A stretch of DNA of 64,000 nucleotides. Origin: Thiomicrorhabdus sp. zzn3. GTDB lineage: Bacteria; Pseudomonadota; Gammaproteobacteria; Thiomicrospirales; Thiomicrospiraceae. How positions within the stretch are numbered: the first letter of the stretch is position 1; each line of letters begins with the position of its first letter. The notes under the pieces were generated by a model, which did no database searches, was not told the origin of the DNA, and was given only the letters and a program-made list of their open reading frames with translations. Where the stretch lies: assembly GCF_029767755.1 (NCBI RefSeq), contig NZ_JARUQS010000002.1, positions 372,808-436,807 of the forward strand, given 5' to 3'. Of this stretch, positions 1 through 64,000 are shown one piece after another. A program made the translations under genes and the position numbers.

Positions 1-1307
1 CTGCGTTAAACTTTGATATTGCGGAAATCACTTTTGCTCGTCTGCGTGTAATGCATACGAACACGGTTATTTTTGCGTTTGGTGGTATGACTTTGATGGC
101 GACAGCCTTCTACACAGTTCAGCGAACGAATGGTGTGAAGCTTTGGAGTAATGCCATGGCTTGGTGGACAGCCATTTTGTTCACGATTGGTCTGTTGTTG
201 GTCGTTGTCACGATCTCTCTTGGGATGACAACGGGTAAAGAGTATCACGAACAGGAATGGCCGCTGGCTATTGCTATTGCTGTGGTCTGGACAATGTACA
301 CGTTTAACTTTGTCATGACAATTGCGTCACGTAACAAAGAAACGCATCCAAACGTTTACGTTTCCAACTGGTTCTTCCTGGGTATGATGATTGCGATCAC
401 TTACCTGTATGTGGTTAACGGTTTGGCTATCCCGGTTTCATTGTTCCGTTCTTACTCTATGTTTGCGGGTGTTCAGGACGCCATGATTCAATGGTGGTGG
501 GGACATAACGCGGTAGGTTTCTTCTTGACAGCTGGTTTCTTGGCTATCATGTACTACTTCGTTCCTAAGCAGGCCCAACGTCCTATTTATTCATACCGTC
601 TGTCTGTCATTCACTTCTGGGCGTTGATGTTCGGTTATGTTTGGTTGGGAGCTCACCACCTGCAATATACGGCACTACCAGACTGGACTGGATCTCTGGG
701 TGCGGTTATCTCTCTTGCAATGATTATTCCTTCATGGGGTGGCGCGCTTAACGGTATGTTGACGTTGTCAGGAGCTTGGGACCGTCTTCGTACTGACTAT
801 ATCCTGCGCTTCTTGATCATCTCATTGGCGTTCTATGCGATGTCAACGTTCGAAGGTCCTGTAATGGCTTCTAAAACGGTAAATGCGCTTTCTCACTACA
901 CTGACTGGACGGTTGGTCACGTTCACTCGGGTGCTTTGGGATGGGTTGCTATGGTTTCGATCGGTGCTTTGTATCACATGGTTATGAAGCTGTGGAATAC
1001 TGAAATGTACTCGATGAAACTGATTAACTTCCATTTCTGGTTGGCTACGATTGGTACGGTGTTCTACATCGTAGCAATGTGGGTATCCGGTATCATGCAA
1101 GGTTTGATGTGGCGTGCTTATGATGAGTACGGTACTTTGGCCTATACCTTTGCTGAATCGGTAGCAGCAATGCACCCATATTATGCGATGCGTGCTTTGG
1201 GTGGTCTTCTGTTCTTCAGTGGTGCAGCCGTTATGTTGTATAACGTTGTTATGACAATTCGCATGGCAAATGCGAAGCAAACACAACAAGCTGAAGCGCA
1301 CGCCTAA
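1..1307 (+). CDS. ccoN: Cytochrome cbb3 oxidase catalytic subunit I, 5' truncated by window edge
   Basis: This is the haem-copper catalytic subunit of the cbb3 terminal oxidase, an inner-membrane protein that reduces O2 to water. The frame is open from base 3 with no stop upstream, so the N-terminus lies outside the window; about 434 residues are visible of a family length near 475. The CuB ligands are visible as the His of WWWGHN (codon 504-506) and the His pair of GAHH (654-659), with the Tyr of FGYVW six residues before the pair as the expected cross-linked tyrosine. The GHVHSG motif supplies the axial histidines of haem b3 and haem b. Many hydrophobic helices run throughout. It heads the ccoNOQP operon, 78 bases before ccoO. 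The family call is secure. Confidence 0.97.
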   Translation, partial: ALNFDIAEITFARLRVMHTNTVIFAFGGMTLMATAFYTVQRTNGVKLWSNAMAWWTAILFTIGLLLVVVTISLGMTTGKEYHEQEWPLAIAIAVVWTMYTFNFVMTIASRNKETHPNVYVSNWFFLGMMIAITYLYVVNGLAIPVSLFRSYSMFAGVQDAMIQWWWGHNAVGFFLTAGFLAIMYYFVPKQAQRPIYSYRLSVIHFWALMFGYVWLGAHHLQYTALPDWTGSLGAVISLAMIIPSWGGALNGMLTLSGAWDRLRTDYILRFLIISLAFYAMSTFEGPVMASKTVNALSHYTDWTVGHVHSGALGWVAMVSIGALYHMVMKLWNTEMYSMKLINFHFWLATIGTVFYIVAMWVSGIMQGLMWRAYDEYGTLAYTFAESVAAMHPYYAMRALGGLLFFSGAAVMLYNVVMTIRMANAKQTQQAEAHA

Positions 1308-1385
1308 TAGCGTAGTTAATTGAGAATAGCGGCAGGTAGTAGCTTGCCGCCTACTTGAATTTAATGAGTTGAGGAGCACAAACTC

Positions 1386-2216
1386 ATGGCTGATAATCAA
1401 GAACCAAAAAACTTGCAGGACGGTTTAGAGCGTAATATTTTTGCTCTTTTCCTGGCGACTGCATTTGCAGTTTCAATTGCGGGTATCGTTGAAATCGTTC
1501 CATTGTTCTATCTGAAATCTGCTGTAGATTACACAGAGCAAACAGATAAATACGGGAACGTAAAAAACGAGAAATTCCCAGAGTTGGTTTGGGAACGTAC
1601 CTTTACCACAGATGAAAACGGCAAGCTTGTAGCAGATAAAGCTTTATATAGGCTTGATAAGAACGGTAAGGCAGTAGCTGGAGACTGGAAACCAGGTGAT
1701 GGTGTTCGTCCATATACGCCACTGGAGCTGGCTGGCCGTGATATCTATTTACGTGAAGGGTGCTATATCTGTCACTCGCAAATGATTCGTCCTTTCCGTG
1801 ATGAACGAGAGCGTTATGGTCACTACTCATTGGCTACAGAATCTATGTACGATCACCCAATGCAATGGGGGTCAAAACGTACTGGTCCTGATATGGCCCG
1901 TGTTGGTGGTAAGTACTCTAACGAATGGCATGTCATGCACTTAATGCGTCCACAAGATGTGGTCCCAGAGTCTGTTATGCCGGCCTATCCATGGTTAGCT
2001 GAAAATAGTATTGAAAAAGATTTCTTTGGCACCAAGCGTGACATGAAAAAGCGTCTGTCTGTAATGCGTACCCTGGGTGTACCTTACACAGATGAAGAGA
2101 TTGAAAACGCTGATGCGGCTATCAAAGGGCATACAGAAATGGATGCCATTGTTGCTTACCTTCAGGTTCTTGGAACCATGGTTAAGTTAGACGATAGCAA
2201 AACATATCGTGAGTAA
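1386..2216 (+). CDS. ccoO: Cytochrome cbb3 oxidase subunit II, monohaem cytochrome c with an inserted segment
   Basis: Membrane-anchored monohaem cytochrome c that passes electrons from CcoP to CcoN. One N-terminal transmembrane helix (about residues 18-43) is followed by a periplasmic domain with the haem motif CYICH at residues 126-130, the conserved [18 protein letters not shown] stretch after it, and the Met ligand in VMPAYPWL. The ATG is preceded by GAGGAG. At 276 residues it is longer than typical CcoO (roughly 200-210). The extra length lies between the membrane helix and the haem domain, about residues 50-105, where a charged segment contains two similar units ([20 protein letters not shown]). 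The rest aligns well with the family from memory. The function of the insert is unknown. Confidence 0.96.
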
Positions 2217-2234
2217 TGGCGGGTTTATTTAACC

Positions 2235-2417
2235 GTGAGTAATCTTGAACACTATTTCAGCACCGACTGGTCAGCAATGACTGGCCAGGATTGGGCTGGA
2301 TTAATCATCACAGTATTGGTTTTCTTTGGAATGCTTATTACTTTCTGGCGTACATTGCGTCCAAGTAAGCGAAAAGAGCTGGAAGAAGAAAAGTATAAGA
2401 TACTGAAAGATGACTAA
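2235..2417 (+). CDS. ccoQ: cbb3 oxidase small subunit CcoQ
   Basis: A 60-residue protein with one transmembrane helix (about 21-40) and a basic then acidic tail (RPSKRKELEEEKYKI), as in CcoQ/FixQ, the non-catalytic subunit that stabilises the cbb3 complex. It starts with GTG and has no clear Shine-Dalgarno sequence, so it probably depends on coupling to ccoO, which ends 18 bases upstream. It lies between ccoO and ccoP in the usual order. The assignment rests on size, topology and position more than on sequence motifs. Confidence 0.88.
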   Translation: MSNLEHYFSTDWSAMTGQDWAGLIITVLVFFGMLITFWRTLRPSKRKELEEEKYKILKDD

Positions 2418-2438
2418 TTTATTCTGAGGAGAATAACT

Positions 2439-3347
2439 ATGGCACACCATAATCCATGGCCAGACGAAGGGAACACAGGCCATATTTGGGATGAAGATCT
2501 GCGTGAATTAGATAACCCACCTCCACTGTGGTGGATGCTTTCATTCTACGCCGGTTTCATCATGATCGTTTTTTATACCCTTTATTATCCTGTTATTCCG
2601 CTAACGGATGAAACAGGTGAGTTCACCAAGGGGATGGCAGGATGGACTCAGGTTGAAGAGTACCATGAAGATTACAAAGTCTTGAAAGATTGGCGTAAAG
2701 CTAAATTTGCGGACAAAGAAGAGAAATTGGCTTCGATGTCTGTAGATGAAATTCTTAAAGACGATGAAATGAAGTCTTATGCAGTAGCCACCTCAAAAAT
2801 GTTGTTTGGTGATTACTGTGCAGCCTGTCACGGTGCTGGTGGACAAGGTAACCCTAACTTCCCAGTCTTAGCTGATGATGATTGGTTGTGGGGTGGTAAG
2901 CCAGCCCAGATCGAAGCCTCTATTAAAAACGGTCGTATTGGTAACATGCCTGCTAAAGGGATGATGGGTAACTTAACTGAACAAGAAATCAGTGATGTTG
3001 CTGATTATGTGATTGCACTTTCGGAAGGAAAGGGTAATGACGCAGCCTATGCTGCTGGTAAAGCAGTTTATGCAAAAGGTATGTGTCTAGCCTGTCACGG
3101 TCCTGCTGGTAAACCTCTGGCACCTGCTGGTGCAGCAAATCTAACCGATCAGGTTTGGCGTTTTGGTTCAGATCGTGAGGAGATCATTAATGTGATCACA
3201 AACGGTGTGAACGTTAAGAAAAACGGTTCTTACATTGAGGGTACTAAACAAGCGGTTATGCCTGCCTTTAAAGAACGTTTGCCTAATGCCGAAGTTAACA
3301 TCAAGCGTCTGGCTGTTTATGTTCACAGCTTAGGCGGTGGTCAATAA
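2439..3347 (+). CDS. ccoP: cbb3 oxidase subunit III, dihaem cytochrome c
   Basis: Dihaem cytochrome c subunit of the cbb3 oxidase, the entry point for electrons from soluble cytochrome c. The N-terminus has the family's typical HIWDEDLRELDNPPPLWW segment and one membrane helix (about 31-50). Two periplasmic haem-binding motifs follow, CAACH at 127-131 and CLACH at 216-220. Met ligands probably lie in GNMPAKGM and QAVMPAF. The length of 302 residues is normal for the family. AGGAG stands six bases before the ATG, and a strong rho-independent terminator follows at 3379-3409, closing ccoNOQP. Confidence 0.96.
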   Translation: MAHHNPWPDEGNTGHIWDEDLRELDNPPPLWWMLSFYAGFIMIVFYTLYYPVIPLTDETGEFTKGMAGWTQVEEYHEDYKVLKDWRKAKFADKEEKLASMSVDEILKDDEMKSYAVATSKMLFGDYCAACHGAGGQGNPNFPVLADDDWLWGGKPAQIEASIKNGRIGNMPAKGMMGNLTEQEISDVADYVIALSEGKGNDAAYAAGKAVYAKGMCLACHGPAGKPLAPAGAANLTDQVWRFGSDREEIINVITNGVNVKKNGSYIEGTKQAVMPAFKERLPNAEVNIKRLAVYVHSLGGGQ

Positions 3348-3378
3348 CGGTTGAGGTAACTGATTGTTGCGTTAAACT

Positions 3379-3409
3379 AAAAGGGAGAGCATTAAGTTCT
3401 CCCTTTTTT
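3379..3409 (+). terminator. Rho-independent terminator after ccoP
   Basis: A ten-pair stem, AAAAGGGAGA with TCTCCCTTTT, encloses a nine-base loop and continues into a T run. It lies 31 bases after the ccoP stop, so it probably ends the structural ccoNOQP transcript and separates it from the small gene and ccoGHIS. Confidence 0.85.
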
Positions 3410-3424
3410 CTATAAGCCAAAGAA

Positions 3425-3440
3425 CTTGATTTTAATCAAG
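3425..3440. promoter_or_regulatory. Perfect FNR/ANR-type site upstream of a small membrane gene
   Basis: TTGAT-TTTA-ATCAA (3426-3439) matches the FNR/ANR consensus TTGATNNNNATCAA exactly, and the flanking C and G extend the dyad to six pairs. FNR-type control of cbb3 genes is well established. The centre is only 25 bases before the small ORF's ATG. If FNR activated from -41.5, transcription would begin inside that ORF. The site could therefore act as an operator, serve a downstream start toward ccoG, or act as an mRNA hairpin (six-pair stem, four-base loop). Binding is inferred from the sequence match alone. Confidence 0.6.
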
Positions 3441-3457
3441 AAATGAGGAGTATGAAT

Positions 3458-3598
3458 ATGGGTGATTTAAATAGCGATTGGGTACTATGGGGATCAATTG
3501 GCGCAGTTGTTTTTTCCATTGTAGCTCTGGTAGCTTTTGCATGGAAAGCCACACGCGGCATGGAAGGACTGGAAAAAGACGAACATAAGCAGGATTAA
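3458..3598 (+). CDS. Small single-helix membrane protein in the cbb3 locus (46 aa)
   Basis: An ORF beginning MGDLNSDWVLWGSIGAVVF and ending in an acidic/basic tail. One hydrophobic helix (about residues 9-29) is followed by WKATRGMEGLEKDEHKQD. GAGGAG at 3445-3450 is seven bases before this ATG; an in-frame ATG at 3452 is too close to that ribosome-binding site to be the start. It lies between two rho-independent terminators and just after an FNR-type site, in the gap between ccoP and ccoG. By size, topology and context it could be a cbb3-associated small subunit or assembly peptide, comparable in kind to CcoM or CcoQ. I recognise no specific family, so the function is inference. Confidence 0.75.
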   Translation: MGDLNSDWVLWGSIGAVVFSIVALVAFAWKATRGMEGLEKDEHKQD

Positions 3599-3621
3599 GC
3601 TTGTCTGATTAACCAGTATTT

Positions 3622-3656
3622 AAAAAATAGGCCTACATTTGTAGGCCTATTTTTTT
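3622..3656. terminator. Bidirectional rho-independent terminator before ccoG
   Basis: TAGGCCTAC (3628-3636), loop ATTT and GTAGGCCTA (3641-3649) form a perfect nine-pair stem flanked by A and T runs, so it can work in both directions. It lies 30 bases after the small ORF. Each arm contains the AGGCCT core that recurs across the window. Confidence 0.85.
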
Positions 3657-3747
3657 ATAGGCAGCAATAAAAATAATAAGTTATGCATATTAAGGTTCTC
3701 TTATAAAATGTAGGGCGAATGGATTATACGAACGCAAGGATCGCTAT

Positions 3748-5217
3748 ATGACCACTGATAAAAAAGATCTTTATCGAGATAAAGGTGAAACCGGCTCATT
3801 GTTAGATGAAATGGACACCAGCAATAAAAACTTACAAAACATTGGTGTGGAAATTTTACCGGTGCATACGGAGGGCACGGTACACGCTAAGCGTATACCT
3901 GGGAAATTCCGTACCTTTAAATGGTGGGCAGCCTCTTTCTGGATTATTCTATTTGTAGGGCCGTATCTTCGTTGGGATGGTCATCAAGCCATCTTGTTCG
4001 ATTTGCCAAACCGCCAGTTTCATATTTTTGGGCTGACGATTCTTCCACAGGATATTTGGATCCTGGCCATGATACTGCTGTTTTTCGCTTTGCTTTTAGC
4101 GGCATCCACCGCAATAGCCGGACGGCTTTGGTGCGGCTATTTTTGTTTTCATACCGTCTGGACGGATGTCTTTACCTGGATTGAAGAAAAATTGGAAGGG
4201 CAGCCTAACAAGCGCATGAAGCTCGATAAGCAGCCGCTTAACTTTGAAAAGTTAAAGATTAAAGTGCCAAAACATTTAATTTGGCTTTTGATTGGCTTAG
4301 CGACTTCCTTTAGCTTTGTGGCTTATTTTGTCGATGCATTTGATTTATGGTCACGCCTGTTCAGTCTGGAATGGGGGGTCACTGAGACTACAGTGGTGAT
4401 CGCGTTAGGCGTGGCGACCTATTTCTTTGCCGGAATCTTGCGCGAGCAAGTTTGTATTGGTTTTTGCCCTTATGCTCGTATTCAGGGGGCGATGTACGAT
4501 ACGGAAACGGTCGTGCCAACCTATGATAAGGAGCGTGGCGAACCTCGTGGACGTATGCGTAGAGCCAAGCCTGGGGAAGAGGTTCCTGAGCTTGGCGATT
4601 GTATCGATTGTAACTTGTGCGTTGCCGTCTGTCCTACCGGTGTGGATATTCGTTATGGTCAGCAGTTTGGTTGTATTACCTGCGGACTGTGTATCGATGC
4701 CTGCGATTCAGTCATGGAAAAAATTAAGAAACCAAAAGGATTGATTCGTTACGCGTCATTGGCTGAATTTGGTGGTAAGCAGTTGCCTGCTATCTGGAAG
4801 CGTCCCCGTGTGGTTGTTTACAGTTCGATCATGGCTTTTGCCGGTATCATGATTATTTGGGGGTTGTTGACCATGTCCCCAATGGATGTGAAAGCACTGC
4901 ATGAGCGTGCGCCCCTTTTCGTGCAGATGAGTGACGGCAATATCCAGAATAAATGGACCATGAAAGTGGTTAATAAGGGCAGTGTTCCGATGCAAGCACA
5001 AATCAGCGTGGAAGGCCCTGAAGGGTTAACCTATAGCGTTGATAAGGTTTTGGAGATTCAAGCTGGGAATGTTGGTTCTGCCACCTTGTTTGTGAAAATT
5101 CCGAAGAAACAGCTAACTGATGTCAACACGCCGATCGTGATTAAGGTCGTAGACCTAAACAATCCAGCCGTGGTCGAGCGTTATGAAACAGCATTTATCG
5201 GCCCGCGTGTGCGTTAA
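3748..5217 (+). CDS. ccoG: cbb3 oxidase assembly/cupric reductase, polyferredoxin CcoG
   Basis: CcoG (FixG/RdxA) is an inner-membrane polyferredoxin that reduces Cu(II) to Cu(I) for cbb3 assembly. Membrane helices lie near residues 58-75, 100-123, 176-196, 212-230 and 340-360. Two ferredoxin clusters are visible: C285xxC288xxC291xxxC295P and C309xxC312xxC315xxxC319. Two further Cys pairs are near the membrane, WCGYFC (129-133) and CIGFCPYARIQGAM (236-249). A periplasmic immunoglobulin-like C-terminal domain follows residue 370. The first pair usually reads CGYxCPQTVW; here it is CGYFCFHTVW, so Pro-Gln is replaced by Phe-His. AAGGA lies seven bases before the ATG. Length 489 is normal. Confidence 0.96.
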   Translation: MTTDKKDLYRDKGETGSLLDEMDTSNKNLQNIGVEILPVHTEGTVHAKRIPGKFRTFKWWAASFWIILFVGPYLRWDGHQAILFDLPNRQFHIFGLTILPQDIWILAMILLFFALLLAASTAIAGRLWCGYFCFHTVWTDVFTWIEEKLEGQPNKRMKLDKQPLNFEKLKIKVPKHLIWLLIGLATSFSFVAYFVDAFDLWSRLFSLEWGVTETTVVIALGVATYFFAGILREQVCIGFCPYARIQGAMYDTETVVPTYDKERGEPRGRMRRAKPGEEVPELGDCIDCNLCVAVCPTGVDIRYGQQFGCITCGLCIDACDSVMEKIKKPKGLIRYASLAEFGGKQLPAIWKRPRVVVYSSIMAFAGIMIIWGLLTMSPMDVKALHERAPLFVQMSDGNIQNKWTMKVVNKGSVPMQAQISVEGPEGLTYSVDKVLEIQAGNVGSATLFVKIPKKQLTDVNTPIVIKVVDLNNPAVVERYETAFIGPRVR

Positions 5218-5282
5218 TGAGGTTATTAATGGAATTGAGTTAAGCATGACTTAATTAAATAGTTTCATAACTGTATAATAAT

Positions 5283-5307
5283 AAGCCCTTTTTTAGGGCT
5301 TTTTTTA
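5283..5307 (+). terminator. Terminator-like hairpin between ccoG and ccoH
   Basis: AAGCCC and GGGCTT pair around a seven-base loop and run into seven Ts. It lies immediately before the ccoH ribosome-binding site, so it would attenuate ccoHIS relative to ccoG, or separate them. No clear promoter is visible between it and ccoH. Confidence 0.7.
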
Positions 5308-5324
5308 TTTTAGGAGACGTGTCA

Positions 5325-5846
5325 ATGGCACAGCTAAAGCAGGACACACGTGATTGGAGCGTGGCTTGGAAAAATCCATTTGTTGTAGGTTGGTTTGTGA
5401 TTTTGACGATCGTATTGGCCGTGAACTTTTTCATGGTCAGTATGGCGATTGTAACCAACCCTGGATTGGTCATCGAAGACTTCTATGAAAAAGGCAAAAA
5501 CATGGATGCTGTGCTTGCAAATCGCAAGCGCATGGAACAACTGGGTTGGCAGCTGAATGTCGATCTGCCAATACTGAGTGAAGGCAAAGCCAAAACCGTG
5601 ACGTTAACGGTTCTAGATAAAAATGATCAAGCATTTGATGTGGATTCCGCCATTCTCTACTACTATCGCCCTTCTGATAAAGCGCTTGATGGCGAAATTG
5701 CATTACAACCAACGGGTAATCCAGGGGTTTATACCGCTGAATTTGCTTTGCCGTTAAAAGGTAAATGGGACTTGGTCATGGAAGTTCATCGCGGCGACGA
5801 CCATTTTAATGTTGGCCGCAGCATCATGGTCCAAGATCCAGAGTAA
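5325..5846 (+). CDS. ccoH: cbb3 oxidase assembly protein, FixH family
   Basis: FixH/CcoH is a membrane-anchored protein needed to assemble the cbb3 oxidase; it works with the copper ATPase CcoI. One helix (about 23-45) follows the typical [10 protein letters not shown] segment. The conserved [14 protein letters not shown] motif comes next, then a periplasmic beta-sandwich domain ending near [14 protein letters not shown] at 5312-5316 stands eight bases before the ATG at 5325, so this start is preferred to an in-frame GTG two codons earlier. The protein has 173 residues. Five bases separate it from ccoI. Confidence 0.93.
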
Positions 5847-5851
5847 ACTGA

Positions 5852-8335
5852 ATGGCACAAAACTGTTTTCATTGCGGTCAGGCGATTCCTGAAGGTGAGG
5901 TTGTTTTAAAACCGATTGAGGGCGAAGAACAAACCTTTTGTTGCCATGGCTGTGCCAGTGTATGTGAGGTCATTTACGAAGCCGGCATGCAGAGCTTTTA
6001 TCAGCGCACACCGGATGGTGAACTGCTTTCTCCGCCTCCACCACCAAATAAAGATATCGATTTTTACGACTACGATGAAGTGCAGTCGCAATACGTGTCC
6101 GATTTAAGCGATCGACGCGAAATTACCTTGATGTCGGAGGCGATTCACTGTGCCGCGTGTGTTTGGCTGATTGAGCACACGATGGCAAAAATGGATGGCA
6201 TCCTATTGGCACGGGTGAATTTCACCAATAAACAGATCAAAGTCCGCTGGGATAACAGTCGAATCAAGCTTTCAGATATCATCAAAAAGCTTAATAGCAT
6301 CGGTTACGATGCCACGCCGTATGACCCCTCCGCGAGTGAGGAGGCCTACCGAAAAGCCAATCGTGACCTGCTTTACCGCTTAGGTTTTGCCGGTTTTGCG
6401 ATGATGAATGTCATGTGGTTTTCTGTTGCCCTGTATAGCGGCGCGGCCGATGATCTGGAATATCGCAACTACTTCCATTGGCTGGAGCTGATCATCGCCA
6501 CCATTACCCTAGCATATTCGGGTCAACCGTTTTTTAAGGGGGCGTGGACTTCCATTCGATCGAAATCGGTCGGAATGGATGTGTCCATCAGCTTGGGGAT
6601 GGCGACCACCTACCTCTACTCATGCTGGGTAACGCTGCATCCGGAGAATGTTGGCGACGTCTACTTTGATACCTTGATCGATTTTATGTTCCTGCTGCTA
6701 ATCGGTCGCTATCTGGAAGCGATTTCGAAAAACAAAGCCATTGATGCCTCAAGGCGCTTAATGGATCTACAGCCCAAAGTCGCCCGGCAATTGATTGATG
6801 GTGAAACCCAGGTCGTACCGGTTAGAACGCTAGTGAAGGGAAACCGTATCGTGGTCAAACCGGGCGATCAATTTCCGGTGGATGGCCATTTGGTAGACGG
6901 TCACGGCATGGTGAATGAATCCATGCTCAGTGGTGAATCGCGTGAAATCGAAAAAGGAATCGGCGACCGGGTTTCTGCCGGTACCATCAATATCGATGGA
7001 AGTCTGACGGTTGAAGTGGATGCCATTTTGCAGGACACCAAGCTTGGACGCATTGTGCATATGGTGGAGGAAGCTCAGGGATCGAAAGCCCCGATTCAGT
7101 GTACGGCGGACAAGATCATGCCGTGGTTCGTCAGTGTCACCATTACTCTGGCTGTTGCGAGTTTTGTTTACTGGTTCTTTAACGCCGGCATTGAATTTGC
7201 CATTATGACCGGTACGGCCGTCCTCATCATCACTTGTCCTTGTGCATTCGGGCTGGCCACACCTATGGCGATTGCCGTTGCCTCCGGCGTATCGGCGCGT
7301 AACGGAATTTTGGTTAAAAACGGGGCCGTATTGGAAACCCTGAATACCGTTGAGCATTTTGTATTTGATAAGACCGGTACCTTGACCAAAGGCGAAATGA
7401 AAGTGGTAGACAGCCAATGGATCGAAGGGGTGGATACGGCTGCGTTAATGCAGGAGGTGGGTTCGGTTGAGCATCGTTCCGAACACTCCCTGGCCCGCGG
7501 GATTTGTGATTCGATTCAGGAACAATACGATCTGCACACTAAGGATTGGTTTGAGGTTCAAGCTTTCAAGGCAGTTCCCGGTAAAGGTGTCCAGGGGGAA
7601 ATCAATGGCCACCAGATCAATGTCGGTACTGCTAAATGGCTGAGCGATTTGCAGATTGAGTTACCGAATGTTTTGCTTGAACAGGCCCAGGCTCACGCCA
7701 AGTTGGCACAAACTGCGATCTGGGTGGCTAAGGACAAAAAGGTACAGGGAGTGCTCTTTGTTGAGGACGAGCTGCGTGCTGAGGCGCCTGAACTGATTCG
7801 CAGACTCAAGGCGGCAGGCAAACAGGTGACTTTGCTTAGTGGTGATCAGCAATTAGTCGCCGAACGGGTTGCGGAAAAACTGGGCGGCATGGATGTGATC
7901 GCCGAGGTGTTGCCGGAAGATAAAAACCAGGTGATTCGTGAGCTGCAGGCACAGGATAAAGTGGTGGCCATGGTGGGTGACGGGATTAACGATGCGCCTG
8001 CTTTGGTGCGTGCGGATGTGGGAATTGCGTTGGGTTCCGGCACGGATGTTTCCATGGACAGCGCGGATATTGTGTTAATGGGCAATGATCTGATGGCGGT
8101 AGATACCGCCGTGGCACTCTCGGCGCGTACCTTAAGAACGATTCGCCAGAATATCGCCAGTTCCATTACCTACAATGTGATTATGGTCCCACTGGCTATG
8201 AGCGGCACGTTAACCCCGTTGATTGCAGCGATTACCATGCCGTTAAGTAGTTTGGTGGTTATTGGTAACGCAGCGCGGATCCGCAGCTTTTTTGGGCGTA
8301 GAGCCATTGAACAACGTAAACGAGGAGCGCGCTAA
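5852..8335 (+). CDS. ccoI: Copper-exporting P1B-type ATPase for cbb3 oxidase, CcoI/FixI
   Basis: P1B ATPase that moves Cu(I) across the inner membrane for cbb3 maturation. The N-terminus has a Cys-rich segment (CFHC at 5-8, CCHGC at 30-34), a heavy-metal-associated domain with CAAC (100-103), then the transmembrane domain with the metal-binding CPC motif (ITCPCAFGLATP, about 462-464). The phosphorylation site DKTGT is near 506, the nucleotide-binding SEHSLARG motif takes the place of the usual SEHPLA, and the hinge motif GDGINDAP is near 709. A Pro run (PPPPP) links the N-terminal segment to the HMA domain. At 827 residues it has the typical FixI length. Its stop overlaps the ccoS start (TAATG), implying translational coupling. 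Confidence 0.96.
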   Translation: MAQNCFHCGQAIPEGEVVLKPIEGEEQTFCCHGCASVCEVIYEAGMQSFYQRTPDGELLSPPPPPNKDIDFYDYDEVQSQYVSDLSDRREITLMSEAIHCAACVWLIEHTMAKMDGILLARVNFTNKQIKVRWDNSRIKLSDIIKKLNSIGYDATPYDPSASEEAYRKANRDLLYRLGFAGFAMMNVMWFSVALYSGAADDLEYRNYFHWLELIIATITLAYSGQPFFKGAWTSIRSKSVGMDVSISLGMATTYLYSCWVTLHPENVGDVYFDTLIDFMFLLLIGRYLEAISKNKAIDASRRLMDLQPKVARQLIDGETQVVPVRTLVKGNRIVVKPGDQFPVDGHLVDGHGMVNESMLSGESREIEKGIGDRVSAGTINIDGSLTVEVDAILQDTKLGRIVHMVEEAQGSKAPIQCTADKIMPWFVSVTITLAVASFVYWFFNAGIEFAIMTGTAVLIITCPCAFGLATPMAIAVASGVSARNGILVKNGAVLETLNTVEHFVFDKTGTLTKGEMKVVDSQWIEGVDTAALMQEVGSVEHRSEHSLARGICDSIQEQYDLHTKDWFEVQAFKAVPGKGVQGEINGHQINVGTAKWLSDLQIELPNVLLEQAQAHAKLAQTAIWVAKDKKVQGVLFVEDELRAEAPELIRRLKAAGKQVTLLSGDQQLVAERVAEKLGGMDVIAEVLPEDKNQVIRELQAQDKVVAMVGDGINDAPALVRADVGIALGSGTDVSMDSADIVLMGNDLMAVDTAVALSARTLRTIRQNIASSITYNVIMVPLAMSGTLTPLIAAITMPLSSLVVIGNAARIRSFFGRRAIEQRKRGAR

Positions 8336-8580
8336 TGGAAGTGATTTATGGCTTGATTCCGATGATGCTGTTTTTCGGTTTTCTGGTGGTGGTCGTGTTT
8401 ATTTGGATGGCAAAAAACGGCCATTTTGACGATCTGGACGGTGCGGCCAACCGTATCTTCATGGAGGATGAGTATCCCGAGGAAACGAAAAAAACAGAAG
8501 CGAACGACGCTCAGGCTAAGCAATCTGAAAGCGCTGAAGAAAAGGCGTTTGAAACAGAGGCGACAGATAAAAGGTCTTAG
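8335..8580 (+). CDS. ccoS: cbb3 oxidase maturation protein CcoS
   Basis: CcoS is a short single-helix protein needed to insert cofactors into the cbb3 complex. Residues 3-26 form the helix, followed by the family hallmark FDDLDGAANRIFMEDE. A long Glu/Lys/Ala-rich tail brings the length to 81, somewhat longer than the usual 50-70. The ATG overlaps the ccoI stop by one base. It closes the assembly operon. Confidence 0.93.
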   Translation: MEVIYGLIPMMLFFGFLVVVVFIWMAKNGHFDDLDGAANRIFMEDEYPEETKKTEANDAQAKQSESAEEKAFETEATDKRS

Positions 8581-8609
8581 TGTCGATTCGAAGATTTGAA
8601 AGATTGAGC

Positions 8610-8631
8610 AACGGAACAGGCCTGTTCCGTT
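8610..8631. repeat. Perfect 22-bp palindrome centred on CAGGCCTG
   Basis: The left half AACGGAACAGG is mirrored exactly. It lies 30 bases after the ccoS stop, ahead of the main terminator. As RNA it would form a stem without a loop, so a DNA-level role is equally likely. It is one member of the dispersed CAGGCCTG family. Confidence 0.9.
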
Positions 8632-8663
8632 TGTCAAAACAGTTTCTATTTTTTCACCTATAA

Positions 8664-8704
8664 AAAAGCCCGCTATAGAAAACCATCTGTGCGGGCTTTT
8701 TGCT
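8664..8704. terminator. Bidirectional terminator between ccoS and the convergent hypothetical gene
   Basis: AAAAGCCCGC (8664-8673) pairs with GCGGGCTTTT (8691-8700) around a 17-base loop, with an A run on the left and T-rich sequence on the right. It serves convergent transcripts from the cco genes and from the - strand gene ending at 8725. Confidence 0.85.
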
Positions 8705-8724
8705 TTTGAGGTGCAAGGCCGTGT

Positions 8725-9369
8725 TTATTTTGCTGAACTGTATTGCAGCGCTTCCGGGCCTTCCGGGTCAATGATCAGTTCCAATCCGCGTTGCTTGTAG
8801 AACCAGTGATCCAGTTGATCATCCTGTTTTTCCTTGTAATCCGGTTCGCCAAAACGCATGTCAATCGCGCGTTGCGTCAGGTTTTTGCGTGGAATCAGGG
8901 TTATGCTGGAAATGGTTTTATCGAGAAAGGCTAAATTGTCGGCGGACGACATTTTAACCTCTTTAGCCCCTGAGCCTGTTGGGCTGATCTTGGCGCCACG
9001 GTTATAAACGGCTTCTAGCTCTTCAGGTGAGGCGATCAGGCGCACGGCAATCGCCGCCTTAATCGAACCGATGAAAACCGTCGGGAAATAGGCCTCAGCA
9101 CTTTTATTGCTGCCGTCGTGATCGGTAAACAGACGCAGTTCAACATCCTTGCCATAGATTTCCATCGCTTCTCTAAGGGTGGTGTGTTTCAAGGTAATGC
9201 CTAAAGCGTGCAAATTCCCTTGTTCATCAAAGGCGGAGTTCCACGGCAGCATCGCCTCATCAACTTCTTCATGCTGTGGTTCAATCGAAATAAACAGTGC
9301 CAGCAGAAGAAAAGAACCGATCAGAACAATCAGAAACGGCGGGATTGAGCGTTTTTTAGAATCGGCCAT
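8725..9369 (-). CDS. Unrecognised membrane-anchored periplasmic protein (214 aa)
   Basis: I do not recognise a family. A basic N-terminus (MADSKKRSIPP) precedes one membrane helix (about 11-28), and the remaining 185 residues look soluble and charged, so the protein is probably anchored in the inner membrane and faces the periplasm. The C-terminal part has aromatic and acidic patches (LDHWFYKQRGLELIIDPEG) but no cysteine pair or catalytic motif. It is the last gene of a tight - strand run: two bases separate it from the preceding membrane protein gene. It converges on ccoS, with a shared bidirectional terminator. Confidence 0.8.
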   Translation of the reverse strand: MADSKKRSIPPFLIVLIGSFLLLALFISIEPQHEEVDEAMLPWNSAFDEQGNLHALGITLKHTTLREAMEIYGKDVELRLFTDHDGSNKSAEAYFPTVFIGSIKAAIAVRLIASPEELEAVYNRGAKISPTGSGAKEVKMSSADNLAFLDKTISSITLIPRKNLTQRAIDMRFGEPDYKEKQDDQLDHWFYKQRGLELIIDPEGPEALQYSSAK

Positions 9370-9371
9370 GG

Positions 9372-9974
9372 TTAGGACTCACCCTTGTTCTTGTTTGAGT
9401 CAGCGTGAGCCGGTGCTTCGTCACTGCCGTTGCCCAGTTCCGCATTCGCGCCCGCAGCGCGCGGCAGGAATTTTTCAATCGCAGGGTTGGAGATGCCATT
9501 CCCTGCGTCGTAAACCGAAATGCCGGTTTGCATAAAGGTAATCAGTACTGCCACAAAAATCACCACGGCGGCAAAGCGGATGGTAATGATCTCGCCCAGG
9601 TTGGTTTGCCCGCCTTCGGTCGAGAAATCGTTCATGGTGAAGCCGCCTGGGAAAATCAAGTCAATCAAGGTGTACAGTGCCACCATGCCGATGGCGATTG
9701 CATAGCTGATCAGCAGAATACGTCCGCGACGCCATGCCATGGTCCAGTGAGATGCCACAAACCAAGTGTCTTGTTCCACAACCTGCTTGCGTTTAAAGTA
9801 CAGATAAGCAATCACGAGTGAAGAGATTACCGGAACCAGCAGCAGTTGGGCGGTATCCCCAATTTCTAACACGATCATCGAAATGAATAGATGAGTGATA
9901 ATGATATTGATGTTGAAAATGTGGTGCGGCGTTTTCGCACGTCTCTTTTCATCTTCGGTAACCTGGTAGTGCAT
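9372..9974 (-). CDS. Unrecognised polytopic membrane protein (200 aa)
   Basis: About four hydrophobic helices are visible, near residues 20-38, 43-60, 88-112 and 130-150, with a basic loop between the second and third (YFKRKQVVEQ) and a disordered, Ala/Asn/Lys-rich C-terminus. No known domain is evident to me. GGAG stands a few bases before the ATG. The gene is followed after two bases by another membrane-anchored protein gene and preceded at 21 bases by the Hpt gene, so it belongs to the pip-dtd-hpt run. The pairing of these two unknown membrane proteins suggests they work together. This is an inference from position. Confidence 0.8.
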   Translation of the reverse strand: MHYQVTEDEKRRAKTPHHIFNINIIITHLFISMIVLEIGDTAQLLLVPVISSLVIAYLYFKRKQVVEQDTWFVASHWTMAWRRGRILLISYAIAIGMVALYTLIDLIFPGGFTMNDFSTEGGQTNLGEIITIRFAAVVIFVAVLITFMQTGISVYDAGNGISNPAIEKFLPRAAGANAELGNGSDEAPAHADSNKNKGES

Positions 9975-9995
9975 AACAACTCCGTTGTCTTGGGT

Positions 9996-10376
9996 TCAAT
10001 TCTGAATCGAATTTAAATAAGCATCCAAACGTTCTATTATCGCTGAATTTTCACTTTTAATCATTGAAAGAATCTGTGCAAGGGTATTGAACTTTTGAGG
10101 GGAAGCCTCTCCCCCGGCAGATTCTTGCAGCTGTTGGCACAGTTGAGGCAGGACGATGGCACCGATATTGGCCGAGCTGCCTTTCAGGGTATGGCATATA
10201 TCGGCCATTTTAGCGCTGTCATGCTGCTGGAGTGCCTCGATCAGGGCGTTGATGTGCTCCCGGCTGGTTTGGACGTAGCTTTGCAATATCAGCGCTAGGC
10301 GTGAACCGATGGCGGCATGCAGTTCGTCAAGATAGGCGATGGAAATGGAATCTTTCGCTGGCATGGCCAAGTCCAC
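9996..10376 (-). CDS. Histidine phosphotransfer (Hpt) domain protein
   Basis: A stand-alone Hpt domain of 126 residues. The phosphoacceptor motif CHTLKGSSANIGA places the active His at residue 62, and the surrounding helices (LQSYVQTSREHINALIEAL before, LPQLCQQLQ after) match the four-helix-bundle fold. Such proteins relay phosphate between hybrid kinases and response regulators. No kinase or receiver gene is adjacent, so its partners are elsewhere. The start is GTG overlapping the dtd stop (TAGTG), implying coupling; an ATG four codons downstream is an alternative start. Confidence 0.88.
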   Translation of the reverse strand: MDLAMPAKDSISIAYLDELHAAIGSRLALILQSYVQTSREHINALIEALQQHDSAKMADICHTLKGSSANIGAIVLPQLCQQLQESAGGEASPQKFNTLAQILSMIKSENSAIIERLDAYLNSIQN

Positions 10377-10813
10377 TAGACTTCAAGCCAGAAGGTGACG
10401 GGACCGTTATTGGTCAGCGAGACCTGCATGTCGGCACCAAAACGCCCGGTTTGCGGTGCCTGGTAAGCTTGTGTGACCGCAGCGACAAAGTCATCAAACA
10501 AAGGTTCGGCCTGCTGTGGTGGCATACTGCGGCTAAAACTGGGGCGCAACCCGGAACGGGTATCGGCCGCCAGGGTAAATTGCGGCACCAGCAACAGCTC
10601 ACCATTCACCTGCTGCACGTTCAGGTTCATTTTGTCGTTGTCATCGGCAAACAGGCGGTAGTGCAGCAGCTTATGGGTCATTTTCTGTACCGTCTCCATC
10701 GTGTCCTGCGGTTGGAATCCGGTCAATACCACCAGGCCTGAGCGGATTTTGCCCACGGTTTCACCTGCAATATCCACCTGCCCTTGAGTCACGCGTTGAA
10801 TCAGACAGATCAT
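10376..10813 (-). CDS. dtd: D-aminoacyl-tRNA deacylase
   Basis: DTD hydrolyses D-amino acids from mischarged tRNA in the cytoplasm. The N-terminal MICLIQRVTQGQV segment, the central KMNLNVQQ stretch, QFTLAADT...RPSF and the C-terminal NNGPVTFWLEV (the Gly-cisPro motif) match the family, as does the length of 145. The conserved SQxxT motif reads PQFTL here, with Pro in place of Ser. The start overlaps the pip stop by four bases (ATGA), so the two are translationally coupled. A CAGGCCTG copy lies in the coding sequence at 10733. Confidence 0.95.
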   Translation of the reverse strand: MICLIQRVTQGQVDIAGETVGKIRSGLVVLTGFQPQDTMETVQKMTHKLLHYRLFADDNDKMNLNVQQVNGELLLVPQFTLAADTRSGLRPSFSRSMPPQQAEPLFDDFVAAVTQAYQAPQTGRFGADMQVSLTNNGPVTFWLEV

Positions 10814-11772
10814 AGCGCCTCCATCTGGTCGGCAAAATCGTCGGTGGCCTGAACCAGCGCTTCGCTGATTTCCTCTTCAAACGCCGAGTGACCGGCACGA
10901 TTGCAGATGATCAGTTTGGCGTCGGGCAACTTTTCCACCAATTCAAAGGCCTGGTTGACCGGGCATACCATGTCGTAGCGTCCGTGAACGATGGTGATTG
11001 GCAGTTTGCGCAAAATCGCCGCATGCTTCAGAATCTGATTATCCTCAATAAAGGCATCATGATAGAAGTAATGGCATTCAATCCGCGCCATGGCCAAAGC
11101 ATGGAATGGATCGCCGAAGTGATTAACTAGATCGGGATCGGTCTGCAGGGTGGACGTGCGTCCCTCCCAAACGGACCAGGCCTCTGCCGCGCGCATGCGG
11201 GCTACCTCATCCTCACTGGTGAGGATGGTGTGATAAGCGGAAATCATGTTGCCGCGTTCCCTCTCCGCAATCGGGGCAATGAAGTCCTGCCAATAATCCG
11301 GATAAAAACGGTCGGCCCCTTGCTGATAGAACCATTCCACATCCTGTTTGCGACACAGAAAAATGCCGCGCAGAATCAAGCCAAGCGAACGCTCCGGATA
11401 GGTTTCAGCATACAGCAGTGCCAGCGTCGACCCCCAGGAGCCGCCAAATAACAGCCACTTGTCAATTTGCAGATGGCGGCGGATTTTTTCCATATCCTCA
11501 ATCAGGTGGGCAGTGGTGTTGTTGGTTAAACACGCATGCGGACGCGATTTGCCGCAGCCGCGCTGATCAAACAAAATAATGCGGTAACGGTCTGGATTGA
11601 AAAATTGGCGATGCACCGCACTGTAGCCGCCACCGGGGCCGCCGTGGAGAAACACCACAGGAATGCCGTCAGGATTACCACTCTCTTCAACATGCAAGGT
11701 GTGCCGGTGGTCAACTTGCAAACTGTGTTGGGTGTAGGGTTCAATCGGGGGGTAGAGGGCGTGATAGTGCAT
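10810..11772 (-). CDS. pip: Proline iminopeptidase
   Basis: Alpha/beta-hydrolase (peptidase S33) that removes N-terminal proline from peptides. Visible elements are the oxyanion motif HGGPGGG, DQRGCGKS, and the nucleophile elbow GGSWGS. The catalytic Asp is probably in HGRYDMVCP and the His in RAGHSAFE. Length 320 agrees with the cytosolic monomeric type. No signal peptide is seen. It is the first gene of the pip-dtd-hpt run and lies downstream of typA, from which it is separated by a terminator. Confidence 0.95.
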   Translation of the reverse strand: MHYHALYPPIEPYTQHSLQVDHRHTLHVEESGNPDGIPVVFLHGGPGGGYSAVHRQFFNPDRYRIILFDQRGCGKSRPHACLTNNTTAHLIEDMEKIRRHLQIDKWLLFGGSWGSTLALLYAETYPERSLGLILRGIFLCRKQDVEWFYQQGADRFYPDYWQDFIAPIAERERGNMISAYHTILTSEDEVARMRAAEAWSVWEGRTSTLQTDPDLVNHFGDPFHALAMARIECHYFYHDAFIEDNQILKHAAILRKLPITIVHGRYDMVCPVNQAFELVEKLPDAKLIICNRAGHSAFEEEISEALVQATDDFADQMEAL

Positions 11773-11833
11773 GTTATTCTGTATTTTTTCTGATTATTCC
11801 ATCAGTTTACCCAATTTATCGGGATTTTAAAGT

Positions 11834-11881
11834 AAAAAAGCCGATCTGAAAGGCAGCGAACTCCCTATTCAGACCGGCTTT
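11834..11881 (-). terminator. Terminator of typA
   Basis: A 14-position inverted repeat (AAAGCCGATCTGAA against TTCAGACCGGCTTT, one mismatch) lies 33 bases after the typA stop. Read on the - strand it ends in a run of six Ts, the right orientation for typA. Confidence 0.85.
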
Positions 11882-11913
11882 ATCAAGCGTTATGTGATGG
11901 GTAAACGTTTGGC

Positions 11914-13734
11914 TTAGTCTTTTTGACGGCCCGCGCGTTTACGCTCGTTTTCCGTCAATAGTTTTTTACGGATACGTACGCTTTCTGGGGTGACTTCAAC
12001 CAGCTCGTCATCGTCGATAAATTCCAACGCCTGCTCTAACGAGAAACGGATCGGCGGGGTCAACGTCAAGGCTTCATCCGTACCGGCGGCACGCATGTTG
12101 GTCAGCTGCTTACCTTTTAGAGGGTTAACCGTCAGGTCGTTAGCACGGCTGTGCAGACCGATGATCATGCCTTCATAAACCTCATCACCGTGGCCGATAT
12201 ACAGACGTCCGCGGTCTTGCAGGTTGAACAGCGCGAACGCCAGTGCTTTACCTTGACCCATAGAGATCAATACCCCGTTAGTGCGCTCACCGAGCGAACC
12301 GGAGAATTTCGGACCGTAGTGAGAGAAGCTTGAGAAGATCAAGCCGTTACCCTGAGTGGCGGTCATGAATTCGGTACGGAAACCGATCAAACCGCGTGAA
12401 GGAATCACAAAGTCGATACGCACGCGACCGTGTCCGTCTGGAACCATGTCGACCATTTCGGCTTTACGCATCCCCAGTTTCTCCATGATCGTTCCCTGAG
12501 ATTCTTCCGGAACGTCAACGGTCAGGTTTTCATAAGGTTCCTGGATTTCGCCATCCACTTCCTTGAAGATAACTTCGGGACGTGAGATCCCCATTTCAAA
12601 GCCTTCACGACGCATGGTTTCGATCAGAACCGACAAATGCAGCTCACCACGGCCAGAAACGCGGAACTTGTTGGCGTCATCTGTATCTTCAACACGCAAT
12701 GCCACGTTGGTCAGAAGTTCTTTTTCCAAACGTTCGCGAATCTGACGCGAAGTCAACAACTTACCTTCCTGGCCCACGAATGGTGAATCGTTAACCTGGA
12801 AAGTCATGCTGACCGTTGGCTCGTCAACCGTCAATGGAGGCAACGCTTCCGGGTGGTTTGGATCACACAAGGTATCCGAGATGTTCAATGGGTCCAGACC
12901 GGTAAAGGCGACGATGTCCCCCGCATGCGCTTCGTCGACGTTAATACGCTCAAGACCGTGATAGCCGAATAGCTCACCGATCTTACCGTTACGCTTATTG
13001 CCTTTCGCGTCGATGATGCTGACCGGCATACCGACTTGAACCGAACCACGCTTGATACGCCCGGTACCGATGACCCCTTTATAGGTATCGTAATCCAGAG
13101 AGATACATTGCAGCTGGAACGGACCGCCTAGATCCACGTCCGGTGGCGAGACTTTTTCCACGATGGTTTCAAAGACCGGCTGCATGTCACCGTCACGGAC
13201 ATCGTCATCGTAGCCGGCAAAACCGTTCAGACCAGAGGCATACAAGACATCGAAGTCCATCTGCTCATCAGTGGCCCCCAACCGGTCGAACAGGTCGAAA
13301 GTCTGATCCAGTACCCAGTCCGGACGTGCGCCAGGACGGTCGATTTTGTTGATGACGACGATCGGCTTCAGACCTTGCTGTAGCGCCTTTTCGGTTACAA
13401 AGCGGGTTTGCGGCATCGGTCCTTCAACCGAGTCAACCAATAGCAATACCGAATCCACCATCGACAGGATACGCTCTACCTCGCCACCGAAGTCGGCGTG
13501 GCCCGGAGTGTCCACGATATTGATGCGGTAGTCGTTCCAGTTGATGGCGGTGTTTTTAGACAGGATGGTGATGCCACGCTCTTTTTCCAGGTCGTTGGAG
13601 TCCATCACGCGCTCGCCGGTATCTTTGCGCTCGTCCAATGTGCCGGATTGACGCAGCAATTGGTCAACTAGGGTGGTTTTACCGTGGTCAACGTGAGCGA
13701 TAATGGCGATATTACGAATATGTTGTGTACTCAT
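11914..13734 (-). CDS. typA: Ribosome-associated translational GTPase TypA/BipA
   Basis: Translational GTPase of the EF-G-like family that acts in ribosome assembly and stress adaptation. The G motifs are all present near the N-terminus: AHVDHGKTT (G1), the RGITI switch region, [11 protein letters not shown] (G3) and NKIDRPGA (G4). The C-terminal half has the TypA-specific [10 protein letters not shown] and the tail [17 protein letters not shown]. The length of 606 is typical. The region upstream carries a TATAAT at 13838-13843 on the - strand, which gives a leader of about 95 bases. Confidence 0.97.
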
Positions 13735-13837
13735 TCAGGAGTTACTCTCTCTCGTGCTTAGGCGCGGATGTCTCTTTTCTCTGATAAAACAGTCGCTTAG
13801 TGTGGGAACACGGGCCTAAGGGTTTAAAAAAGGGAGT

Positions 13838-13843
13838 ATTATA
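13838..13843 (-). promoter_or_regulatory. Probable -10 element for typA
   Basis: TATAAT on the - strand, 104 bases upstream of the typA ATG. No convincing -35 is seen at the usual distance, so this rests on the -10 and its position alone. The 234-base gap here contains nothing else but the inverted CAGGCCTG pair. Confidence 0.4.
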
Positions 13844-13935
13844 AAGAAATTTGACGAGGAATATAGACAAAAACCGCTTAACCCCTCGAATTTATGTAAT
13901 TATTTCAGGTGGTTAAACCGGCTTTTTGAAACGCA

Positions 13936-13958
13936 ACAGGCCTGGTGGGCAGGCCTGT
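13936..13958. repeat. Inverted pair of CAGGCCTG copies forming a hairpin at a gene end
   Basis: ACAGGCCTG and CAGGCCTGT face each other around the loop GTGGG, giving a nine-pair stem. It lies ten bases past the stop of the YeeE/YedE gene (13969) and could terminate it, although the following T tract is short. The arrangement resembles inverted uptake-sequence pairs of Neisseria and Haemophilus, which act as terminators; the parallel is an inference. Confidence 0.85.
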
Positions 13959-13968
13959 CGAAAATACA

Positions 13969-14493
13969 CTAAGGCCGGTCGCAGCTGTCTTCTTTCAATG
14001 TGTCGCGAATTCGGCCGTTATTAGCGATAAAGCTTTGCAACACGCCATAAGCCATGGTGCCCAGCAGCAAGCCGCCTAACACAAACAGCGCACTGAGCTT
14101 GCCTTCACCAAGCATAGCGGGAACCGTGCCCGGACAGGAGGCGGTCATCGCCCAGCCGATACCAAACAGCATGGCGCCGGCAATCAGGCCTTTTTGGTAG
14201 GGTTTTTTGACAAAGTCCACCTCGGCCCCGGTAGTGACCGCGCGCACATGGAATTTTTTGAGCAGAAATACACCGATCATCGCTATGATGACCGCGGTGA
14301 CAATCACCTCCATCAGCTGGAAGTCGATCATCAAAAACATTTTGGCGTGATAATCAAAGGTGGTGGCCCCTGCACGACTCATCAAAAAACCAAACATCAA
14401 GCCCATCAGCAGGGCGAGAAAGTTGGAACGATACACAAAGCTGAACGAGATCAGAAACAGCTTGATGCTTTTCAGTAATGGAAATTTATACAT
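13969..14493 (-). CDS. YeeE/YedE-type sulfur transporter half, second of a pair
   Basis: Polytopic inner-membrane protein of the YeeE/YedE (TsuA-like) family, associated with uptake of thiosulfate or other reduced sulfur. About four to five helices are visible. The family Cys motif appears as MTASCPGTVPAML near residue 118. At 174 residues it is a half-size form; full TsuA is about 350. The upstream gene encodes the other half, with 36 bases between them, so both probably form one transporter. A sulfur-oxidiser context fits. The exact substrate cannot be told from the sequence. Confidence 0.9.
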   Translation of the reverse strand: MYKFPLLKSIKLFLISFSFVYRSNFLALLMGLMFGFLMSRAGATTFDYHAKMFLMIDFQLMEVIVTAVIIAMIGVFLLKKFHVRAVTTGAEVDFVKKPYQKGLIAGAMLFGIGWAMTASCPGTVPAMLGEGKLSALFVLGGLLLGTMAYGVLQSFIANNGRIRDTLKEDSCDRP

Positions 14494-14529
14494 AATCGAA
14501 TCCGTTAACCGTTTTAGTCAGCCGCGCCG

Positions 14530-15021
14530 TTAAAAGTTAAAAAACAGCAGTTGCGTAGTGACAAAAGCGCTGATGAAAAACACCGCACCAGCCAGCAGGC
14601 TGGGCGGATTCATCATCGCACCACCCACCAGGGCATGCCCTGTGGTACAGGCTCCAGCCAGTCGTGCGCCAAATCCGAGCAGCATGCCGCCGAACATCAG
14701 CCAGATCGCTTTAGCCGCATCCGACTGCGGCAGAATGTCTTCATACATGCCCATGTCAAAGGTAATGTGCCACGGTTCCGGTGAGGTCAATGCACTCAGC
14801 AGGCCTCCCAGAGGAATCCCGATTAAAAACCACAGCTTGGTATTGTTTGGGTTGCTGTATTCGCCTTCACGGTAATACTGCATTTTTTTACAGATCAGGC
14901 CACAAACATTGCCGTAACCCGTTGAACAACCGGCTGGTTTTCCCATTAGCCAGAAGTGCAGGATGACAAAAAAGCCAATGGCCAAACCTCCAAGCCAGCC
15001 GGCCCAGACGATCACATCCAT
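14530..15021 (-). CDS. YeeE/YedE-type sulfur transporter half, first of a pair
   Basis: Second half-size YeeE/YedE protein, with 163 residues and four to five helices. The typical motif GARLAGACTTGHALVGG (near residue 118) contains the conserved Cys that relays sulfur species through the pore in TsuA. Further cysteines are in KPAGCSTGYGNVCGLICKK. AAGGA precedes the ATG, and a good sigma-70 promoter lies just upstream at 15060-15088. It is the first gene of the two-gene unit. Sequence and pairing support a role in sulfur-compound import. Confidence 0.9.
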   Translation of the reverse strand: MDVIVWAGWLGGLAIGFFVILHFWLMGKPAGCSTGYGNVCGLICKKMQYYREGEYSNPNNTKLWFLIGIPLGGLLSALTSPEPWHITFDMGMYEDILPQSDAAKAIWLMFGGMLLGFGARLAGACTTGHALVGGAMMNPPSLLAGAVFFISAFVTTQLLFFNF

Positions 15022-15059
15022 AAGTGTTTCCTTATAAATAATTTTTATAGAGTAACAAT

Positions 15060-15088
15060 ATTTTGTCTATTTCGATATCCGGGGTCAA
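15060..15088 (-). promoter_or_regulatory. Sigma-70 promoter for the YeeE/YedE pair
   Basis: On the - strand, TTGACC (15088-15083) is followed after exactly 17 bases by CAAAAT (15065-15060). The predicted start is about 32 bases upstream of the ATG at 15021. Confidence 0.6.
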
Positions 15089-15175
15089 AGTAGGGATTTT
15101 TGCTCTCGGATAAAAGATTTTTATGAAATATAAGAAATCTGTATGTCTAGCGAAAAAGTGTGTTTATTCAAACTG

Positions 15176-16258
15176 TTATTTAGGCGTCACAAAGGCATGT
15201 TGGCTGAGCGTATGCAGATCGCGCCAGGCGCGACCAAATGCAGAATCATTGAAGACCGCCATCATGCCGGCGCGGGCTTTCAAAAGGTCGATCGCTGTAA
15301 GGCAATCCTGCACCATGTCCACACCCGCTTGCTGCACCTGGTGACGCAAGGCTTCTTCAGGATTATGACCGTTTTCGGCTTGTTTCCAAACCTCTTCGGC
15401 TAACTGGTAGAGCCGGTCACGAGCGGAGAAAATCAAGCGATGGGCCCTATCGCAACGTTGCTGAACGTCGGCATCTTCGGCAAGCGGTTGTGAGCAAGCC
15501 GGCAGATATTTGTGCTGGGCAAATTCACTGAAAGCGGTCAGTGCATGTTGCGCAATGCCGATGGCCACGCTGGCAAAAGAGAGGCTGGCCAGGGTTTCCA
15601 GCGGGCAGCGAAAAATCGGATCGTCCAATAGCGGTTCGTTAGCGAGGGAGAAGGTATAGGCTTTTGTCACCGCAACCGCGTCGATGCTGAAATCGTGGCT
15701 GCCGGTGGCTTGCATACCGAATACCGACCAGGTGTTATGAATCGTCACTTGATCAGCAGGCACGGCCACGGCGGTGATTTCATTGCCGTTGCCGTCAATT
15801 TGGCAGTTGGCGGTAAACCAGGTGGCGTGATGCGCGCCGCTGGCATAGGCCCATCGGCCGGAGACGTTGAAGCCGTTTACGGTTGTGGTTGCCATGCCGG
15901 ACGGTGTGCCCGAACCGGCAATCACCGCACGTTCCGGCGCAAAGATTTCCCGCGCGGCGACGTCTTCGATAAATCCGGAAAACAGTCCGCCGCCGGCGCC
16001 GATCATCACCAGCCATCCGGTCGCGCCGTCCGCCGACGCTACCAATTCAAACACACGCAGGGCCGTCAACAGATCGGTCGGTTCGCCATTGTAGGTTTGT
16101 GGAATAAACAATCGGAACAAGCGCTGTTCGAACAGCGCTTCCAAAACATCATTACGCAAATGCCCAAGTTGCTCGGACTCTGCGGCGGCCTGTTTAATGA
16201 ATGGCAGAAGCGCGCTAACGCTGTCCAGTAACTTTTGGGAGGTTGAATGTTGGCGCAT
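15176..16258 (-). CDS. Acyl-CoA-dehydrogenase-fold flavin-dependent monooxygenase
   Basis: The fold is that of acyl-CoA dehydrogenases: an N-terminal helical domain, a central beta domain with GRWAYASGAHHATWF and GMQATGSHDFSID, and a C-terminal helical bundle. The WSVFGMQATGSHD signature and the lack of a clear catalytic Glu suggest the group D flavin monooxygenases (DszC, SfnB, HpaB-like) rather than a true dehydrogenase. These use reduced flavin from a partner reductase. Length 360 is slightly short for this group. It lies just downstream of metH and a small membrane gene, and upstream of the sulfur-transport pair, so an organosulfur substrate is an attractive but unproven guess. Confidence 0.8.
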   Translation of the reverse strand: MRQHSTSQKLLDSVSALLPFIKQAAAESEQLGHLRNDVLEALFEQRLFRLFIPQTYNGEPTDLLTALRVFELVASADGATGWLVMIGAGGGLFSGFIEDVAAREIFAPERAVIAGSGTPSGMATTTVNGFNVSGRWAYASGAHHATWFTANCQIDGNGNEITAVAVPADQVTIHNTWSVFGMQATGSHDFSIDAVAVTKAYTFSLANEPLLDDPIFRCPLETLASLSFASVAIGIAQHALTAFSEFAQHKYLPACSQPLAEDADVQQRCDRAHRLIFSARDRLYQLAEEVWKQAENGHNPEEALRHQVQQAGVDMVQDCLTAIDLLKARAGMMAVFNDSAFGRAWRDLHTLSQHAFVTPK

Positions 16259-16325
16259 GACTGGTTGTGGGAGAAAATGAAAATGGTTTTTCTAAACTAA
16301 ATTAACCAGGCTTGGTGACTTTTGG

Positions 16326-16622
16326 TTATTTAGTGTAGGTTTCATTGCGGTTGCGCCACAGTTTGGCCACCGCCTTGTCGCTGCCTAAATAGGCCACCAG
16401 CAAACTGAGCAGGCCTATGGCTACGAAAATAAGCACCGGGAACAGCCCCGCAATCTGATTGGCGAGCAGTGAAAAATAGGCACCGACAAACCCGAGTGAG
16501 ACAAACATAAAGCCCATGACTTTCAGCACCTTGCGGTGCGAGGGACTGTATTCAAAATCCCCTTCGGCATTTTCCAGAGGATTCAGAATCGGGGCGGCGA
16601 GTTTGAGTAATAAATTTTTCAT
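16326..16622 (-). CDS. Small two-helix membrane protein (98 aa)
   Basis: I recognise no family. Two hydrophobic helices (about residues 35-53 and 59-79) with short loops suggest a hairpin in the inner membrane, and both ends are charged. The ATG follows metH by about 95 bases, and a clear terminator (16683-16707) separates them, so it may have its own promoter. Downstream is the flavin monooxygenase gene after 67 bases. Confidence 0.7.
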   Translation of the reverse strand: MKNLLLKLAAPILNPLENAEGDFEYSPSHRKVLKVMGFMFVSLGFVGAYFSLLANQIAGLFPVLIFVAIGLLSLLVAYLGSDKAVAKLWRNRNETYTK

Positions 16623-16682
16623 GGGTATGAGTGTAACCAGTTGCGGACCGCATGTCTAATGGTTGGATGTGCTTAGAAAGTG

Positions 16683-16707
16683 AAAAGGGCGAATAAATCG
16701 CCCTTTT
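16683..16707 (-). terminator. Terminator of metH
   Basis: AAAAGGGCGA and TCGCCCTTTT pair perfectly over ten bases around the loop ATAAA, eleven bases after the metH stop. The A and T flanks make it workable on both strands. Confidence 0.88.
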
Positions 16708-16717
16708 GTATAGACAG

Positions 16718-19700
16718 TTACTGTGCAAAATCTTCCGGATCGTAACCCAGGTTCGGTGCGAGCCATTTTTCGGCTTCTTCGATCGTCCAATCTTTGCGCT
16801 GGGCGTAGTCTTCAACCTGATCGCGGCCGAGTGAACCGACACCGAAGTAGCGGCTTTCCGGATGCGCGAAGTAGGTTCCGGAAACTGCGGCGGTCGGTGT
16901 CATCGCAAAGCTTTCGGTGATGTCCAGGCCGATGGTGGTATCCGGTTTCAACAGTTCCCAAATCGTGCCTTTTTCGGTGTGATCCGGGCAAGCCGGATAA
17001 CCCGCCGCCGGACGGATACCCTGGTAGCGTTCACGGATCAGATCTTCGTTGTCCAGATTCTCGTCCGGCGCGTAGCCCCACTCTTGTTTACGTACCATTT
17101 CATGCAGGGTTTCGGCAAAGGCTTCGGCAAAACGGTCGGCCAGGGCTTTGAGCATAATCGAACGGTAGTCGTCATGCGCCGCTTCAAAGCGTTCGATGTG
17201 TTCGTCGATGCCGATCCCCGCGGTCACCGCGAAGAAACCGATGTAGTCGGCTACGCCGCTCTCTTTGGGGGCGATGAAATCCGACAGACAGTTGTTGGCT
17301 CCGCCGCGTTTTTTCTCCGCCTGCTGGCGCAGGTGGTGGAAAGTGTGCAGTACTTGGGTGCGCGATTCGTCGGTATAGACCTCAATGTCGTCGCCGACGC
17401 GGTTGGCCGGATAGAAGCCGTAAACCGCTTTGGCGGTGAGCCACTTCTCGTCGATGATCTGCTTGAGCATGATCTGGGCGTCGGCAAACACCTTGCGCGC
17501 CTCTTCACCGACGACCTTGTCATCGAGAATGCGCGGGTAGAGGCCGTGCAGCTCCCAGGACTGGAAGAACGGCGACCAGTCGAAACGCTCGACCAGTTTT
17601 TCCAGTGGGAAGTCTTCCAGCACCTTGTTGCCCAAGAAGCTCGGTTTGACCGGTGTGAATTCAGACCAGGCCTGCTCAGTCAGGGCTGGGTTTTCGCGCG
17701 CCTTGTTGATTGGAATACGCTTCACCTGTTTGGCTCGCGCTTTACGCTCCTCACGCACCTGTTCGTATTCGGCGCGGATCTTGGCGGCAAAGTCGGCTTT
17801 CAGGTCGTTGGAGATCAAGCTCTGCGCCACCCCCACGGCACGCGAGGCGTCTTTAACATACACGACCGGATGGTCGTATTGCGGTTCGATCTTCACTGCG
17901 GTGTGCGCTTTGGAGGTGGTCGCGCCACCGATCAGCAACGGCAGGTCCATATTGCGCTCTTTCATCAGTTTGGCGACATTGACCATCTCTTCCAGAGAGG
18001 GGGTGATCAACCCGGACAGGCCGATGACGTTGGCACCCTGTTCGATGGCGGTGTCGAGAATCTTCTCCGCCGGTACCATGACGCCGAGGTCGATGACCTC
18101 GAAATTGTTACATTGCAGCACTACGCCGACGATGTTCTTACCGATGTCGTGCACGTCGCCCTTAACGGTGGCCATGACAATTTTGCCTTGCGCCTGACCT
18201 TCGGCTTTTTGCGCCATCAGGTATGGGTCAAGATAGGCCACGGCGCGCTTCATCACGCGGGCGGATTTGACCACCTGCGGCAGGAACATTTTTCCGGAAC
18301 CGAACAGGTCGCCGACCACGTTCATGCCGTCCATCAATGGCCCTTCAATCACCAGCAGGGCCGAGCCGAGTTTTTGGTAGGCCTCTTCGGTATCGGCTTC
18401 AATGTAGTCGGTGATCCCTTTGACCAGTGCGTGTTCAAGGCGTTTTTCCACTGACTCTTCGCGCCAAGCGGTGTCTTGCACCTTACCGGCAGCCGTACCG
18501 TCGCCACGGAACTCTTCAGCCACTTCCAGCAGGCGCTCTCCGGCTTCAGGGTCTTTATTCAAGATAACGTCTTCAACGGCCAGGCGCAGTTTTTCCGGCA
18601 GGTTATCGTAGATCGCCATCTGTCCGGCGTTGACGATCCCCATGTCCATGCCTTCCTTGATCGCGTAGTAGAGGAAGACCGAGTGGATCGCTTCACGCAC
18701 CGGGTTGTTGCCGCGGAACGAGAAGGAGACGTTGGACACCCCGCCGGACACCTTGGCATAAGGCAGGTTCTGTTTGATCCAGGTGACGGCATTGATGAAG
18801 TCCAGGCCGTAGTTGTTGTGTTCTTCGATCCCGGTCGCCACCGCGAAGATGTTGGGGTCGAAAATAATGTCCTGCGGCAGGAAGCCAACCTTTTCGGTCA
18901 GCACCTTGTAGGAGCGTTCACAGATTTCGATTTTGCGTTCCAGGGTATCCGCCTGTCCGGTTTCGTCAAAGGCCATGACAATGGCGGCGGCGCCGTACTG
19001 TTTCACCAGTTTGGCCTGTTCGATGAACTTCTCTTCCCCCTCTTTCAGCGAGATAGAGTTGACCACGCCTTTACCCTGAATGCATTTCAGACCCGCCTCG
19101 ATGACCTCCCATTTGGAGGAGTCGATCATAATCGGTACCCGCGAGGCTTCCGGTTCCGACGCCAGCAGGTTGAGGAACTTAATCATGCATGCCTTGGCGT
19201 CGAGCATTCCTTCGTCCATATTGATGTCGATGATCTGGGCACCGTCTTCCACCTGCTTGACCGCAATTTCGATCGCTTCTTCGTAGTTCTCTTCGATGAT
19301 CAGGCGCTTGAATTTGGCGGAACCGGTGACGTTGTTACGCTCGCCGACGTTGACGAACAGCGAGCTCTCGTCGATGTTGAGCGGCTCCAGACCGGACAGG
19401 CGGCAGGCCGGTTGAATTTCCGGCAAGGCGCGCGCCGGGTGAGCCAGTGCCGCGTCTGCCATGGCTTTAACGTGATCCGGTGTGGTGCCGCAGCAACCGC
19501 CGATGATGTTGATCCAGCCTTTTTCCGCCCACACCGCGATCTCGGCCGCCATCTGTTCCGGGGTTTCGTCGTATTCGCCGAACTCGTTCGGCAGACCGGC
19601 GTTGGGGTGAACGGAGACATAGGTTTCGCAGACGCGGCTCAATTCCTCGACGTAAGGGCGCAGTTCCTCGGGCCCCAAAGCGCAGTTCAAACCGACCGAC

Positions 19701-20440
19701 AAAGGTTCCGCATGGGCGACGGCATTGTAGAACGCCTCGGTGGTCTGACCGGAAAGGGTACGTCCGGACGCGTCGGTGATGGTTCCACTTAATTGGATGG
19801 GAACTTCGTAACCGACTTCTTTTTCCACCTCTTTGACCGCGAAAATGGCCGCTTTGGCGTTGAGGGTGTCGAAGATGGTTTCAATCAGAATGGTGTCTAC
19901 GCCACCTTCGAGCAAGGCATGCGTGGCCTGTTTGTAGGCCGTGACCAGTTCGTCGAACGAGGTGTTGCGGTAGCCGGGATCGTTGACGTCCGGCGAGATC
20001 GAAGCGGTACGGTTGGTTGGCCCCAAGACTCCGGCCACAAAACGCGGCTTGCCGTCTTCGGCTTCGGCGATGTCACAGGCTTCGCGCGCGACTTTGGCGG
20101 CGGCCAGGTTGATTTCGCTGACATACTCCTGCATGTCGTAATCGGCCTGGGCGATGGTGGTGGCATTGAAGGAGTTGGTCTCGAGAATATCGACGCCTTT
20201 GCGCAGGAACTGTAAGTGAATGTCGCGGATGGCTTCCGGCTTGGTGATGACCAGGATATCGTTGTTGCCTTTGATATCCATATGGTAGTCGGCAAAGCGT
20301 TCACCGCGAAAGTCTTCTTCGCTTAGATTCATGCCTTGAATCATGGTGCCCATCGCACCATCCAGCACAAGTACGCGCTGTTTCAGCAGGGATTTAAGTT
20401 GTTGGAGACGTTCGCTTCGTTGAGTCATTGAAAATACCAT
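16718..20440 (-). CDS. metH: Cobalamin-dependent methionine synthase
   Basis: MetH transfers a methyl group from methyltetrahydrofolate to homocysteine through cobalamin. Domains in order are: homocysteine-binding (1-350) with Zn ligands at the Cys of GLNCALG (about 252) and [10 protein letters not shown] (about 315-316); pterin-binding (about 360-640); the cap; cobalamin-binding with the lower-ligand His in [11 protein letters not shown] (about 763); and the AdoMet activation domain (about 900-1240) with [12 protein letters not shown] (about 1146). Length 1240 is full. Two starts are possible: the ATG at 20440 and one four codons in (MTQRSERL); neither has a strong ribosome-binding site. The gene looks visibly richer in G+C than its neighbours. 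No B12 or SAH riboswitch is seen upstream. Confidence 0.97.
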
Positions 20441-20577
20441 CTATATGCATCGGTTGAATCGCGCTATTTTACCCGATTTGCAACACAATCACTAATAACC
20501 CGCCAAGGGTTTATGGATTGGATTCGAGAGAGGCGGGATAGAGGGTTTTTCAGCGGCTTAGTTTGGCTCGAATGGGT

Positions 20578-21831
20578 TCAAAATTCGACTTCGACGCGGT
20601 TGCGCCCGGACTCCTTGGCGCGGTAGAGTGCTTTGTCCGCCTTGGCAATGGCTTCATCCAAGGATACGCCCGAGTAGGTGAGCCCTTGACTCAAGGTCAA
20701 GGGCAGACCGAGTGCATCCGGGGAGTGTTGCTCAATGCGGTGTCTCAGGGTTTCACTTAGTGATTCGATCTCACTCGCATCGTTGACTTCTCCAAGAATG
20801 CAGAACTCCTCGCCGCCAAAGCGGGCCGCTAGAAAGTGATTGAAGGTGTCTTGAAGGTGTTGGCTGACAAATTGAATCGCCTCATCGCCCTTTTGATGAC
20901 CGTAGGTGTCATTGACCGATTTGAAGTGATCGATGTCCGCCATGAGTACAAAGAAGTACTTTTGATGGTTTTTAAGCTGGTCAAACAGCCATTGGCCATG
21001 GCTAAAGAAGTAGCCGCGGTTAAACAGGCCGGTTAAGGCGTCGGTGCGAGAAATATGTTCGATCTCTTTATAGGCGGCCGTCTGTTCAATGTTCTGTTTG
21101 ACGCGAACATACAGTTCTTCGGCGGTGAACTCGAGATTGAAAAAGTCGTTGACACCGTACTTCATCAGCTTAATCGCAGTGGCGATATTGGCACTGGTTT
21201 CGCAGGCCAGAATGGGCAGTTGATTTTGTGTGTACGACTGCCGCACACGGCTGACTACCTCATAGGGGGTGGAACTTTGGTCGCACGTGGCTTCGCTGCC
21301 TTCCAGCAGTACCAGATCGGGGTGTTTTTCGCGCAAAGCGGATAAGAATTCATTATTGTTCTCGAATACGGTGACCTGATAACGGTGGACGCGCAGCAGG
21401 CCTGAAAGTTTTGAGCTATAGTGGGATTTCCAGGAGGTGACCAGCCAGATGTGACGACGTGCGTTTTGGTATAGACGGAACGCGGTTTGCACGGCATAGT
21501 GAATCGCAGACGGGCTGTCTTTGACGACGTAATCGGCGACCTTTTGTTTGAACATCTCCTGGCGGGTTTTGTCATTATAGGTCGCAGTTAAGACGACCGT
21601 GGTAATGTGCCGGCTGTGGAGCAGTTCAATCGCTTCTCCCGGCTCGCCGTCGGGAAGGTGCAGATCGCTCAAACAGACCACAAAATGATAATCCGAACCC
21701 AAGAGTTTTCTGGCTTCCGCCAATGAATGGCAGGTCAGAATAGGCAGGCTCGTGAGTTTTTGTAACTGGTCTTTGAGCAGTAGGGTAATGGATTTTTGAT
21801 CGTCAATAATCAGAAAGGCGTCTTGGCTCAT
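20578..21831 (-). CDS. Diguanylate cyclase with two receiver domains (PleD-like layout)
   Basis: A REC-REC-GGDEF protein of 417 residues. The first receiver has DD at 10-11, the phosphoacceptor Asp near 56 (SDLHLPDG) and the Lys in VVKDS. The second has lost these: LVLLEGSEA puts Glu where Asp is expected and the acidic pocket is missing, so it is probably a dimerisation module. The GGDEF domain begins at DALTGLFNRGYF and has an intact active site GGEEF (near 337) but no RxxD inhibition site. It should make c-di-GMP. The ATG at 21831 is preferred to an upstream TTG. A weak terminator candidate follows before metH. Confidence 0.93.
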   Translation of the reverse strand: MSQDAFLIIDDQKSITLLLKDQLQKLTSLPILTCHSLAEARKLLGSDYHFVVCLSDLHLPDGEPGEAIELLHSRHITTVVLTATYNDKTRQEMFKQKVADYVVKDSPSAIHYAVQTAFRLYQNARRHIWLVTSWKSHYSSKLSGLLRVHRYQVTVFENNNEFLSALREKHPDLVLLEGSEATCDQSSTPYEVVSRVRQSYTQNQLPILACETSANIATAIKLMKYGVNDFFNLEFTAEELYVRVKQNIEQTAAYKEIEHISRTDALTGLFNRGYFFSHGQWLFDQLKNHQKYFFVLMADIDHFKSVNDTYGHQKGDEAIQFVSQHLQDTFNHFLAARFGGEEFCILGEVNDASEIESLSETLRHRIEQHSPDALGLPLTLSQGLTYSGVSLDEAIAKADKALYRAKESGRNRVEVEF

Positions 21832-22162
21832 GAATGTCAGCAACAGGTTAGGTTTTTAATATAGGGATCAGTTTAATTTATTGGGGTGAGAGTGCAAGTT
21901 TTCAGTGTAGCAAATAATGGCTGGGCAGGCGATTAAATGTTACGTATTTAATCTTATTTTTTAAAAGGCGTTTTGGCTGTCTTTTGATGGTTGGAAGAAT
22001 CGAATATCGATTGTGAGTAAGTGTTTGATAACGGTGAACTCATACACGGTTGTGGCGTCCATTCTTTATAGATTGAGTTTTGCTATAATGGACGGATTTA
22101 AAAGTGTTCGCTGGCGTGAAAAAAACAGGCCAACCGAATGCCGTCAAAACTGGAATTTTTGC
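21832..22162. other. Divergent intergenic region between the REC-REC-GGDEF gene and trmA
   Basis: A 331-base AT-rich gap between divergent genes. It holds the extended -10 promoter of trmA (22081-22089). The reading frame of trmA stays open back to 22013, but those upstream codons precede the predicted transcription start and do not resemble the TrmA N-terminus. The - strand promoter of the cyclase gene should also be here but I cannot place it. No hairpin, repeat or RNA gene is visible. Confidence 0.6.
22081..22089 (+). promoter_or_regulatory. Extended -10 promoter of trmA
   Basis: TGCTATAAT is a perfect extended -10 element (TGnTATAAT). It predicts a start near 22096 and so supports the trmA start at 22163 over in-frame ATGs at 22013 and 22088. 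No -35 of note is seen, as is common for extended -10 promoters. Confidence 0.55.
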
Positions 22163-23257
22163 ATGCTCTGCCAAGTTTTTCCCCAAGACTATCAATCTCA
22201 ACTTGATGACAAAATTCAGCGTTTAACCGCGCTGTTGAATACCGATGCCCCGCTGTCCGTCTTTGCTTCCCCCAAACAGAACTACCGGGCACGTGCCGAA
22301 TTCCGCGTGTGGCATGATGACGACTCAACCGATTACATTATGTTTAACCCGGAAACGCGGGAGAAGGTCAAGCTGGATGCCTGCCCGATGGCATTGAAAG
22401 CGATTGATGAACTGATGCCTCAACTGATGCGGGAAATTGTGGCGACGCCGGTGTTACGTTTGAAGTTGTTTCAAGTGGATTTCTTGGCCACCTTGAGCGG
22501 TGAGATGCTGGTGACATTGATTTACCGGCGTCCGATTGAAACCGATCAGGCCTGGTTGGAAGCCGCGGAGCGTTTAAAAGAGAGGCTGCCGATTAATCAT
22601 ATTATTGGGCGTGCCCGCAAGCAGAAAGTGGTGCTCGATCAGGACTATGTGGTGGAACAGCTGCAGGTGGATGGCAAAAGCTTCACTTATCAGCAGGTAG
22701 AGAACAGTTTCACGCAGCCTAATCCGTTTATGGCGCAGCCTATGTTAGGCTGGAGTCGACAGATGGCGGAACGCTATTTTGATGCAGATCGGGATTTGAT
22801 TGAGCTGTACTGCGGTAACGGCCATTTTTCGATTGCCTTGGCCGAACGCTTTCGAAAAGTGCTCGCCACCGAGATTTCCAGAACCTCAGTGCAGTCGGCG
22901 CAGTTTAATATCGAAGCCAATGGCGTGCGCAATTTGACCATTCTCAAGATGGCGGCGGAAGAGGTGTCTGAAGCCTTGCAAGGCAAATCGTTTAACCGTC
23001 TCAAAGAGATCGATTTGGCCTCTTATGATTTTCAAACCATATTTGTCGATCCGCCGCGAGCCGGTTTGGATGATCTGACCCGCCAAATGGTGTGTGAATA
23101 CGATTGGATTTTATATATCTCCTGCAACCCGGAGACGTTGGCGCGTGATTTGCAGCACATTGCCCAAACCCATGATGTGGTGGAAACCGCTCTGTTTGAT
23201 CAGTTTCCGTACACCCACCACATCGAAAGTGGTGTATTGTTGAAACGTCGCGCTTAA
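22163..23257 (+). CDS. trmA: tRNA (uracil-54-C5)-methyltransferase TrmA
   Basis: TrmA makes ribothymidine at position 54 of tRNA using AdoMet. The features are clear: [11 protein letters not shown] near the N-terminus, [18 protein letters not shown], the AdoMet-binding [25 protein letters not shown], the nucleophile Cys in [13 protein letters not shown], and the C-terminal [17 protein letters not shown]. The lack of a CxxCxxC iron-sulfur motif fits TrmA and not RlmD. The start chosen ([14 protein letters not shown]) gives 364 residues, almost the E. coli length of 366. A CAGGCCTG copy lies within the gene. Confidence 0.95.
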
Positions 23258-23327
23258 AACTGTGTTAAAAATATCTTGATATGGGGGGTGTTCGTTTGAA
23301 TCGTTACGAAATAAAAAGGAAAAACGG

Positions 23328-24095
23328 ATGTTGTTAGCTTGGATTGGGGCACTGGTTATTGGAATTACGCTGGGATTGCTAGGGTCTGGCGGATCGATTT
23401 TAACGGTGCCGGTTCTGACGTATTTGGTTGGTCAGGAAACCAAGGTGGCGATTGCCGGGTCTTTGATGATTGTCGGTATCATCAGCGTTTTTTCTGCCAT
23501 TCCGTATGCGCGTCAAAAGTTGGTGAAATGGCGCACGGTGGTACTGTTTGGGGTGCCGGGAATGATCGGGGCTTCGGCTGGGGCGTGGGCGGCTCATTTT
23601 GTCAGCGACGCTATTCAGATGCTGATTTTTGCCGCCTTGATGCTGATTGCGGCTTTTCTGATGTTTCGCCCGGTTAAACTGGACGACGCAAATCAGGAGC
23701 ACGCCGAACGCGCCATGTACAAAATTGCCTTAGACGGTTTCATTGTGGGCGCGGTTACCGGGTTGGTCGGTGTCGGCGGCGGCTTTCTGATTATTCCGGC
23801 GTTGGTGCTCTTGGGAGGCTTGTCAATGCGCCTTGCAGTCGGCACCAGCTTGGTCATTATTGCGGTGAAATCGTTTGCCGGTTTTGTCAGCTACCTGCCG
23901 GTATTGCATGCGTTAAACTTGAACATCGATTGGACGGTGATCTGGATTTTTTCCGCGATTGGTGTGGTTGGCGGCTGGCTGGGGCACCAGATCAGTAGTA
24001 AAGTAAATCAAGAACAACTTAAAAAAGGCTTTGCTGTTTTCCTGGTACTGATGGGGGCGTTTATTCTGTATAAAAACGTTCCGGGGTTGTTGTAA
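23328..24095 (+). CDS. TauE/SafE family membrane transporter
   Basis: A 255-residue protein with about eight helices of the TauE/SafE family. The duplicated Gly-rich motifs are visible: GLLGSGGSILTVPVL near the N-terminus and GLVGVGGGFLIIPALV in the second half. Members export sulfite, sulfoacetate or other organic anions, or take part in sulfur-compound exchange. AAGGA is six bases from the ATG. In a sulfur oxidiser a sulfite or sulfur-anion role is plausible, but substrate assignment in this family is unreliable. It is followed 77 bases later by a MOSC gene. Confidence 0.9.
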   Translation: MLLAWIGALVIGITLGLLGSGGSILTVPVLTYLVGQETKVAIAGSLMIVGIISVFSAIPYARQKLVKWRTVVLFGVPGMIGASAGAWAAHFVSDAIQMLIFAALMLIAAFLMFRPVKLDDANQEHAERAMYKIALDGFIVGAVTGLVGVGGGFLIIPALVLLGGLSMRLAVGTSLVIIAVKSFAGFVSYLPVLHALNLNIDWTVIWIFSAIGVVGGWLGHQISSKVNQEQLKKGFAVFLVLMGAFILYKNVPGLL

Positions 24096-24172
24096 GGTGC
24101 CTTTTCGTGCTGTTTTGTAGGCGATAAGAGAGCAGGCTGCCGTTGCGAATCACGCATTAAAGGAGAGGGGCA

Positions 24173-24844
24173 ATGCGAGTCGAATCGGTGAATATAGGGC
24201 AAAGAGCCCGCAAAGTCTGGCAAGGCCAGGAGGTGTTTTCCGCAATCGATAAGGCGCCGGTTCATGGCTGGGTGCAACTTGGCCTTTTGGGATTCGAGGG
24301 CGATGAGCAGGCCGATGCCGAGCATGGCGGTGCGGATCGCGCGGTGTTTATTATGCCGGTAGAAAACTACCGCCGTTTCCACATTGATGCCCCTTATGGT
24401 TTTTTGGGAGAAAACCTGACGATTTCGGGGATTGATGCCGAGCAGGTTACCATAGGAAGCCGGTTGCGGGTGGGCAGCGCTCTGTTGGAAGTGAGTCAGC
24501 CGCATATGCCGTGTTGGCGGCTGGCGGAACAGGTCGCAGCGTTGCCGCATTGGAAAACGGCGGGAGAGTTTGTCAAAAGTTACTGTGAGAGCGGCCATGT
24601 CGGCTTTTATTGTCGCGTGTTGAAAGAAGGCCTGGTTAAGAAAGGGGATGGGGTGTCGCTTTTTGCAGCCCCCCAAGATCAGAGACCGACCTTTGAAACG
24701 GTGACGGTTCGCAATCTTTGCCTAGCCCGTGTGCATCCACAGCACCCCAAAAGCCGTCCTCTATTGCAAGCTGCGGTTCAGACCGAAGCGTTATCACAAA
24801 GCTGGAAAGAAGAGATTGCCGAGCAGTTGGCGCTTAATCAATAA
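24173..24844 (+). CDS. MOSC-domain protein, YiiM-like
   Basis: MOSC domains bind molybdenum cofactor or sulfur carriers and occur in Moco sulfurases and YiiM-type reductases of N-hydroxylated compounds. The layout fits YiiM: GFEGDEQADAEHGGADRAV, YGFLGENLTISG and the key Cys in SQPHMPCWRLAEQ, then a C-terminal helical 3-alpha segment. Length is 223. AAAGGAGAGG precedes the ATG, a strong ribosome-binding site. Its substrate is unknown. Confidence 0.88.
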   Translation: MRVESVNIGQRARKVWQGQEVFSAIDKAPVHGWVQLGLLGFEGDEQADAEHGGADRAVFIMPVENYRRFHIDAPYGFLGENLTISGIDAEQVTIGSRLRVGSALLEVSQPHMPCWRLAEQVAALPHWKTAGEFVKSYCESGHVGFYCRVLKEGLVKKGDGVSLFAAPQDQRPTFETVTVRNLCLARVHPQHPKSRPLLQAAVQTEALSQSWKEEIAEQLALNQ

Positions 24845-24979
24845 TCGCGTTTTCCCAGGTAATTTTTTCCAGGTCACTCCTCGCCATAACGGGGCTTTCT
24901 GTAAGCCGGTTAGGATTGTCTTGTTAAGCGGTGTAAAATACCGTCATTTCCATTCAGATTTCAGTTGCTAAACCAAGTA

Positions 24980-25825
24980 ATGAAAGAAAACCAACAGCCC
25001 GAGCAGGCGACAAAGCTCACCAAAAAAGAACGCACCAAAGACTGGATTAAACCGCCTAAGGCGATTATGAAACCGGTCGGACGAGCGATGGCACAATTTA
25101 AAATGTTGCGCGACGGCGACCGGGTGTTGCTCGGCCTGTCCGGGGGTAAAGACTCCTTAACCCTGCTGGTGGTGCTTAAGCATTTGCAACGCCATGCGCC
25201 GATCAAGTTTGAGTTGGCCGCGTGTACCATTGATCCCGAAATTCCAGGGTTTGATCCCTCACCGTTAAAAGAGTGGTGTGCCAAAATGGAGGTGCCCTAT
25301 TTTTACGAAACCGAAGATATGGTCGGCCTGGCGGAAGAGCGCATGAAAGGCGACTCGTTCTGCAGTTTCTGTGCTCGCCAGAAGCGCGGTATTTTGTATA
25401 CGGTATGCCGTCGAGAAGGCTATAACGTTTTGGCCCTGGCACAGCATTTGGACGACCTGGCGGAGAGTTTCATTATGTCCGCCTTCAATGCCGGGCAGTT
25501 GCGCACGATGAAAGCGCACTATCTGAATGACGACGGTGACATTCGCATTATTCGCCCGCTGGTGCGTGTGCGTGAAAACCAGACGCGCGATTTTGCTGAA
25601 TCGGCCGGACTTCCGGTGATTCCCGATAACTGTCCCGCTTGTTATGCCAAGCCGCAAGCGCGTGCCGACACCAAGGCACTGCTGTTGGGGCAGGAAAAGA
25701 AAAACAAACACTTGTATGCCAATTTGTGGACTGCAATGCAGCCGCTGATTGCCGATGACAATCACGACGGCCAAGCGGCCTTGTTGCAGGCAACTGAAGC
25801 GGAATCCGCGGAAGCAGAGAACTGA
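24980..25825 (+). CDS. ttcA: tRNA 2-thiocytidine(32) synthetase TtcA
   Basis: TtcA thiolates cytidine 32 of tRNA with an ATP-activated, iron-sulfur-dependent mechanism. The PP-loop SGGKDS is near residue 48, the cluster-binding CSFC pair follows (DSFCSFCARQKRG), and LAQHLDDLAESF is typical. Length 281. The ATG at 24980 is chosen over a TTG five codons upstream. Two bases separate it from the next gene, so the two are co-transcribed. Confidence 0.94.
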   Translation: MKENQQPEQATKLTKKERTKDWIKPPKAIMKPVGRAMAQFKMLRDGDRVLLGLSGGKDSLTLLVVLKHLQRHAPIKFELAACTIDPEIPGFDPSPLKEWCAKMEVPYFYETEDMVGLAEERMKGDSFCSFCARQKRGILYTVCRREGYNVLALAQHLDDLAESFIMSAFNAGQLRTMKAHYLNDDGDIRIIRPLVRVRENQTRDFAESAGLPVIPDNCPACYAKPQARADTKALLLGQEKKNKHLYANLWTAMQPLIADDNHDGQAALLQATEAESAEAEN

Positions 25826-25827
25826 TC

Positions 25828-26757
25828 ATGGCCAAAAAGCAGCCGATCCAAAATGAACAGGCCTGGTTGGGCGCGACTCTAAAAGGGTTGATTGTTCTTT
25901 TCAGCTGGTTGCCGTTGCGTTTGAATCAGGGGATCGGGATCGCTATCGGTTATCTATTGTGGTGGATTCCTAACAGCAATCGCCGAGTCAGTGAAAAAAA
26001 TCTCCAAGTCGCCTTTCCAAACCTCAGTGACGCACAGCGCAAGCAACTCCTGAAACGGAGTTTGCTGCATCTGGGCCAAGTGACGACCGAATTAGGGCCG
26101 GCTTGGCGCTGGCCGCAGTCAAAACTCTTGCCTTTGGTCAAGGAGGTGCGAGGCCAGGAGCTGATGGATGCGGCCGTCGCACAAGGCCGTGGCGTGTTGC
26201 TGCTCGCCCCGCATATCGGTGCTTGGGAAGTCAATGGCATGTATATGTCCGCTCTGCACCCTTCAACTTTTCTCTATCGCCCGCCGAATATTGCGTCAGT
26301 AGAGTCCTTTATGGTCAAGGCGCGCAGCCGTTATGGTGCCAAGCTGGCACCGACGGATGTTCGCGGCGTGCGTGACCTGATCAAGTCACTCAAGGCGAGC
26401 CACCTTTCGGCGATTCTGCCCGATCAAGATCCGGGAGAGCGTGGCGGGGTCTACGCGGCTTTTTTCGGGCGTCCGGCACGCACCATGACGCTGGTCTCCA
26501 AACTGATTCAGAAGTCGGACTGCGTGTTTCTGTTCGTGGTGATGGAGCGTCTGCCCAAGGGGCAGGGGTTTCGATTGCACTATCTGCCGGCGGAAGCGGA
26601 AGTCGCCAGTGACGATGAAAATGTCGCCGCTGCCGCCCTTAACCGCGGAGTGGAGGCCTGTATTGCCGTGGCACCGGAACAATATCTATGGTCTTACAAA
26701 CGCTATCGTAAGCCGCCGCCGGGCGTTGAGGATATTTATAAAAGCTCAAAAAACTGA
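25828..26757 (+). CDS. Lipid A acyltransferase, LpxL/HtrB family
   Basis: Acyltransferase that adds a secondary acyl chain to lipid A at the inner-membrane inner face. One N-terminal helix (about 17-47) is followed by NLQVAFPNLSD, the HX4E catalytic motif in APHIGAWEVNG, and the second family motif ILPDQDPGERGGVYAAFFGRP. Length 309 is typical. Which acyl chain it adds (lauroyl or myristoyl) cannot be told. It follows ttcA closely. Its TGA stop lies inside the palindrome at 26750-26775. Confidence 0.92.
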   Translation: MAKKQPIQNEQAWLGATLKGLIVLFSWLPLRLNQGIGIAIGYLLWWIPNSNRRVSEKNLQVAFPNLSDAQRKQLLKRSLLHLGQVTTELGPAWRWPQSKLLPLVKEVRGQELMDAAVAQGRGVLLLAPHIGAWEVNGMYMSALHPSTFLYRPPNIASVESFMVKARSRYGAKLAPTDVRGVRDLIKSLKASHLSAILPDQDPGERGGVYAAFFGRPARTMTLVSKLIQKSDCVFLFVVMERLPKGQGFRLHYLPAEAEVASDDENVAAAALNRGVEACIAVAPEQYLWSYKRYRKPPPGVEDIYKSSKN

Positions 26758-26775
26758 ACAGGCCTGTTCAGTTTT
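26750..26775. repeat. Perfect 26-bp palindrome at a convergent gene junction, centred on CAGGCCTG
   Basis: The left half AAAACTGAACAGG is mirrored exactly. It contains the stop codon of the acyltransferase gene (26755-26757) and, in the mirror position, the stop codon of the EamA gene on the other strand (26768-26770). With its A and T flanks it is probably a shared bidirectional terminator. The octamer CAGGCCTG forms the centre. Confidence 0.9.
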
Positions 26776-27691
26776 GGGGAGTGCGTGTCGACGGCTTTGA
26801 TGGGGAATAGGTTAAAAAGGTGACACCGCCAATCACCAATCCCAATCCGATGGCATGCCAGATGCCAAACGGTTCTTGTAAAATCCACACGGCTAGGACG
26901 ATGGTCACCATTGGCCCCAGCGAACCGATGATACCCGTTTGTGCCGGACCGATGCGGGCGATGGCCTCACTGATCATAAAGCTGGGAATGACGGTACTGA
27001 ACACCGCCAATAACGCCAACCACAACCAGGCCTGTTGAGAAACCTGAAGTGCGCTGAAATCAGCCAGCAAAGCATAGTGGGTGAGCACAAAAAGGCTGGA
27101 AATGGTCATGGCCAAACTGGTAAACCAGAGGCTGCCGACCCGATGAATCAGCTTCTTGCCGAACAGCACATAAAACGAAAAGCTCAGTGCGGCCAGAAAC
27201 ACCAGCAGTGTACCCAGCAGGGTTTGTTCTCCACTAAAACTCAACTCCTGGTAAAAGGCGACCCATAACCCTGAGTAAGTAATGACGAGAGAGAGCAAGA
27301 TCTTGCGGGTCAGCGGAGTTTTGAAAAACAGGGCGCCCAGCAGAGCGACCCAAATCGGGTAGGTAAACAGGGTTAACCTTTCGAGCTGCGCCGAGATCAT
27401 TTCCAGCCCTTTAAGATCGAGCCACGAAGAGAGGTAGTAGCCGATAAAGCCCAAAAAAGCGATTTGCAGCCATTTCCCTTGCACGATGGGAGCCTCTTGC
27501 TGTCGCCGCAGCCAGAGCATGATCGCAACATAGACCGGAAGCGCGATGGCCATACGCAGCATCAATACATCGTCGGTATTCAGGCCTTGCGCATAAGCGA
27601 GTTTGATAAAAATCGATTTTAGAGAAAACAGGGCGGTGCCGACAATAGCCAGCAGAAAACCGATTGCGGAAGCGGAAAGCCGGTCAGACAT
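26768..27691 (-). CDS. EamA/DMT family permease
   Basis: Drug/metabolite-transporter superfamily member with about ten helices in two five-helix halves. The first half contains ALFSLKSIFIKLAYAQG and the second ends with LAVWILQEPFGIWHAIGLGLVIGGV, both hallmark EamA segments. Substrates of such proteins are usually metabolites, not drugs; none can be assigned here. The ATG (MSDRLSASAIGF) lies nine bases after the methyltransferase stop; a longer frame begins with TTG inside that gene. Length 307. Confidence 0.9.
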   Translation of the reverse strand: MSDRLSASAIGFLLAIVGTALFSLKSIFIKLAYAQGLNTDDVLMLRMAIALPVYVAIMLWLRRQQEAPIVQGKWLQIAFLGFIGYYLSSWLDLKGLEMISAQLERLTLFTYPIWVALLGALFFKTPLTRKILLSLVITYSGLWVAFYQELSFSGEQTLLGTLLVFLAALSFSFYVLFGKKLIHRVGSLWFTSLAMTISSLFVLTHYALLADFSALQVSQQAWLWLALLAVFSTVIPSFMISEAIARIGPAQTGIIGSLGPMVTIVLAVWILQEPFGIWHAIGLGLVIGGVTFLTYSPSKPSTRTPQN

Positions 27692-27699
27692 GAGCGAGT

Positions 27700-28305
27700 T
27701 TACGCTTTTTGTCCCACATACCAAGCGTATCGGTGGCGTAGCGGTTGTTCGGAAGCGTCGTTCTCATTTGGCAGCCAGCCTTCACCATAAACCCGAGTGT
27801 GCAGTTCTGGCCAGGCCTGATTGAATTCGCCGCTGTGAATGTAGAAATCGGGATTAGTTGGCGCATTCTCTTGAACCGGTGACAGAAAGGTCTGGTAATA
27901 GAGCAAACCGCCGGGCTTGAGGGCATCACGGATTTGCGGAAAAAGTTTGCGATCCAGGTAGCGACTGATCACGATGACATCAAATTGCTGATAGGGCAGA
28001 AGCATCTGTTCCAGATCGGTGATAAGGGGCTCAATCGGCAGTTGGTTTAGACTGGCCCAGTTATTCAATACCGTCAGGGCACTGTCGGAGATATCCCATG
28101 CTTGAGTTTTCAGGCCGCACTGTGCCAGAAAACGCGCATTCCCGCCCAAGCCACATGCCAGCTCCAAAGCCCGGCCCTTAAACGGCAGCAGACCGCTATG
28201 CTGTTTAAGCACAAAGCAGGGCTTGGCCGGTGTCTGTACGGTCGCGTCAGCGTATTTTTGATCCCATTTTTGAGCGGTAGCGGAAACAGCGGGCAGTTCA
28301 GACAT
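27700..28305 (-). CDS. SAM-dependent class I methyltransferase
   Basis: A Rossmann-fold methyltransferase of 201 residues. Motif I is ALELACGLGGNARFLA, the acidic motif II is in AWDISDSAL, and motif IV is FDVIVISRYLDR. The target is not evident; TehB-like and ubiE-like proteins share this layout but I see no specific signature. It stands between trkH and the EamA permease on the same strand, 33 bases after trkH, so it is probably in that transcript. Confidence 0.88.
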   Translation of the reverse strand: MSELPAVSATAQKWDQKYADATVQTPAKPCFVLKQHSGLLPFKGRALELACGLGGNARFLAQCGLKTQAWDISDSALTVLNNWASLNQLPIEPLITDLEQMLLPYQQFDVIVISRYLDRKLFPQIRDALKPGGLLYYQTFLSPVQENAPTNPDFYIHSGEFNQAWPELHTRVYGEGWLPNENDASEQPLRHRYAWYVGQKA

Positions 28306-28338
28306 AGTGCGATTTTCTCGGATTTTTTCTTAACGGGG

Positions 28339-29790
28339 TTATTTGCGCCAGAAGGCCGCGGTGAACAGCACCAGTAAGGTGAAAATTTCGAGACGTCCCA
28401 GCAGCATGGCAAAGGTTAGCACCCATTTTACCGGATCGCTCATGCTCTGATAGTTGGCGGCAACTTCGCCCAATCCCGGCCCCAGATTATTCATCATCGC
28501 GGCAATGGCTGAGAAGGCGGTGACCTGGTCGACACCAAGCGCCATGATGGTGAGCATCAGAATGGCGAAGGTGAAGGCGTAGACCGAGAAGAAGCCCCAG
28601 ACCGCAGTCATGACTTTTTCCGGAATCGGCTTGCCATGAAGTTTGACCGGCATAATCGCATTGGGGTGAAGCAGGCCTTTGATTTCACGTGTTCCCTGTT
28701 TAAACAGCAAGACAAACCGGATCATTTTCATCCCCCCTGCCGTGGAACCGGCGCTGCCGCCAATGAAGCTGAGCATAATCAACAGCACGGGGATGAATAC
28801 CGGCCATACCGAAAAGTCGGCATTGGCAAAGCCGGTGGTCGTGGCCAGTGAGACCGTCTGGAAGGCGCCATAACGGAAGGATTCTTCCAGGGTCGGGTAA
28901 ACATCGTGCACATAGAGATACAGTGTCACCACCAGCGTGGCCAAAACGAGCAGGCCTGTATAGGCGCGGAATTCCGGGTCCCAGCGGTATGGCGATACGC
29001 TCAGGTGGCGGAAGGCGCTGAAGTGCAGCGCAAAGTTAATCCCGGAGAGAAACATGAAGAGAATAGCGACCATTTCCACCGAGGTGCTGTTGAAATAGCC
29101 GATGCTGGCATCGTGGGTGGAAAAGCCGCCGATGGCAACGGTGGAAAAGCTGTGGGCAAAGGCGTCAAACCAACTCATGCCGGCCATCCAGTAGCCGATG
29201 GCGCATGCCAGGGTTAATCCAAGGTAGAGATACCAGAGGGATTTGGCCGTTTCGGAAATGCGCGGGGCGATTTTGGTGTCTTTCATCGGACCCGGGGTCT
29301 CAGCACGGTATAGCTGCATGCCCCCGATGCCGAGCATGGGGAGGATGGCGACGGCCAAAACGATGATCCCCATGCCGCCCATCCATTGCAGCTGCTGACG
29401 ATACCAGAGAATGGCGTGAGGCAGTTCGTCTAACCCCATTAACACGGTCGCCCCAGTGGTGGTCAGCCCGGAAAAGGACTCAAAAATGGCATCGGTCAGA
29501 GTCAGCGGCACTTCCTTTTCAATATAGAACGGCAGGGCCCCGACCAATCCCAGTACCGTCCAGAACATCACCACGACTAAAAAACCATCGCGGATTTTGA
29601 GGTCCTGTTTATGGTTGCGAATCGGATACCATAAAAACAGTCCAAGCAGAAATACGCCCATCATGACGCTGGAAAAGGCCAGAAAGGCGCCGTCACGGTA
29701 GATAATCGAGATGATGACCGGGGGTACCAGGCTGATACTGTATACCATCAGCAGCAGTCCGAATACTTTGGTGATGATCTTGGAATGCAT
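28339..29790 (-). CDS. trkH: Trk potassium uptake system membrane subunit TrkH
   Basis: K+ channel-like subunit of the Trk system. Four pore repeats are recognisable: SFSGLTTTGATVL, FSTVAIGGFSTHDAS, VSLATTTGFANADF and AAMMNNLGPGLGEVA. These form the selectivity filter region. The GGSAGSTAGGMKMIR loop is typical. Length 483 is normal. The gene follows trkA by 15 bases, giving a complete Trk transporter. Confidence 0.96.
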   Translation of the reverse strand: MHSKIITKVFGLLLMVYSISLVPPVIISIIYRDGAFLAFSSVMMGVFLLGLFLWYPIRNHKQDLKIRDGFLVVVMFWTVLGLVGALPFYIEKEVPLTLTDAIFESFSGLTTTGATVLMGLDELPHAILWYRQQLQWMGGMGIIVLAVAILPMLGIGGMQLYRAETPGPMKDTKIAPRISETAKSLWYLYLGLTLACAIGYWMAGMSWFDAFAHSFSTVAIGGFSTHDASIGYFNSTSVEMVAILFMFLSGINFALHFSAFRHLSVSPYRWDPEFRAYTGLLVLATLVVTLYLYVHDVYPTLEESFRYGAFQTVSLATTTGFANADFSVWPVFIPVLLIMLSFIGGSAGSTAGGMKMIRFVLLFKQGTREIKGLLHPNAIMPVKLHGKPIPEKVMTAVWGFFSVYAFTFAILMLTIMALGVDQVTAFSAIAAMMNNLGPGLGEVAANYQSMSDPVKWVLTFAMLLGRLEIFTLLVLFTAAFWRK

Positions 29791-29805
29791 GAGGGGTAAA
29801 TGACC

Positions 29806-31227
29806 TTAAAAAGAACTGCTGACGGTTGGGTTGAGCCAGCTTTTTGAATCTTTAGGGGTAAACAGCTCTGCAATGGCCGGCGCACTTTGCGGGTCGGTCA
29901 AAAACAGAATGACATGGTCTTCGGCCTCGATCTCTACATCACGATGGGAGATGAGGACTTGGTCTTCGCGAATAATGCAGCCGACAGTAATGTCTTTTGG
30001 CCAGTCGATATCACCGATGCGTTGGCCGATTACCTTAGAGCTGTTTTCACTGCCATGGGCGATGACCTCCATGGTTTCGGCCGCACCGCGGCGTAAGGTG
30101 GCGGCCTGAACGGTGTCGCCCTGACGCATGTAGTGCAGTAGTTTACTGGTGGTGATCTGGTCGGCTGAGATAGCGACATCAATGCTGTTGAGCTGAATCA
30201 ATTCGATGTAAGACTGGTTGTTCACCAGTGCGATGACGCGGCGTACGCCGAGTTTTTTTGCCAGCATGCCCGAGATGATATTGGCTTCATCGGAATTGGT
30301 GACCGCCACAAACAGATCGATTTCGTCGATGTTCTCTTCAAGCAACAGGTCCTTATCGGCAACATCACCATGAATAATGATGGTTTTTTCCAGTGTTTCG
30401 GCGACGGTTCGAGCCTGTTGGATATTATGGTCAATCAGTTTGACCTGATGCTTCTTCTCCAATTCCTGAGCGAGACTGAAACCGATATTTCCACCGCCGG
30501 CAATCATGATATTGCGCGATGGGCGCTCTTTATGGCGGCGCAACTCCTCCACAATTGCCGGGATGTGCTTGGGTTCAGCCAGGAAAAAGACCTCGTCATC
30601 CGGCTTGATCATGGCGTCGCCGGTTGGCATCACCACTTCGTCTTTACGATAGATAGCGACAATCCGCGTTTTGACCTCTTTTGGCAGGTAGTTCTTGAGT
30701 TCCTTGATCTTTTTATCGACCAGCAAGCTGCCTTTGTAGGCGCGCACTGCAATCAAACGAACTTTGCCCTCTGCAAAGTCGATAACCTGCAAAGAGCCAG
30801 GGTATTCGATGAGCTGCAGGATGTAATTGGTCACCAAGGTTTCCGGGCTGATTAAGACATCAATCGGCAGGGTATCGGTACTGTAACCGCGGCTAAACAG
30901 CTCGGGATGATCGAGGTAGGATCGGCTGCGGACTCGCGCAATTTTGGTTGGGGTTTTATGCAGGATATGGGCAATTTGGCAAGCCAGAATATTGGTTTCG
31001 TCGTTTTGAGTTGCAGCGATGAGCATGTCCGCTTCTTCAAGCCCCGCTTGTTCCAAAATGTCCGGATGAGAGGCATGGCCGCTGACGGTACGAATATCCA
31101 GGCGGTCCTGCAATCTTTGTAAGTGGGCGCGATCCAGATCGACGACGGTGACGTCGTTATTTTCGTTAGCCAGCAGTTCGGCCAATGAGGAGCCGACCTG
31201 TCCAGCCCCCAAGATGACAATATTCAT
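29806..31227 (-). CDS. trkA: Trk system NAD-binding regulatory subunit TrkA
   Basis: Peripheral RCK protein that gates TrkH. There are two RCK units: the first NAD-binding motif is GAGQVGSSLAELL at the N-terminus, the second GGGNIGFSLAQELE near residue 240. A TrkA-C domain follows each. Length 473 is slightly longer than the usual 458. Promoter elements are not clear in the 121-base gap upstream. Confidence 0.96.
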   Translation of the reverse strand: MNIVILGAGQVGSSLAELLANENNDVTVVDLDRAHLQRLQDRLDIRTVSGHASHPDILEQAGLEEADMLIAATQNDETNILACQIAHILHKTPTKIARVRSRSYLDHPELFSRGYSTDTLPIDVLISPETLVTNYILQLIEYPGSLQVIDFAEGKVRLIAVRAYKGSLLVDKKIKELKNYLPKEVKTRIVAIYRKDEVVMPTGDAMIKPDDEVFFLAEPKHIPAIVEELRRHKERPSRNIMIAGGGNIGFSLAQELEKKHQVKLIDHNIQQARTVAETLEKTIIIHGDVADKDLLLEENIDEIDLFVAVTNSDEANIISGMLAKKLGVRRVIALVNNQSYIELIQLNSIDVAISADQITTSKLLHYMRQGDTVQAATLRRGAAETMEVIAHGSENSSKVIGQRIGDIDWPKDITVGCIIREDQVLISHRDVEIEAEDHVILFLTDPQSAPAIAELFTPKDSKSWLNPTVSSSF

Positions 31228-31348
31228 AGGCTTATCGATTTGATTGGTTGATTAAATGCCGATGTAAATTTTATCTGCTTTCGACTCTATTTTAGGCTTT
31301 TTGTGCCGGTTGACGGATAAAAATCTGTCTGTTTTATCGCCAATCGGG

Positions 31349-32695
31349 CTAAAGTGGGTTTTTGGGGTCGATTCCGAGTGCTTTAAGTTTTCGGTACAGA
31401 TTGGTTCGATCGACACCGGAGCGTTTGGCGGTTTCAGAAACATTGCCTCCCGTCTCCCGCAATAACTGGCTCAGATAGGCCTTTTCAAACTGGTCTTTCG
31501 CCTGTTTGAGATTCACACTGGTATCGACGCCAAGTCCAGCGGTTTCATTCTGTTCCGATTGGGTCAGGGCGGAACGAATCTCTTCATCGGTGACATCACC
31601 GTTGCCGAGAATCAACAGTTTCTGGATCAGGTTTTGCAGTTCGCGTAAGTTTCCCGGCCAACTGTACTGGCGCATGATGTTTTGTGCTGAGACGCTGAAA
31701 TGGCGGTAGCCAAGGCCTTCGTGAGTCACGAATTGATTAATAAAATGTTCGATCAGGTCGGGAATGTCTTCGGTGTGTTGACGCAGGGCCGGAACTTGAA
31801 TGGACATCACCTGAAGGCGCTGATAGAGATCATCCCGAAACTGTCCTTGCAGATGCACGGTTTCCAAACCGATCTTGCTCAAAGCGATGACGCGTAGATC
31901 CAGCTGAATGCATTCGGGCTGGGTTGCAATCTGAAAACAGTGGTTGAGAATCAGGTTGGAGAGCAAAGACTGACTGGCTTCATTGAGTTGATCTGCATCA
32001 CTGATGACTAAGGTACCGCCGTCAATCTGGCGTAACTGGTTGAGCAAGGTGGTATCTGCATGCAGCGCATTTTCAACCAGGGCATTGAAATCGTTAGCGT
32101 AAAAAGTGAGCAGGCCTGCTTCTTTGCGATCGGAGGTCTTATGCACCGCCTTGGCAAAGTGCTTTTTCCCGCTGCCGGCTTCGCCGGTGATTAAAATCGG
32201 CATGCTGTATTTAGCCAAGCGTTCAACCGACTCTCTTAGAGAGCTCATGAGTTTGCTTTTGCCGATGGGTAAGATCTGTTCCGGCAGGGTCTGTTTAAGC
32301 TGACGGTTTTCCTGGTGCAGTCGAGTGTGTTGCAGAGCACGTTCGGCAATCACGATCAGCTTGGCAAGTGAAAGCGGCTTTTCAAGGAAATCATAGGCGC
32401 CGAGTTTGGTCGCTTCAATGGCGGTTTCGATGGTGCCGTGGCCGGACATCATCACAATGCTGGTCTGTTCCAGCAGCGGGTCGCTTTGCATCTCTTTAAG
32501 CAGTGTGATCCCGTCAATATCCGGCATCCAGACGTCAAGGAAGATGACATCAGGCACATTGCTTTTCCAGGCTTTTTTCGCCTGAACGCCGTTGGCGGCG
32601 GTTTCAATCTGGTAACCTTCTTCTTCAAATATTTCCTGCATCAGGCTGCGGATGTCTTTTTCGTCATCCACGATCAGAATTTTTCCCGCTTTCAT
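31349..32695 (-). CDS. ntrX: NtrX-type response regulator lacking the GAFTGA loop
   Basis: A REC-AAA-Fis regulator of 448 residues. The receiver has the phosphoacceptor Asp54 (FLDVWMPD). The AAA domain has Walker A GEAGSGKKHFAK and a weak Walker B (GGTLVISDADQL in place of GTLFLDE). The ELFG...GAFTGA loop that contacts sigma-54 is absent; the corresponding part reads FNALVENALHADTTLLNQL. The C-terminal Fis helix-turn-helix (GGNVSETAKRSGVDRTNLYRKL) is intact. It overlaps ntrY by four bases (ATGA). NtrX proteins of other groups also lack GAFTGA, which suggests it does not activate sigma-54 in the usual way. Confidence 0.93.
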   Translation of the reverse strand: MKAGKILIVDDEKDIRSLMQEIFEEEGYQIETAANGVQAKKAWKSNVPDVIFLDVWMPDIDGITLLKEMQSDPLLEQTSIVMMSGHGTIETAIEATKLGAYDFLEKPLSLAKLIVIAERALQHTRLHQENRQLKQTLPEQILPIGKSKLMSSLRESVERLAKYSMPILITGEAGSGKKHFAKAVHKTSDRKEAGLLTFYANDFNALVENALHADTTLLNQLRQIDGGTLVISDADQLNEASQSLLSNLILNHCFQIATQPECIQLDLRVIALSKIGLETVHLQGQFRDDLYQRLQVMSIQVPALRQHTEDIPDLIEHFINQFVTHEGLGYRHFSVSAQNIMRQYSWPGNLRELQNLIQKLLILGNGDVTDEEIRSALTQSEQNETAGLGVDTSVNLKQAKDQFEKAYLSQLLRETGGNVSETAKRSGVDRTNLYRKLKALGIDPKNPL

Positions 32696-34881
32696 TCCGT
32701 TGTGTCACCTAATAGAATCGGTAAATAAATTATAAAGCATGTTCCGTTGCCAGGCGCGGTTTCCACCGCAATTTGGCCGTTATGTTCTTCGACGATTTTA
32801 CGCACAATGGCCAGACCCAGGCCAGTGCCTTTGGGTTTGTCGGTGGCATAGGGTTCAAAAATCCAGTTGCGCGCTTCTTCATCAATCCCCGGGCCATTGT
32901 CGCAGACTACGATCTTAAGTTCATTCGCTTCCGCTTCGCAGTCGGTGGTTAAGGTAATTTGGGGAGCGTCGCATTGCTCGGTCGCTTCAATGGCATTTTT
33001 GATCAGATTGTGGAACAGCTGGCGCAGTCGCGAAGGGTCGACCATCATCATTGGGCAGCGTTCATCCAGTTGCTGGGTGATGCGCCACGCCGCTTCAGGC
33101 CCTCGGTACATCAAGCTAATATCCTCAATCAGCTGATTGACGTTAGTTTGCCTTAACTGCAATTCCGGTGTGTTGGCATAATCCGAGAAGGCCTGTACCA
33201 GAGTTTGCATGGTGTTGACCTGCTCGATAATGGTATGGGTCATGCGTTCCAGTAGCGCCTGGTCTTCGGTTTGCAGTTTGCGATGCAATTTGTAATTAAG
33301 ACGTTCGGCTGAAAGCTGAATCGGGGTCAAGGGGTTTTTGATCTCGTGCGCCAGGCGACGCGCAACATCACTCCACGCCGCATTTAACTGGGCCTGGACC
33401 AGTTCGGTAATGTCGTCGATGACGATAACAAATCCGCCCACCTTTTGATCAATGCTTGGCAGGGTTGAACCGTGGAAAAGCAGGATTTTCTGTCCCTGTT
33501 TGCAGGAGAACTTGTGTTGCATATTCCAGGGTTTGACGCTTTTGTCGAACATCGGTGCCACGTGATCGATGAGCTCTTTCAAATGACTGCTGTCTTCATA
33601 TTCGTACAGCTCGTTTAGGCGTTTGCCGAGGTGGCGATTGAGGTCGGTGTTGAGAATCATTGCTGCGGCGTCATTGCAGGTTCGCAAACGTTTGTTCATA
33701 TCGAAAGTGAGTACACCGCTGGTTAGATTCTGAATGATCGCTTGCAGGTAGAGTTTTTGTACTTCGGTCTGCTGGTGACCGATTTTGATGTCGTTACGTG
33801 CCTGGGCGATACGTTGGATCATGTCGTTGAAGGATTGAATCAGTGTGCCGAATTCGTCATCTCGTTCCACCGGCATTTTGATGCTGTAATCGCCTCGCGC
33901 GACGGCTGCGGTTCCCCGCGACAAGGTGCGCAGGGGGCGGGTGAGATTGTGTACCGCCTGAATCGTAAACAGCAAGGCGGTGACGATTGTCAGTAACAGG
34001 ACCATGGAGAGCACCAGGGTAAAACTGGTGGTTAATGGCCCTTTCAGGTAAGAGAGTTCTTTGTACTGTCCGGAAGCGACCTTGACCGACTCAGCCAGTT
34101 CACTGATGCCGACCGGGATGTTGAAGATAACCTGTAGCGCATAGTTACCGTTGAGTTGCAGATCCGAGAACGGCACGATGACACGAATAATTTCTTGATT
34201 GTGGGTTGCGCCGGGAACGCTTTCGATCGCGGCATAGGTTTTTTTCTGACGAATCTGCTGGAAAAGGTTGTCGCCAGGTGGTACCGGTAAAATATCGGTC
34301 TCGTCCAGACTGCTGAAGGCAATCAGTTGCTGGTTGGAGTGGTAGAGCGCCACCTCTTGAGCATTGAGCCGGGTTCGCAGGGTACTGACTCCAATAAAAG
34401 GTGATGAGGCGAGCAGAGAGCGGTTTTCTTTAGCCACGCTTAAGGTAAGGTTAAGGCTGTCGATGGTCTTGTTGTCGAGAATGGTACGCACCAAAGTAGC
34501 GGCATTTTCCAGTGCCGTTTCGGTTTTGACGTCAAACCACTGATTGAGTCCCTGATGAATGAAATTTAGCGCAAAGTAGAAAATGATGGCTGCCGGGATG
34601 CCTAGCAAGAGGGTGAAAATGGCGGTAATCCTCAGCGTTAATTTGATGCCGGAACTGCGATGTAGATAGCGTTTGCGCAACGTCCATAGAGTGCGCCCAA
34701 GCATGAACAGGAGTACACTGATACCGGCAAAAGTAAAGAAGAGCAGGCTCGAATAGGCTTCGGCAAATTCCGAGGCGTTCTGCAAGATCTGACTCATCAT
34801 AATCAGCGCAATCAGTAGGGCGCTGGAGAGCAGTACCAGCCAGCCATATTGTTTAATCAGTCGCCACTTGCTTCCTTTCAT
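32692..34881 (-). CDS. ntrY: NtrY-type sensor histidine kinase
   Basis: Membrane sensor kinase paired with NtrX. There are three N-terminal helices, then a periplasmic sensor segment (about 115-285), a fourth helix, HAMP (near 310-365), PAS (about 375-490), the HisKA box with RRLAHEIKNPLTPIQLSAERL, and the ATPase domain with NLIKNAIEA, DNGPGI and KGTGLGLAIV. The NtrY/X pair is linked to nitrogen and redox control in other proteobacteria. The ATG at 34881 overlaps the DUF4390 gene stop by four bases; a TTG two codons earlier is less likely. Length 729. Confidence 0.95.
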   Translation of the reverse strand: MKGSKWRLIKQYGWLVLLSSALLIALIMMSQILQNASEFAEAYSSLLFFTFAGISVLLFMLGRTLWTLRKRYLHRSSGIKLTLRITAIFTLLLGIPAAIIFYFALNFIHQGLNQWFDVKTETALENAATLVRTILDNKTIDSLNLTLSVAKENRSLLASSPFIGVSTLRTRLNAQEVALYHSNQQLIAFSSLDETDILPVPPGDNLFQQIRQKKTYAAIESVPGATHNQEIIRVIVPFSDLQLNGNYALQVIFNIPVGISELAESVKVASGQYKELSYLKGPLTTSFTLVLSMVLLLTIVTALLFTIQAVHNLTRPLRTLSRGTAAVARGDYSIKMPVERDDEFGTLIQSFNDMIQRIAQARNDIKIGHQQTEVQKLYLQAIIQNLTSGVLTFDMNKRLRTCNDAAAMILNTDLNRHLGKRLNELYEYEDSSHLKELIDHVAPMFDKSVKPWNMQHKFSCKQGQKILLFHGSTLPSIDQKVGGFVIVIDDITELVQAQLNAAWSDVARRLAHEIKNPLTPIQLSAERLNYKLHRKLQTEDQALLERMTHTIIEQVNTMQTLVQAFSDYANTPELQLRQTNVNQLIEDISLMYRGPEAAWRITQQLDERCPMMMVDPSRLRQLFHNLIKNAIEATEQCDAPQITLTTDCEAEANELKIVVCDNGPGIDEEARNWIFEPYATDKPKGTGLGLAIVRKIVEEHNGQIAVETAPGNGTCFIIYLPILLGDTTE

Positions 34882-35528
34882 AACCAACTCTTTGGGGTGT
34901 ATAAGGTGGTTTCAAACCAGTCACTGTCGAGTTGCCACTCCGGGTTGAACAGCGCATTTAAAATCATCGGTGCCGGCAAACGCCAATAATTCAGACGAAT
35001 TCTCAGTTTGAGCGTGTATTTCTGTCCCGGGTGCAGTTCAGACAGGGAGAGGACCGGGAACGCAGCCAGTGTGCCGAGTGTGGCTAACGCTTTGTTTAAA
35101 CTGGAAAAGTGCTGGCGGTTCTGGTTGCGCTGGTTTTCCAGTGTATAGCGATTATGGAACGAAGAGTAGCTCAACTGGGTTTGATAGCGAATGTTGACGC
35201 GCTCCCGGTCGTATTTAATGCCGATCAGGCGTTGATGTTCAGTAAAAATGATTTCAGTTTCGAAGGTCAAGGGGATTTCATTGTAAATGGCGTCAATCAA
35301 GGCTTGGGGAAGGTGAAACTGGGTTTGCGAGTCAAACAGCAGCTGTTCGTTTTCCTGGTAATCGGTGACTTGCATAATGCGAATCTCATCAGAAGCCATG
35401 GCAGGCTGCCAGATGAGCAAGATCAGAAAAGTGAACAGGCCTGTCCAGTTCAGAGCCGGTTTTAGCCGCTGCTTATCGGTTTGGCGGCAAAGCGGCATGG
35501 AGGGGTTCGCCTGCAACGCCAATGCCAT
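34878..35528 (-). CDS. DUF4390-type secreted protein
   Basis: A secreted protein of unknown function. A late signal peptide (LNWTGLFTFLILLIWQPAMA, about residues 26-50) is followed by a 165-residue beta-rich domain with EIIFTEHQRLIGIKYDRER and LRIRLNYWRLPAPMILNAL. The length and its place between rsmB and ntrY match the DUF4390 family, which is regularly found there. It may sense or transmit a periplasmic signal to NtrY; that is inference. The ATG at 35528 lies one base after the rsmB stop. Confidence 0.85.
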   Translation of the reverse strand: MALALQANPSMPLCRQTDKQRLKPALNWTGLFTFLILLIWQPAMASDEIRIMQVTDYQENEQLLFDSQTQFHLPQALIDAIYNEIPLTFETEIIFTEHQRLIGIKYDRERVNIRYQTQLSYSSFHNRYTLENQRNQNRQHFSSLNKALATLGTLAAFPVLSLSELHPGQKYTLKLRIRLNYWRLPAPMILNALFNPEWQLDSDWFETTLYTPKSWL

Positions 35529-35529
35529 T

Positions 35530-36894
35530 TTAGTGGGCCTCTGCTGGGTCGGTTTTGCCGAGCAGACAGTAGAAGAAACCGTCCATACCGTTTTCTCCGG
35601 GGAGAATTTGGCGTCCCGGTGAGGTGTCAAAGGTCAGTCCCCAGGTCGCATCGATAGGAATCACACGAGCACTCTTTTCCTGTTGCAGAAATTGCTGCAT
35701 CTGCAGGGTATTTTCCTGCGGCAAGACCGAACAGGTCGCATAAAGCAGTTGTCCACCGGGTTTTAACAGCGGCCACAGAGCTTTGAGAATCGCGGCTTGC
35801 GTCATAACCAGTTGCTCAATGTCCTCTTCGGTACGATGCCATTTGATGTCCGGATGGCGGCGAATAATCCCGGTCGCCGAGCAGGGGGCGTCGAGCAGGA
35901 TTTTGTCAAACAGTTCGCCGTTCCACCAGTCATCCGGTTGCGAAGCATCGCCGACCTGATAGTCAGCCTGCAGCTCCAAACGGTGCAAGTTTTCAGCCAA
36001 ACGCTCAATGCGTTCCACCTCTTTTTCCAATGCAAAGACGCGGGCTTGGTTATTGGAGAGTTCCAAAAGGTGGGTGGTTTTTCCTCCGGGTGCGGCGCAG
36101 GCGTCCAGAATGTGTTCATTGGCCTTTGGCTGTAACAGGTAAGCGGCCTGCTGTGCCGCCGGATCTTGAACGCTGAAGGCACCTTCGTCATAACCGGGAA
36201 ACTGGGTGACGTCGCCGCTTTTCTCTAATACCAGTGCTTGGGATGCATGCGGATGCGGGGTGCTTTCTATCTCCTGTTCGGCAAACGCTTGTTGTAGTGT
36301 TTTCAAGCTGGTTTGCAGAGGGTTGATGCGAAGGGTCAAAGGGGCGGGCTGATTATTGGCTTCAAGGATCGCTTCCCATTGCTGCGGGTAGGCCTTGCGC
36401 AGGGTGCGCACCAACCATTGCGGATGCGATGTGCGGTGAGCCGGCTTGACATCCACGGCATCGCATATCGCCTGCTGTTCACGGATGAAGCGACGCAGCA
36501 CGCCGTTGACCAGTCCTTTGGCCCAGGGTTTTTTGAGCGATTGGGTCAGGCTGACGGTTTCCGAAACTGCCGCATGTTCGGCGGTCTCCATATAGAGCAG
36601 CTGATAGAGTCCAAGGAGAATCAGTTGGTTGATGTCTTCGTCTTTGGCTTTGAGAGGCTTGTTGAGAAGCTGATCGCGAATCGCCGCCAAGCGGGCTTGC
36701 CAGCGTAATGTTCCCATAATCAGGTTCTGGGCAAAGCTGCGTTCGCGGCGGTCTTCCAATTGCGCCAGAGCTGGAGGGAGCGCGTGGCTCAGCGAACGTC
36801 CCTCTTCCATGACCGCTAAACACACACGCAGGGCAATCAGTCGACTGAGTGTAGCGCGTCCCTGATTGGCCGTTTTGATTGGGACTGAACTCAT
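35530..36894 (-). CDS. rsmB: 16S rRNA (cytosine-967-C5)-methyltransferase RsmB
   Basis: RsmB (Sun) methylates C967 of 16S rRNA. An N-terminal NusB-like domain (1-150) precedes the catalytic domain, with the AdoMet motif DACAAPGGKTTHLLEL, the PCSATG Cys motif and the catalytic Cys in LLYATCSVLPQEN. Length 454 is typical. Its start overlaps fmt by four bases (ATGA). The Shine-Dalgarno for the following DUF4390 gene lies in its last codons. Confidence 0.96.
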   Translation of the reverse strand: MSSVPIKTANQGRATLSRLIALRVCLAVMEEGRSLSHALPPALAQLEDRRERSFAQNLIMGTLRWQARLAAIRDQLLNKPLKAKDEDINQLILLGLYQLLYMETAEHAAVSETVSLTQSLKKPWAKGLVNGVLRRFIREQQAICDAVDVKPAHRTSHPQWLVRTLRKAYPQQWEAILEANNQPAPLTLRINPLQTSLKTLQQAFAEQEIESTPHPHASQALVLEKSGDVTQFPGYDEGAFSVQDPAAQQAAYLLQPKANEHILDACAAPGGKTTHLLELSNNQARVFALEKEVERIERLAENLHRLELQADYQVGDASQPDDWWNGELFDKILLDAPCSATGIIRRHPDIKWHRTEEDIEQLVMTQAAILKALWPLLKPGGQLLYATCSVLPQENTLQMQQFLQQEKSARVIPIDATWGLTFDTSPGRQILPGENGMDGFFYCLLGKTDPAEAH

Positions 36895-37829
36895 CCGAAA
36901 TGACGTCCTGTGAGAGCACGTGATTGGCCGAAATCGTAGGCATGCATCGTCTTTTTACCGGCTGGCTGTACTTCCGTTAGCCAGATCGGTATCGTGCTCG
37001 TAGCAACCAGAATGCCTTGCTTTTCAACCTTAAGAACCGTGCCGGCAGCATCACTGTCGGTGCGATCGGAAACACGGGCCTGCAGGATGCGCAATGGTTT
37101 GCCTTCAAGCTGGGTAAAGGCAACCGGCCACGGATTGAATGCCTGGATGCGACGCACCAACTGTTCAGCGGGCTGGTTCCAATCAATTTCAGCCTCGGCT
37201 TTGCTTAATTTATGCGCGTAGGTGACTTGCGATTCATCCTGCTGTTGCGGTTTGAGCAGGCCTGCTTGAAGCTGATTCAGGGTGGCCATTAAGGCTTCAG
37301 AACCGAGTGTGCTCAAACGGTCATGCAGGGTCTGCGCGCTGTCGTCTTCGGTAATCGCTGTGGTGACCTTGTAGAGCATGTCGCCGGTATCCAGTCCAAC
37401 GTCCATCTGCATAATGGTGACGCCGGTTTCAGCATCGCCAGCTTCTATGGCGCGCTGAATCGGCGCCGCGCCGCGCCAGCGCGGTAACAAAGAGGCGTGA
37501 ATGTTGAGGCAGCCGTATTTCGGGGTGTTAAGCACCGTTTCGGGCAAGATTAGGCCGTAAGCGACGACGATCATAATGTCAGCGTTCAAATCGGCAAGCT
37601 GCTGCTGTGCTTCGGTATCGCGCAACGATTCCGGTTGGAATACCGGAATCTCATGTTGTAACGCCAGCTGTTTCACAGGACTGGCGGTGAGTTTGCGCCC
37701 TCGTCCGGCAGGGCGATCCGGTTGGGTATAAACGGCAATGACGTCGTGCCCGGAGTCAATCAGCGCCTGCAGAGGGGCGACAGAAAACTCCGGCGTACCG
37801 GCAAAAATCACTCTTAAAGGTGCGCTCAT
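36891..37829 (-). CDS. fmt: Methionyl-tRNA formyltransferase
   Basis: Fmt formylates the initiator Met-tRNA. The N-terminal formyltransferase domain contains IFAGTPEFSV, NIHASLLPRWRGAAPIQRAI with the catalytic Asn-His, and the later GVTIMQMDVGLDTGDML with its catalytic Asp. The C-terminal OB-fold domain starts near KLSKAEAEIDW. Length 312. It is six bases downstream of def, with which it is functionally paired. Confidence 0.96.
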   Translation of the reverse strand: MSAPLRVIFAGTPEFSVAPLQALIDSGHDVIAVYTQPDRPAGRGRKLTASPVKQLALQHEIPVFQPESLRDTEAQQQLADLNADIMIVVAYGLILPETVLNTPKYGCLNIHASLLPRWRGAAPIQRAIEAGDAETGVTIMQMDVGLDTGDMLYKVTTAITEDDSAQTLHDRLSTLGSEALMATLNQLQAGLLKPQQQDESQVTYAHKLSKAEAEIDWNQPAEQLVRRIQAFNPWPVAFTQLEGKPLRILQARVSDRTDSDAAGTVLKVEKQGILVATSTIPIWLTEVQPAGKKTMHAYDFGQSRALTGRHFG

Positions 37830-37835
37830 GCTCGA

Positions 37836-38351
37836 TCAGTGCTCCTCTTGCGCTTGTTCTTGCTGTAACTTGCGGAACTTTTGCAGGGCTCGCGTCCGCT
37901 TCAGACCGGAAAGATGGTCAATAAACAGTTTGCCGTTCAGGTGGTCGATTTCGTGTTGAATGCAGACGGCGAGCAGATCGTTGGCTTCCAGTTCGACGAT
38001 GTTGCCGTCACGGTCCATGCCGCGGACCAGAATGTCGCTTGGGCGCTCGACTTTTGCATAGACGCCGGGCAGAGAGAGGCAGCCCTCTTCCCAGGTAATG
38101 TGGCCGGCGCTCTTAATAATTTCCGGATTGATCAGCGCGATCGGTTGGTCTTTGCTTTCCGATACGTCAACCACAATCACTCGTTCTTGCACCGCCACTT
38201 GCGGAGCGGCCAGGCCGATACCCGGCGCGTCGTACATGGTATAAAACATGTCGTCGATTAACTTATCAAGCTCGTCGGTCATTTCTGGAACCGGAGCGCA
38301 GACTTCTCTAAGCCCCTCTTCGGGATAGAGAACAATATCGAGTTTTTCCAT
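37836..38351 (-). CDS. def: Peptide deformylase
   Basis: Fe/Zn hydrolase that removes N-formyl groups from nascent proteins. All three family motifs are present: GIGLAAPQVA, EEGCLSLPG (metal Cys) and QHEIDHLNG (two metal His and catalytic Glu). Length 171. It is the first gene of the def-fmt-rsmB-DUF4390-ntrYX run and diverges from dprA across only 48 bases. Confidence 0.97.
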   Translation of the reverse strand: MEKLDIVLYPEEGLREVCAPVPEMTDELDKLIDDMFYTMYDAPGIGLAAPQVAVQERVIVVDVSESKDQPIALINPEIIKSAGHITWEEGCLSLPGVYAKVERPSDILVRGMDRDGNIVELEANDLLAVCIQHEIDHLNGKLFIDHLSGLKRTRALQKFRKLQQEQAQEEH

Positions 38352-38386
38352 AGCGTCGTATATACTTAATTACTCTTATTACTTCT

Positions 38387-38392
38387 ATTATA
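38387..38392 (-). promoter_or_regulatory. Probable -10 element for def in the 48-bp def/dprA gap
   Basis: TATAAT on the - strand, 36 bases before the def ATG. The same bases read as TATTAT on the + strand just before the dprA ATG, so the two genes may have overlapping promoters. -35 elements are not clear. Confidence 0.45.
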
Positions 38393-38399
38393 TCTGACT

Positions 38400-39509
38400 A
38401 TGTCAAGTTTTGCTGATCTGCCCACGCTGCTGCCGTTTCATTTCAGCCACTTCTCGGTTAAACAGCTGCAATCGGTTCAAACGCATTTTGGTTCTTTGCA
38501 GGCTGCACGTCATGCAGGGCGATCCGAATGGCTGGCTACCGGTTTGGCGCGTGAAAAACAGCTGGATCAACTCCTGAATCATGAGATGGAGCGTTGGGTC
38601 GACGAGGCGTTAAGCTGGGCGCAAAATGACGCTCATGCCTTGCTCGTCATGGGGGATGAAGAATATCCGCCGAGTCTTGCCGAGATTGAGGATGCGCCGC
38701 CTCTGCTGTGGGTGCGCGGCCGGTATGAATTGTTGCAAGACCCTCAGTTGGCGATTGTCGGTAGCCGGCACGCCTCACGGCAAGGCGTCAATACCGCCAA
38801 AGACTTTGCCCGGCATCTCTCTGAGCAAGGTCTGACCATCACCAGTGGCTTGGCGTTGGGGATTGATACCGCCGCCCATGAAGGAGGTCTGCTGGGAATC
38901 GGCAAAACGGTTGCGGTGGTCGCGACCGGACTGGATCGCGTCTATCCGGCCGCGAATAAAGCGCTGGCTCACCAAATTGCCGAAGAGGGTGCTCTGGTAT
39001 CGGAGTTTCCTTTAGGAACCAAGCCGATGGCGTATCATTTTCCGAAACGTAATCGCATTATCAGTGGTTTGAGTTTGGGGACCTTGGTGGTGGAGGCGGC
39101 CTTACAGAGCGGTTCTTTAATTACCGCCAGAACCGCGCTGGAGCAAGGGCGTGAAGTGTTTGCGGTGCCAGGTTCCATTCATAATCCACAGGCCAAGGGG
39201 TGTCATCAGCTGATCCGCCAAGGGGCGAAACTGGTTGAGTGCGGTCAGGATGTTTTGGAAGAGCTGGCTCCGAAAATCCAATTTTCATCAATGCCTTCGG
39301 GCGCGATTACAGAGCGTGAAGAGAGTGGTAGTCAAAACAGAGTGGAAAGTGGCATTTTACGTTTTGTGGAATACGATCCAATCAGTTTGGATGAGCTGGT
39401 CGTGATCAGCAAAATGCCGGTTTCAGAGATACAAAGTCAGATGTTAATGCTGGAGTTGTCCGGTGAGGTTGAAGCCTTGTCGGGTGCGCGCTGGCGTCGT
39501 TTAAAGTAA
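38400..39509 (+). CDS. dprA: DNA processing protein DprA
   Basis: DprA binds incoming single-stranded DNA and loads RecA during natural transformation. The Rossmann-like core is clear: LAIVGSRHASRQG, SGLALGIDTAAHEGGL, YPAANKALAHQI, and PKRNRIISGLS. The C-terminal winged-helix domain (about 300-369) is present. Length 369 is typical. No Shine-Dalgarno precedes the ATG, and the -10-like element is nearly on top of it, so the mRNA may be leaderless or weakly translated. Together with comM this indicates potential competence. Confidence 0.95.
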   Translation: MSSFADLPTLLPFHFSHFSVKQLQSVQTHFGSLQAARHAGRSEWLATGLAREKQLDQLLNHEMERWVDEALSWAQNDAHALLVMGDEEYPPSLAEIEDAPPLLWVRGRYELLQDPQLAIVGSRHASRQGVNTAKDFARHLSEQGLTITSGLALGIDTAAHEGGLLGIGKTVAVVATGLDRVYPAANKALAHQIAEEGALVSEFPLGTKPMAYHFPKRNRIISGLSLGTLVVEAALQSGSLITARTALEQGREVFAVPGSIHNPQAKGCHQLIRQGAKLVECGQDVLEELAPKIQFSSMPSGAITEREESGSQNRVESGILRFVEYDPISLDELVVISKMPVSEIQSQMLMLELSGEVEALSGARWRRLK

Positions 39510-39518
39510 GGTAACCGT

Positions 39519-39543
39519 CCCCCTGTTTTTTCAGTGGCGGGGG
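39519..39543. terminator. Possible hairpin between convergent dprA and the receiver/ATPase gene
   Basis: CCCCC (39519-39523) and GGGGG (39539-39543) pair around a 15-base loop that contains six Ts. It fills the 34-base gap between the two stop codons. A weak terminator candidate without a T run after the stem. Confidence 0.4.
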
Positions 39544-40542
39544 TTAATGCACTTGAGTGGACGCTTTCGAATTCAGATTGATGACACAGGTGACTTTACG
39601 GCCATTTTCTGAAAACGAAAGACGGTCGAAACAGAGTTGATTTGCGAGCATAATCCCGCGTCCGTGAGCATCCGTCATCCGCGTGATGGAGAAGTCCAGA
39701 TAAGGCGTGTAATCAAATCCTTTGCCCATGTCGGTGATACTGACTTCCAGTTGCTGGTTTTTTCGTTGCCATTCGAGCTGTACACTTTTGTGTCGATTTT
39801 CCGGTAGAGACAGGCGACGACCAATTTCTGACTGTAGCCGCTCTTGCGAAATTAAACGGCTTTTTTCTTCATAACCGATTCCAAGATTACCGTGTTCAAT
39901 GGCATTTAGCATTAATTCAAACAGTCCCAGGCTGATCTTTTGCGGTTCAGGCGTTTGCAGTGCGATCATGCTGGACAGGTAGCGTGCCTGCTCGAGGGTT
40001 TGAAAACGAAAGCGCGCCTGTTCCATGAGTTCGCAGGTGTGAGTCACCAATGGAGCTTGTGCATTAATGCTTAGATGGTGATGACTCTGAATGGCCGCGT
40101 CGACAATGGAGGTCAGTTGGCCCTTTTTAAAGGGCTTCAGCAGATAGTAAAATGCGCCTGCTTCCAAACCGCGCTGAATGTCTTCGGTGCGGTTGGCCGA
40201 GGTTTGTAGCACCACCGGTATGGTGTGGTATTGGTCGCTGGATTTGAGTTCTTTCAGCAGTGTGATGCCATCTTTACGAGGCATGTGGTAGTCGAGAATC
40301 ACCGCACTGAAATAGTCTGGGCTGTGTTCGAGGATCTGTTCTAGGGCCTCCTGTCCGTCTTGTGCTGTTTGGGTCTCATAGCGCTCGGGATCAAAGAAAG
40401 CGTTCATCAATGCCAGGTTGGTCGGATCATCGTCTACCAATAACAAGCGGCGTTTGGAAGGGAAAGAGGGGGGCATGATTTGTAACGGCTCCGCTTGTTT
40501 AAAGTAAAGGTGAACAGGAAAAGAATCGACGATCATTTTCAT
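39544..40542 (-). CDS. Response regulator with C-terminal HATPase (anti-sigma-type) domain
   Basis: A receiver fused to a GHKL ATPase of the RsbW type. The receiver (about 32-155) has DDD near 38-40, the Asp in VILDYHMPRKDG, and the Lys in LLKPFKKG. The ATPase domain (about 195-330) has the N-box FELMLNAIEHGNLGIG and the G-boxes DMGKGFDY and HGRGIMLANQL. It lacks a HisKA domain, so it probably does not phosphorylate a receiver; partner switching with an anti-sigma antagonist is the likely mode. No antagonist or PP2C gene is adjacent. The start is uncertain: ATGs lie at 40542, 40536 and 40476. Confidence 0.85.
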   Translation of the reverse strand: MKMIVDSFPVHLYFKQAEPLQIMPPSFPSKRRLLLVDDDPTNLALMNAFFDPERYETQTAQDGQEALEQILEHSPDYFSAVILDYHMPRKDGITLLKELKSSDQYHTIPVVLQTSANRTEDIQRGLEAGAFYYLLKPFKKGQLTSIVDAAIQSHHHLSINAQAPLVTHTCELMEQARFRFQTLEQARYLSSMIALQTPEPQKISLGLFELMLNAIEHGNLGIGYEEKSRLISQERLQSEIGRRLSLPENRHKSVQLEWQRKNQQLEVSITDMGKGFDYTPYLDFSITRMTDAHGRGIMLANQLCFDRLSFSENGRKVTCVINLNSKASTQVH

Positions 40543-40658
40543 TATATGTCTAAGTAAAATCGTCTACCAGAAATAATGGTTCCCGGAGACTGTACGGGTA
40601 ATTCTGATATTTTTCGTTTGCAAAACACAGACTTTTTATGCACCCTGTTAAAAACATC

Positions 40659-40664
40659 TATAAT
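40659..40664 (+). promoter_or_regulatory. Probable -10 element for topA
   Basis: TATAAT 51 bases before the topA ATG. At the -35 distance only TTATGC is seen, a poor match. The start region is AT-rich, which suits the supercoiling-sensitive topA promoters known elsewhere. Confidence 0.45.
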
Positions 40665-40714
40665 GCACCGATAAAAATTTTGTGCTTTAAACTAAATCAG
40701 AGATCGACAACGAA

Positions 40715-43168
40715 ATGACAAATTTGGTGATCGTGGAGTCCCCGGCAAAAGCCAAGACCATTGAAAAATATCTGGGTAAAGATTTTACCGTGCGCTCCAG
40801 CTATGGCCACATTCGCGACATTCAGAAAAAAGGTATGGGGATTGACCTGGAAAACGGGTTTGTACCGAATTATGAGATATCTGCGGATAAAAAGAAGACC
40901 GTAAGTGAGCTCAAAAAACTGACCAAAACAGCAGATGCGGTTTGGCTGGCAACGGATGAGGACCGCGAGGGGGAGGCGATTGCCTGGCACCTTGCGGAAG
41001 CCCTAAATTTGGATGTGAACACCACCAAGCGTATCGTCTTCCATGAGATTACCAAGCCGGCGATTCAGCAAGCCATTGCCGAGCCGCGTACCGTGGATAT
41101 GGATTTGGTGAATGCGCAACAGGCGCGACGTATTCTTGATCGCATAGTGGGCTTTGAGCTGTCACCGATTCTGTGGAAAAAAATTCGCACAGGCCTGTCC
41201 GCCGGGCGAGTGCAATCGGTAGCGGTACGCTTGATTGTGGAACGTGAACGTGAAATTGAAGCCTTTGAATCCAACTTTGTCTTCCGTGTACAGGGGGGGC
41301 TGGAGCTGCTGGATGAGCAGGGGCAGGCCTGTGGAAATCTGGACGTGAAACGCACCGCAACGTTTGACACCGAAGCGGAAGCAACCGAGTTTTTACAAGC
41401 TGTGGCTCAGGCGAATTTAAGCGTTCTTTCTCTTGAGGAAAAGCCGGCCAAACGCAGCCCAAAAGCGCCGTTTACCACTTCGACATTACAGCAGGAGGCG
41501 GCTTCTAAGCTTGGTTTTTCGGTGAAGCAAACAATGATGATTGCGCAACGTTTGTATGAATCCGGAAAAATCACCTATATGCGTACCGACTCGGTGAATC
41601 TTTCCGAGTTGGCGATCGAGCAGGCCAAAAATGTCATTTGTGCCGATTATGGCAGTGAATATAGCGAGCCTCGTCGCTATCAAACCAAAAATGCCGATGC
41701 GCAAGAGGCGCACGAAGCCATTCGTCCCACCGATTTTAGTATGAAAATGGTCGAAGGTGAGCGCAATGAACAACGTCTATACCAGTTGATTTGGCGTCGT
41801 GCGATTGCATCGCAAATGGCGGAAGCCAAGTTGAAACGCACGACAGTCGAAATCGGCATTGACAGTCTACCGGGTGATAAGCTTTCAGCCAGGGGGGAAG
41901 TGGTGACCTTCGACGGTTTTTTGAAAGTGTATGACCTGGATCCGTCGGACGACAGTGGTTTGCTGCCGCCTATGCATGTGGGGCAGGCGTTGCGTGTGGC
42001 CGAACTCTCGGCGCGCCAGAGTTTTTCGCGCCCGCCGGCACGTTATAACGAAGCCAGTCTGGTACGAACGCTCGAAGAGATGGGGATTGGACGTCCTTCG
42101 ACCTATGCGCCGACCATTGATACGATTCAACAGCGCGGTTATGTGGTCAAAGAGGATCGTGAAGGCCAAGAGCGGGAGTATCGTCAGATTGTGCTCAAGT
42201 CAGGTCAAGTCAGTGCTGAAACGTTGACCGAAATGGCAGGGAGTGAGAAGAATAAGCTTTTCCCGACGGATATCGCCGGGATTGTGACCAACTTTCTGGT
42301 GAAGCATTTTGGAGAGATTCTCGATTATCAATTTACTGCGAAGGTTGAGGATAAATTTGATAACATCGCCCAAGGTAAAGTGCAATGGCAAGCGATGTTG
42401 GATGAGTTTTACCATCAGTTTCATCCGAAAGTGGTTTCGGCGGAAGATGTTTCCCGTGAAGAAGCCGGTCAGGCACGCTTCCTGGGCGAACACCCTAAAA
42501 GTGGCAAGCCGGTGTACGTCAAGATCGGTCGCTTTGGGCCTTATGTCCAGTTGGGGGATGGCGAAGGTGATGAGAAGCCAAGCTTTGCCAGTCTGATGCC
42601 GGGGCAGAAAATGGATGTGATCACCCTTGATCAAGCGCTTGAGCTGTTCAAACTGCCGCGTGAGGTCGGGGAAATGCCTGAAAGTTTCCGCGCTGAAGCC
42701 GTAGATGGCAGTGTGTTTGAAGTGCAAAAGGGGCAGAAGATTGTTGCCAAGCAGGGGCCGTTCGGTCCCTATCTCGAATACGGCCCCAAACAATATGCGC
42801 CAATCAAAGGGTTCGATCCGTTGAGTATTGAGCTGGAAGATGCGGTTGCGTTGATTGAGGCCAAAATTCAGGCGGATGCGGATAAGATCGTGAAAACTTT
42901 TCCTGGTACGGATGTGAAAATTTTGAAGGGTCGCTGGGGGCCGTATATCACGGATTTGGTAACCAAAAAGAACGCCAAGATTGCCAAAGATGAAGATCCG
43001 TTAGCCTTAACGCTGGAAGAGTGTCAGAAACGATTGGACGAGGCGCCGGAGCCGAAAAAACGCGGGCGTGCCGCAGCCAAGAAAGCCCCTGCTAAAAAGA
43101 CGGCGGCAAAGAAAACCGCTAAAACGGCTGCTAAAAAAACGACCACTAAGCGCAAAGCCTCCAAGTAG
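40715..43168 (+). CDS. topA: DNA topoisomerase I with a histone-H1-like tail and no zinc ribbons
   Basis: Type IA topoisomerase that relaxes negative supercoils. The TOPRIM domain has IVESPAKAKTIEKYL and the acidic triad in WLATDEDREGEAIAW. The catalytic Tyr is in GKITYMRTDS (about 288). The C-terminal part has three KxGPYxx-type repeat units (IGRFGPYVQLGDG, QGPFGPYLEYGP, KGRWGPYITD) in place of the four-Cys zinc ribbons of E. coli TopA. The end is a Lys/Ala-rich tail (about 780-817) with repeated KKTAAKKT-type units, like histone H1. Length 817. Confidence 0.96.
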   Translation: MTNLVIVESPAKAKTIEKYLGKDFTVRSSYGHIRDIQKKGMGIDLENGFVPNYEISADKKKTVSELKKLTKTADAVWLATDEDREGEAIAWHLAEALNLDVNTTKRIVFHEITKPAIQQAIAEPRTVDMDLVNAQQARRILDRIVGFELSPILWKKIRTGLSAGRVQSVAVRLIVEREREIEAFESNFVFRVQGGLELLDEQGQACGNLDVKRTATFDTEAEATEFLQAVAQANLSVLSLEEKPAKRSPKAPFTTSTLQQEAASKLGFSVKQTMMIAQRLYESGKITYMRTDSVNLSELAIEQAKNVICADYGSEYSEPRRYQTKNADAQEAHEAIRPTDFSMKMVEGERNEQRLYQLIWRRAIASQMAEAKLKRTTVEIGIDSLPGDKLSARGEVVTFDGFLKVYDLDPSDDSGLLPPMHVGQALRVAELSARQSFSRPPARYNEASLVRTLEEMGIGRPSTYAPTIDTIQQRGYVVKEDREGQEREYRQIVLKSGQVSAETLTEMAGSEKNKLFPTDIAGIVTNFLVKHFGEILDYQFTAKVEDKFDNIAQGKVQWQAMLDEFYHQFHPKVVSAEDVSREEAGQARFLGEHPKSGKPVYVKIGRFGPYVQLGDGEGDEKPSFASLMPGQKMDVITLDQALELFKLPREVGEMPESFRAEAVDGSVFEVQKGQKIVAKQGPFGPYLEYGPKQYAPIKGFDPLSIELEDAVALIEAKIQADADKIVKTFPGTDVKILKGRWGPYITDLVTKKNAKIAKDEDPLALTLEECQKRLDEAPEPKKRGRAAAKKAPAKKTAAKKTAKTAAKKTTTKRKASK

Positions 43169-43179
43169 AAACGGTTTTT

Positions 43180-43209
43180 GATAAAGTTAGCGGGCCTGTC
43201 GGCTTTATC
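43180..43209. terminator. Hairpin between convergent topA and the PAS-GGDEF gene
   Basis: GATAAAG (43180-43186) pairs with CTTTATC (43203-43209) around a 16-base interior. It lies 11 bases past the topA stop and 19 bases before the end of the opposing gene. A T run is missing, so its strength as a terminator is doubtful. Confidence 0.4.
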
Positions 43210-43228
43210 TGTCGTGTTGGCTGCGTAT

Positions 43229-44806
43229 TTAGCGGTGCGGTGTTTCGAGTTTGAGCTCAGCTTGTGAGAGCTGGCAAAACTCTCGATAGTGTCCCTTGCC
43301 ATTGCGTTTGGCTTCATACATGGCCGTATCTGCGGCCTTAAGCAGCGTTTTTCGATTATCTGCATCTTCGGGGAAGCGGGCAATGCCAATACTGGATCCA
43401 ACCTGAATCGTATGATTTTGGATCTTAAATGGTTCGCTTAGTTTTTGAGTGATGTTTTGGGCGATCAGCTCAAGATTTTGTGTTGAAGCGTCTTCATTGG
43501 TGGGAAGGTATGGAGTTGGATAAAAGGCGACGAACTCATCTCCTCCGACTCGTGCTGCCAGTGCATTTTCAGGCAGTTCTTGTTGAATGACTTTTCCAAT
43601 CGCGTTTAAAAGCTGATCTCCGATATCGTGTCCAAGTGTATCGTTTACCGGCTTGAAGTTGTCCAAGTCGAGAAACAGCAAAGTGATTGGGTGGCGTTCT
43701 TGGATGACGTTTTCCAGGGACTGGTAGAGTTTATTGCGATTCGCTAAGCCGGTCACACTGTCGATATTTGCCAAGTCGTCGAGCGCTTTTTGCGTGCGTT
43801 TAAGGTCGGTAATATCACTTTGCACCAGACTGTAATGGGTTTGCTGCGTTGTCTCATGAAACAGTTTGCTGACGGTGACCATGCTGGCAAGCTTTAAGTT
43901 GCCCGCCTCATCCAGCAGACTCAGTTCGCCTCGCCAGCTGCCGTGTTGTTTCAGATCCTTGATCAAACGTTCAGCCGCTTCCGGCTGCAATTTGCGTAGC
44001 AGGCCGGGCAGTGTTTCTTGATGAATGTGTTCCCGTTCAATGCCTAGAACACGGCTTAGTGCCAGGTTGCAACGAATAATCTTGAATTGCTCGTCTGCAA
44101 TTGCGATGCCCTCCGAAGAGTGCTCAATGATGGTGGCATCCAACTCCAATTCCGCTTCAATCCATTTCTGTTCACTGACATCCAGACGGATGGATGACAG
44201 CTTTTCAATTTCACCACTTGCGTTATAAAAAATTTGCCCTTTGTCGTGCACCCAAAGATAGTGGCCGTCTTCGTGGCGTACCCGGTGGGTACATTCAAAG
44301 TGGCGCTGTTCTCCACTGAGCATTTTCAGTAGCCGCTGCTGAACCGCTTGCTGGTCTTTAGGGTGGATGCGGTTTTGCAAATCGTGAAGATTGTTGAGAT
44401 TGGTATCGGAAGGTAATCCCAGGAGGTTTTTCCATTGGGGAGAAAAGCGCGCTTTATTGTGTTTAACATCCCATTCCCAATAGGCGATCTGGTCACTTTG
44501 CATCAGCGTTTTGAACGTGTTGTCTTCGCAATCGTGCTGTCTTTTAAGTTGTTTGATCTGGGATTGATGGTTTGCTTGCTGCTCAATGAGTTGTGTCTGT
44601 AAAAGCTTGTTTTGGCGGGTTTGTTTAAACATCATTAGCAGCAGCAGTGCCAGCAAAACCCAGATGGCTTGGGAGAGGGTGAGCGGAAGCCAGTGTATCA
44701 GTGGTTGTAAGGCAGGCATGGTTGGTGCAAGTGATAGTATCAGCAATACTCCCCAAATGGAGAGGATCAAGGTGCGATCAGGTAGAGCTCTAAGAAGGGT
44801 TTGCAT
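43229..44806 (-). CDS. Membrane PAS-PAS diguanylate cyclase
   Basis: A c-di-GMP-producing enzyme of 525 residues. Two N-terminal helices (about 12-33 and 38-60) lead through a coiled segment to a PAS/PAC pair (about 100-220, with FSPQWKNLLGLP and HEDGHYLWVHDKG), a second PAS (about 225-340), and a GGDEF domain with IDSVTGLANRN and an intact GGDEF site in AARVGGDEFV. The RxxD inhibition site is absent. The GKGHYREF ending is typical of GGDEF domains. No EAL domain. A - strand TATAAT stands at 44844-44849. Confidence 0.94.
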   Translation of the reverse strand: MQTLLRALPDRTLILSIWGVLLILSLAPTMPALQPLIHWLPLTLSQAIWVLLALLLLMMFKQTRQNKLLQTQLIEQQANHQSQIKQLKRQHDCEDNTFKTLMQSDQIAYWEWDVKHNKARFSPQWKNLLGLPSDTNLNNLHDLQNRIHPKDQQAVQQRLLKMLSGEQRHFECTHRVRHEDGHYLWVHDKGQIFYNASGEIEKLSSIRLDVSEQKWIEAELELDATIIEHSSEGIAIADEQFKIIRCNLALSRVLGIEREHIHQETLPGLLRKLQPEAAERLIKDLKQHGSWRGELSLLDEAGNLKLASMVTVSKLFHETTQQTHYSLVQSDITDLKRTQKALDDLANIDSVTGLANRNKLYQSLENVIQERHPITLLFLDLDNFKPVNDTLGHDIGDQLLNAIGKVIQQELPENALAARVGGDEFVAFYPTPYLPTNEDASTQNLELIAQNITQKLSEPFKIQNHTIQVGSSIGIARFPEDADNRKTLLKAADTAMYEAKRNGKGHYREFCQLSQAELKLETPHR

Positions 44807-44843
44807 GCAGGATACTGAAACTTATGGTTTGATCTGAGTCGCG

Positions 44844-44849
44844 ATTATA
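44844..44849 (-). promoter_or_regulatory. Probable -10 element for the PAS-GGDEF gene, with adjacent dyad
   Basis: TATAAT on the - strand, 38 bases upstream of the ATG. The dyad ATCAC-CGCTAA-GTGAT (44858-44873) lies over the -35 position and could be an operator. No protein can be named for it. Confidence 0.4.
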
Positions 44850-45098
44850 ACGATAAGATCACCGCTAAGTGATTGATTTTGACTAGAGGGGTATAAGCAA
44901 AATTTTGAAAATAAAAAGGTGCTGCAAAATCTCAAGGAAGTCATTGCCTTCGCTGAGATCGGCAAGAGAATCCTTCTCACATTTGCAGGTGTAATTTAGT
45001 AAAATACTCGTTTTATTGCCAGGTGCCGGAAAAAGGCAGCTCGAGCAAACATTCTTGTCGTTTTCCATTTTGCCATTCCAGAAAGTAGAGAGAGCTCC

Positions 45099-46871
45099 AT
45101 GAAGCAGCAGATAGTGCAGATTTTAACCCAGGTTGTTCAGCAATTGAAAAATGAAGGCGTGTTGCCAGAAGAGGCCTCGGTGCGCATCAATGTTGAAAAC
45201 ACCCGTGATAAAGCGCATGGAGATCTAGCCACTAATCTGGCAATGATGTTAACCAAGTTAGCGGGCCAACCACCTCGGACTCTGGCGGAGAAAATTGTCA
45301 GTGTGATCGAATCGCTAGCGGATCGTGGAGCGATTGAAAAAGTAGAGATTGCCGGCCCGGGCTTTATCAACTTTTTCATGAAAGATGACGCCAAGTTTGC
45401 CGTCGTTGAGCAGGTGCTGACGCAGCAGGCTGACTTTGGACGCTGCAATGCAGGGCAAGGTCGTTCAGTTCTGGTGGAGTTTGTTTCCGCGAATCCCACA
45501 GGACCTTTGCATGTGGGGCATGGGCGTGGTGCGGCCTACGGAGCGAGTGTCGCTAACCTTCTCGAGGTGGCCGGATTTGACGTCAGTCGTGAGTATTACG
45601 TGAATGATGCCGGCCGTCAGATGGATATTTTGGCGACGTCGGTGTGGTTGCGTTATTTGCAACTATGCGGCGAAGAGCTGACCTTTCCAAGCAATGGCTA
45701 TAAAGGCGACTACATTTTTGAGATCAGTGAAGAACTGCGACGCGAACATGGTGAAACCCTAAGAAAACCGGCATTTGAAGTGTTCACCGGTGTGTGTGCC
45801 GATGAAGGGCAAACCGATGGTGATAAAGAAAAGCACATTGACGATTTGATCGCCAAAGCTAAGAATTTGTTGGGCGCGCATCATTATGAAACCGTCTTTA
45901 GTCTGGCGCTCAACACCATTCTGGGTGACATTAAAGAAGATTTGGAAGGTTTTAATGTCACTTTTGAAAACTGGTTCTCGGAGCGTTCTTTGATGGAAAG
46001 CGGTGTGGTGGATGCCGCTTTGGAAAAACTGCAGCAAGCAGGCAAGATTTATGAGAAAGGCGGTGCCTTATGGTTCAGATCGACTGAATACGGTGATGAG
46101 AAAGACCGGGTAGTGGTGCGCGACAATGGCCTTAAAACCTATTTTGCTTCTGATATTGCCTACCATTTCAACAAGCTTGAACGCGGTTTTGACATTTTGA
46201 TTGATGTGTGGGGGTCAGATCACCACGGTTATATTCCACGGGTTAAGGCAGCGATGCAAGCCATGGATACCAACCCGGAGGCTTTGCAGGTGCTGTTGGT
46301 GCAGTTCGCTGTACTTTACCGCGGAGGTGAGAAATTGGCTATGTCGACACGCAGCGGTCAATTTGTCACCTTGCGAGAGTTGCGCGAAGAAGTGGGATCG
46401 GATGCGGCGCGCTTCTTTTATGTACAGCGTAAATCTGAACAGCATATGGATTTTGACTTGGATCTGGCAAAGTCGCAGTCGAACGAGAATCCGGTTTACT
46501 ACATCCAGTATGCGCATGCCCGCATTTCTCGTGTGTTGGAACAGGCCGCCGAAAAAGGATTGGCGTTGGATTTGGAAAAAGGCATGGCCTCTTTGGAGAA
46601 GTTAGAGCTGGAAGCTGAAACCGGTTTGGCCGTGCAATTGGCAAAGTATCCTGAGACGATTGCGCGAGCAGCGGTTGCCTATGAACCCCATCAGATTGCG
46701 TATTATTTGAAGGATTTGGCGCACGGTCTGCACAGCTATTACAATGCTTGCCAATTTATCGTCGATGAGTCAGAGGTTCGCAATGCGCGCTTAACCCTGA
46801 TATCGGCGGTACAACAGGTGCTGAAAAACGGTTTGGCGATTCTTGGAGTGAGTGCTCCCGAGAAGATGTGA
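45099..46871 (+). CDS. argS: Arginyl-tRNA synthetase
   Basis: Class I synthetase that charges tRNA-Arg. The signature HIGH motif reads HVGH (NPTGPLHVGHGRG), the KMSKS equivalent is AMSTRSG (as usual in ArgS), and the C-terminal anticodon-binding domain has the DALRY-like region. The N-terminal Arg-tRNA additional domain is present (1-100). Length 590 is normal. Its stop overlaps the next gene's start (TGATG). Confidence 0.97.
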   Translation: MKQQIVQILTQVVQQLKNEGVLPEEASVRINVENTRDKAHGDLATNLAMMLTKLAGQPPRTLAEKIVSVIESLADRGAIEKVEIAGPGFINFFMKDDAKFAVVEQVLTQQADFGRCNAGQGRSVLVEFVSANPTGPLHVGHGRGAAYGASVANLLEVAGFDVSREYYVNDAGRQMDILATSVWLRYLQLCGEELTFPSNGYKGDYIFEISEELRREHGETLRKPAFEVFTGVCADEGQTDGDKEKHIDDLIAKAKNLLGAHHYETVFSLALNTILGDIKEDLEGFNVTFENWFSERSLMESGVVDAALEKLQQAGKIYEKGGALWFRSTEYGDEKDRVVVRDNGLKTYFASDIAYHFNKLERGFDILIDVWGSDHHGYIPRVKAAMQAMDTNPEALQVLLVQFAVLYRGGEKLAMSTRSGQFVTLRELREEVGSDAARFFYVQRKSEQHMDFDLDLAKSQSNENPVYYIQYAHARISRVLEQAAEKGLALDLEKGMASLEKLELEAETGLAVQLAKYPETIARAAVAYEPHQIAYYLKDLAHGLHSYYNACQFIVDESEVRNARLTLISAVQQVLKNGLAILGVSAPEKM

Positions 46872-47518
46872 TGTCACGAGATTATCGCTACGGACACCGA
46901 GGTCATAAGGGGTTTCAGCGCAAGTCTCAGCAAGTTGAGGCTAGCGATGGTAAGGCAGGCAGCCGAGTCTGGTTAGTTGGGGTGTTGCTTTCATTGTTGT
47001 TTGTAGGTGGTTTTTGGGTGGTTGACCACTTTATGGACGGTCAGCCGAAGAGTGTTGCCCCAGGCCTGTCTGAAATCTATGGCGAAGTAAACGCAGAGGT
47101 GATTGAGCCACCTAAAAGCTCGGCAATTACGGTAGAGGCGCTGCAACCTGTTCCTAGAAATCATGATGATGAAGGGCGCGATCGGCCCGAAAAATTAGAG
47201 AATCCAACCTACAGCTTTTATCAGGGGTTGAAAGAAACCGAAGTGGTGGTTGATGCCGTTCCCATTTCGGTTGAACTCGAGCATGCTTATTATATTCATG
47301 CCGGAAGTTTTGGGTCTGAGGCGGTGGCGCTGAAAGAACAACGGCGGTTAGCGAGATTAGGACAGGCTGTTGATTTGTCGCCATTGCACAGCAAGGGAAA
47401 AACCTACTATCGTTTACGTGTCGGCCCTTTCCATGACCGTTTAGAGATGAACCGAAAACGTAATGAACTGAGGCAGCTTGGTGTGGATACTTTGCTGGTC
47501 AGGGCGCCCAAGAATTGA
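46871..47518 (+). CDS. SPOR-domain cell-division-type protein (FtsN-like)
   Basis: A bitopic membrane protein of 215 residues. A basic cytoplasmic N-terminus is followed by one helix (about 33-51), a Pro- and acid-rich linker, and a C-terminal SPOR domain (about 138-213) with YYIHAGSFGSEAVALKEQRRLARLG and YYRLRVGPFHDR. SPOR domains bind denuded peptidoglycan at the septum. Position after argS matches similar genes in other gammaproteobacteria. The ATG overlaps the argS stop. FtsN is plausible but the essential N-terminal region is not recognisable. Confidence 0.88.
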   Translation: MSRDYRYGHRGHKGFQRKSQQVEASDGKAGSRVWLVGVLLSLLFVGGFWVVDHFMDGQPKSVAPGLSEIYGEVNAEVIEPPKSSAITVEALQPVPRNHDDEGRDRPEKLENPTYSFYQGLKETEVVVDAVPISVELEHAYYIHAGSFGSEAVALKEQRRLARLGQAVDLSPLHSKGKTYYRLRVGPFHDRLEMNRKRNELRQLGVDTLLVRAPKN

Positions 47519-47551
47519 TAATAAAGCGAGAGCCTTTTTTCAGTTTGTCTG

Positions 47552-48628
47552 TTAAGGTGCGATTGACGGACGACCCATTTCATTTTCGTCAACAATGCAG
47601 TTTCGCCCTTGCCTTTTTGCTTCATAGAGAGCCTTGTCAGCGCGTGTTATCAGCTCTTCCGCACTGTCATTTTCATTATGGAAGCAGGAAATTCCAAAAG
47701 AAGCTGTGATGGTGCGAAGCGGTTCGCTTGAGTCTTTTCGTTTAAGCACGGCTGATTCAATGCCAGATCTGATTTGCTCAGCGCGTTCTCTCGCCTCTTC
47801 TAGGGACGCATTTGGCATGATGATCGCAAATTCTTCCCCGCCATAGCGACAGATCGTCTCATGGCGCTTTTGATTTTTCTTCATTATGTTCGCAAAATAG
47901 CGTAATACGCTATCACCCACTAAGTGGCCGTACGAATCATTGAAGCGTTTAAAGTGATCGATGTCTGTAAAGATTAGGCAGAAGCCGTGGAGATCGCTGC
48001 CTTCGTTAAAATTGATAATGGTTTCTTGTAAGGCATTGTTAAAGGCTTTACGGTTGCCGATTTCGGTCAATTCATCCGTCAGTGCCGCAGTTTGCGCTTC
48101 TAGAAGTTCTTGGCGCAAATGCTTGATTTCATCAGAACTTAGCATCATCTCTTGCTGAAAGAGTCGGTTGCTTTCATTCATTGATTGTGCAGTTGAGATA
48201 ACCGTATGAGTGATTTTCTTCAGTTCATTGGCATCAATGTCAGGATTGGCAAGCGAATGTGCGCAATCGTCTAACTGTTGGGTGTGCTCTTCGAGTTTGT
48301 CGCTCCACAGATTCATTTTTTGAATCATGAGATTCAGCAGTCGGCGAAAGGCGCGATCGAACTCGCCTGTAGCTTCCATTTCTTCTTGAAGGTATTCCTG
48401 ATAGAGGCGTTTCCCTGCACGGTCGTTATAGCCAAAAGGATCCTGCAGAATAGACTCCATCTCGGAACGGAATTGAGGGTTGTCTCCTTTTAAGAACTCA
48501 TACCAGACATAGTAATTCAAAGGGGTTGGATTAATCTCCTGCTCTTCAAAGTCATTCACTAAACGTGCAAAAATCCGTTTAGCTTTTTCTGGTGCATCAT
48601 TGATGTTTAGCATGCCTTGTATTCCCAT
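47552..48628 (-). CDS. Cytoplasmic diguanylate cyclase
   Basis: A soluble GGDEF protein of 358 residues. The N-terminal 170 residues are helical with no known sensor domain (PLNYYVWYEFLKGDNPQ is a motif I have seen in similar proteins but cannot name). A coiled segment leads to the GGDEF domain with ALTDELTEIGNRKAF and active site CRYGGEEFA. No RxxD inhibition site is present. It converges on the SPOR gene with a 33-base gap. Fifth position of the site is normal, so activity is expected. Confidence 0.92.
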   Translation of the reverse strand: MGIQGMLNINDAPEKAKRIFARLVNDFEEQEINPTPLNYYVWYEFLKGDNPQFRSEMESILQDPFGYNDRAGKRLYQEYLQEEMEATGEFDRAFRRLLNLMIQKMNLWSDKLEEHTQQLDDCAHSLANPDIDANELKKITHTVISTAQSMNESNRLFQQEMMLSSDEIKHLRQELLEAQTAALTDELTEIGNRKAFNNALQETIINFNEGSDLHGFCLIFTDIDHFKRFNDSYGHLVGDSVLRYFANIMKKNQKRHETICRYGGEEFAIIMPNASLEEARERAEQIRSGIESAVLKRKDSSEPLRTITASFGISCFHNENDSAEELITRADKALYEAKRQGRNCIVDENEMGRPSIAP

Positions 48629-48856
48629 TATCTATTCTCTCGTTCCTATTTTTTGGGAGCAAAAGTAATTGGTTAAATTTTATCATGAAACGCAATTGTT
48701 CCGGCTGAAACAGGGATAATTTTTAGGGAGATATGGAGGCCAAAAAGAGCTCTTTTATAGGAGGTAAACTGGTTTCTCCAGGATAAAGATAGTATAGTCC
48801 AACAGATTAGCTCGTAATGCTTGTTAGAGTTCCTGAAAGTCTTTAAGGGGGTATAG

Positions 48857-49105
48857 ATGTTTTCACCAAAGCAGCTGGAAGAGATCGTTCAGAACTTATC
48901 TCAATTGATTCCTCAGGGAGCAGGACAGATTCCAGAAAATATTCATGCGCAAATCAGAGCCACCTTAAATTCCGGCTTACATAAAATGGATTTAGTGACT
49001 CGTGAGGAGTTTGACATTCAGCGTGGAGTTTTAGAAAAAACACGTGAAAAACTGGAAAAGCTTGAGAAAAAGCTAAACCAGTTGGAAAACAGCAAGCCTT
49101 TATAG
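48857..49105 (+). CDS. ubiK: Ubiquinone biosynthesis accessory factor UbiK (YqiC)
   Basis: UbiK is a small coiled-coil protein that supports ubiquinone synthesis under aerobic conditions, in the Ubi complex with UbiJ. The typical start MFSPKQLEEIVQNLSQLIP is followed by the MDLVTREEFDIQRGVLEKTR motif and a C-terminal coiled coil. Length 82. A -10-like TATAGT lies upstream at about 48792. AGGGGG precedes the ATG by about 8 bases. It is followed by comM after 33 bases. Confidence 0.9.
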   Translation: MFSPKQLEEIVQNLSQLIPQGAGQIPENIHAQIRATLNSGLHKMDLVTREEFDIQRGVLEKTREKLEKLEKKLNQLENSKPL

Positions 49106-49138
49106 AAAGTTTTGATCCAGACAAATTGAGGTTTAAAA

Positions 49139-50686
49139 GTGTTAGCTTCGGTAGTCACTCGTGCATCAGTCGGAATTGATGCCCCTAAGGTTGTAGTGGA
49201 GGTGCATGCCAGTAATGGTTTGCCTGGCTTTTCTGTCGTCGGGCTTCCTGAGGCATCGGTTCGAGAGAGTAAAGACCGAGTTCGTAGTGCGTTATTGAGT
49301 TGTGGGTTTCAACTTCCTCCCAAACGAATTACGGTTAATCTTGCCCCTGCCGATTTGCCTAAATCTGGCGGGCGTTATGACTTGGCTATTGCATTAGGTA
49401 TTCTCGTCGCTACAGAGCAGCTGCGCGTCAGTCTTGACGACTATGAATTTTTAGGCGAGTTAAGCTTGAATGGTGAAATTCGTGAGGTCCCGGGCGTGTT
49501 ACCATCGGTTATCCGTGCGCAAGAGGCCGCAAGCTGTTTGGTTATCCCCGCAGGCAATCTTAAAGAGGCAAGTCTGGCGATCAAACCAGCGGAGGTGTTT
49601 GATGAGCCCGCAGCGGAGGCTGGCAAGGTACTGGTTGCGAATCATTTGTTACAATTGTGCCGTTTTTTAATGGATCAAGACACACTGATTGAAGCCAAGA
49701 CGCAACTGTTTGATCAGCCATTTTACGATGTGGATTTGTCTGATGTAAGGGGGCAGGCCCAAGCAAAACGCGTTCTTGAATTGAGTGCCAGTGGCGGACA
49801 TTCACTGTTGATGGTCGGCCCTCCCGGTTCGGGCAAGAGTATGTTAGCGCAGAGGTTGGTCACACTTTTGCCCGAGCTTAACCGGGAGCAAGCCATGGAG
49901 TTGGCCACTATTCATTCGGTAGCCGGGAAAAGAATTGATTTAGAAAATGGCATCAGGCGGCAAATAGTCAGTCCTCACCATACGGCTTCCTCAGCGGCAT
50001 TGGTAGGCGGTGGGAGCGTTCCAAAACCAGGTGCAATCAGTTTGGCGCATCATGGGGTTTTATTTTTGGACGAACTGCCTGAGTTTTCACGAAATGTGCT
50101 TGAGGCTTTAAGGGAGCCGCTGGAGACCCGCCGCGTTGAAATTTCCAGAGTTAGTCAGCAGGCCTCCTATCCTGCCAACTTTTTACTGGTAGCCGCGATG
50201 AATCCCACTCCAAGCGGTTATTTTCCAGACGACCCTCATGGCCGCTGTAAAGATTCTCCGGATCAAATCGCTCGTTACCAGCGGAAAGTGTCGGGTCCAC
50301 TGTTGGATCGGATTGATCTGCATCTTGAAATTCCGCCGGTTGATTTTGATTCATTACAGACCAATGTATCGTCGACTCATGAAGAGACCAGCGAGCAGAT
50401 TAGGGAACGGGTTACCCGTTTGCATGATATGCAGCGTAGGCGGCAAGGTTGCCTTAATAGCGAATTAACTTCCGTGCAAATTAAAGAACACATAGAAATC
50501 GATCAACAGGGCAGCCAACTTTTGAAAAATGCGATTGAAAAAATGGGAATTTCTGCGCGTAGCTACCATCGGATTTTACGAATAGCCCGAACGTTGGCTG
50601 ATATGGAAGGTAACGATGATGTTAAGGTGCCACACCTGGCAGAGGCGATCGGTTATCGAAGCTTTGACCGAAACGGGATCAATTAA
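49139..50686 (+). CDS. comM: ComM/YifB family Mg-chelatase-like AAA+ helicase
   Basis: ComM promotes branch migration during natural transformation, and its homologue YifB is widespread. The N-terminal ChlI-like domain starts MLASVVTRASVGIDAPKV; the AAA+ domain has Walker A GPPGSGKSMLAQ and Walker B LFLDELPEF. The C-terminal Mg-chelatase domain ends with ARSYHRILRIARTLAD. The start is GTG, with GAGG seven bases before it. Length 515 matches. It lies between ubiK and the TauE/DsbD-like gene, whose start overlaps its stop. Confidence 0.95.
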   Translation: MLASVVTRASVGIDAPKVVVEVHASNGLPGFSVVGLPEASVRESKDRVRSALLSCGFQLPPKRITVNLAPADLPKSGGRYDLAIALGILVATEQLRVSLDDYEFLGELSLNGEIREVPGVLPSVIRAQEAASCLVIPAGNLKEASLAIKPAEVFDEPAAEAGKVLVANHLLQLCRFLMDQDTLIEAKTQLFDQPFYDVDLSDVRGQAQAKRVLELSASGGHSLLMVGPPGSGKSMLAQRLVTLLPELNREQAMELATIHSVAGKRIDLENGIRRQIVSPHHTASSAALVGGGSVPKPGAISLAHHGVLFLDELPEFSRNVLEALREPLETRRVEISRVSQQASYPANFLLVAAMNPTPSGYFPDDPHGRCKDSPDQIARYQRKVSGPLLDRIDLHLEIPPVDFDSLQTNVSSTHEETSEQIRERVTRLHDMQRRRQGCLNSELTSVQIKEHIEIDQQGSQLLKNAIEKMGISARSYHRILRIARTLADMEGNDDVKVPHLAEAIGYRSFDRNGIN

Positions 50687-51378
50687 TGGAGTCGATTTGG
50701 ATTACTGCTGTCATTGTCGGTCTACTGGGCGGCGTGCATTGTTTAGGAATGTGCGGGGGAGTCGTCGGAGCATTAACGTTTAGTTTAGATCCCCGTGTAC
50801 AGCGAAGCTGGCCAAACATGTTGTTATATCAGTTGGCTTATAACGGCGGGCGAATTTTTAGTTATATGTTAATCGGTTCCTTGTTTGGTTTCTTGGGAAT
50901 GGCATTGGGTTCTTTAGCGGCTCTGTTACCCGCTCAGCAGTTATTGCAGATACTTGCTGGCTTTTTTATGCTCGCACTGGGCCTCTATTTGGCGGGCTGG
51001 TGGAATGGCGTTGTGGTGGTTGAAAAACTTGGGAAAAGGCTTTGGGCAAAGATGCAACCTTATGCACAAAGATTGACGCCGGTTCGCTCACTGCCTCAGG
51101 CCTGGTGGTATGGAATGGTCTGGGGGTGGTTGCCATGTGGTTTGGTTTACAGCATGTTGATTATGGCATTGAGTGCCGGAGGCGCTGTAGAAGGGGCTTT
51201 GGTGATGCTGGCTTTTGGGTTGGGAACGCTGCCTAATTTAATGTTAATGGGAGTGTTTGCTTTTTATTTCACCCGTCTGGCAAGGCAGAAATGGCTCAGA
51301 ATAATGGCTGGGTTAGGGGTGATGGCGCTTGGTTTTTGGCAATTTTATTTGGCGCTAACATTGCAGGTTGGGCATTAA
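50686..51378 (+). CDS. TauE/DsbD-like six-helix membrane protein of the cbb3-associated type
   Basis: A 230-residue membrane protein with about six helices. The characteristic start GLLGGVHCLGMCGGVVGAL carries a Cys pair in the first helix and the second half has GMVWGWLPCGLVYSML with another conserved Cys, an arrangement found in the UreH/DsbD_2-type family. Relatives are often next to cbb3 genes and linked to copper or cytochrome maturation. Here it is at comM, far from the cco locus. Its ATG overlaps the comM stop by one base. The function is not settled. Confidence 0.85.
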   Translation: MESIWITAVIVGLLGGVHCLGMCGGVVGALTFSLDPRVQRSWPNMLLYQLAYNGGRIFSYMLIGSLFGFLGMALGSLAALLPAQQLLQILAGFFMLALGLYLAGWWNGVVVVEKLGKRLWAKMQPYAQRLTPVRSLPQAWWYGMVWGWLPCGLVYSMLIMALSAGGAVEGALVMLAFGLGTLPNLMLMGVFAFYFTRLARQKWLRIMAGLGVMALGFWQFYLALTLQVGH

Positions 51379-51382
51379 TGAA

Positions 51383-51408
51383 ATCCCGGAGAATGGCTTC
51401 TCCGGGAT
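51383..51408. terminator. Strong hairpin between convergent genes
   Basis: ATCCCGGAGAA and TTCTCCGGGAT form a perfect 11-pair stem around TGGC, between the stops at 51378 and 51416. A T run is nearly absent on both strands, so the stem's stability is the main evidence. Confidence 0.7.
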
Positions 51409-51415
51409 GATGTGC

Positions 51416-52774
51416 TTAGTTTTCGGCATATTGAGCATCGACATTCACCATATCAAGCTGAATGTCCATGTTGTCCAATAGAGTCCCCATGCCATTTAGG
51501 ATTCGGTACTTGGCGATTTTATATTCTGTTTCACTGTTTACCAGCGTTCTCAACGCACTGATGTATTCATCTTCAGTATTGAGCAGATCGAGCAACGAGC
51601 GGCGCCCCAGACTGAACTGTTTGCGATAACCTTCTAAAGTTTCATAGGTTAGCTTAATATGTGATTGCACATAGTCAAGCTGAGATCCTACGTATTGATA
51701 TGCGTTCCATGCATAATTGATGTTTTCAATAGCCTGTCGACGACTGTTGTTACGGATTTCAACCGCTTGTTGCATAGCGCTGGCCGTGCGATCTCTTTCC
51801 GCTTTGTCTTTGCCGCCATTATAGAGATTGTAGCGGAGTCGAACCATTGCCTGAAAATCTTCGTTGCGACCTTCGATGCCAGCCAAGTTATGATCCCACG
51901 TTCTTTCAACTTCGAGATCAACACGTGGATAGTAGTTTCTTTCGGAAAGATCATATTGTGCTTGGGCTTCGGAGATGTCCGCATTAGCGGATAAGATTGT
52001 CGGGTGGCTGATTAATGCGGTATTAACCGCTTCATCAACGGTTTTAGGCAAGATTAGGTCAGATGAGGGCGGGATTAGTTCACTGTCTGGAAAGCGGCCT
52101 AAGACTCTTTGAAAACGTGACATAGTATCCGTATAGTTGTTTTTTTCCGCCATTAGATTTGACTGAGCGAGCGCCAGTCGAGCCTTGGCCTGATCTACTT
52201 CAACCTGGTTCCCGATTCCTGCTTCAAAACGTTGAATGATTTGATCGAGAATTTTTTGATGAGTCGAAACATTATCTTCCGCTAGTTTAAGCAGTTCTTT
52301 TTGTTTCAAAAGGTTCAGATACGCTTCTGTCATATCCAATGCAATTTGATTGGCGGTCGCATAGACTTGATACGCCGCAGCACCAAGGCGATGTTGCTGA
52401 CGTTTAATTTCATTTTCAGTCGCAAAGCCTTCAAACAGGTTTTGGGTTAGTCTAACCGCCGTTTCGCGTCGGGTTAGGCCATCGCCAATATTATCTACTG
52501 TTTGGTTATCTACTTCTTCGTATCCGATACCGGCCGAGACATCAATGGTTGGATACCAGCTGCCTTTTGCACCGCGAAGGTCTGCTTCAATAGCACGATA
52601 AGCTTTAACTTGTTCACGTAATTCCGGGTTATGAAGAATCGCGTCTTCCACGGTCTGGTTAAGTTCAATAGCTTGTGTCGGTAAGCTCAACGCCATTAAC
52701 GGGAGTAACAGAGCAATTGTTTGGGTAAGACAGTTGCGTCTTGAAGATAGTGAGGATAAGCGTTTGGTGTTCAT
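51416..52774 (-). CDS. TolC-family outer-membrane channel, LapE-like type I secretion component
   Basis: Outer-membrane trimeric channel of the TolC/AggA/LapE family. The signal peptide runs to about residue 35 (LPLMALSLPTQA). The mature part has two repeats of the outer-membrane-efflux domain, with conserved LTQNLFEGFATENEI and LRYNLYNGGKDKAERD at equivalent places. Length 452. GAGAGG lies before the ATG. It belongs to the Lap-type locus with the ABC transporter and fusion protein encoded upstream on the same strand, with the LuxR gene between, and is probably the export channel for a large adhesin not in the window. Confidence 0.92.
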   Translation of the reverse strand: MNTKRLSSLSSRRNCLTQTIALLLPLMALSLPTQAIELNQTVEDAILHNPELREQVKAYRAIEADLRGAKGSWYPTIDVSAGIGYEEVDNQTVDNIGDGLTRRETAVRLTQNLFEGFATENEIKRQQHRLGAAAYQVYATANQIALDMTEAYLNLLKQKELLKLAEDNVSTHQKILDQIIQRFEAGIGNQVEVDQAKARLALAQSNLMAEKNNYTDTMSRFQRVLGRFPDSELIPPSSDLILPKTVDEAVNTALISHPTILSANADISEAQAQYDLSERNYYPRVDLEVERTWDHNLAGIEGRNEDFQAMVRLRYNLYNGGKDKAERDRTASAMQQAVEIRNNSRRQAIENINYAWNAYQYVGSQLDYVQSHIKLTYETLEGYRKQFSLGRRSLLDLLNTEDEYISALRTLVNSETEYKIAKYRILNGMGTLLDNMDIQLDMVNVDAQYAEN

Positions 52775-52834
52775 GTTGAGTACCTCTCTGAAAAGAAGTT
52801 ATTAGTTGGCAACAACGGCTTTGCGTTATTTTTT

Positions 52835-53470
52835 TTAGTCATTGCCCCAGTTTTTTATTTTCATTGCTAAGCTTAGTCGATCTTTGGTTTCAAATTTTTG
52901 AAAAATATGTTGTAAATGCGCCTTTACGGTGCGTTCAGTAATGTCCAATATTCGTGCTATTTCTTTGTTAGAGTGGCCGTCGATGACCTGCTCAACTACC
53001 TCAATCTCCCGTTCAGTCAGTATGTCTCGCCAGGATTCATTCACCAAAGTAGACGGAGTAGTTAACCCCTGAATCATGGCTTGCATAATGTTTTGACCAA
53101 GCCAAATATGTCCCTGATTAATTGTTTCCATGGCTTGGTGGATACGTTCTTGATTAGCAAAGGTATTTAGATAGCCACGAATTCCCAAGCTAAAATAATG
53201 CAGGCCTTCTTGCGTTTCGGGCTTATTGCTAAACAGCAAAATTTTTGCACCTTGTTGGCTAAGTCCTTTTATTAAGGAGTCATTAACTTCATCCGATTTA
53301 TGTAGAAATATTATGCTGTCTTCAAGCTGGGGTACCTCATTGAGCACTTCCAGGTTGTGGATGATTTCTGCTTCTCCTTTGCAACTTATTAGCCAGTTTT
53401 TTAACGCGTCCGGTTCTCGAGCGTAAATATAAGTAGGCCCCGTTGTCAAAATCGTATCCTCAATCAGCAT
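52835..53470 (-). CDS. LuxR-type transcription regulator in the Lap locus
   Basis: A regulator with a C-terminal LuxR-type HTH (LTEREIEVVEQVIDGHSNKEIARIL...RTVKAHLQHIFQKF, about residues 145-205). The N-terminal half resembles a receiver fold but lacks the acidic pocket and phosphoacceptor Asp: at that position it reads DSIIFLHKSDE. This is the CsgD/VpsT layout, in which c-di-GMP or another ligand can replace phosphorylation; no known binding motif is visible. The ATG at 53470 (MLIEDTIL) is preferred to one at 53518. It stands 60 bases before the TolC gene and probably controls it. Confidence 0.88.
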   Translation of the reverse strand: MLIEDTILTTGPTYIYAREPDALKNWLISCKGEAEIIHNLEVLNEVPQLEDSIIFLHKSDEVNDSLIKGLSQQGAKILLFSNKPETQEGLHYFSLGIRGYLNTFANQERIHQAMETINQGHIWLGQNIMQAMIQGLTTPSTLVNESWRDILTEREIEVVEQVIDGHSNKEIARILDITERTVKAHLQHIFQKFETKDRLSLAMKIKNWGND

Positions 53471-53536
53471 ATATTTTTTCTTTATCTTTGATTCTACTCG
53501 CAAAATTGAATAATGCAATTAAGCTTGCCTGCTTCT

Positions 53537-53577
53537 CATAGGTAATTTTTATTACCCATGAACTTCATTATCGTCAA
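53537..53577 (-). promoter_or_regulatory. Promoter with overlapping inverted repeat upstream of the luxR-type gene
   Basis: On the - strand a -35 TTGACG (53577-53572) is followed after 18 bases by AATAAA (53553-53548). The inverted repeat GGTAAT-TTTT-ATTACC (53541-53556) covers the -10, and the surrounding ten positions on each side are nearly symmetric. It is a good place for an operator, perhaps for autoregulation. The 244-base gap (53519-53762) holds nothing else. Confidence 0.45.
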
Positions 53578-53762
53578 GATTGAAAGAAGGGGGTGAGTGT
53601 TTGTATAAAATTGTTATTTTGTTGTGTGTCATAGAATTTTCCTGTTAGTCGGTAGTTTTGGCAATGTTTAAAAGCAAATAATGCGGACAAAATGGGTAAA
53701 AATAATGTAAGTAGTTGGTTTGAGTAACATATTCTTGACGTCGTGACTCAGCAAGTAGCGGA

Positions 53763-55550
53763 TTATAGGTTTTGATATTTTTGTTTAAGTGTTTTTAGTT
53801 CGTTTGTCATAGGGTGAGATGGGCATTGGCGGATTACAAAATTAGCTGTCTGAATGACGTTTTTCCAACGTGGATTCTTTGGGATGGTCTCTAAAGAGAG
53901 ATACTTGTCCAGAGTTCTTGTTTTGGCCGTACCATTGTCTAAACTGACTCTCCAAAGCCTGCTTTGATCGGCAAGTTGGATTTTGGATAGCTCCATTTCT
54001 TCTTCCCAGATCAAGAGTGACAGTTGCATGATTTCAACTAGGCCTGCTAAGAATTGTTGCTTGTCGTCTTTTTTGCAGTTTCCTACTTTTTTAGGCGCTA
54101 ACGCCAGGGCTTTCAGTTGACGAATTTCTGAGGTGTCGATGGCCATGCATAAAAGATATCGATGGGATTGAACTTGAAAGGGGGCAATGGACCAGCTACA
54201 GCTGAGAGTGTCTCCTTTGCGTGTTTGAACTTTATTAATGAGGTCAAAACCAGTTTGGGTCTTTAATGCGTTTTCTAGCGCTTTTCTGAAATGTATACGA
54301 TGAGTTGGAATGATCAATAATTCAAGGGCATTCTGAAATTTTACTTCGCTGTAATGCCAACCAAATGTTTTTTCCGCTTTATGGTTCCATTGCATAAGAC
54401 GGTATTGTTCATCGATCAACATCACTGGAATAGGGGAATGGTCGAGCATCGCGTAGAGCTGCTTGCGTGCCCGGCTGGCGCGTTGTAGAAAAATATAGCC
54501 CCGAATGGCCACTAATACTGCGATGACGGTAATTAATCCAAGAATGATGATGGTCAAATAGGATGAAGACTCTGGCTCTTCGGGATTGGGTTGGTATAAA
54601 AAATCGTTTAAAGAGCGATTCAAATCCTCAGGGATAAGGCCTTGTTCTTGATAGGCGGCTTGAATGTGCTGCCAGCGTTCAAAAGTCATGTAACCGGGTT
54701 TGATTAAGTTCGATCGCATTAAATCACGCATAGAAGATGCTTCGTACAAAAGAGCCTGCCTATCTCGTGAAGTCGGATAGTTTTTCAATATATGATCTAC
54801 GGTTTCTTCTATGTGATTCATGGCGTATTGCCATCCTTCGAAACTGGCTTGAGCAAAGCGAGTGGCTAGGTCAGGATGATTTTGGATGATTCTTTCTGTT
54901 GTAAAAAGGTTGTCTCCATAGAAATCAATGCCAGCGTTGCGCGGAGAGAAAATGTAGTAATTCAGTTTTTTTTGTTCGAGCTCGTAAAGTTCTGTAGTGG
55001 TGTAAATACTCATCGCATCCACCGTTTTATTGGTCAGCTCAGTTGTATGAAAAGAGTGGGGAACGGTGTGAATCCGTTCGCTCTTAACCCCTTTTCTCAT
55101 TAGATAAGCAAGGAGTTCGGAAGCTCCCTGTTCCATCATTACTGTGCGATTGGTTAGTTTTTCGACTTGATCAATGCCGCTATCCTTCAGAGAAACTAAA
55201 GCCAAGGGAGAGTGCTGTAAGATTACCCCCAATACTTTAACGGGATCTCCTTGATGGTAACGGATCATCAGTTCACTATTGCCAATACCGAATTCAGCGT
55301 TCCCGTTAAGTACGTTGGTAACAGGATCCTGATTGGGTTTGGCGGAAATAAACTGGGTTGCAATTCCTTGTTGCTGGTAAAACCCCTTGGCTTGAGCCAT
55401 GTAATAGCCAGCAAATTGAAATTGGTGATCCCATTTCATCTGGAGCCGTACTTGGGTTAGAGGACTGGTTTGGGCGACTGTTTGTCCGCTTAACAGCCAT
55501 AAGGGAATTAAGTGTACAAAGAACAGGATGAAAGCACTGCGAATCGTCAT
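53763..55550 (-). CDS. NMT1/THI5-like periplasmic sensor with PAS and an unrecognised C-terminal domain
   Basis: A hybrid sensor of 595 residues. Signal peptide (about 1-27), then an NMT1/THI5-like substrate-binding domain (about 32-290, with QMKWDHQFQFAGYYMAQAKGF), a transmembrane helix (about 335-355), a cytoplasmic PAS domain (about 365-480, with MLDHSPIPVMLIDEQ), then about 100 residues ending at the C-terminus that I cannot assign. That last part has WEEEMELSKIQLADQSRLWRV and a TLDKYLSLETIPKNPRW stretch. There is no kinase, GGDEF or HTH. The ATG at 55550 is chosen; GTG at 55589 is possible. The gene is downstream of the HlyD gene in the export operon. Confidence 0.85.
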   Translation of the reverse strand: MTIRSAFILFFVHLIPLWLLSGQTVAQTSPLTQVRLQMKWDHQFQFAGYYMAQAKGFYQQQGIATQFISAKPNQDPVTNVLNGNAEFGIGNSELMIRYHQGDPVKVLGVILQHSPLALVSLKDSGIDQVEKLTNRTVMMEQGASELLAYLMRKGVKSERIHTVPHSFHTTELTNKTVDAMSIYTTTELYELEQKKLNYYIFSPRNAGIDFYGDNLFTTERIIQNHPDLATRFAQASFEGWQYAMNHIEETVDHILKNYPTSRDRQALLYEASSMRDLMRSNLIKPGYMTFERWQHIQAAYQEQGLIPEDLNRSLNDFLYQPNPEEPESSSYLTIIILGLITVIAVLVAIRGYIFLQRASRARKQLYAMLDHSPIPVMLIDEQYRLMQWNHKAEKTFGWHYSEVKFQNALELLIIPTHRIHFRKALENALKTQTGFDLINKVQTRKGDTLSCSWSIAPFQVQSHRYLLCMAIDTSEIRQLKALALAPKKVGNCKKDDKQQFLAGLVEIMQLSLLIWEEEMELSKIQLADQSRLWRVSLDNGTAKTRTLDKYLSLETIPKNPRWKNVIQTANFVIRQCPSHPMTNELKTLKQKYQNL

Positions 55551-55608
55551 ATGCGTTTGCAGTCTCGTGTAGGTAGGTTGGTGAAGCACACTTTATTTCC
55601 AATACTGG

Positions 55609-56973
55609 CTATGATTCGCGTAATGCCAGTTCCCTGGCTTTGATAATGGGTTTTAACAAGTAATCTAATATTGTGTGCTTACCAACAATGATATCAACAC
55701 TCGCCGTCATCCCCGGTAGTAGGTAAAGAGGCATCTCCTCAGTGCCAAGGTGATTTTTAACAGTTTGGATGCGAGCAATGTAAAAGCTATTGCCTTCCTC
55801 ATCAGTAATGGTGTCAGCTGAAATTCTTGTCACGGTGCCTTCTAAACCGCCGTAAATCGCAAAATCATAGGCGGTAAATTTTACTTTTGCTTTAAGGCCA
55901 GGGTGAATGAAGCCAATATCCGATGGCAAAATCTTGGTTTCGAGAATCAGTCGATCGTCATTTGGAACGATTTCAACGATGTCGCTTCCTGGTTGGACGA
56001 CGCCGCCGATGGTATTGACCAAAAACTGTTTAATGGTTCCGTTGACCGGTGAGGTGACAGAGGTGCGTCGAACGCGGTCGGCCAGCGCTGTACTCGACTG
56101 TTCAATCTGGCTGATTTCGGCCAACACATCATTCAGTTCTTGATGCGCATCATTCATGAACTCTTCTTTGGCCTGGATACGCTTGTTTTCAGCTTCCTGA
56201 ATAATGGATTTGAGTTTTGGAATGCTGTTGCGCGTGGTCTTGAGTTTGCTGAGCGCATCGTTTTCTTCACGCTGGGTTTTAAGCAGGTCGACTTCGGAGG
56301 CAATTCCCTGTTTCACAAGGGGTTTCATCATGCTGATTTCGCGCGAGAGGAGTTTGTATGAACGAGTCAATTGCACTTCCTGGCTATAGGCCTCTTTCAG
56401 TTCCAGCTTATGCTGTTCGATTTGCGAAGCTAGAATAGAATCTTGAGTTAGCAGTTGCTTTTGACGCGATTGATAAAGATCGTATTCGCGATCATATAAA
56501 GCTTGTTCAACTGGGTTGTCAAAGGCCTTCGGTGGTTCGAATTTATTGCCAAAAGCTTCGGCACGCAAGCGCTCAGCCCGAGCTTGTAATTGCATGGAAC
56601 GTACTTGACTTTCTCCGAATGAACTGGCGAATTGGGTATTGTCCAACTTTAGGATAACATCGCCTTTTTTGACTTTGTCGCCCGCTTGAAAAAAGATATT
56701 TTCGACAATCCCGCCTTCAAGGTTTTGGACGATTTGTATTTTTGAAGAAGGCACAACCTTGCCTTCACCACGTACAATTTTGTCGAGTTCGGCATAGTTT
56801 GCCCATGTGATTAGCCAAATAATCACCAAAAGCATCACCCAGACAAGAATTTGTGACTTGCGTGTCGGTTTTTCGAGAGCAGCCTGACTTAGACTGTCCA
56901 TAAACTCGAGGTCGTCATTGCTTACCCTTTGTTTGGGATGCATTGGGTTTGTAGATTGGTTCTTGTCCGTCAT
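55609..56973 (-). CDS. HlyD-family membrane fusion protein, LapC-like
   Basis: Periplasmic adaptor of a type I secretion system linking the ABC exporter to TolC. A single membrane helix (about 40-59) follows an N-terminal cytoplasmic segment. The lipoyl-type half motif IVQNLEGGIVENIFFQAGDKVKKGD begins the periplasmic part; long coiled-coil arms (about 130-300) and the second lipoyl half and beta-barrel region (VNGTIKQFLVNTIGGVVQPG) follow. Length 454 matches. Two bases separate it from the ABC gene. Confidence 0.93.
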   Translation of the reverse strand: MTDKNQSTNPMHPKQRVSNDDLEFMDSLSQAALEKPTRKSQILVWVMLLVIIWLITWANYAELDKIVRGEGKVVPSSKIQIVQNLEGGIVENIFFQAGDKVKKGDVILKLDNTQFASSFGESQVRSMQLQARAERLRAEAFGNKFEPPKAFDNPVEQALYDREYDLYQSRQKQLLTQDSILASQIEQHKLELKEAYSQEVQLTRSYKLLSREISMMKPLVKQGIASEVDLLKTQREENDALSKLKTTRNSIPKLKSIIQEAENKRIQAKEEFMNDAHQELNDVLAEISQIEQSSTALADRVRRTSVTSPVNGTIKQFLVNTIGGVVQPGSDIVEIVPNDDRLILETKILPSDIGFIHPGLKAKVKFTAYDFAIYGGLEGTVTRISADTITDEEGNSFYIARIQTVKNHLGTEEMPLYLLPGMTASVDIIVGKHTILDYLLKPIIKARELALRES

Positions 56974-56975
56974 AT

Positions 56976-59165
56976 TTAATGGCTTTTGTTAATGCGTCCT
57001 GTTTTTAAAGCTTCCAGAACAGACTGTTTTTCACCGTCCGCAATGAGTTTTCCGTTATCCATAACCATGAGGCGTTCGGTCAGTTGCAGCAGACTCATTT
57101 TGTGAGTCACTACGATAGAAGTATTTTTTATGGTGCCTTCTTTCAAACGGTCAATCATCATCTGTTCGGACTTGGCATCTAATGAATTCGTGGGCTCATC
57201 GAACAGGTAAATAGGCGCATCTATCAATAGCGCGCGGGCGACACCGATGCTTTGACGCTGTCCGCCAGACAGTGATTTACCCCCTTCATTGATTTTCAGG
57301 CTATATCCTGATGGGTGCTGCTTAACAAAGTCATCGACTCCGGCCAGACGGGCCGCTTTAATAATGCGATCATCCTCAATATAGGGTGCTCGATAGGCGA
57401 TATTTTCTCGGACATCACCGCTGAAGAGGGTCACTTCTTGGGGGACATAGTTGATGTTACGTCTCAATTCAGCAGGATCAAGTTGGGTAATATCGATTCC
57501 ATCTATCAAGATCGTTCCCTCTGTTGGGGGGTAGAAGCCGAGGATCAGTTTTTCGATCGTGGTTTTTCCTGAACCGATACGACCGATGATGCCCACTTTT
57601 TCGCCCGGCTTGATTTTAAAGCTCACATGGCTCAGAGCCGGTTTGGTTTCACCAGGGTAGGTGAAGCTGACATCAACGAATTCAATCGAGCCCTCAAAGT
57701 GCGGGTGTTGGATGAAACGTTTTGATGATGGACGCTCAATCTCTTTTTTCATTAACTCATTCAGACTGTTCAGGGCGGTACGGGTTTGATGATAACTAGA
57801 TGTCAAGTTGGCAAATTGTCCCATTGGCCCGATTGCACGTTGACTGAGCATGACCGTAGCGATAAGCCCACCCATGGTAAGGTCACCTTCTTGAATCAGA
57901 TAAACACCGGATAGCACAATCAGTACAGTACTCATTTGTTGCATAAAGCCTGTTGCCCGCCCAATAGAGCTTTGCAGCATTTTAGAACGGATGCTGGCAC
58001 GGGCGATTTCTCCAACCGCTTGTTCCCATTTCCATTGAGAGTGAGCTTCCACGCCCAAGGATTTAATGGTGTCGATGGCGGTCAGGGTTTCGATCAGAAC
58101 CGCATTTTTTTGGCTGTTTGCTTCGTAAGTGGCTTCGATGCTGTGTTGAATCGGGCGTTTGAGAAGGAGGCTGTAGAGCATAATCAGAAGGATGATGCCA
58201 ATGGGAACCAAAACAATGCTACCCGCAATGTAAAAGATCACCAGAAGGAAAATGATGACAAAGGGAAGGTCAACCAAAGAGGCAATGGTTCCTGAGGTAA
58301 AGAAGTTTCGAATACTGTCGAACTCACGAAGGTTATTGGCAAAGGCTCCAATGCTTCCTTCGCGATTTGCCATGGTTAACCCGAGTGTTTGTTCAAAAAG
58401 TTTGGCTGACATTAGCACATCGCTTTTTTTACCGGCCACCTCCAGAAAATAAGAGCGAAGAAATTTAAGAATAATGTCGAACATATACACTACGCTGACC
58501 CCTATAGCCAGGACCCATAGAGATTCAATCGCGTTGTTGGGAACGACGCGGTCATAGACATTCATTACAAACAGTGGGTTGGCCAGGATAAATAGGTTGA
58601 TGACGATCGAGGCGATCAAAACATCACGATACACTGAACGAGAAGACCAGAGCGTACTCCAGAACCAATGGCCTTTTTCAATGCCGATTAAGCTCTCTTG
58701 TTTATTTTCATAGAAGCTTTTCTGGGTCAAGTAGACCGCATAGCCAGTGTAGTCGTCTTCAAGAGAGGCAAAATCAACGACCTTCTTTCCCTCTTCATTT
58801 TCGGGAAAAAGCAACGTGGCTTGCTGGTTATCAAAATCTAAGTGCTCAAGTAGGCAGGCCTGCTGATTTTTAAGAATAAGAATGCATGGAAGCACCAGGT
58901 TTGACAACTCATCGAGCCGTTTTTGTTTGAAGCTCGCGGCTAAACCAGCACGGCTCGCAGCACGTTTAAAGATATCTGGTGTAATGGCTTCGGACTCAAT
59001 AGGAAGGCCAGCAATCAAAGAATCTTTCGAAACGGGGTTTCGATTGAGCTTGCTGTACAACACCAAACAGTCAAGCAGGGGACTGTGAATGCCTTGGTAT
59101 GCCGATTTTTTTTCATTCTCGATCACATCGTTGGCAATAACGGTCTCTGTTGAAGGTTGATCCAT
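56976..59165 (-). CDS. Type I secretion ABC exporter with C39-like domain, LapB-like
   Basis: Inner-membrane exporter of 729 residues for RTX-type adhesins. The N-terminal C39-like domain (about 25-150) lacks the catalytic Cys: PLLDCLVLYSKLNRNPVS has the fold but no GG-peptidase motif, as in LapB/HlyB. The six-helix membrane domain (about 175-460) precedes the ATPase, with Walker A GRIGSGKTTIEK, signature LSGGQRQSIGVAR, Walker B IYLFDEPT and the switch His in VVTHKMSLL. A CAGGCCTG copy is at 58855. The promoter should lie in the 119-base gap before it. Confidence 0.95.
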   Translation of the reverse strand: MDQPSTETVIANDVIENEKKSAYQGIHSPLLDCLVLYSKLNRNPVSKDSLIAGLPIESEAITPDIFKRAASRAGLAASFKQKRLDELSNLVLPCILILKNQQACLLEHLDFDNQQATLLFPENEEGKKVVDFASLEDDYTGYAVYLTQKSFYENKQESLIGIEKGHWFWSTLWSSRSVYRDVLIASIVINLFILANPLFVMNVYDRVVPNNAIESLWVLAIGVSVVYMFDIILKFLRSYFLEVAGKKSDVLMSAKLFEQTLGLTMANREGSIGAFANNLREFDSIRNFFTSGTIASLVDLPFVIIFLLVIFYIAGSIVLVPIGIILLIMLYSLLLKRPIQHSIEATYEANSQKNAVLIETLTAIDTIKSLGVEAHSQWKWEQAVGEIARASIRSKMLQSSIGRATGFMQQMSTVLIVLSGVYLIQEGDLTMGGLIATVMLSQRAIGPMGQFANLTSSYHQTRTALNSLNELMKKEIERPSSKRFIQHPHFEGSIEFVDVSFTYPGETKPALSHVSFKIKPGEKVGIIGRIGSGKTTIEKLILGFYPPTEGTILIDGIDITQLDPAELRRNINYVPQEVTLFSGDVRENIAYRAPYIEDDRIIKAARLAGVDDFVKQHPSGYSLKINEGGKSLSGGQRQSIGVARALLIDAPIYLFDEPTNSLDAKSEQMMIDRLKEGTIKNTSIVVTHKMSLLQLTERLMVMDNGKLIADGEKQSVLEALKTGRINKSH

Positions 59166-59284
59166 AAGGTGTCCTGCGTAGTCTGTCGGTTAAGGCTGCT
59201 AGTTTATAGGGCTATTAAATAAATTTCAATCTTAAGGTTTGATGACTAAGGTTGTTGATGTAAAACTGTTTTTTAGCTATTTCC

Positions 59285-61225
59285 TTAGTCATCGAGTGGT
59301 TTAGGGGCGCCAAAATAGTAGCCTTGAAATAAATTGACTCCCAATTCTATAAACGCATCTCGTTGCGTCTCATTTTCTATTGCCATAGCGATGACTTTAA
59401 TGTCCAAGCTTTCTGCCATTTCACATAAACTGGAAACATAAGACTGTGTTTGTTCATCACTTTCAATCGCCTTGGTAAAAGCGGCATCCAGCTTGACGTA
59501 ATCAGGTTTTAGCGATTGGAGGTAGCGCATATTGGTAAAGCGACTTCCAAAATGATCGATACCAATGGTGATGCCCAGTGATTGGAGTGACTGAATGAAT
59601 TCATGTACCTGTGTTTCTTGCTCCAAAATGAGCTGTTCATTGAGCTCAAAAGCCAGTTTGCTGCGATAGTCATAAGAGGGTTTCAAGATTTGCTCAAGCC
59701 AGTTAGGAAGCGTATCGTGAAGTACGAATGAGCGCGTTAAATTGATTGCCAATCGGTGTTTTTCTGTATGTCGCTTCAGATGGTCAAAGACTAATTGAAC
59801 CACATGTTTTTCTATTTTAGGCATGAAGCCGGTCTGATCCACGGCAGGCATAAAGTAACCAGCAGAGTGGACATTACCTTCTTCATCTCGTAGGCGGATA
59901 AAAACTTCTTTGTCGTGGATTTTGCCATCTAAAGAGTGAGTGCTCTGCTGAAAAAGCGTGAAACGCTGTTCTTGCAGAGCAGCCTCAATGCGTTGTTTCC
60001 AGGTAGCCAGCTGCTGTTCTTGATTACTCTCATTAGAAGCATAGAAAACATGGTTCTGGCCCTGATCATCCGCTTGTTGAATGGCGTAGTCCAGAGCGGC
60101 CAGCAGGCTAGCGCGTCGATCACCGGGAAGATAGTTTTTAAAAGCAATTGACACCGAAGTGGTTGTCTCAGGGGCATTTAGCTTTGAAAGTAAGTCAGGA
60201 AGGCTATTTGCAATTTCTTGCAGTCCGTTTTGAACTGCTGCGGCCTCTGCGCCAGGTGTTAAGGCAACCAGCTCGGTTCCGTTGAGACGAGCAAAAAGCG
60301 CGGATTGTGTCGGCAAGTGTTTAAGCATCTTGGAGGCTAACGATTTCATAAGTTGATCCCCGATCAGGTAGCCATAACGGTCATTGAGCGCCTTGAGATC
60401 ATGAATGCGAATCAGGCTGATCATCCCGGGAGAGGCTTCTTCTGGGTCAAGTAAGGTGTCGACCAGCATTTCAAAATGGCGACGGTTGCTTAATCCCGTC
60501 ACGCTGTCTTGATACGCCATTTTTTGTAATTTTTCGGCCGTTTTTGCATCGCGTTCAAATACGGTTTTCATTTTCTTGACCATGGCGTTCATCGCACTGA
60601 CCACTTGTTTGAATTCGGTCGTGGTGGGCAAGCTTTCTTGGAGTAGATACTCTTTTCGAACGATGGCCTCAGCCTGCTTTTCCATGGCTTTAAGCGGTTT
60701 AAGCATCCAGCGTAATGTGGCGATGATAATAGTGATGGCTATGAAGGCGGCCAATCCAAACCACATTGAGAGATTGAGTACGGCCTTCCATAGCTCAATA
60801 TAGGCATAACCAGCATGACTGGTGACGGAAAGGGTGCCGGTCGGCATCCAGCCGGATTGTACGACGGCTTCAGCGGTAGGCGTTTGCAGGTCAATAGCAT
60901 GGATAAACCAGGAGGGAACGGCTTCCATCTCTTTTGGGTTGGTACGCTGGTAAAGGATGTTGTTGTCGAGATCGGTCAGAGTAATGTCAGAATAATAGCC
61001 GCGGTCAAATACCGCATTAATCATTGTTTCCATCGTGGAAAGATCGTTCGGGTCTGCATTGGTGCTGAGAGAAAGCCCAAGTGAGGTGGCGGTATCCTGA
61101 GCATGCGAACTTAACTGGTCCTGCAAAAAATGGCGGGTATTGTTAAGATTAAGCACAAAAGTGCCTAATAACAATACCAGTAGCAAGGATGCGATAAAAA
61201 TCATCATCTGTTTGTTTAAGCTCAT
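59285..61225 (-). CDS. lapD: LapD-like degenerate GGDEF-EAL c-di-GMP receptor
   Basis: Inner-membrane receptor that senses cytoplasmic c-di-GMP and sequesters the protease LapG in the periplasm. Two helices flank a periplasmic domain of about 120 residues; HAMP follows (to about 220), then a GGDEF domain whose active site has become LNGTEL and an EAL domain with KEVFIRL and DHFG in place of the metal-binding Asp-Asp motif. Both are expected to be inactive, matching LapD. AAGGAAAGG lies just before the ATG at 61225; a longer ORF begins 30 bases upstream. It sits directly downstream of lapG, which fits the known partner pair. Length 646. Confidence 0.92.
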   Translation of the reverse strand: MSLNKQMMIFIASLLLVLLLGTFVLNLNNTRHFLQDQLSSHAQDTATSLGLSLSTNADPNDLSTMETMINAVFDRGYYSDITLTDLDNNILYQRTNPKEMEAVPSWFIHAIDLQTPTAEAVVQSGWMPTGTLSVTSHAGYAYIELWKAVLNLSMWFGLAAFIAITIIIATLRWMLKPLKAMEKQAEAIVRKEYLLQESLPTTTEFKQVVSAMNAMVKKMKTVFERDAKTAEKLQKMAYQDSVTGLSNRRHFEMLVDTLLDPEEASPGMISLIRIHDLKALNDRYGYLIGDQLMKSLASKMLKHLPTQSALFARLNGTELVALTPGAEAAAVQNGLQEIANSLPDLLSKLNAPETTTSVSIAFKNYLPGDRRASLLAALDYAIQQADDQGQNHVFYASNESNQEQQLATWKQRIEAALQEQRFTLFQQSTHSLDGKIHDKEVFIRLRDEEGNVHSAGYFMPAVDQTGFMPKIEKHVVQLVFDHLKRHTEKHRLAINLTRSFVLHDTLPNWLEQILKPSYDYRSKLAFELNEQLILEQETQVHEFIQSLQSLGITIGIDHFGSRFTNMRYLQSLKPDYVKLDAAFTKAIESDEQTQSYVSSLCEMAESLDIKVIAMAIENETQRDAFIELGVNLFQGYYFGAPKPLDD

Positions 61226-61280
61226 AAACCTTTCCTTGTAGTGCCAAAAAACCACATTAATTGTTGCTAACTATGGGTTT

Positions 61281-61982
61281 TTAATCATTTTGCAGTTTTT
61301 TCAACAACGAATTCCATTGTTTGAGTTTATTCGTGCCACCTTTTACCTCTTTCCCTTTGCCTCGTTGTCTAGAAAGCCAGAGACCGTCACCGTTAAAACT
61401 GTAAATAGGGACCAAGTCTTTTCGTTTGGTGGCTTGAAGGATTCTAGGATTAATATTATCGAGTACAAGGGGAATGGATCTGGGAGTTTCAAAATAGGTA
61501 AGTACCATATGTGCCTGTTTTAATCGCACGGCTTTAACGTAAGTCAGGTAAAGCTTTTCTTCCGGCACTCCAAGCGCTTTTAGGGTGAAATATTTGGCTA
61601 TGACAAAATCTTCGCAATCACCGGCATCCGTTCCAAGAAATTCGATAGGCGTAGCCCAATAGTCTTTTTTTCCCCAATGCTGTATATCAGAGGTAAAACG
61701 AACTTGGTTGAAGAAGTTGTTGACCACTCGTAGTAGCTCCTTTTCAGGGCGCCCTTGATTTTCATCAACCATTTGTTGCCAAGCACGCATCCTTTTTTCA
61801 GCTAAAGGTCCATACTTTGCCTTGGCTTTGATCAGTTGTTCACCTGTGATGACTCGCGTTGGCGAGTCTACACTGGCACTAAGTAGGCCTGCCGATAAGC
61901 CTGTCAGCAAAACGAGAGCGAATTTCGCTCCCTTTAGGTAGGTTGAAAGTTGGGAGCGAAAGGGTAGACCATTGGCAGGCAT
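61281..61982 (-). CDS. lapG: LapG-like periplasmic cysteine protease (bacterial transglutaminase-like)
   Basis: Periplasmic protease that cleaves the N-terminal retention module of LapA-type adhesins when c-di-GMP is low. The catalytic triad is visible: Cys123 in GTDAGDCEDFVIAKY, His158 in KQAHMVLTYF and Asp175 in LVLDNINPR. The signal peptide covers about the first 37 residues (LVLLTGLSAGLLSASVDS). Length 233 agrees with LapG. The Asp/Glu next to the Cys also fits the calcium site of the family. It lies between the OmpA-type lipoprotein and lapD genes, 55 bases before lapD. Confidence 0.94.
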   Translation of the reverse strand: MPANGLPFRSQLSTYLKGAKFALVLLTGLSAGLLSASVDSPTRVITGEQLIKAKAKYGPLAEKRMRAWQQMVDENQGRPEKELLRVVNNFFNQVRFTSDIQHWGKKDYWATPIEFLGTDAGDCEDFVIAKYFTLKALGVPEEKLYLTYVKAVRLKQAHMVLTYFETPRSIPLVLDNINPRILQATKRKDLVPIYSFNGDGLWLSRQRGKGKEVKGGTNKLKQWNSLLKKLQND

Positions 61983-62001
61983 GAAGTGTGATTACAGACT
62001 T

Positions 62002-62946
62002 CTATTCCGGAAGTTTCTGGAACTGCTCCGGAAGTCTTGAAGCCGCTTCTTCAGGAAGGTCATCACGTTTGATAACCTTCATTTCAATGCGACGGTTTTC
62101 ATGTCGTCCTTCTGCCGTGCTGTTATCCGAAATCGGAGATGTTTCACCTTTACCCATGATGAGGATCTGATCGTCTTTAAATCCTAGATTACGAATTAAG
62201 AACTCCTTCGCACTGTCCGCACGACGCCATGAAAGCCCCAGGTTATGTTCATTACTTCCGGTGCTATCGGTATGACCGGTAATAAGCACCACCTCTTTGC
62301 TTGTCAGTTTTTTCAATCGACTTGCGTTTTGATCCAGGATTGACGCCTGATCGTCGCGAATGACTGAAGAGTCGATGTCATAAACAATATTGCTAAGAAC
62401 GATGACTTCTGGCTTGCAGCCAAATTCATTGACCTTGGTCCCTAGAGGGGTGTCCGGACATTTATCTTTGTCGTTCAGAACGCCATCTCTATCGGTATCC
62501 AGATCGAATGGGCAGCCATTTTCATCGACAGCTACACCCAAAGGGGTATTTGGGCATAGGTCTTTACTGTCAGGGACGCCATCTCGGTCACTGTCTGGTT
62601 CACAACCTAAGAAGTTGACTTTAACGCCAGGAGGAGTGTTTGGGCATTGATCGTTTCTATCTAAAACGCCATCCGCATCACTGTCTTGTTCACAGCCTAG
62701 ACGGTTTACTTTACTTCCCATGCGGCTATTCTGGCAATGATCAAGGCGATCAGGAACACCATCCTGATCTAGGTCTGGGTACATTTGAGTGTAGGCGTCC
62801 GGGTCATCTTTATGCAGAACTTGCATCGCATAAGGTGTTTCTTCTTGAGGTTTTGCTTCCTGGCTGGAACAACCTGACGTTCCTGCTATAGCCAAAGCGA
62901 TCAGTGACAGCCAGAATTTAGGTAATTGAGGTTCATTGCGGTACAT
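62002..62946 (-). CDS. OmpA-family lipoprotein with thrombospondin type 3 repeats
   Basis: An envelope protein of 314 residues. The lipoprotein signal ends at a lipobox (GTSGC, Cys26). Four calcium-binding TSP3-type repeats of about 30 residues follow (about 58-180), each with DxDxDGVxDxxDxC and a second Cys. The C-terminal OmpA-like domain (about 185-300) binds peptidoglycan, with TGHTDSTGSNEHNLGLSWRRA. It probably anchors the outer membrane to the cell wall. AGGAGGG precedes the ATG. It is the first gene of the Lap-type run, 19 bases before lapG. Confidence 0.92.
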   Translation of the reverse strand: MYRNEPQLPKFWLSLIALAIAGTSGCSSQEAKPQEETPYAMQVLHKDDPDAYTQMYPDLDQDGVPDRLDHCQNSRMGSKVNRLGCEQDSDADGVLDRNDQCPNTPPGVKVNFLGCEPDSDRDGVPDSKDLCPNTPLGVAVDENGCPFDLDTDRDGVLNDKDKCPDTPLGTKVNEFGCKPEVIVLSNIVYDIDSSVIRDDQASILDQNASRLKKLTSKEVVLITGHTDSTGSNEHNLGLSWRRADSAKEFLIRNLGFKDDQILIMGKGETSPISDNSTAEGRHENRRIEMKVIKRDDLPEEAASRLPEQFQKLPE

Positions 62947-63242
62947 TTGGACCCTCCTGATGATATTTTCTAATATCTAATGCATGGCGATGCAGTCTTG
63001 GATATGGCTACAATCGCACGTTATTTTTAAACCTTGACCACGACTAAATGCTCATTTGTGGTGTCAGACCGCTAAGAGTTCGACAGTAAGGTACCATGGT
63101 TGATTAAGTCCAATTATGGAAGCTTTTATTGCAAAAATACAAAACAGATTGTGTGTTTTATCATGCGCTTATAGGTAAGTCGTACCGTTGTAGTTGCAAT
63201 AATTGCTTACCTTTTCAATATTCAACCATAAACTCACTGTCA

Positions 63243-63379
63243 TTGGCCAGCGTAATTTGCCCTGATTCTGACAGGGAACCCATTTAAGAACATAAGTTGA
63301 GGGATTAGCTACGCGCTTTACGGCGCCATCGTTTGTTTTCTGGTCAGTTAAATTTTTCTTAAATGGGTGTTCTGGCCAA
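63243..63379. repeat. Two-tier inverted repeat spanning about 137 bases
   Basis: The outer arms are TTGGCCAG (63243-63250) and CTGGCCAA (63372-63379). Inner arms are ACCCATTTAAGAA (63278-63290) and TTCTTAAATGGGT (63356-63368), a perfect 13-pair match. The left strand carries an extra 27-base insertion that itself folds (CCCTG-ATTCTGA-CAGGG). The arrangement could be a structured RNA, a small MITE-like element or a chance fold. No target-site duplication is seen. No function can be assigned. Confidence 0.6.
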
Positions 63380-63431
63380 ACTCGGTATGAGTCGTTCTGG
63401 TATTCAGTTCTTGTGAATTCTCTATGGCTAT

Positions 63432-63458
63432 CCCTTTTTTCACAATTAAAAAAAGGGG
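63432..63458. terminator. Terminator-like hairpin upstream of the alcohol dehydrogenase stop region
   Basis: CCCTTTTTT pairs with AAAAAAGGG around a short loop. Located about 80 bases past the dehydrogenase stop on the - strand, it can act in either direction and could end that transcript. Confidence 0.5.
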
Positions 63459-63464
63459 AAAAAA

Positions 63465-63490
63465 AGGTAAAAATGCTCTGATTTTTACCT
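63465..63490 (-). terminator. Second hairpin near the alcohol dehydrogenase 3' end
   Basis: AGGTAAAAAT and ATTTTTACCT pair perfectly over ten bases with a GCTCTG loop; read on the - strand the stem is followed by a T-rich stretch. It is about 50 bases beyond the dehydrogenase stop and is the better terminator of the two. Confidence 0.6.
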
Positions 63491-63540
63491 GTAAAGGAGG
63501 GCTTGTAGCTTGTTTAAGCAATAAAATCCAGGCCGGGAGA

Positions 63541-64000
63541 TTAAAGTGCTTCCAAGATGGCTTGCAGTAGCTGATCATCCGTCAAGGTAACGGGGTTGCC
63601 AAGCATGCTGCCACTGCGGCAACTATTCAGCACCGGTTGCAGATTGTCACTTCGCAAGCCGAATTCAGTCAGGCCTTGAGGTGTGTAACGCTGTGCGTAA
63701 TCAGCCAATCGTTCGATTAAGCGCTCCAATGGCTGGTCTTGTGCAGTGTCCGTGAGAAGCAATCTGGCGATCTTTTCATATTTGCCCAGGGTTTGATTGG
63801 CCTCCTCGGTAGCGGCTGTTTTCAGTGTTTCAATATTCCGGCGGGTAATCGGTGCTAGCAATTTGGCACACACCAATCCGTGAGGTGCCTCAAAAAAGGC
63901 CCCGATAGGCCCTGCCAGACCATGCACGGCACCCAAGCCCGCGTTGGCCAGAGTGGTACCGGAAAGGGTGGCGGCGAGCATTAGGCGGCCGTAGCCATCT
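63541..64000 (-). CDS. Iron-containing alcohol dehydrogenase, C-terminal part, cut by window edge
   Basis: A partial frame open to the window end with no upstream stop. It matches the C-terminal half of Fe-dependent alcohol dehydrogenases (maleylacetate reductase family): LSGTTLANAGLGAVHGLAG carries one metal-binding His, and EAPHGLVCAKLLAP another. The remaining residues are helical, as in the dehydroquinate-synthase-like fold. About 152 residues are visible. The substrate cannot be inferred. Confidence 0.88.
   Translation of the reverse strand, partial: DGYGRLMLAATLSGTTLANAGLGAVHGLAGPIGAFFEAPHGLVCAKLLAPITRRNIETLKTAATEEANQTLGKYEKIARLLLTDTAQDQPLERLIERLADYAQRYTPQGLTEFGLRSDNLQPVLNSCRSGSMLGNPVTLTDDQLLQAILEAL

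Follow-up and report, generated by a model that had tools for sequence, protein, structure and literature searches.

A palindromic octamer at the core of a symmetric, multicopy element in the Thiomicrospira group: a possible self-recognition sequence

The 64-kb stretch of DNA analysed here (the window) carries 20 copies of the palindromic octamer CAGGCCTG between positions 8617 and 58862 (Table 1), and among all 8-mers of the window this is the most over-represented. The original prediction had counted 20 copies where about one would be expected by chance, and all of them were recovered; 100 dinucleotide shuffles gave a mean of 0.86 and a maximum of 5, and Markov models of order 2 and order 3 gave expectations of approximately 1.7 and 2.0 sites, respectively (both-strand figures halved). 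Also borne out were a roughly threefold excess of AGGCCT (both-strand counts in the window of 94 versus 31) and the spread of the octamer over coding and intergenic DNA, with 16 copies in likely genes of the open reading frame list and four between genes (those starting at 8617, 13937, 13950 and 26759). Two competence genes had been named in the same window, and both have Pfam support: dprA (DNA_processg_A) and a Mg_chelatase/ChlI gene at 49139-50686, for which the name comM follows the original prediction.

Table 1. Copies of CAGGCCTG and transformation-associated genes in the 64-kb window
Feature	Position	Strand	Remarks
CAGGCCTG	8617..8624	.	within long palindrome ACGGAACAGGCCTGTTCCGT, flanked by two convergent genes; hairpin, z -3.10
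CAGGCCTG	10733..10740	.	in D-Tyr-tRNA deacylase gene
CAGGCCTG	13937..13944	.	first member of close pair, upstream of bipA (typA); pair forms hairpin, z -3.03
CAGGCCTG	13950..13957	.	second member of close pair; spacing 13 bp
CAGGCCTG	17667..17674	.	in 1240-aa ORF
CAGGCCTG	21397..21404	.	in response-regulator/GGDEF gene
CAGGCCTG	22547..22554	.	in tRNA_U5-meth_tr gene
CAGGCCTG	25858..25865	.	in lipid A acyltransferase gene
CAGGCCTG	26759..26766	.	centre of AAAACTGAACAGGCCTGTTCAGTTTT, in 10-bp gap of convergent gene pair; hairpin, z -2.85
CAGGCCTG	27027..27034	.	in EamA transporter gene
CAGGCCTG	27812..27819	.	in methyltransferase-domain gene
CAGGCCTG	28951..28958	.	in trkH
CAGGCCTG	32111..32118	.	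in sigma-54 response-regulator gene; word kept in 3/4 aligned relatives, CAGGCCGG in T. cannonii
CAGGCCTG	35436..35443	.	in DUF4390 gene
CAGGCCTG	37257..37264	.	in fmt
dprA (DNA processing protein A)	38400..39509	+	Pfam DNA_processg_A, E 6.6e-80; transformation/recombination gene, context only
CAGGCCTG	41190..41197	.	in topA (T-G-L); word kept in 3/10 aligned relatives, gapless substitution in 7/10
CAGGCCTG	41324..41331	.	in topA
CAGGCCTG	47061..47068	.	in SPOR-domain gene
comM-like Mg_chelatase/ChlI gene	49139..50686	+	Pfam Mg_chelatase, E 5.4e-86; context only
CAGGCCTG	51097..51104	.	in DsbD_2 gene
CAGGCCTG	58855..58862	.	in ABC-transporter gene

The enrichment extends to the whole genome (2.37 Mb), which holds 859 copies of CAGGCCTG against 21 of the reversed control word GTCCGGAC. 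The original prediction had allowed that a wider count might approach a Markov expectation or reflect codon usage only, and neither proved to be the case in the data sampled. Over 396 kb sampled from the genome, the both-strand count was 294 against 23.0 expected (order 3). Codon usage is no explanation because, with home-made gene calls, density reached 1.46 copies per kb in noncoding DNA against 0.22 per kb in coding DNA, and the coding copies were split over two reading frames (77 copies, distributed 40, 33 and 4). An enlarged sample of 171 sites comprised 90 coding and 81 noncoding copies. The motif thereby shares with HIP elements the high frequency of a GC-rich palindrome across the genome, and with DUS and USS the presence of hundreds to thousands of copies both within and between genes. 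It is scarcely conceivable that CAGGCCTG owes its frequency to codon usage, to base composition or to a REP-like short repeat that spreads. Coding copies do encode common peptides (AGL, TGL, QAW and QAC), but the excess over the reversed word and a noncoding density 6.6 times the coding one are at odds with such a reading, which these results already contradict. A mobile repeat would be extragenic and would insert into intact sites, whereas many copies are coding and the topA site at 41190 is gapless in all ten aligned relatives; the word was therefore gained or lost there by substitution. A claim of even spacing was dropped: the variance-to-mean ratio was 0.66 in 5-kb bins of the sample and unstable elsewhere, ranging for contig 1 (first 100 sites) from 0.52 to 1.50 (P from 0.017 to 0.90) with bin, range and the merging of pairs.

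The octamer forms the centre of a symmetric element, approximately 24 bp long, which the lineage keeps in hundreds of copies. Its flanks are non-random also within genes, where the preference reaches 8 bases per side, some control sets for this genic test being small (4-17 for one frame). One-sided flanks were examined because averages near 0.5 could conceal a mixture, and that reading was rejected: left and right flank scores were positively correlated (r 0.30, which may partly reflect stronger noncoding flanks), and a polar flank model beat all eight re-paired controls in only one of 11 fits to genomes G000, G021, G052 and G027. The sole success concerned the coding sites of G021 (n=38), a genome that as a whole is not polar. 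In G000, copies with one mismatch numbered 189 against about 192 expected (232 against 224.9 in a second count), with an increase at the outer positions (84 against 46.1). A footprint of this size and symmetry, genes included, and the missing polarity in 10 of 11 fits would suit a cytoplasmic dimeric DNA-binding protein, active in nucleoid organization, recombination, repair or the self-marking of DNA for defence, for which the 24-bp palindrome acts as a density-dependent landmark, with dialects of the word tracking changes in the protein. We consider such a protein, of which the nucleoid-binding kind was a candidate of the original prediction, somewhat unlikely on the balance of the evidence given below, in which no candidate was found among six families searched in 62 genomes.

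Noncoding copies cluster just 3' of genes, at a median of 32 bp past the stop codon, and their density per kb is 4.33 between convergent genes, 1.38 between tandem genes and 0.77 between divergent genes. Seven spacings were shorter than 60 bp, four of them exactly 25 bp, and the three noncoding stretches that were fold-tested formed hairpins with z about -3; this paired, terminator-like placement is also a property of DUS and USS. The density peak between convergent genes, the distance past stop codons and the three folds might suggest that the main role of the element is to terminate transcription in both directions, with genic copies as by-products. We regard this as very improbable, given that 90 of 171 sites are coding and have non-random flanks, and that, among the stems listed by a simple terminator scan covering 20 kb of the window, just one contains CAGGCCTG (27026-27047). 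Moreover, GGCC sits in the hairpin loop in both single-copy folds, where fixed letters would presumably be unneeded.

Across 62 genomes of the family, 31 hold between 409 and 1173 copies of CAGGCCTG (hereafter copy-rich), one holds 236 and 30 hold 0-74; the maximum among 365 genomes outside the family was 338. By TopA, the nearest named relatives are Thiomicrorhabdus sp. ZW0627 and T. chilensis, and the Thiomicrospira-like lineage proposed from the sequence was thus correct. The TopA tree requires at least four changes of the copy-rich state, the states being scored from short stretches; T. arctica was scored low, yet has 522 copies in its genome. Several relatives use dialects of the word, namely ACCAGGCCTGGT, ACCGGCCGGT and the one-sided AAAACTCAACAGGCCGGGT. 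G023 has 1111 copies of CAGGCCGG (control 83) and G037 has 633 (control 44), and CCGGCCGG occurs 76 times in 160 kb of G027 against 1.1 expected. The G023 form of the site, AAAACTCAA-CAGGCCGG-GT, is one-sided and has a run of A to a single side; in all other dialects seen the core is palindromic. In T. cannonii, the site orthologous to 32111 reads CAGGCCGG, within a 22-kb locus that has nine copies of CAGGCCGG and none of CAGGCCTG. Dialects among related species are likewise known from DUS and USS. Virus contigs gave no match to TTGACCAGGCCTGGTCAA or ACTGANCAGGCCTGNTCAGT, a result of little weight. The remark that no description of the motif was known from Thiomicrospira-like genomes agrees with a search of open-licence papers, which found no description of it; the sole mention of a palindrome in PMC6501319 is within the CRISPR abbreviation.

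Sites of CAGGCCTG were more conserved than octamers of the same composition in all 21 pairs of genomes compared. Among pairs without PilT, the conserved sites were 22/30 against a control of 0.32, 6/10 against 0.35, 6/10 against 0.07 and 7/10 against 0.08. As regards decay after the loss of PilT, the values of the pairs at 90% identity (22/30 and 6/10) were not above those of more distant PilT-bearing pairs (5/5 and 7/8) in a sample that contained no close PilT-bearing pairs for comparison; other PilT-bearing pairs were low (2/8, 4/12 and 2/8).

ComEC was present in all 31 copy-rich genomes and in 25 of the 31 others. PilT/PilU exceeded the cut-off in 24 of the copy-rich genomes and were absent from seven, five of which are at least 99% complete (G010, G015, G052, G053 and G060); stretches of these five have approximately 0.50 copies per kb and no excess of near misses. 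Among receptor families known for DUS and USS, ComP_DUS (PF16732) had no match above the cut-off in the 62 genomes and GspH (PF12019) had weak matches in three low-copy genomes only, diverged pilins lying outside the coverage of these searches. The large pilins of G000, which form two clusters, were weighed as possible readers but set aside for want of evidence. A HIP element would be expected to be accompanied by a methyltransferase for the site in its carriers. Here, of two families tested, PF00145 is absent from 21 of the 31 copy-rich genomes, G000 among them, and PF01555 from 19 (G000 has one); 13 have neither, 11 of these being at least 99% complete.

A palindrome like HIP1 was a further candidate of the original prediction. 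That methylation of DNA, together with mismatch repair, has made or preserved such an element here is disfavoured because those 13 copy-rich genomes match neither methylase family, and we judge it improbable. The usual methylase site is also shorter than the 8 bases per side over which genic flanks are constrained. The likeness is nonetheless considerable: according to passages of PMC4390886, HIP1 and the alternative HIPs of cyanobacteria are iterated, GC-centred palindromes, with alternative palindromes in some relatives, coding copies and symmetric extensions, and one-mismatch copies raised solely at the outer positions, as in G000, are a further point in common. Associated methyltransferases are described as the main correlate of HIP1 in cyanobacteria, in contrast to the joint absence of both families here.

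Other known systems also resemble the element in part. Chi, an octamer that stimulates recombination by RecBCD or AddAB, is lineage-specific and over-represented, as is CAGGCCTG; Chi is polar and is not known to favour positions after genes, whereas CAGGCCTG shows little sign of polarity, with symmetric flanks in 10 of 11 fits, and is favoured after genes. A single DUS is not palindromic, the dyads of Simonsiella being pairs. In Neisseriaceae, the ComP receptor is known and uptake is proven, whereas here uptake is a prediction, the ComP family was not found in 62 genomes, and a clade without PilT/PilU retains the word. With the DUS of that family, as described in PMC3630211, the element shares a copy number per genome of around a thousand or above, differing dialects in related species, genic copies and inverted pairs at terminators; in Simonsiella, 1294 occurrences lie in overlapping dyad-symmetric pairs, which according to the same paper may indicate recognition by a dimer. 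The USS of Pasteurellaceae is alike in density, in a core with an AT-rich flank and in having two dialects, although it is described as non-palindromic in the passages concerned (PMC12616744), and the polar form of G023 with its run of A recalls it. One-mismatch USS are over-represented in H. influenzae (764 beside 1471, in a section of PMC1939737), unlike those of CAGGCCTG.

The reading that we tentatively favour, and to which we give a little less than an even chance, is that the CAGGCCTG element is recognised as a dyad and serves transformation as a self-recognition sequence of the uptake type. An uptake sequence was a candidate of the original prediction, and it stands in respect of the dialects, the placement after genes and the ComEC of every copy-rich genome, and is strained by the palindromic symmetry and the seven genomes without PilT/PilU. 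It is favoured because of these dialects, the terminator-like placement and ComEC; because of the copy number (859 against 21) and the copy-rich state of half of the family genomes (31 of 62); because of conservation above control octamers in every pair; and because dprA and the comM-like gene lie in the window and the word is rarer on the 96.8-kb secondary contig of G021 (3 copies in 20 kb versus 9-11 in five chromosome stretches). It is weakened because the core is palindromic with polar flanks in one fit of 11, no ComP-type receptor was matched, one-mismatch copies are not in excess as they are in H. influenzae, and ComEC and PilT are retained in most low-copy genomes. Furthermore, genomes without PilT/PilU keep both copy density and site conservation, and pilus retraction is normally required for uptake, deltapilT cells being nontransformable (PMC5142622). 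The cytoplasmic protein considered above would accommodate that full density and conservation, as well as the turnover of single sites at similar density. Against it, one can hardly see how specificity would change while hundreds of sites are in place unless an uptake-like drive were at work, and the one-sided dialect of G023 is ill-suited to a homodimer.

Under the uptake reading, a DNA-binding reader at the surface or in the periplasm, acting as a dimer on the dyad site, would prefer DNA that bears the word, and recombination with the DNA of kin would spread and repair the word genome-wide. A shift in the specificity of the reader could be followed by the sites and yield a new dialect, as the dialects and one orthologous site suggest, and loss of the reader would let the word fade. 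Copies just 3' of genes probably double as terminator-like hairpins, and copies within genes would exploit synonymous freedom, each in partial agreement with the placement and folds or the coding copies described. A broader proposal, which we put forward as possible while giving it appreciably less than an even chance, is that of a dyad self-recognition code with a putative protein-dimer reader and at least four dialects, one of them symmetry-broken to a polar form, that extends through much of this family of sulfur bacteria and is kept even in genomes without pilus retraction genes. The code would then serve uptake through a novel type of reader, or else belong to a cytoplasmic system of genome marking that has so far gone undescribed.

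If the element is an uptake code, sequence-specific DNA uptake would extend to the Thiomicrospira group, and its copy-rich, copy-poor and dialect-switched relatives would form a natural series in which to search for the reader and to follow dialect change. If it is not, an iterated palindrome that is explained neither by the two tested methylase families nor by pilus retraction would bear on the question of HIP1. Either way, a single genus contains both copy-rich and copy-poor species, which makes a comparison of gene content feasible.

The palindromic octamer CAGGCCTG was counted 20 times in the window against a shuffle mean of 0.86, which agrees exactly with the original prediction of 20 copies where about one is expected. 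The 2.37-Mb genome (six contigs; G000) carries 859 copies and only 21 of the word read backwards, and CAGGCCTG leads all other 8-mers by a wide margin in 396 kb sampled from that genome. Among the 62 genomes that served as both family and order set, copy number is high in 31 (copy-rich, 409-1173), low in 30 (copy-poor, 0-74) and 236 in one, and the window's genus mixes these states (14 copy-rich, 17 copy-poor and the one at 236). In a class comparison of 370 genomes of at least 90% completeness, the maximum for the 365 outside the family was 338 copies, in a 4.1-Mb genome. Named relatives were obtained by TopA (34 loci; tree of 30 relatives and one outgroup), the closest being Thiomicrorhabdus sp. 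ZW0627 and T. chilensis. Copy-poor metagenome-assembled relatives (stretches L051-L052 of genome G046; L089, L090, L093) are strongly enriched in C/G runs of at least 8, to 39 octamer counts in the 24.7 kb of G046; these runs may be phase-variable tracts or an assembly effect.

Several relatives use altered versions, or dialects, of the word. ACCAGGCCTGGT forms occur in G021, G022, G032, G026, G006 and G061, A[CG]CAGGCCTG in G052, ACCGGCCGGT in G027, and AACAGGCCGG in G023 and G037 (the latter from a small, 8-kb sample); the G023 site is one-sided, with AAAACTCAA on the left and GT alone on the right. No comparable word was found in 17-60 kb each of G025, G029, G031, G043, G030, G039, G041, G050, G004, G008 and G013, and the word lists of G007 and G046 were dominated by repeat arrays or poly-C runs. 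Arrays that rule the counts in L057-L058 (G007) and L074-L075 (G005), where certain 10-mers reach about 28 and 19 copies, are possibly CRISPR or other arrays. A tandem array of unit ACAAG/AGACA in G025 (L033-L035) gives several 10-mers 22 counts in 60 kb.

In the window's genome, both flanks read AAWCTGAN toward the core, and the extended word TGANCAGGCCTGNTCA is present 72 times, its reversal not at all. Inside genes, flank bases were set against a background of identical tripeptides in matching register: they deviate at positions -2 to -4 and -6 to -8 (chi-square 26 to 85, 3 df), weakly at -1 (8.7) and -5 (7.2), while -9 shows no deviation (0.7). This gives a footprint of about 24 bp, which appears shorter in G021. 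Flank models with two different sides beat re-paired controls in only 1 of 11 fits (G021 coding sites).

The core was kept more than same-composition octamers in homologous stretches compared across 21 pairs, which are not independent, as genomes recur among them. Of the sites found in at least one member of a pair, 25-100% retained it, versus 0-9% for the other octamers (32-35% in two close pairs); comparisons within the window's genus mostly gave low values (e.g., 2/8, 4/12, 2/8). Individual sites thus turn over at similar density. The word is gained and lost by substitution at orthologous positions (see table), and small gaps are present in some other orthologous-site alignments. One-mismatch copies in the window's genome show no excess except at outer positions (84 vs 46.1). 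This test is weak, since one-mismatch DNA uptake sequences (DUS) in Neisseriaceae vary from 21% extra (K. oralis) to above perfect copies in other species (PMC3630211).

Features located in the window and in two fetched stretches (L181, L182) of its genome
Feature	Position	Observation
topA site	window 41190	word in 3/10 relatives, different in 7/10, all gap-free
Second orthologous site	window 32111	CAGGCCGG in T. cannonii
ORF adjoining first palindrome	window 8725-9369	214 aa; no Pfam match at E 0.001
Unusual pilin cluster	L181:11736-17513	
Unusual pilin cluster	L182:8204-12881	

Using gene calls from a home-made caller, 77 copies in the 396-kb sample are coding and 70 noncoding (0.22/kb vs 1.46/kb). 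Between called genes lie 66 copies, of which 28 are in convergent, 31 in tandem and 7 in divergent gaps (4.33, 1.38 and 0.77 per kb of gap), at a median of 32 bp past the stop. Four of seven spacings below 60 bp equal 25, and copy number per bin rises with GC (Spearman 0.42), AT-rich bins holding fewer. Hairpin folds with z near -3 were obtained for three noncoding window stretches. That the element is mainly a terminator is very improbable.

We tentatively read CAGGCCTG as an uptake-type sequence, by analogy with its common-centre dialects, its placement after genes and in pairs, its synonymous use inside genes, and ComEC in each copy-rich genome (31/31, and 25/31 of the others). Dyad symmetry is unusual for uptake sequences, yet has a precedent in Simonsiella, where DUS are reported 1294 times in overlapping dyad-symmetric pairs, which according to the authors may point to dimer-based recognition (PMC3630211). 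The main rival, a cytoplasmic reader acting as a dimer, is somewhat less likely. A HIP-like methylation site is improbable: among the 31 copy-rich genomes, 10 match PF00145 and 12 match PF01555, some weakly or partially, and 13 match neither, so for these two families the defining enzyme is lacking in at least 13.

The window's genome has a PilT/PilU pair, T2SS-like pseudopilins and two clusters of large pilins. Three related cluster pilins (456-500 aa; 30-36% identity to the first) carry the N-methylation motif and have weak antifreeze-repeat matches at most in Pfam. Across the 62 genomes, ComP_DUS gave nothing above cut-off and GspH only weak matches in three copy-poor genomes. PilT/PilU were above cut-off in 52 of the 62 and were not found in seven copy-rich genomes (G010, G015, G048, G052, G053, G057, G060), with completeness of at least 99% in five of these. 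The near-complete sisters G010 and G015 have a PilB-length ATPase frame (563 aa). On the ComEC tree, G052, G053 and G060 form one Thiomicrospira clade (L221, L222, L226) on a long branch (1.35 changes per column), as if constraint had changed, and their stretches hold about 0.50 copies per kb. This whole clade at full copy number without PilT/PilU is the strongest evidence contrary to uptake; uptake without the PilT/PilU retraction motor, or its recent loss, would reconcile the clade with an uptake sequence.
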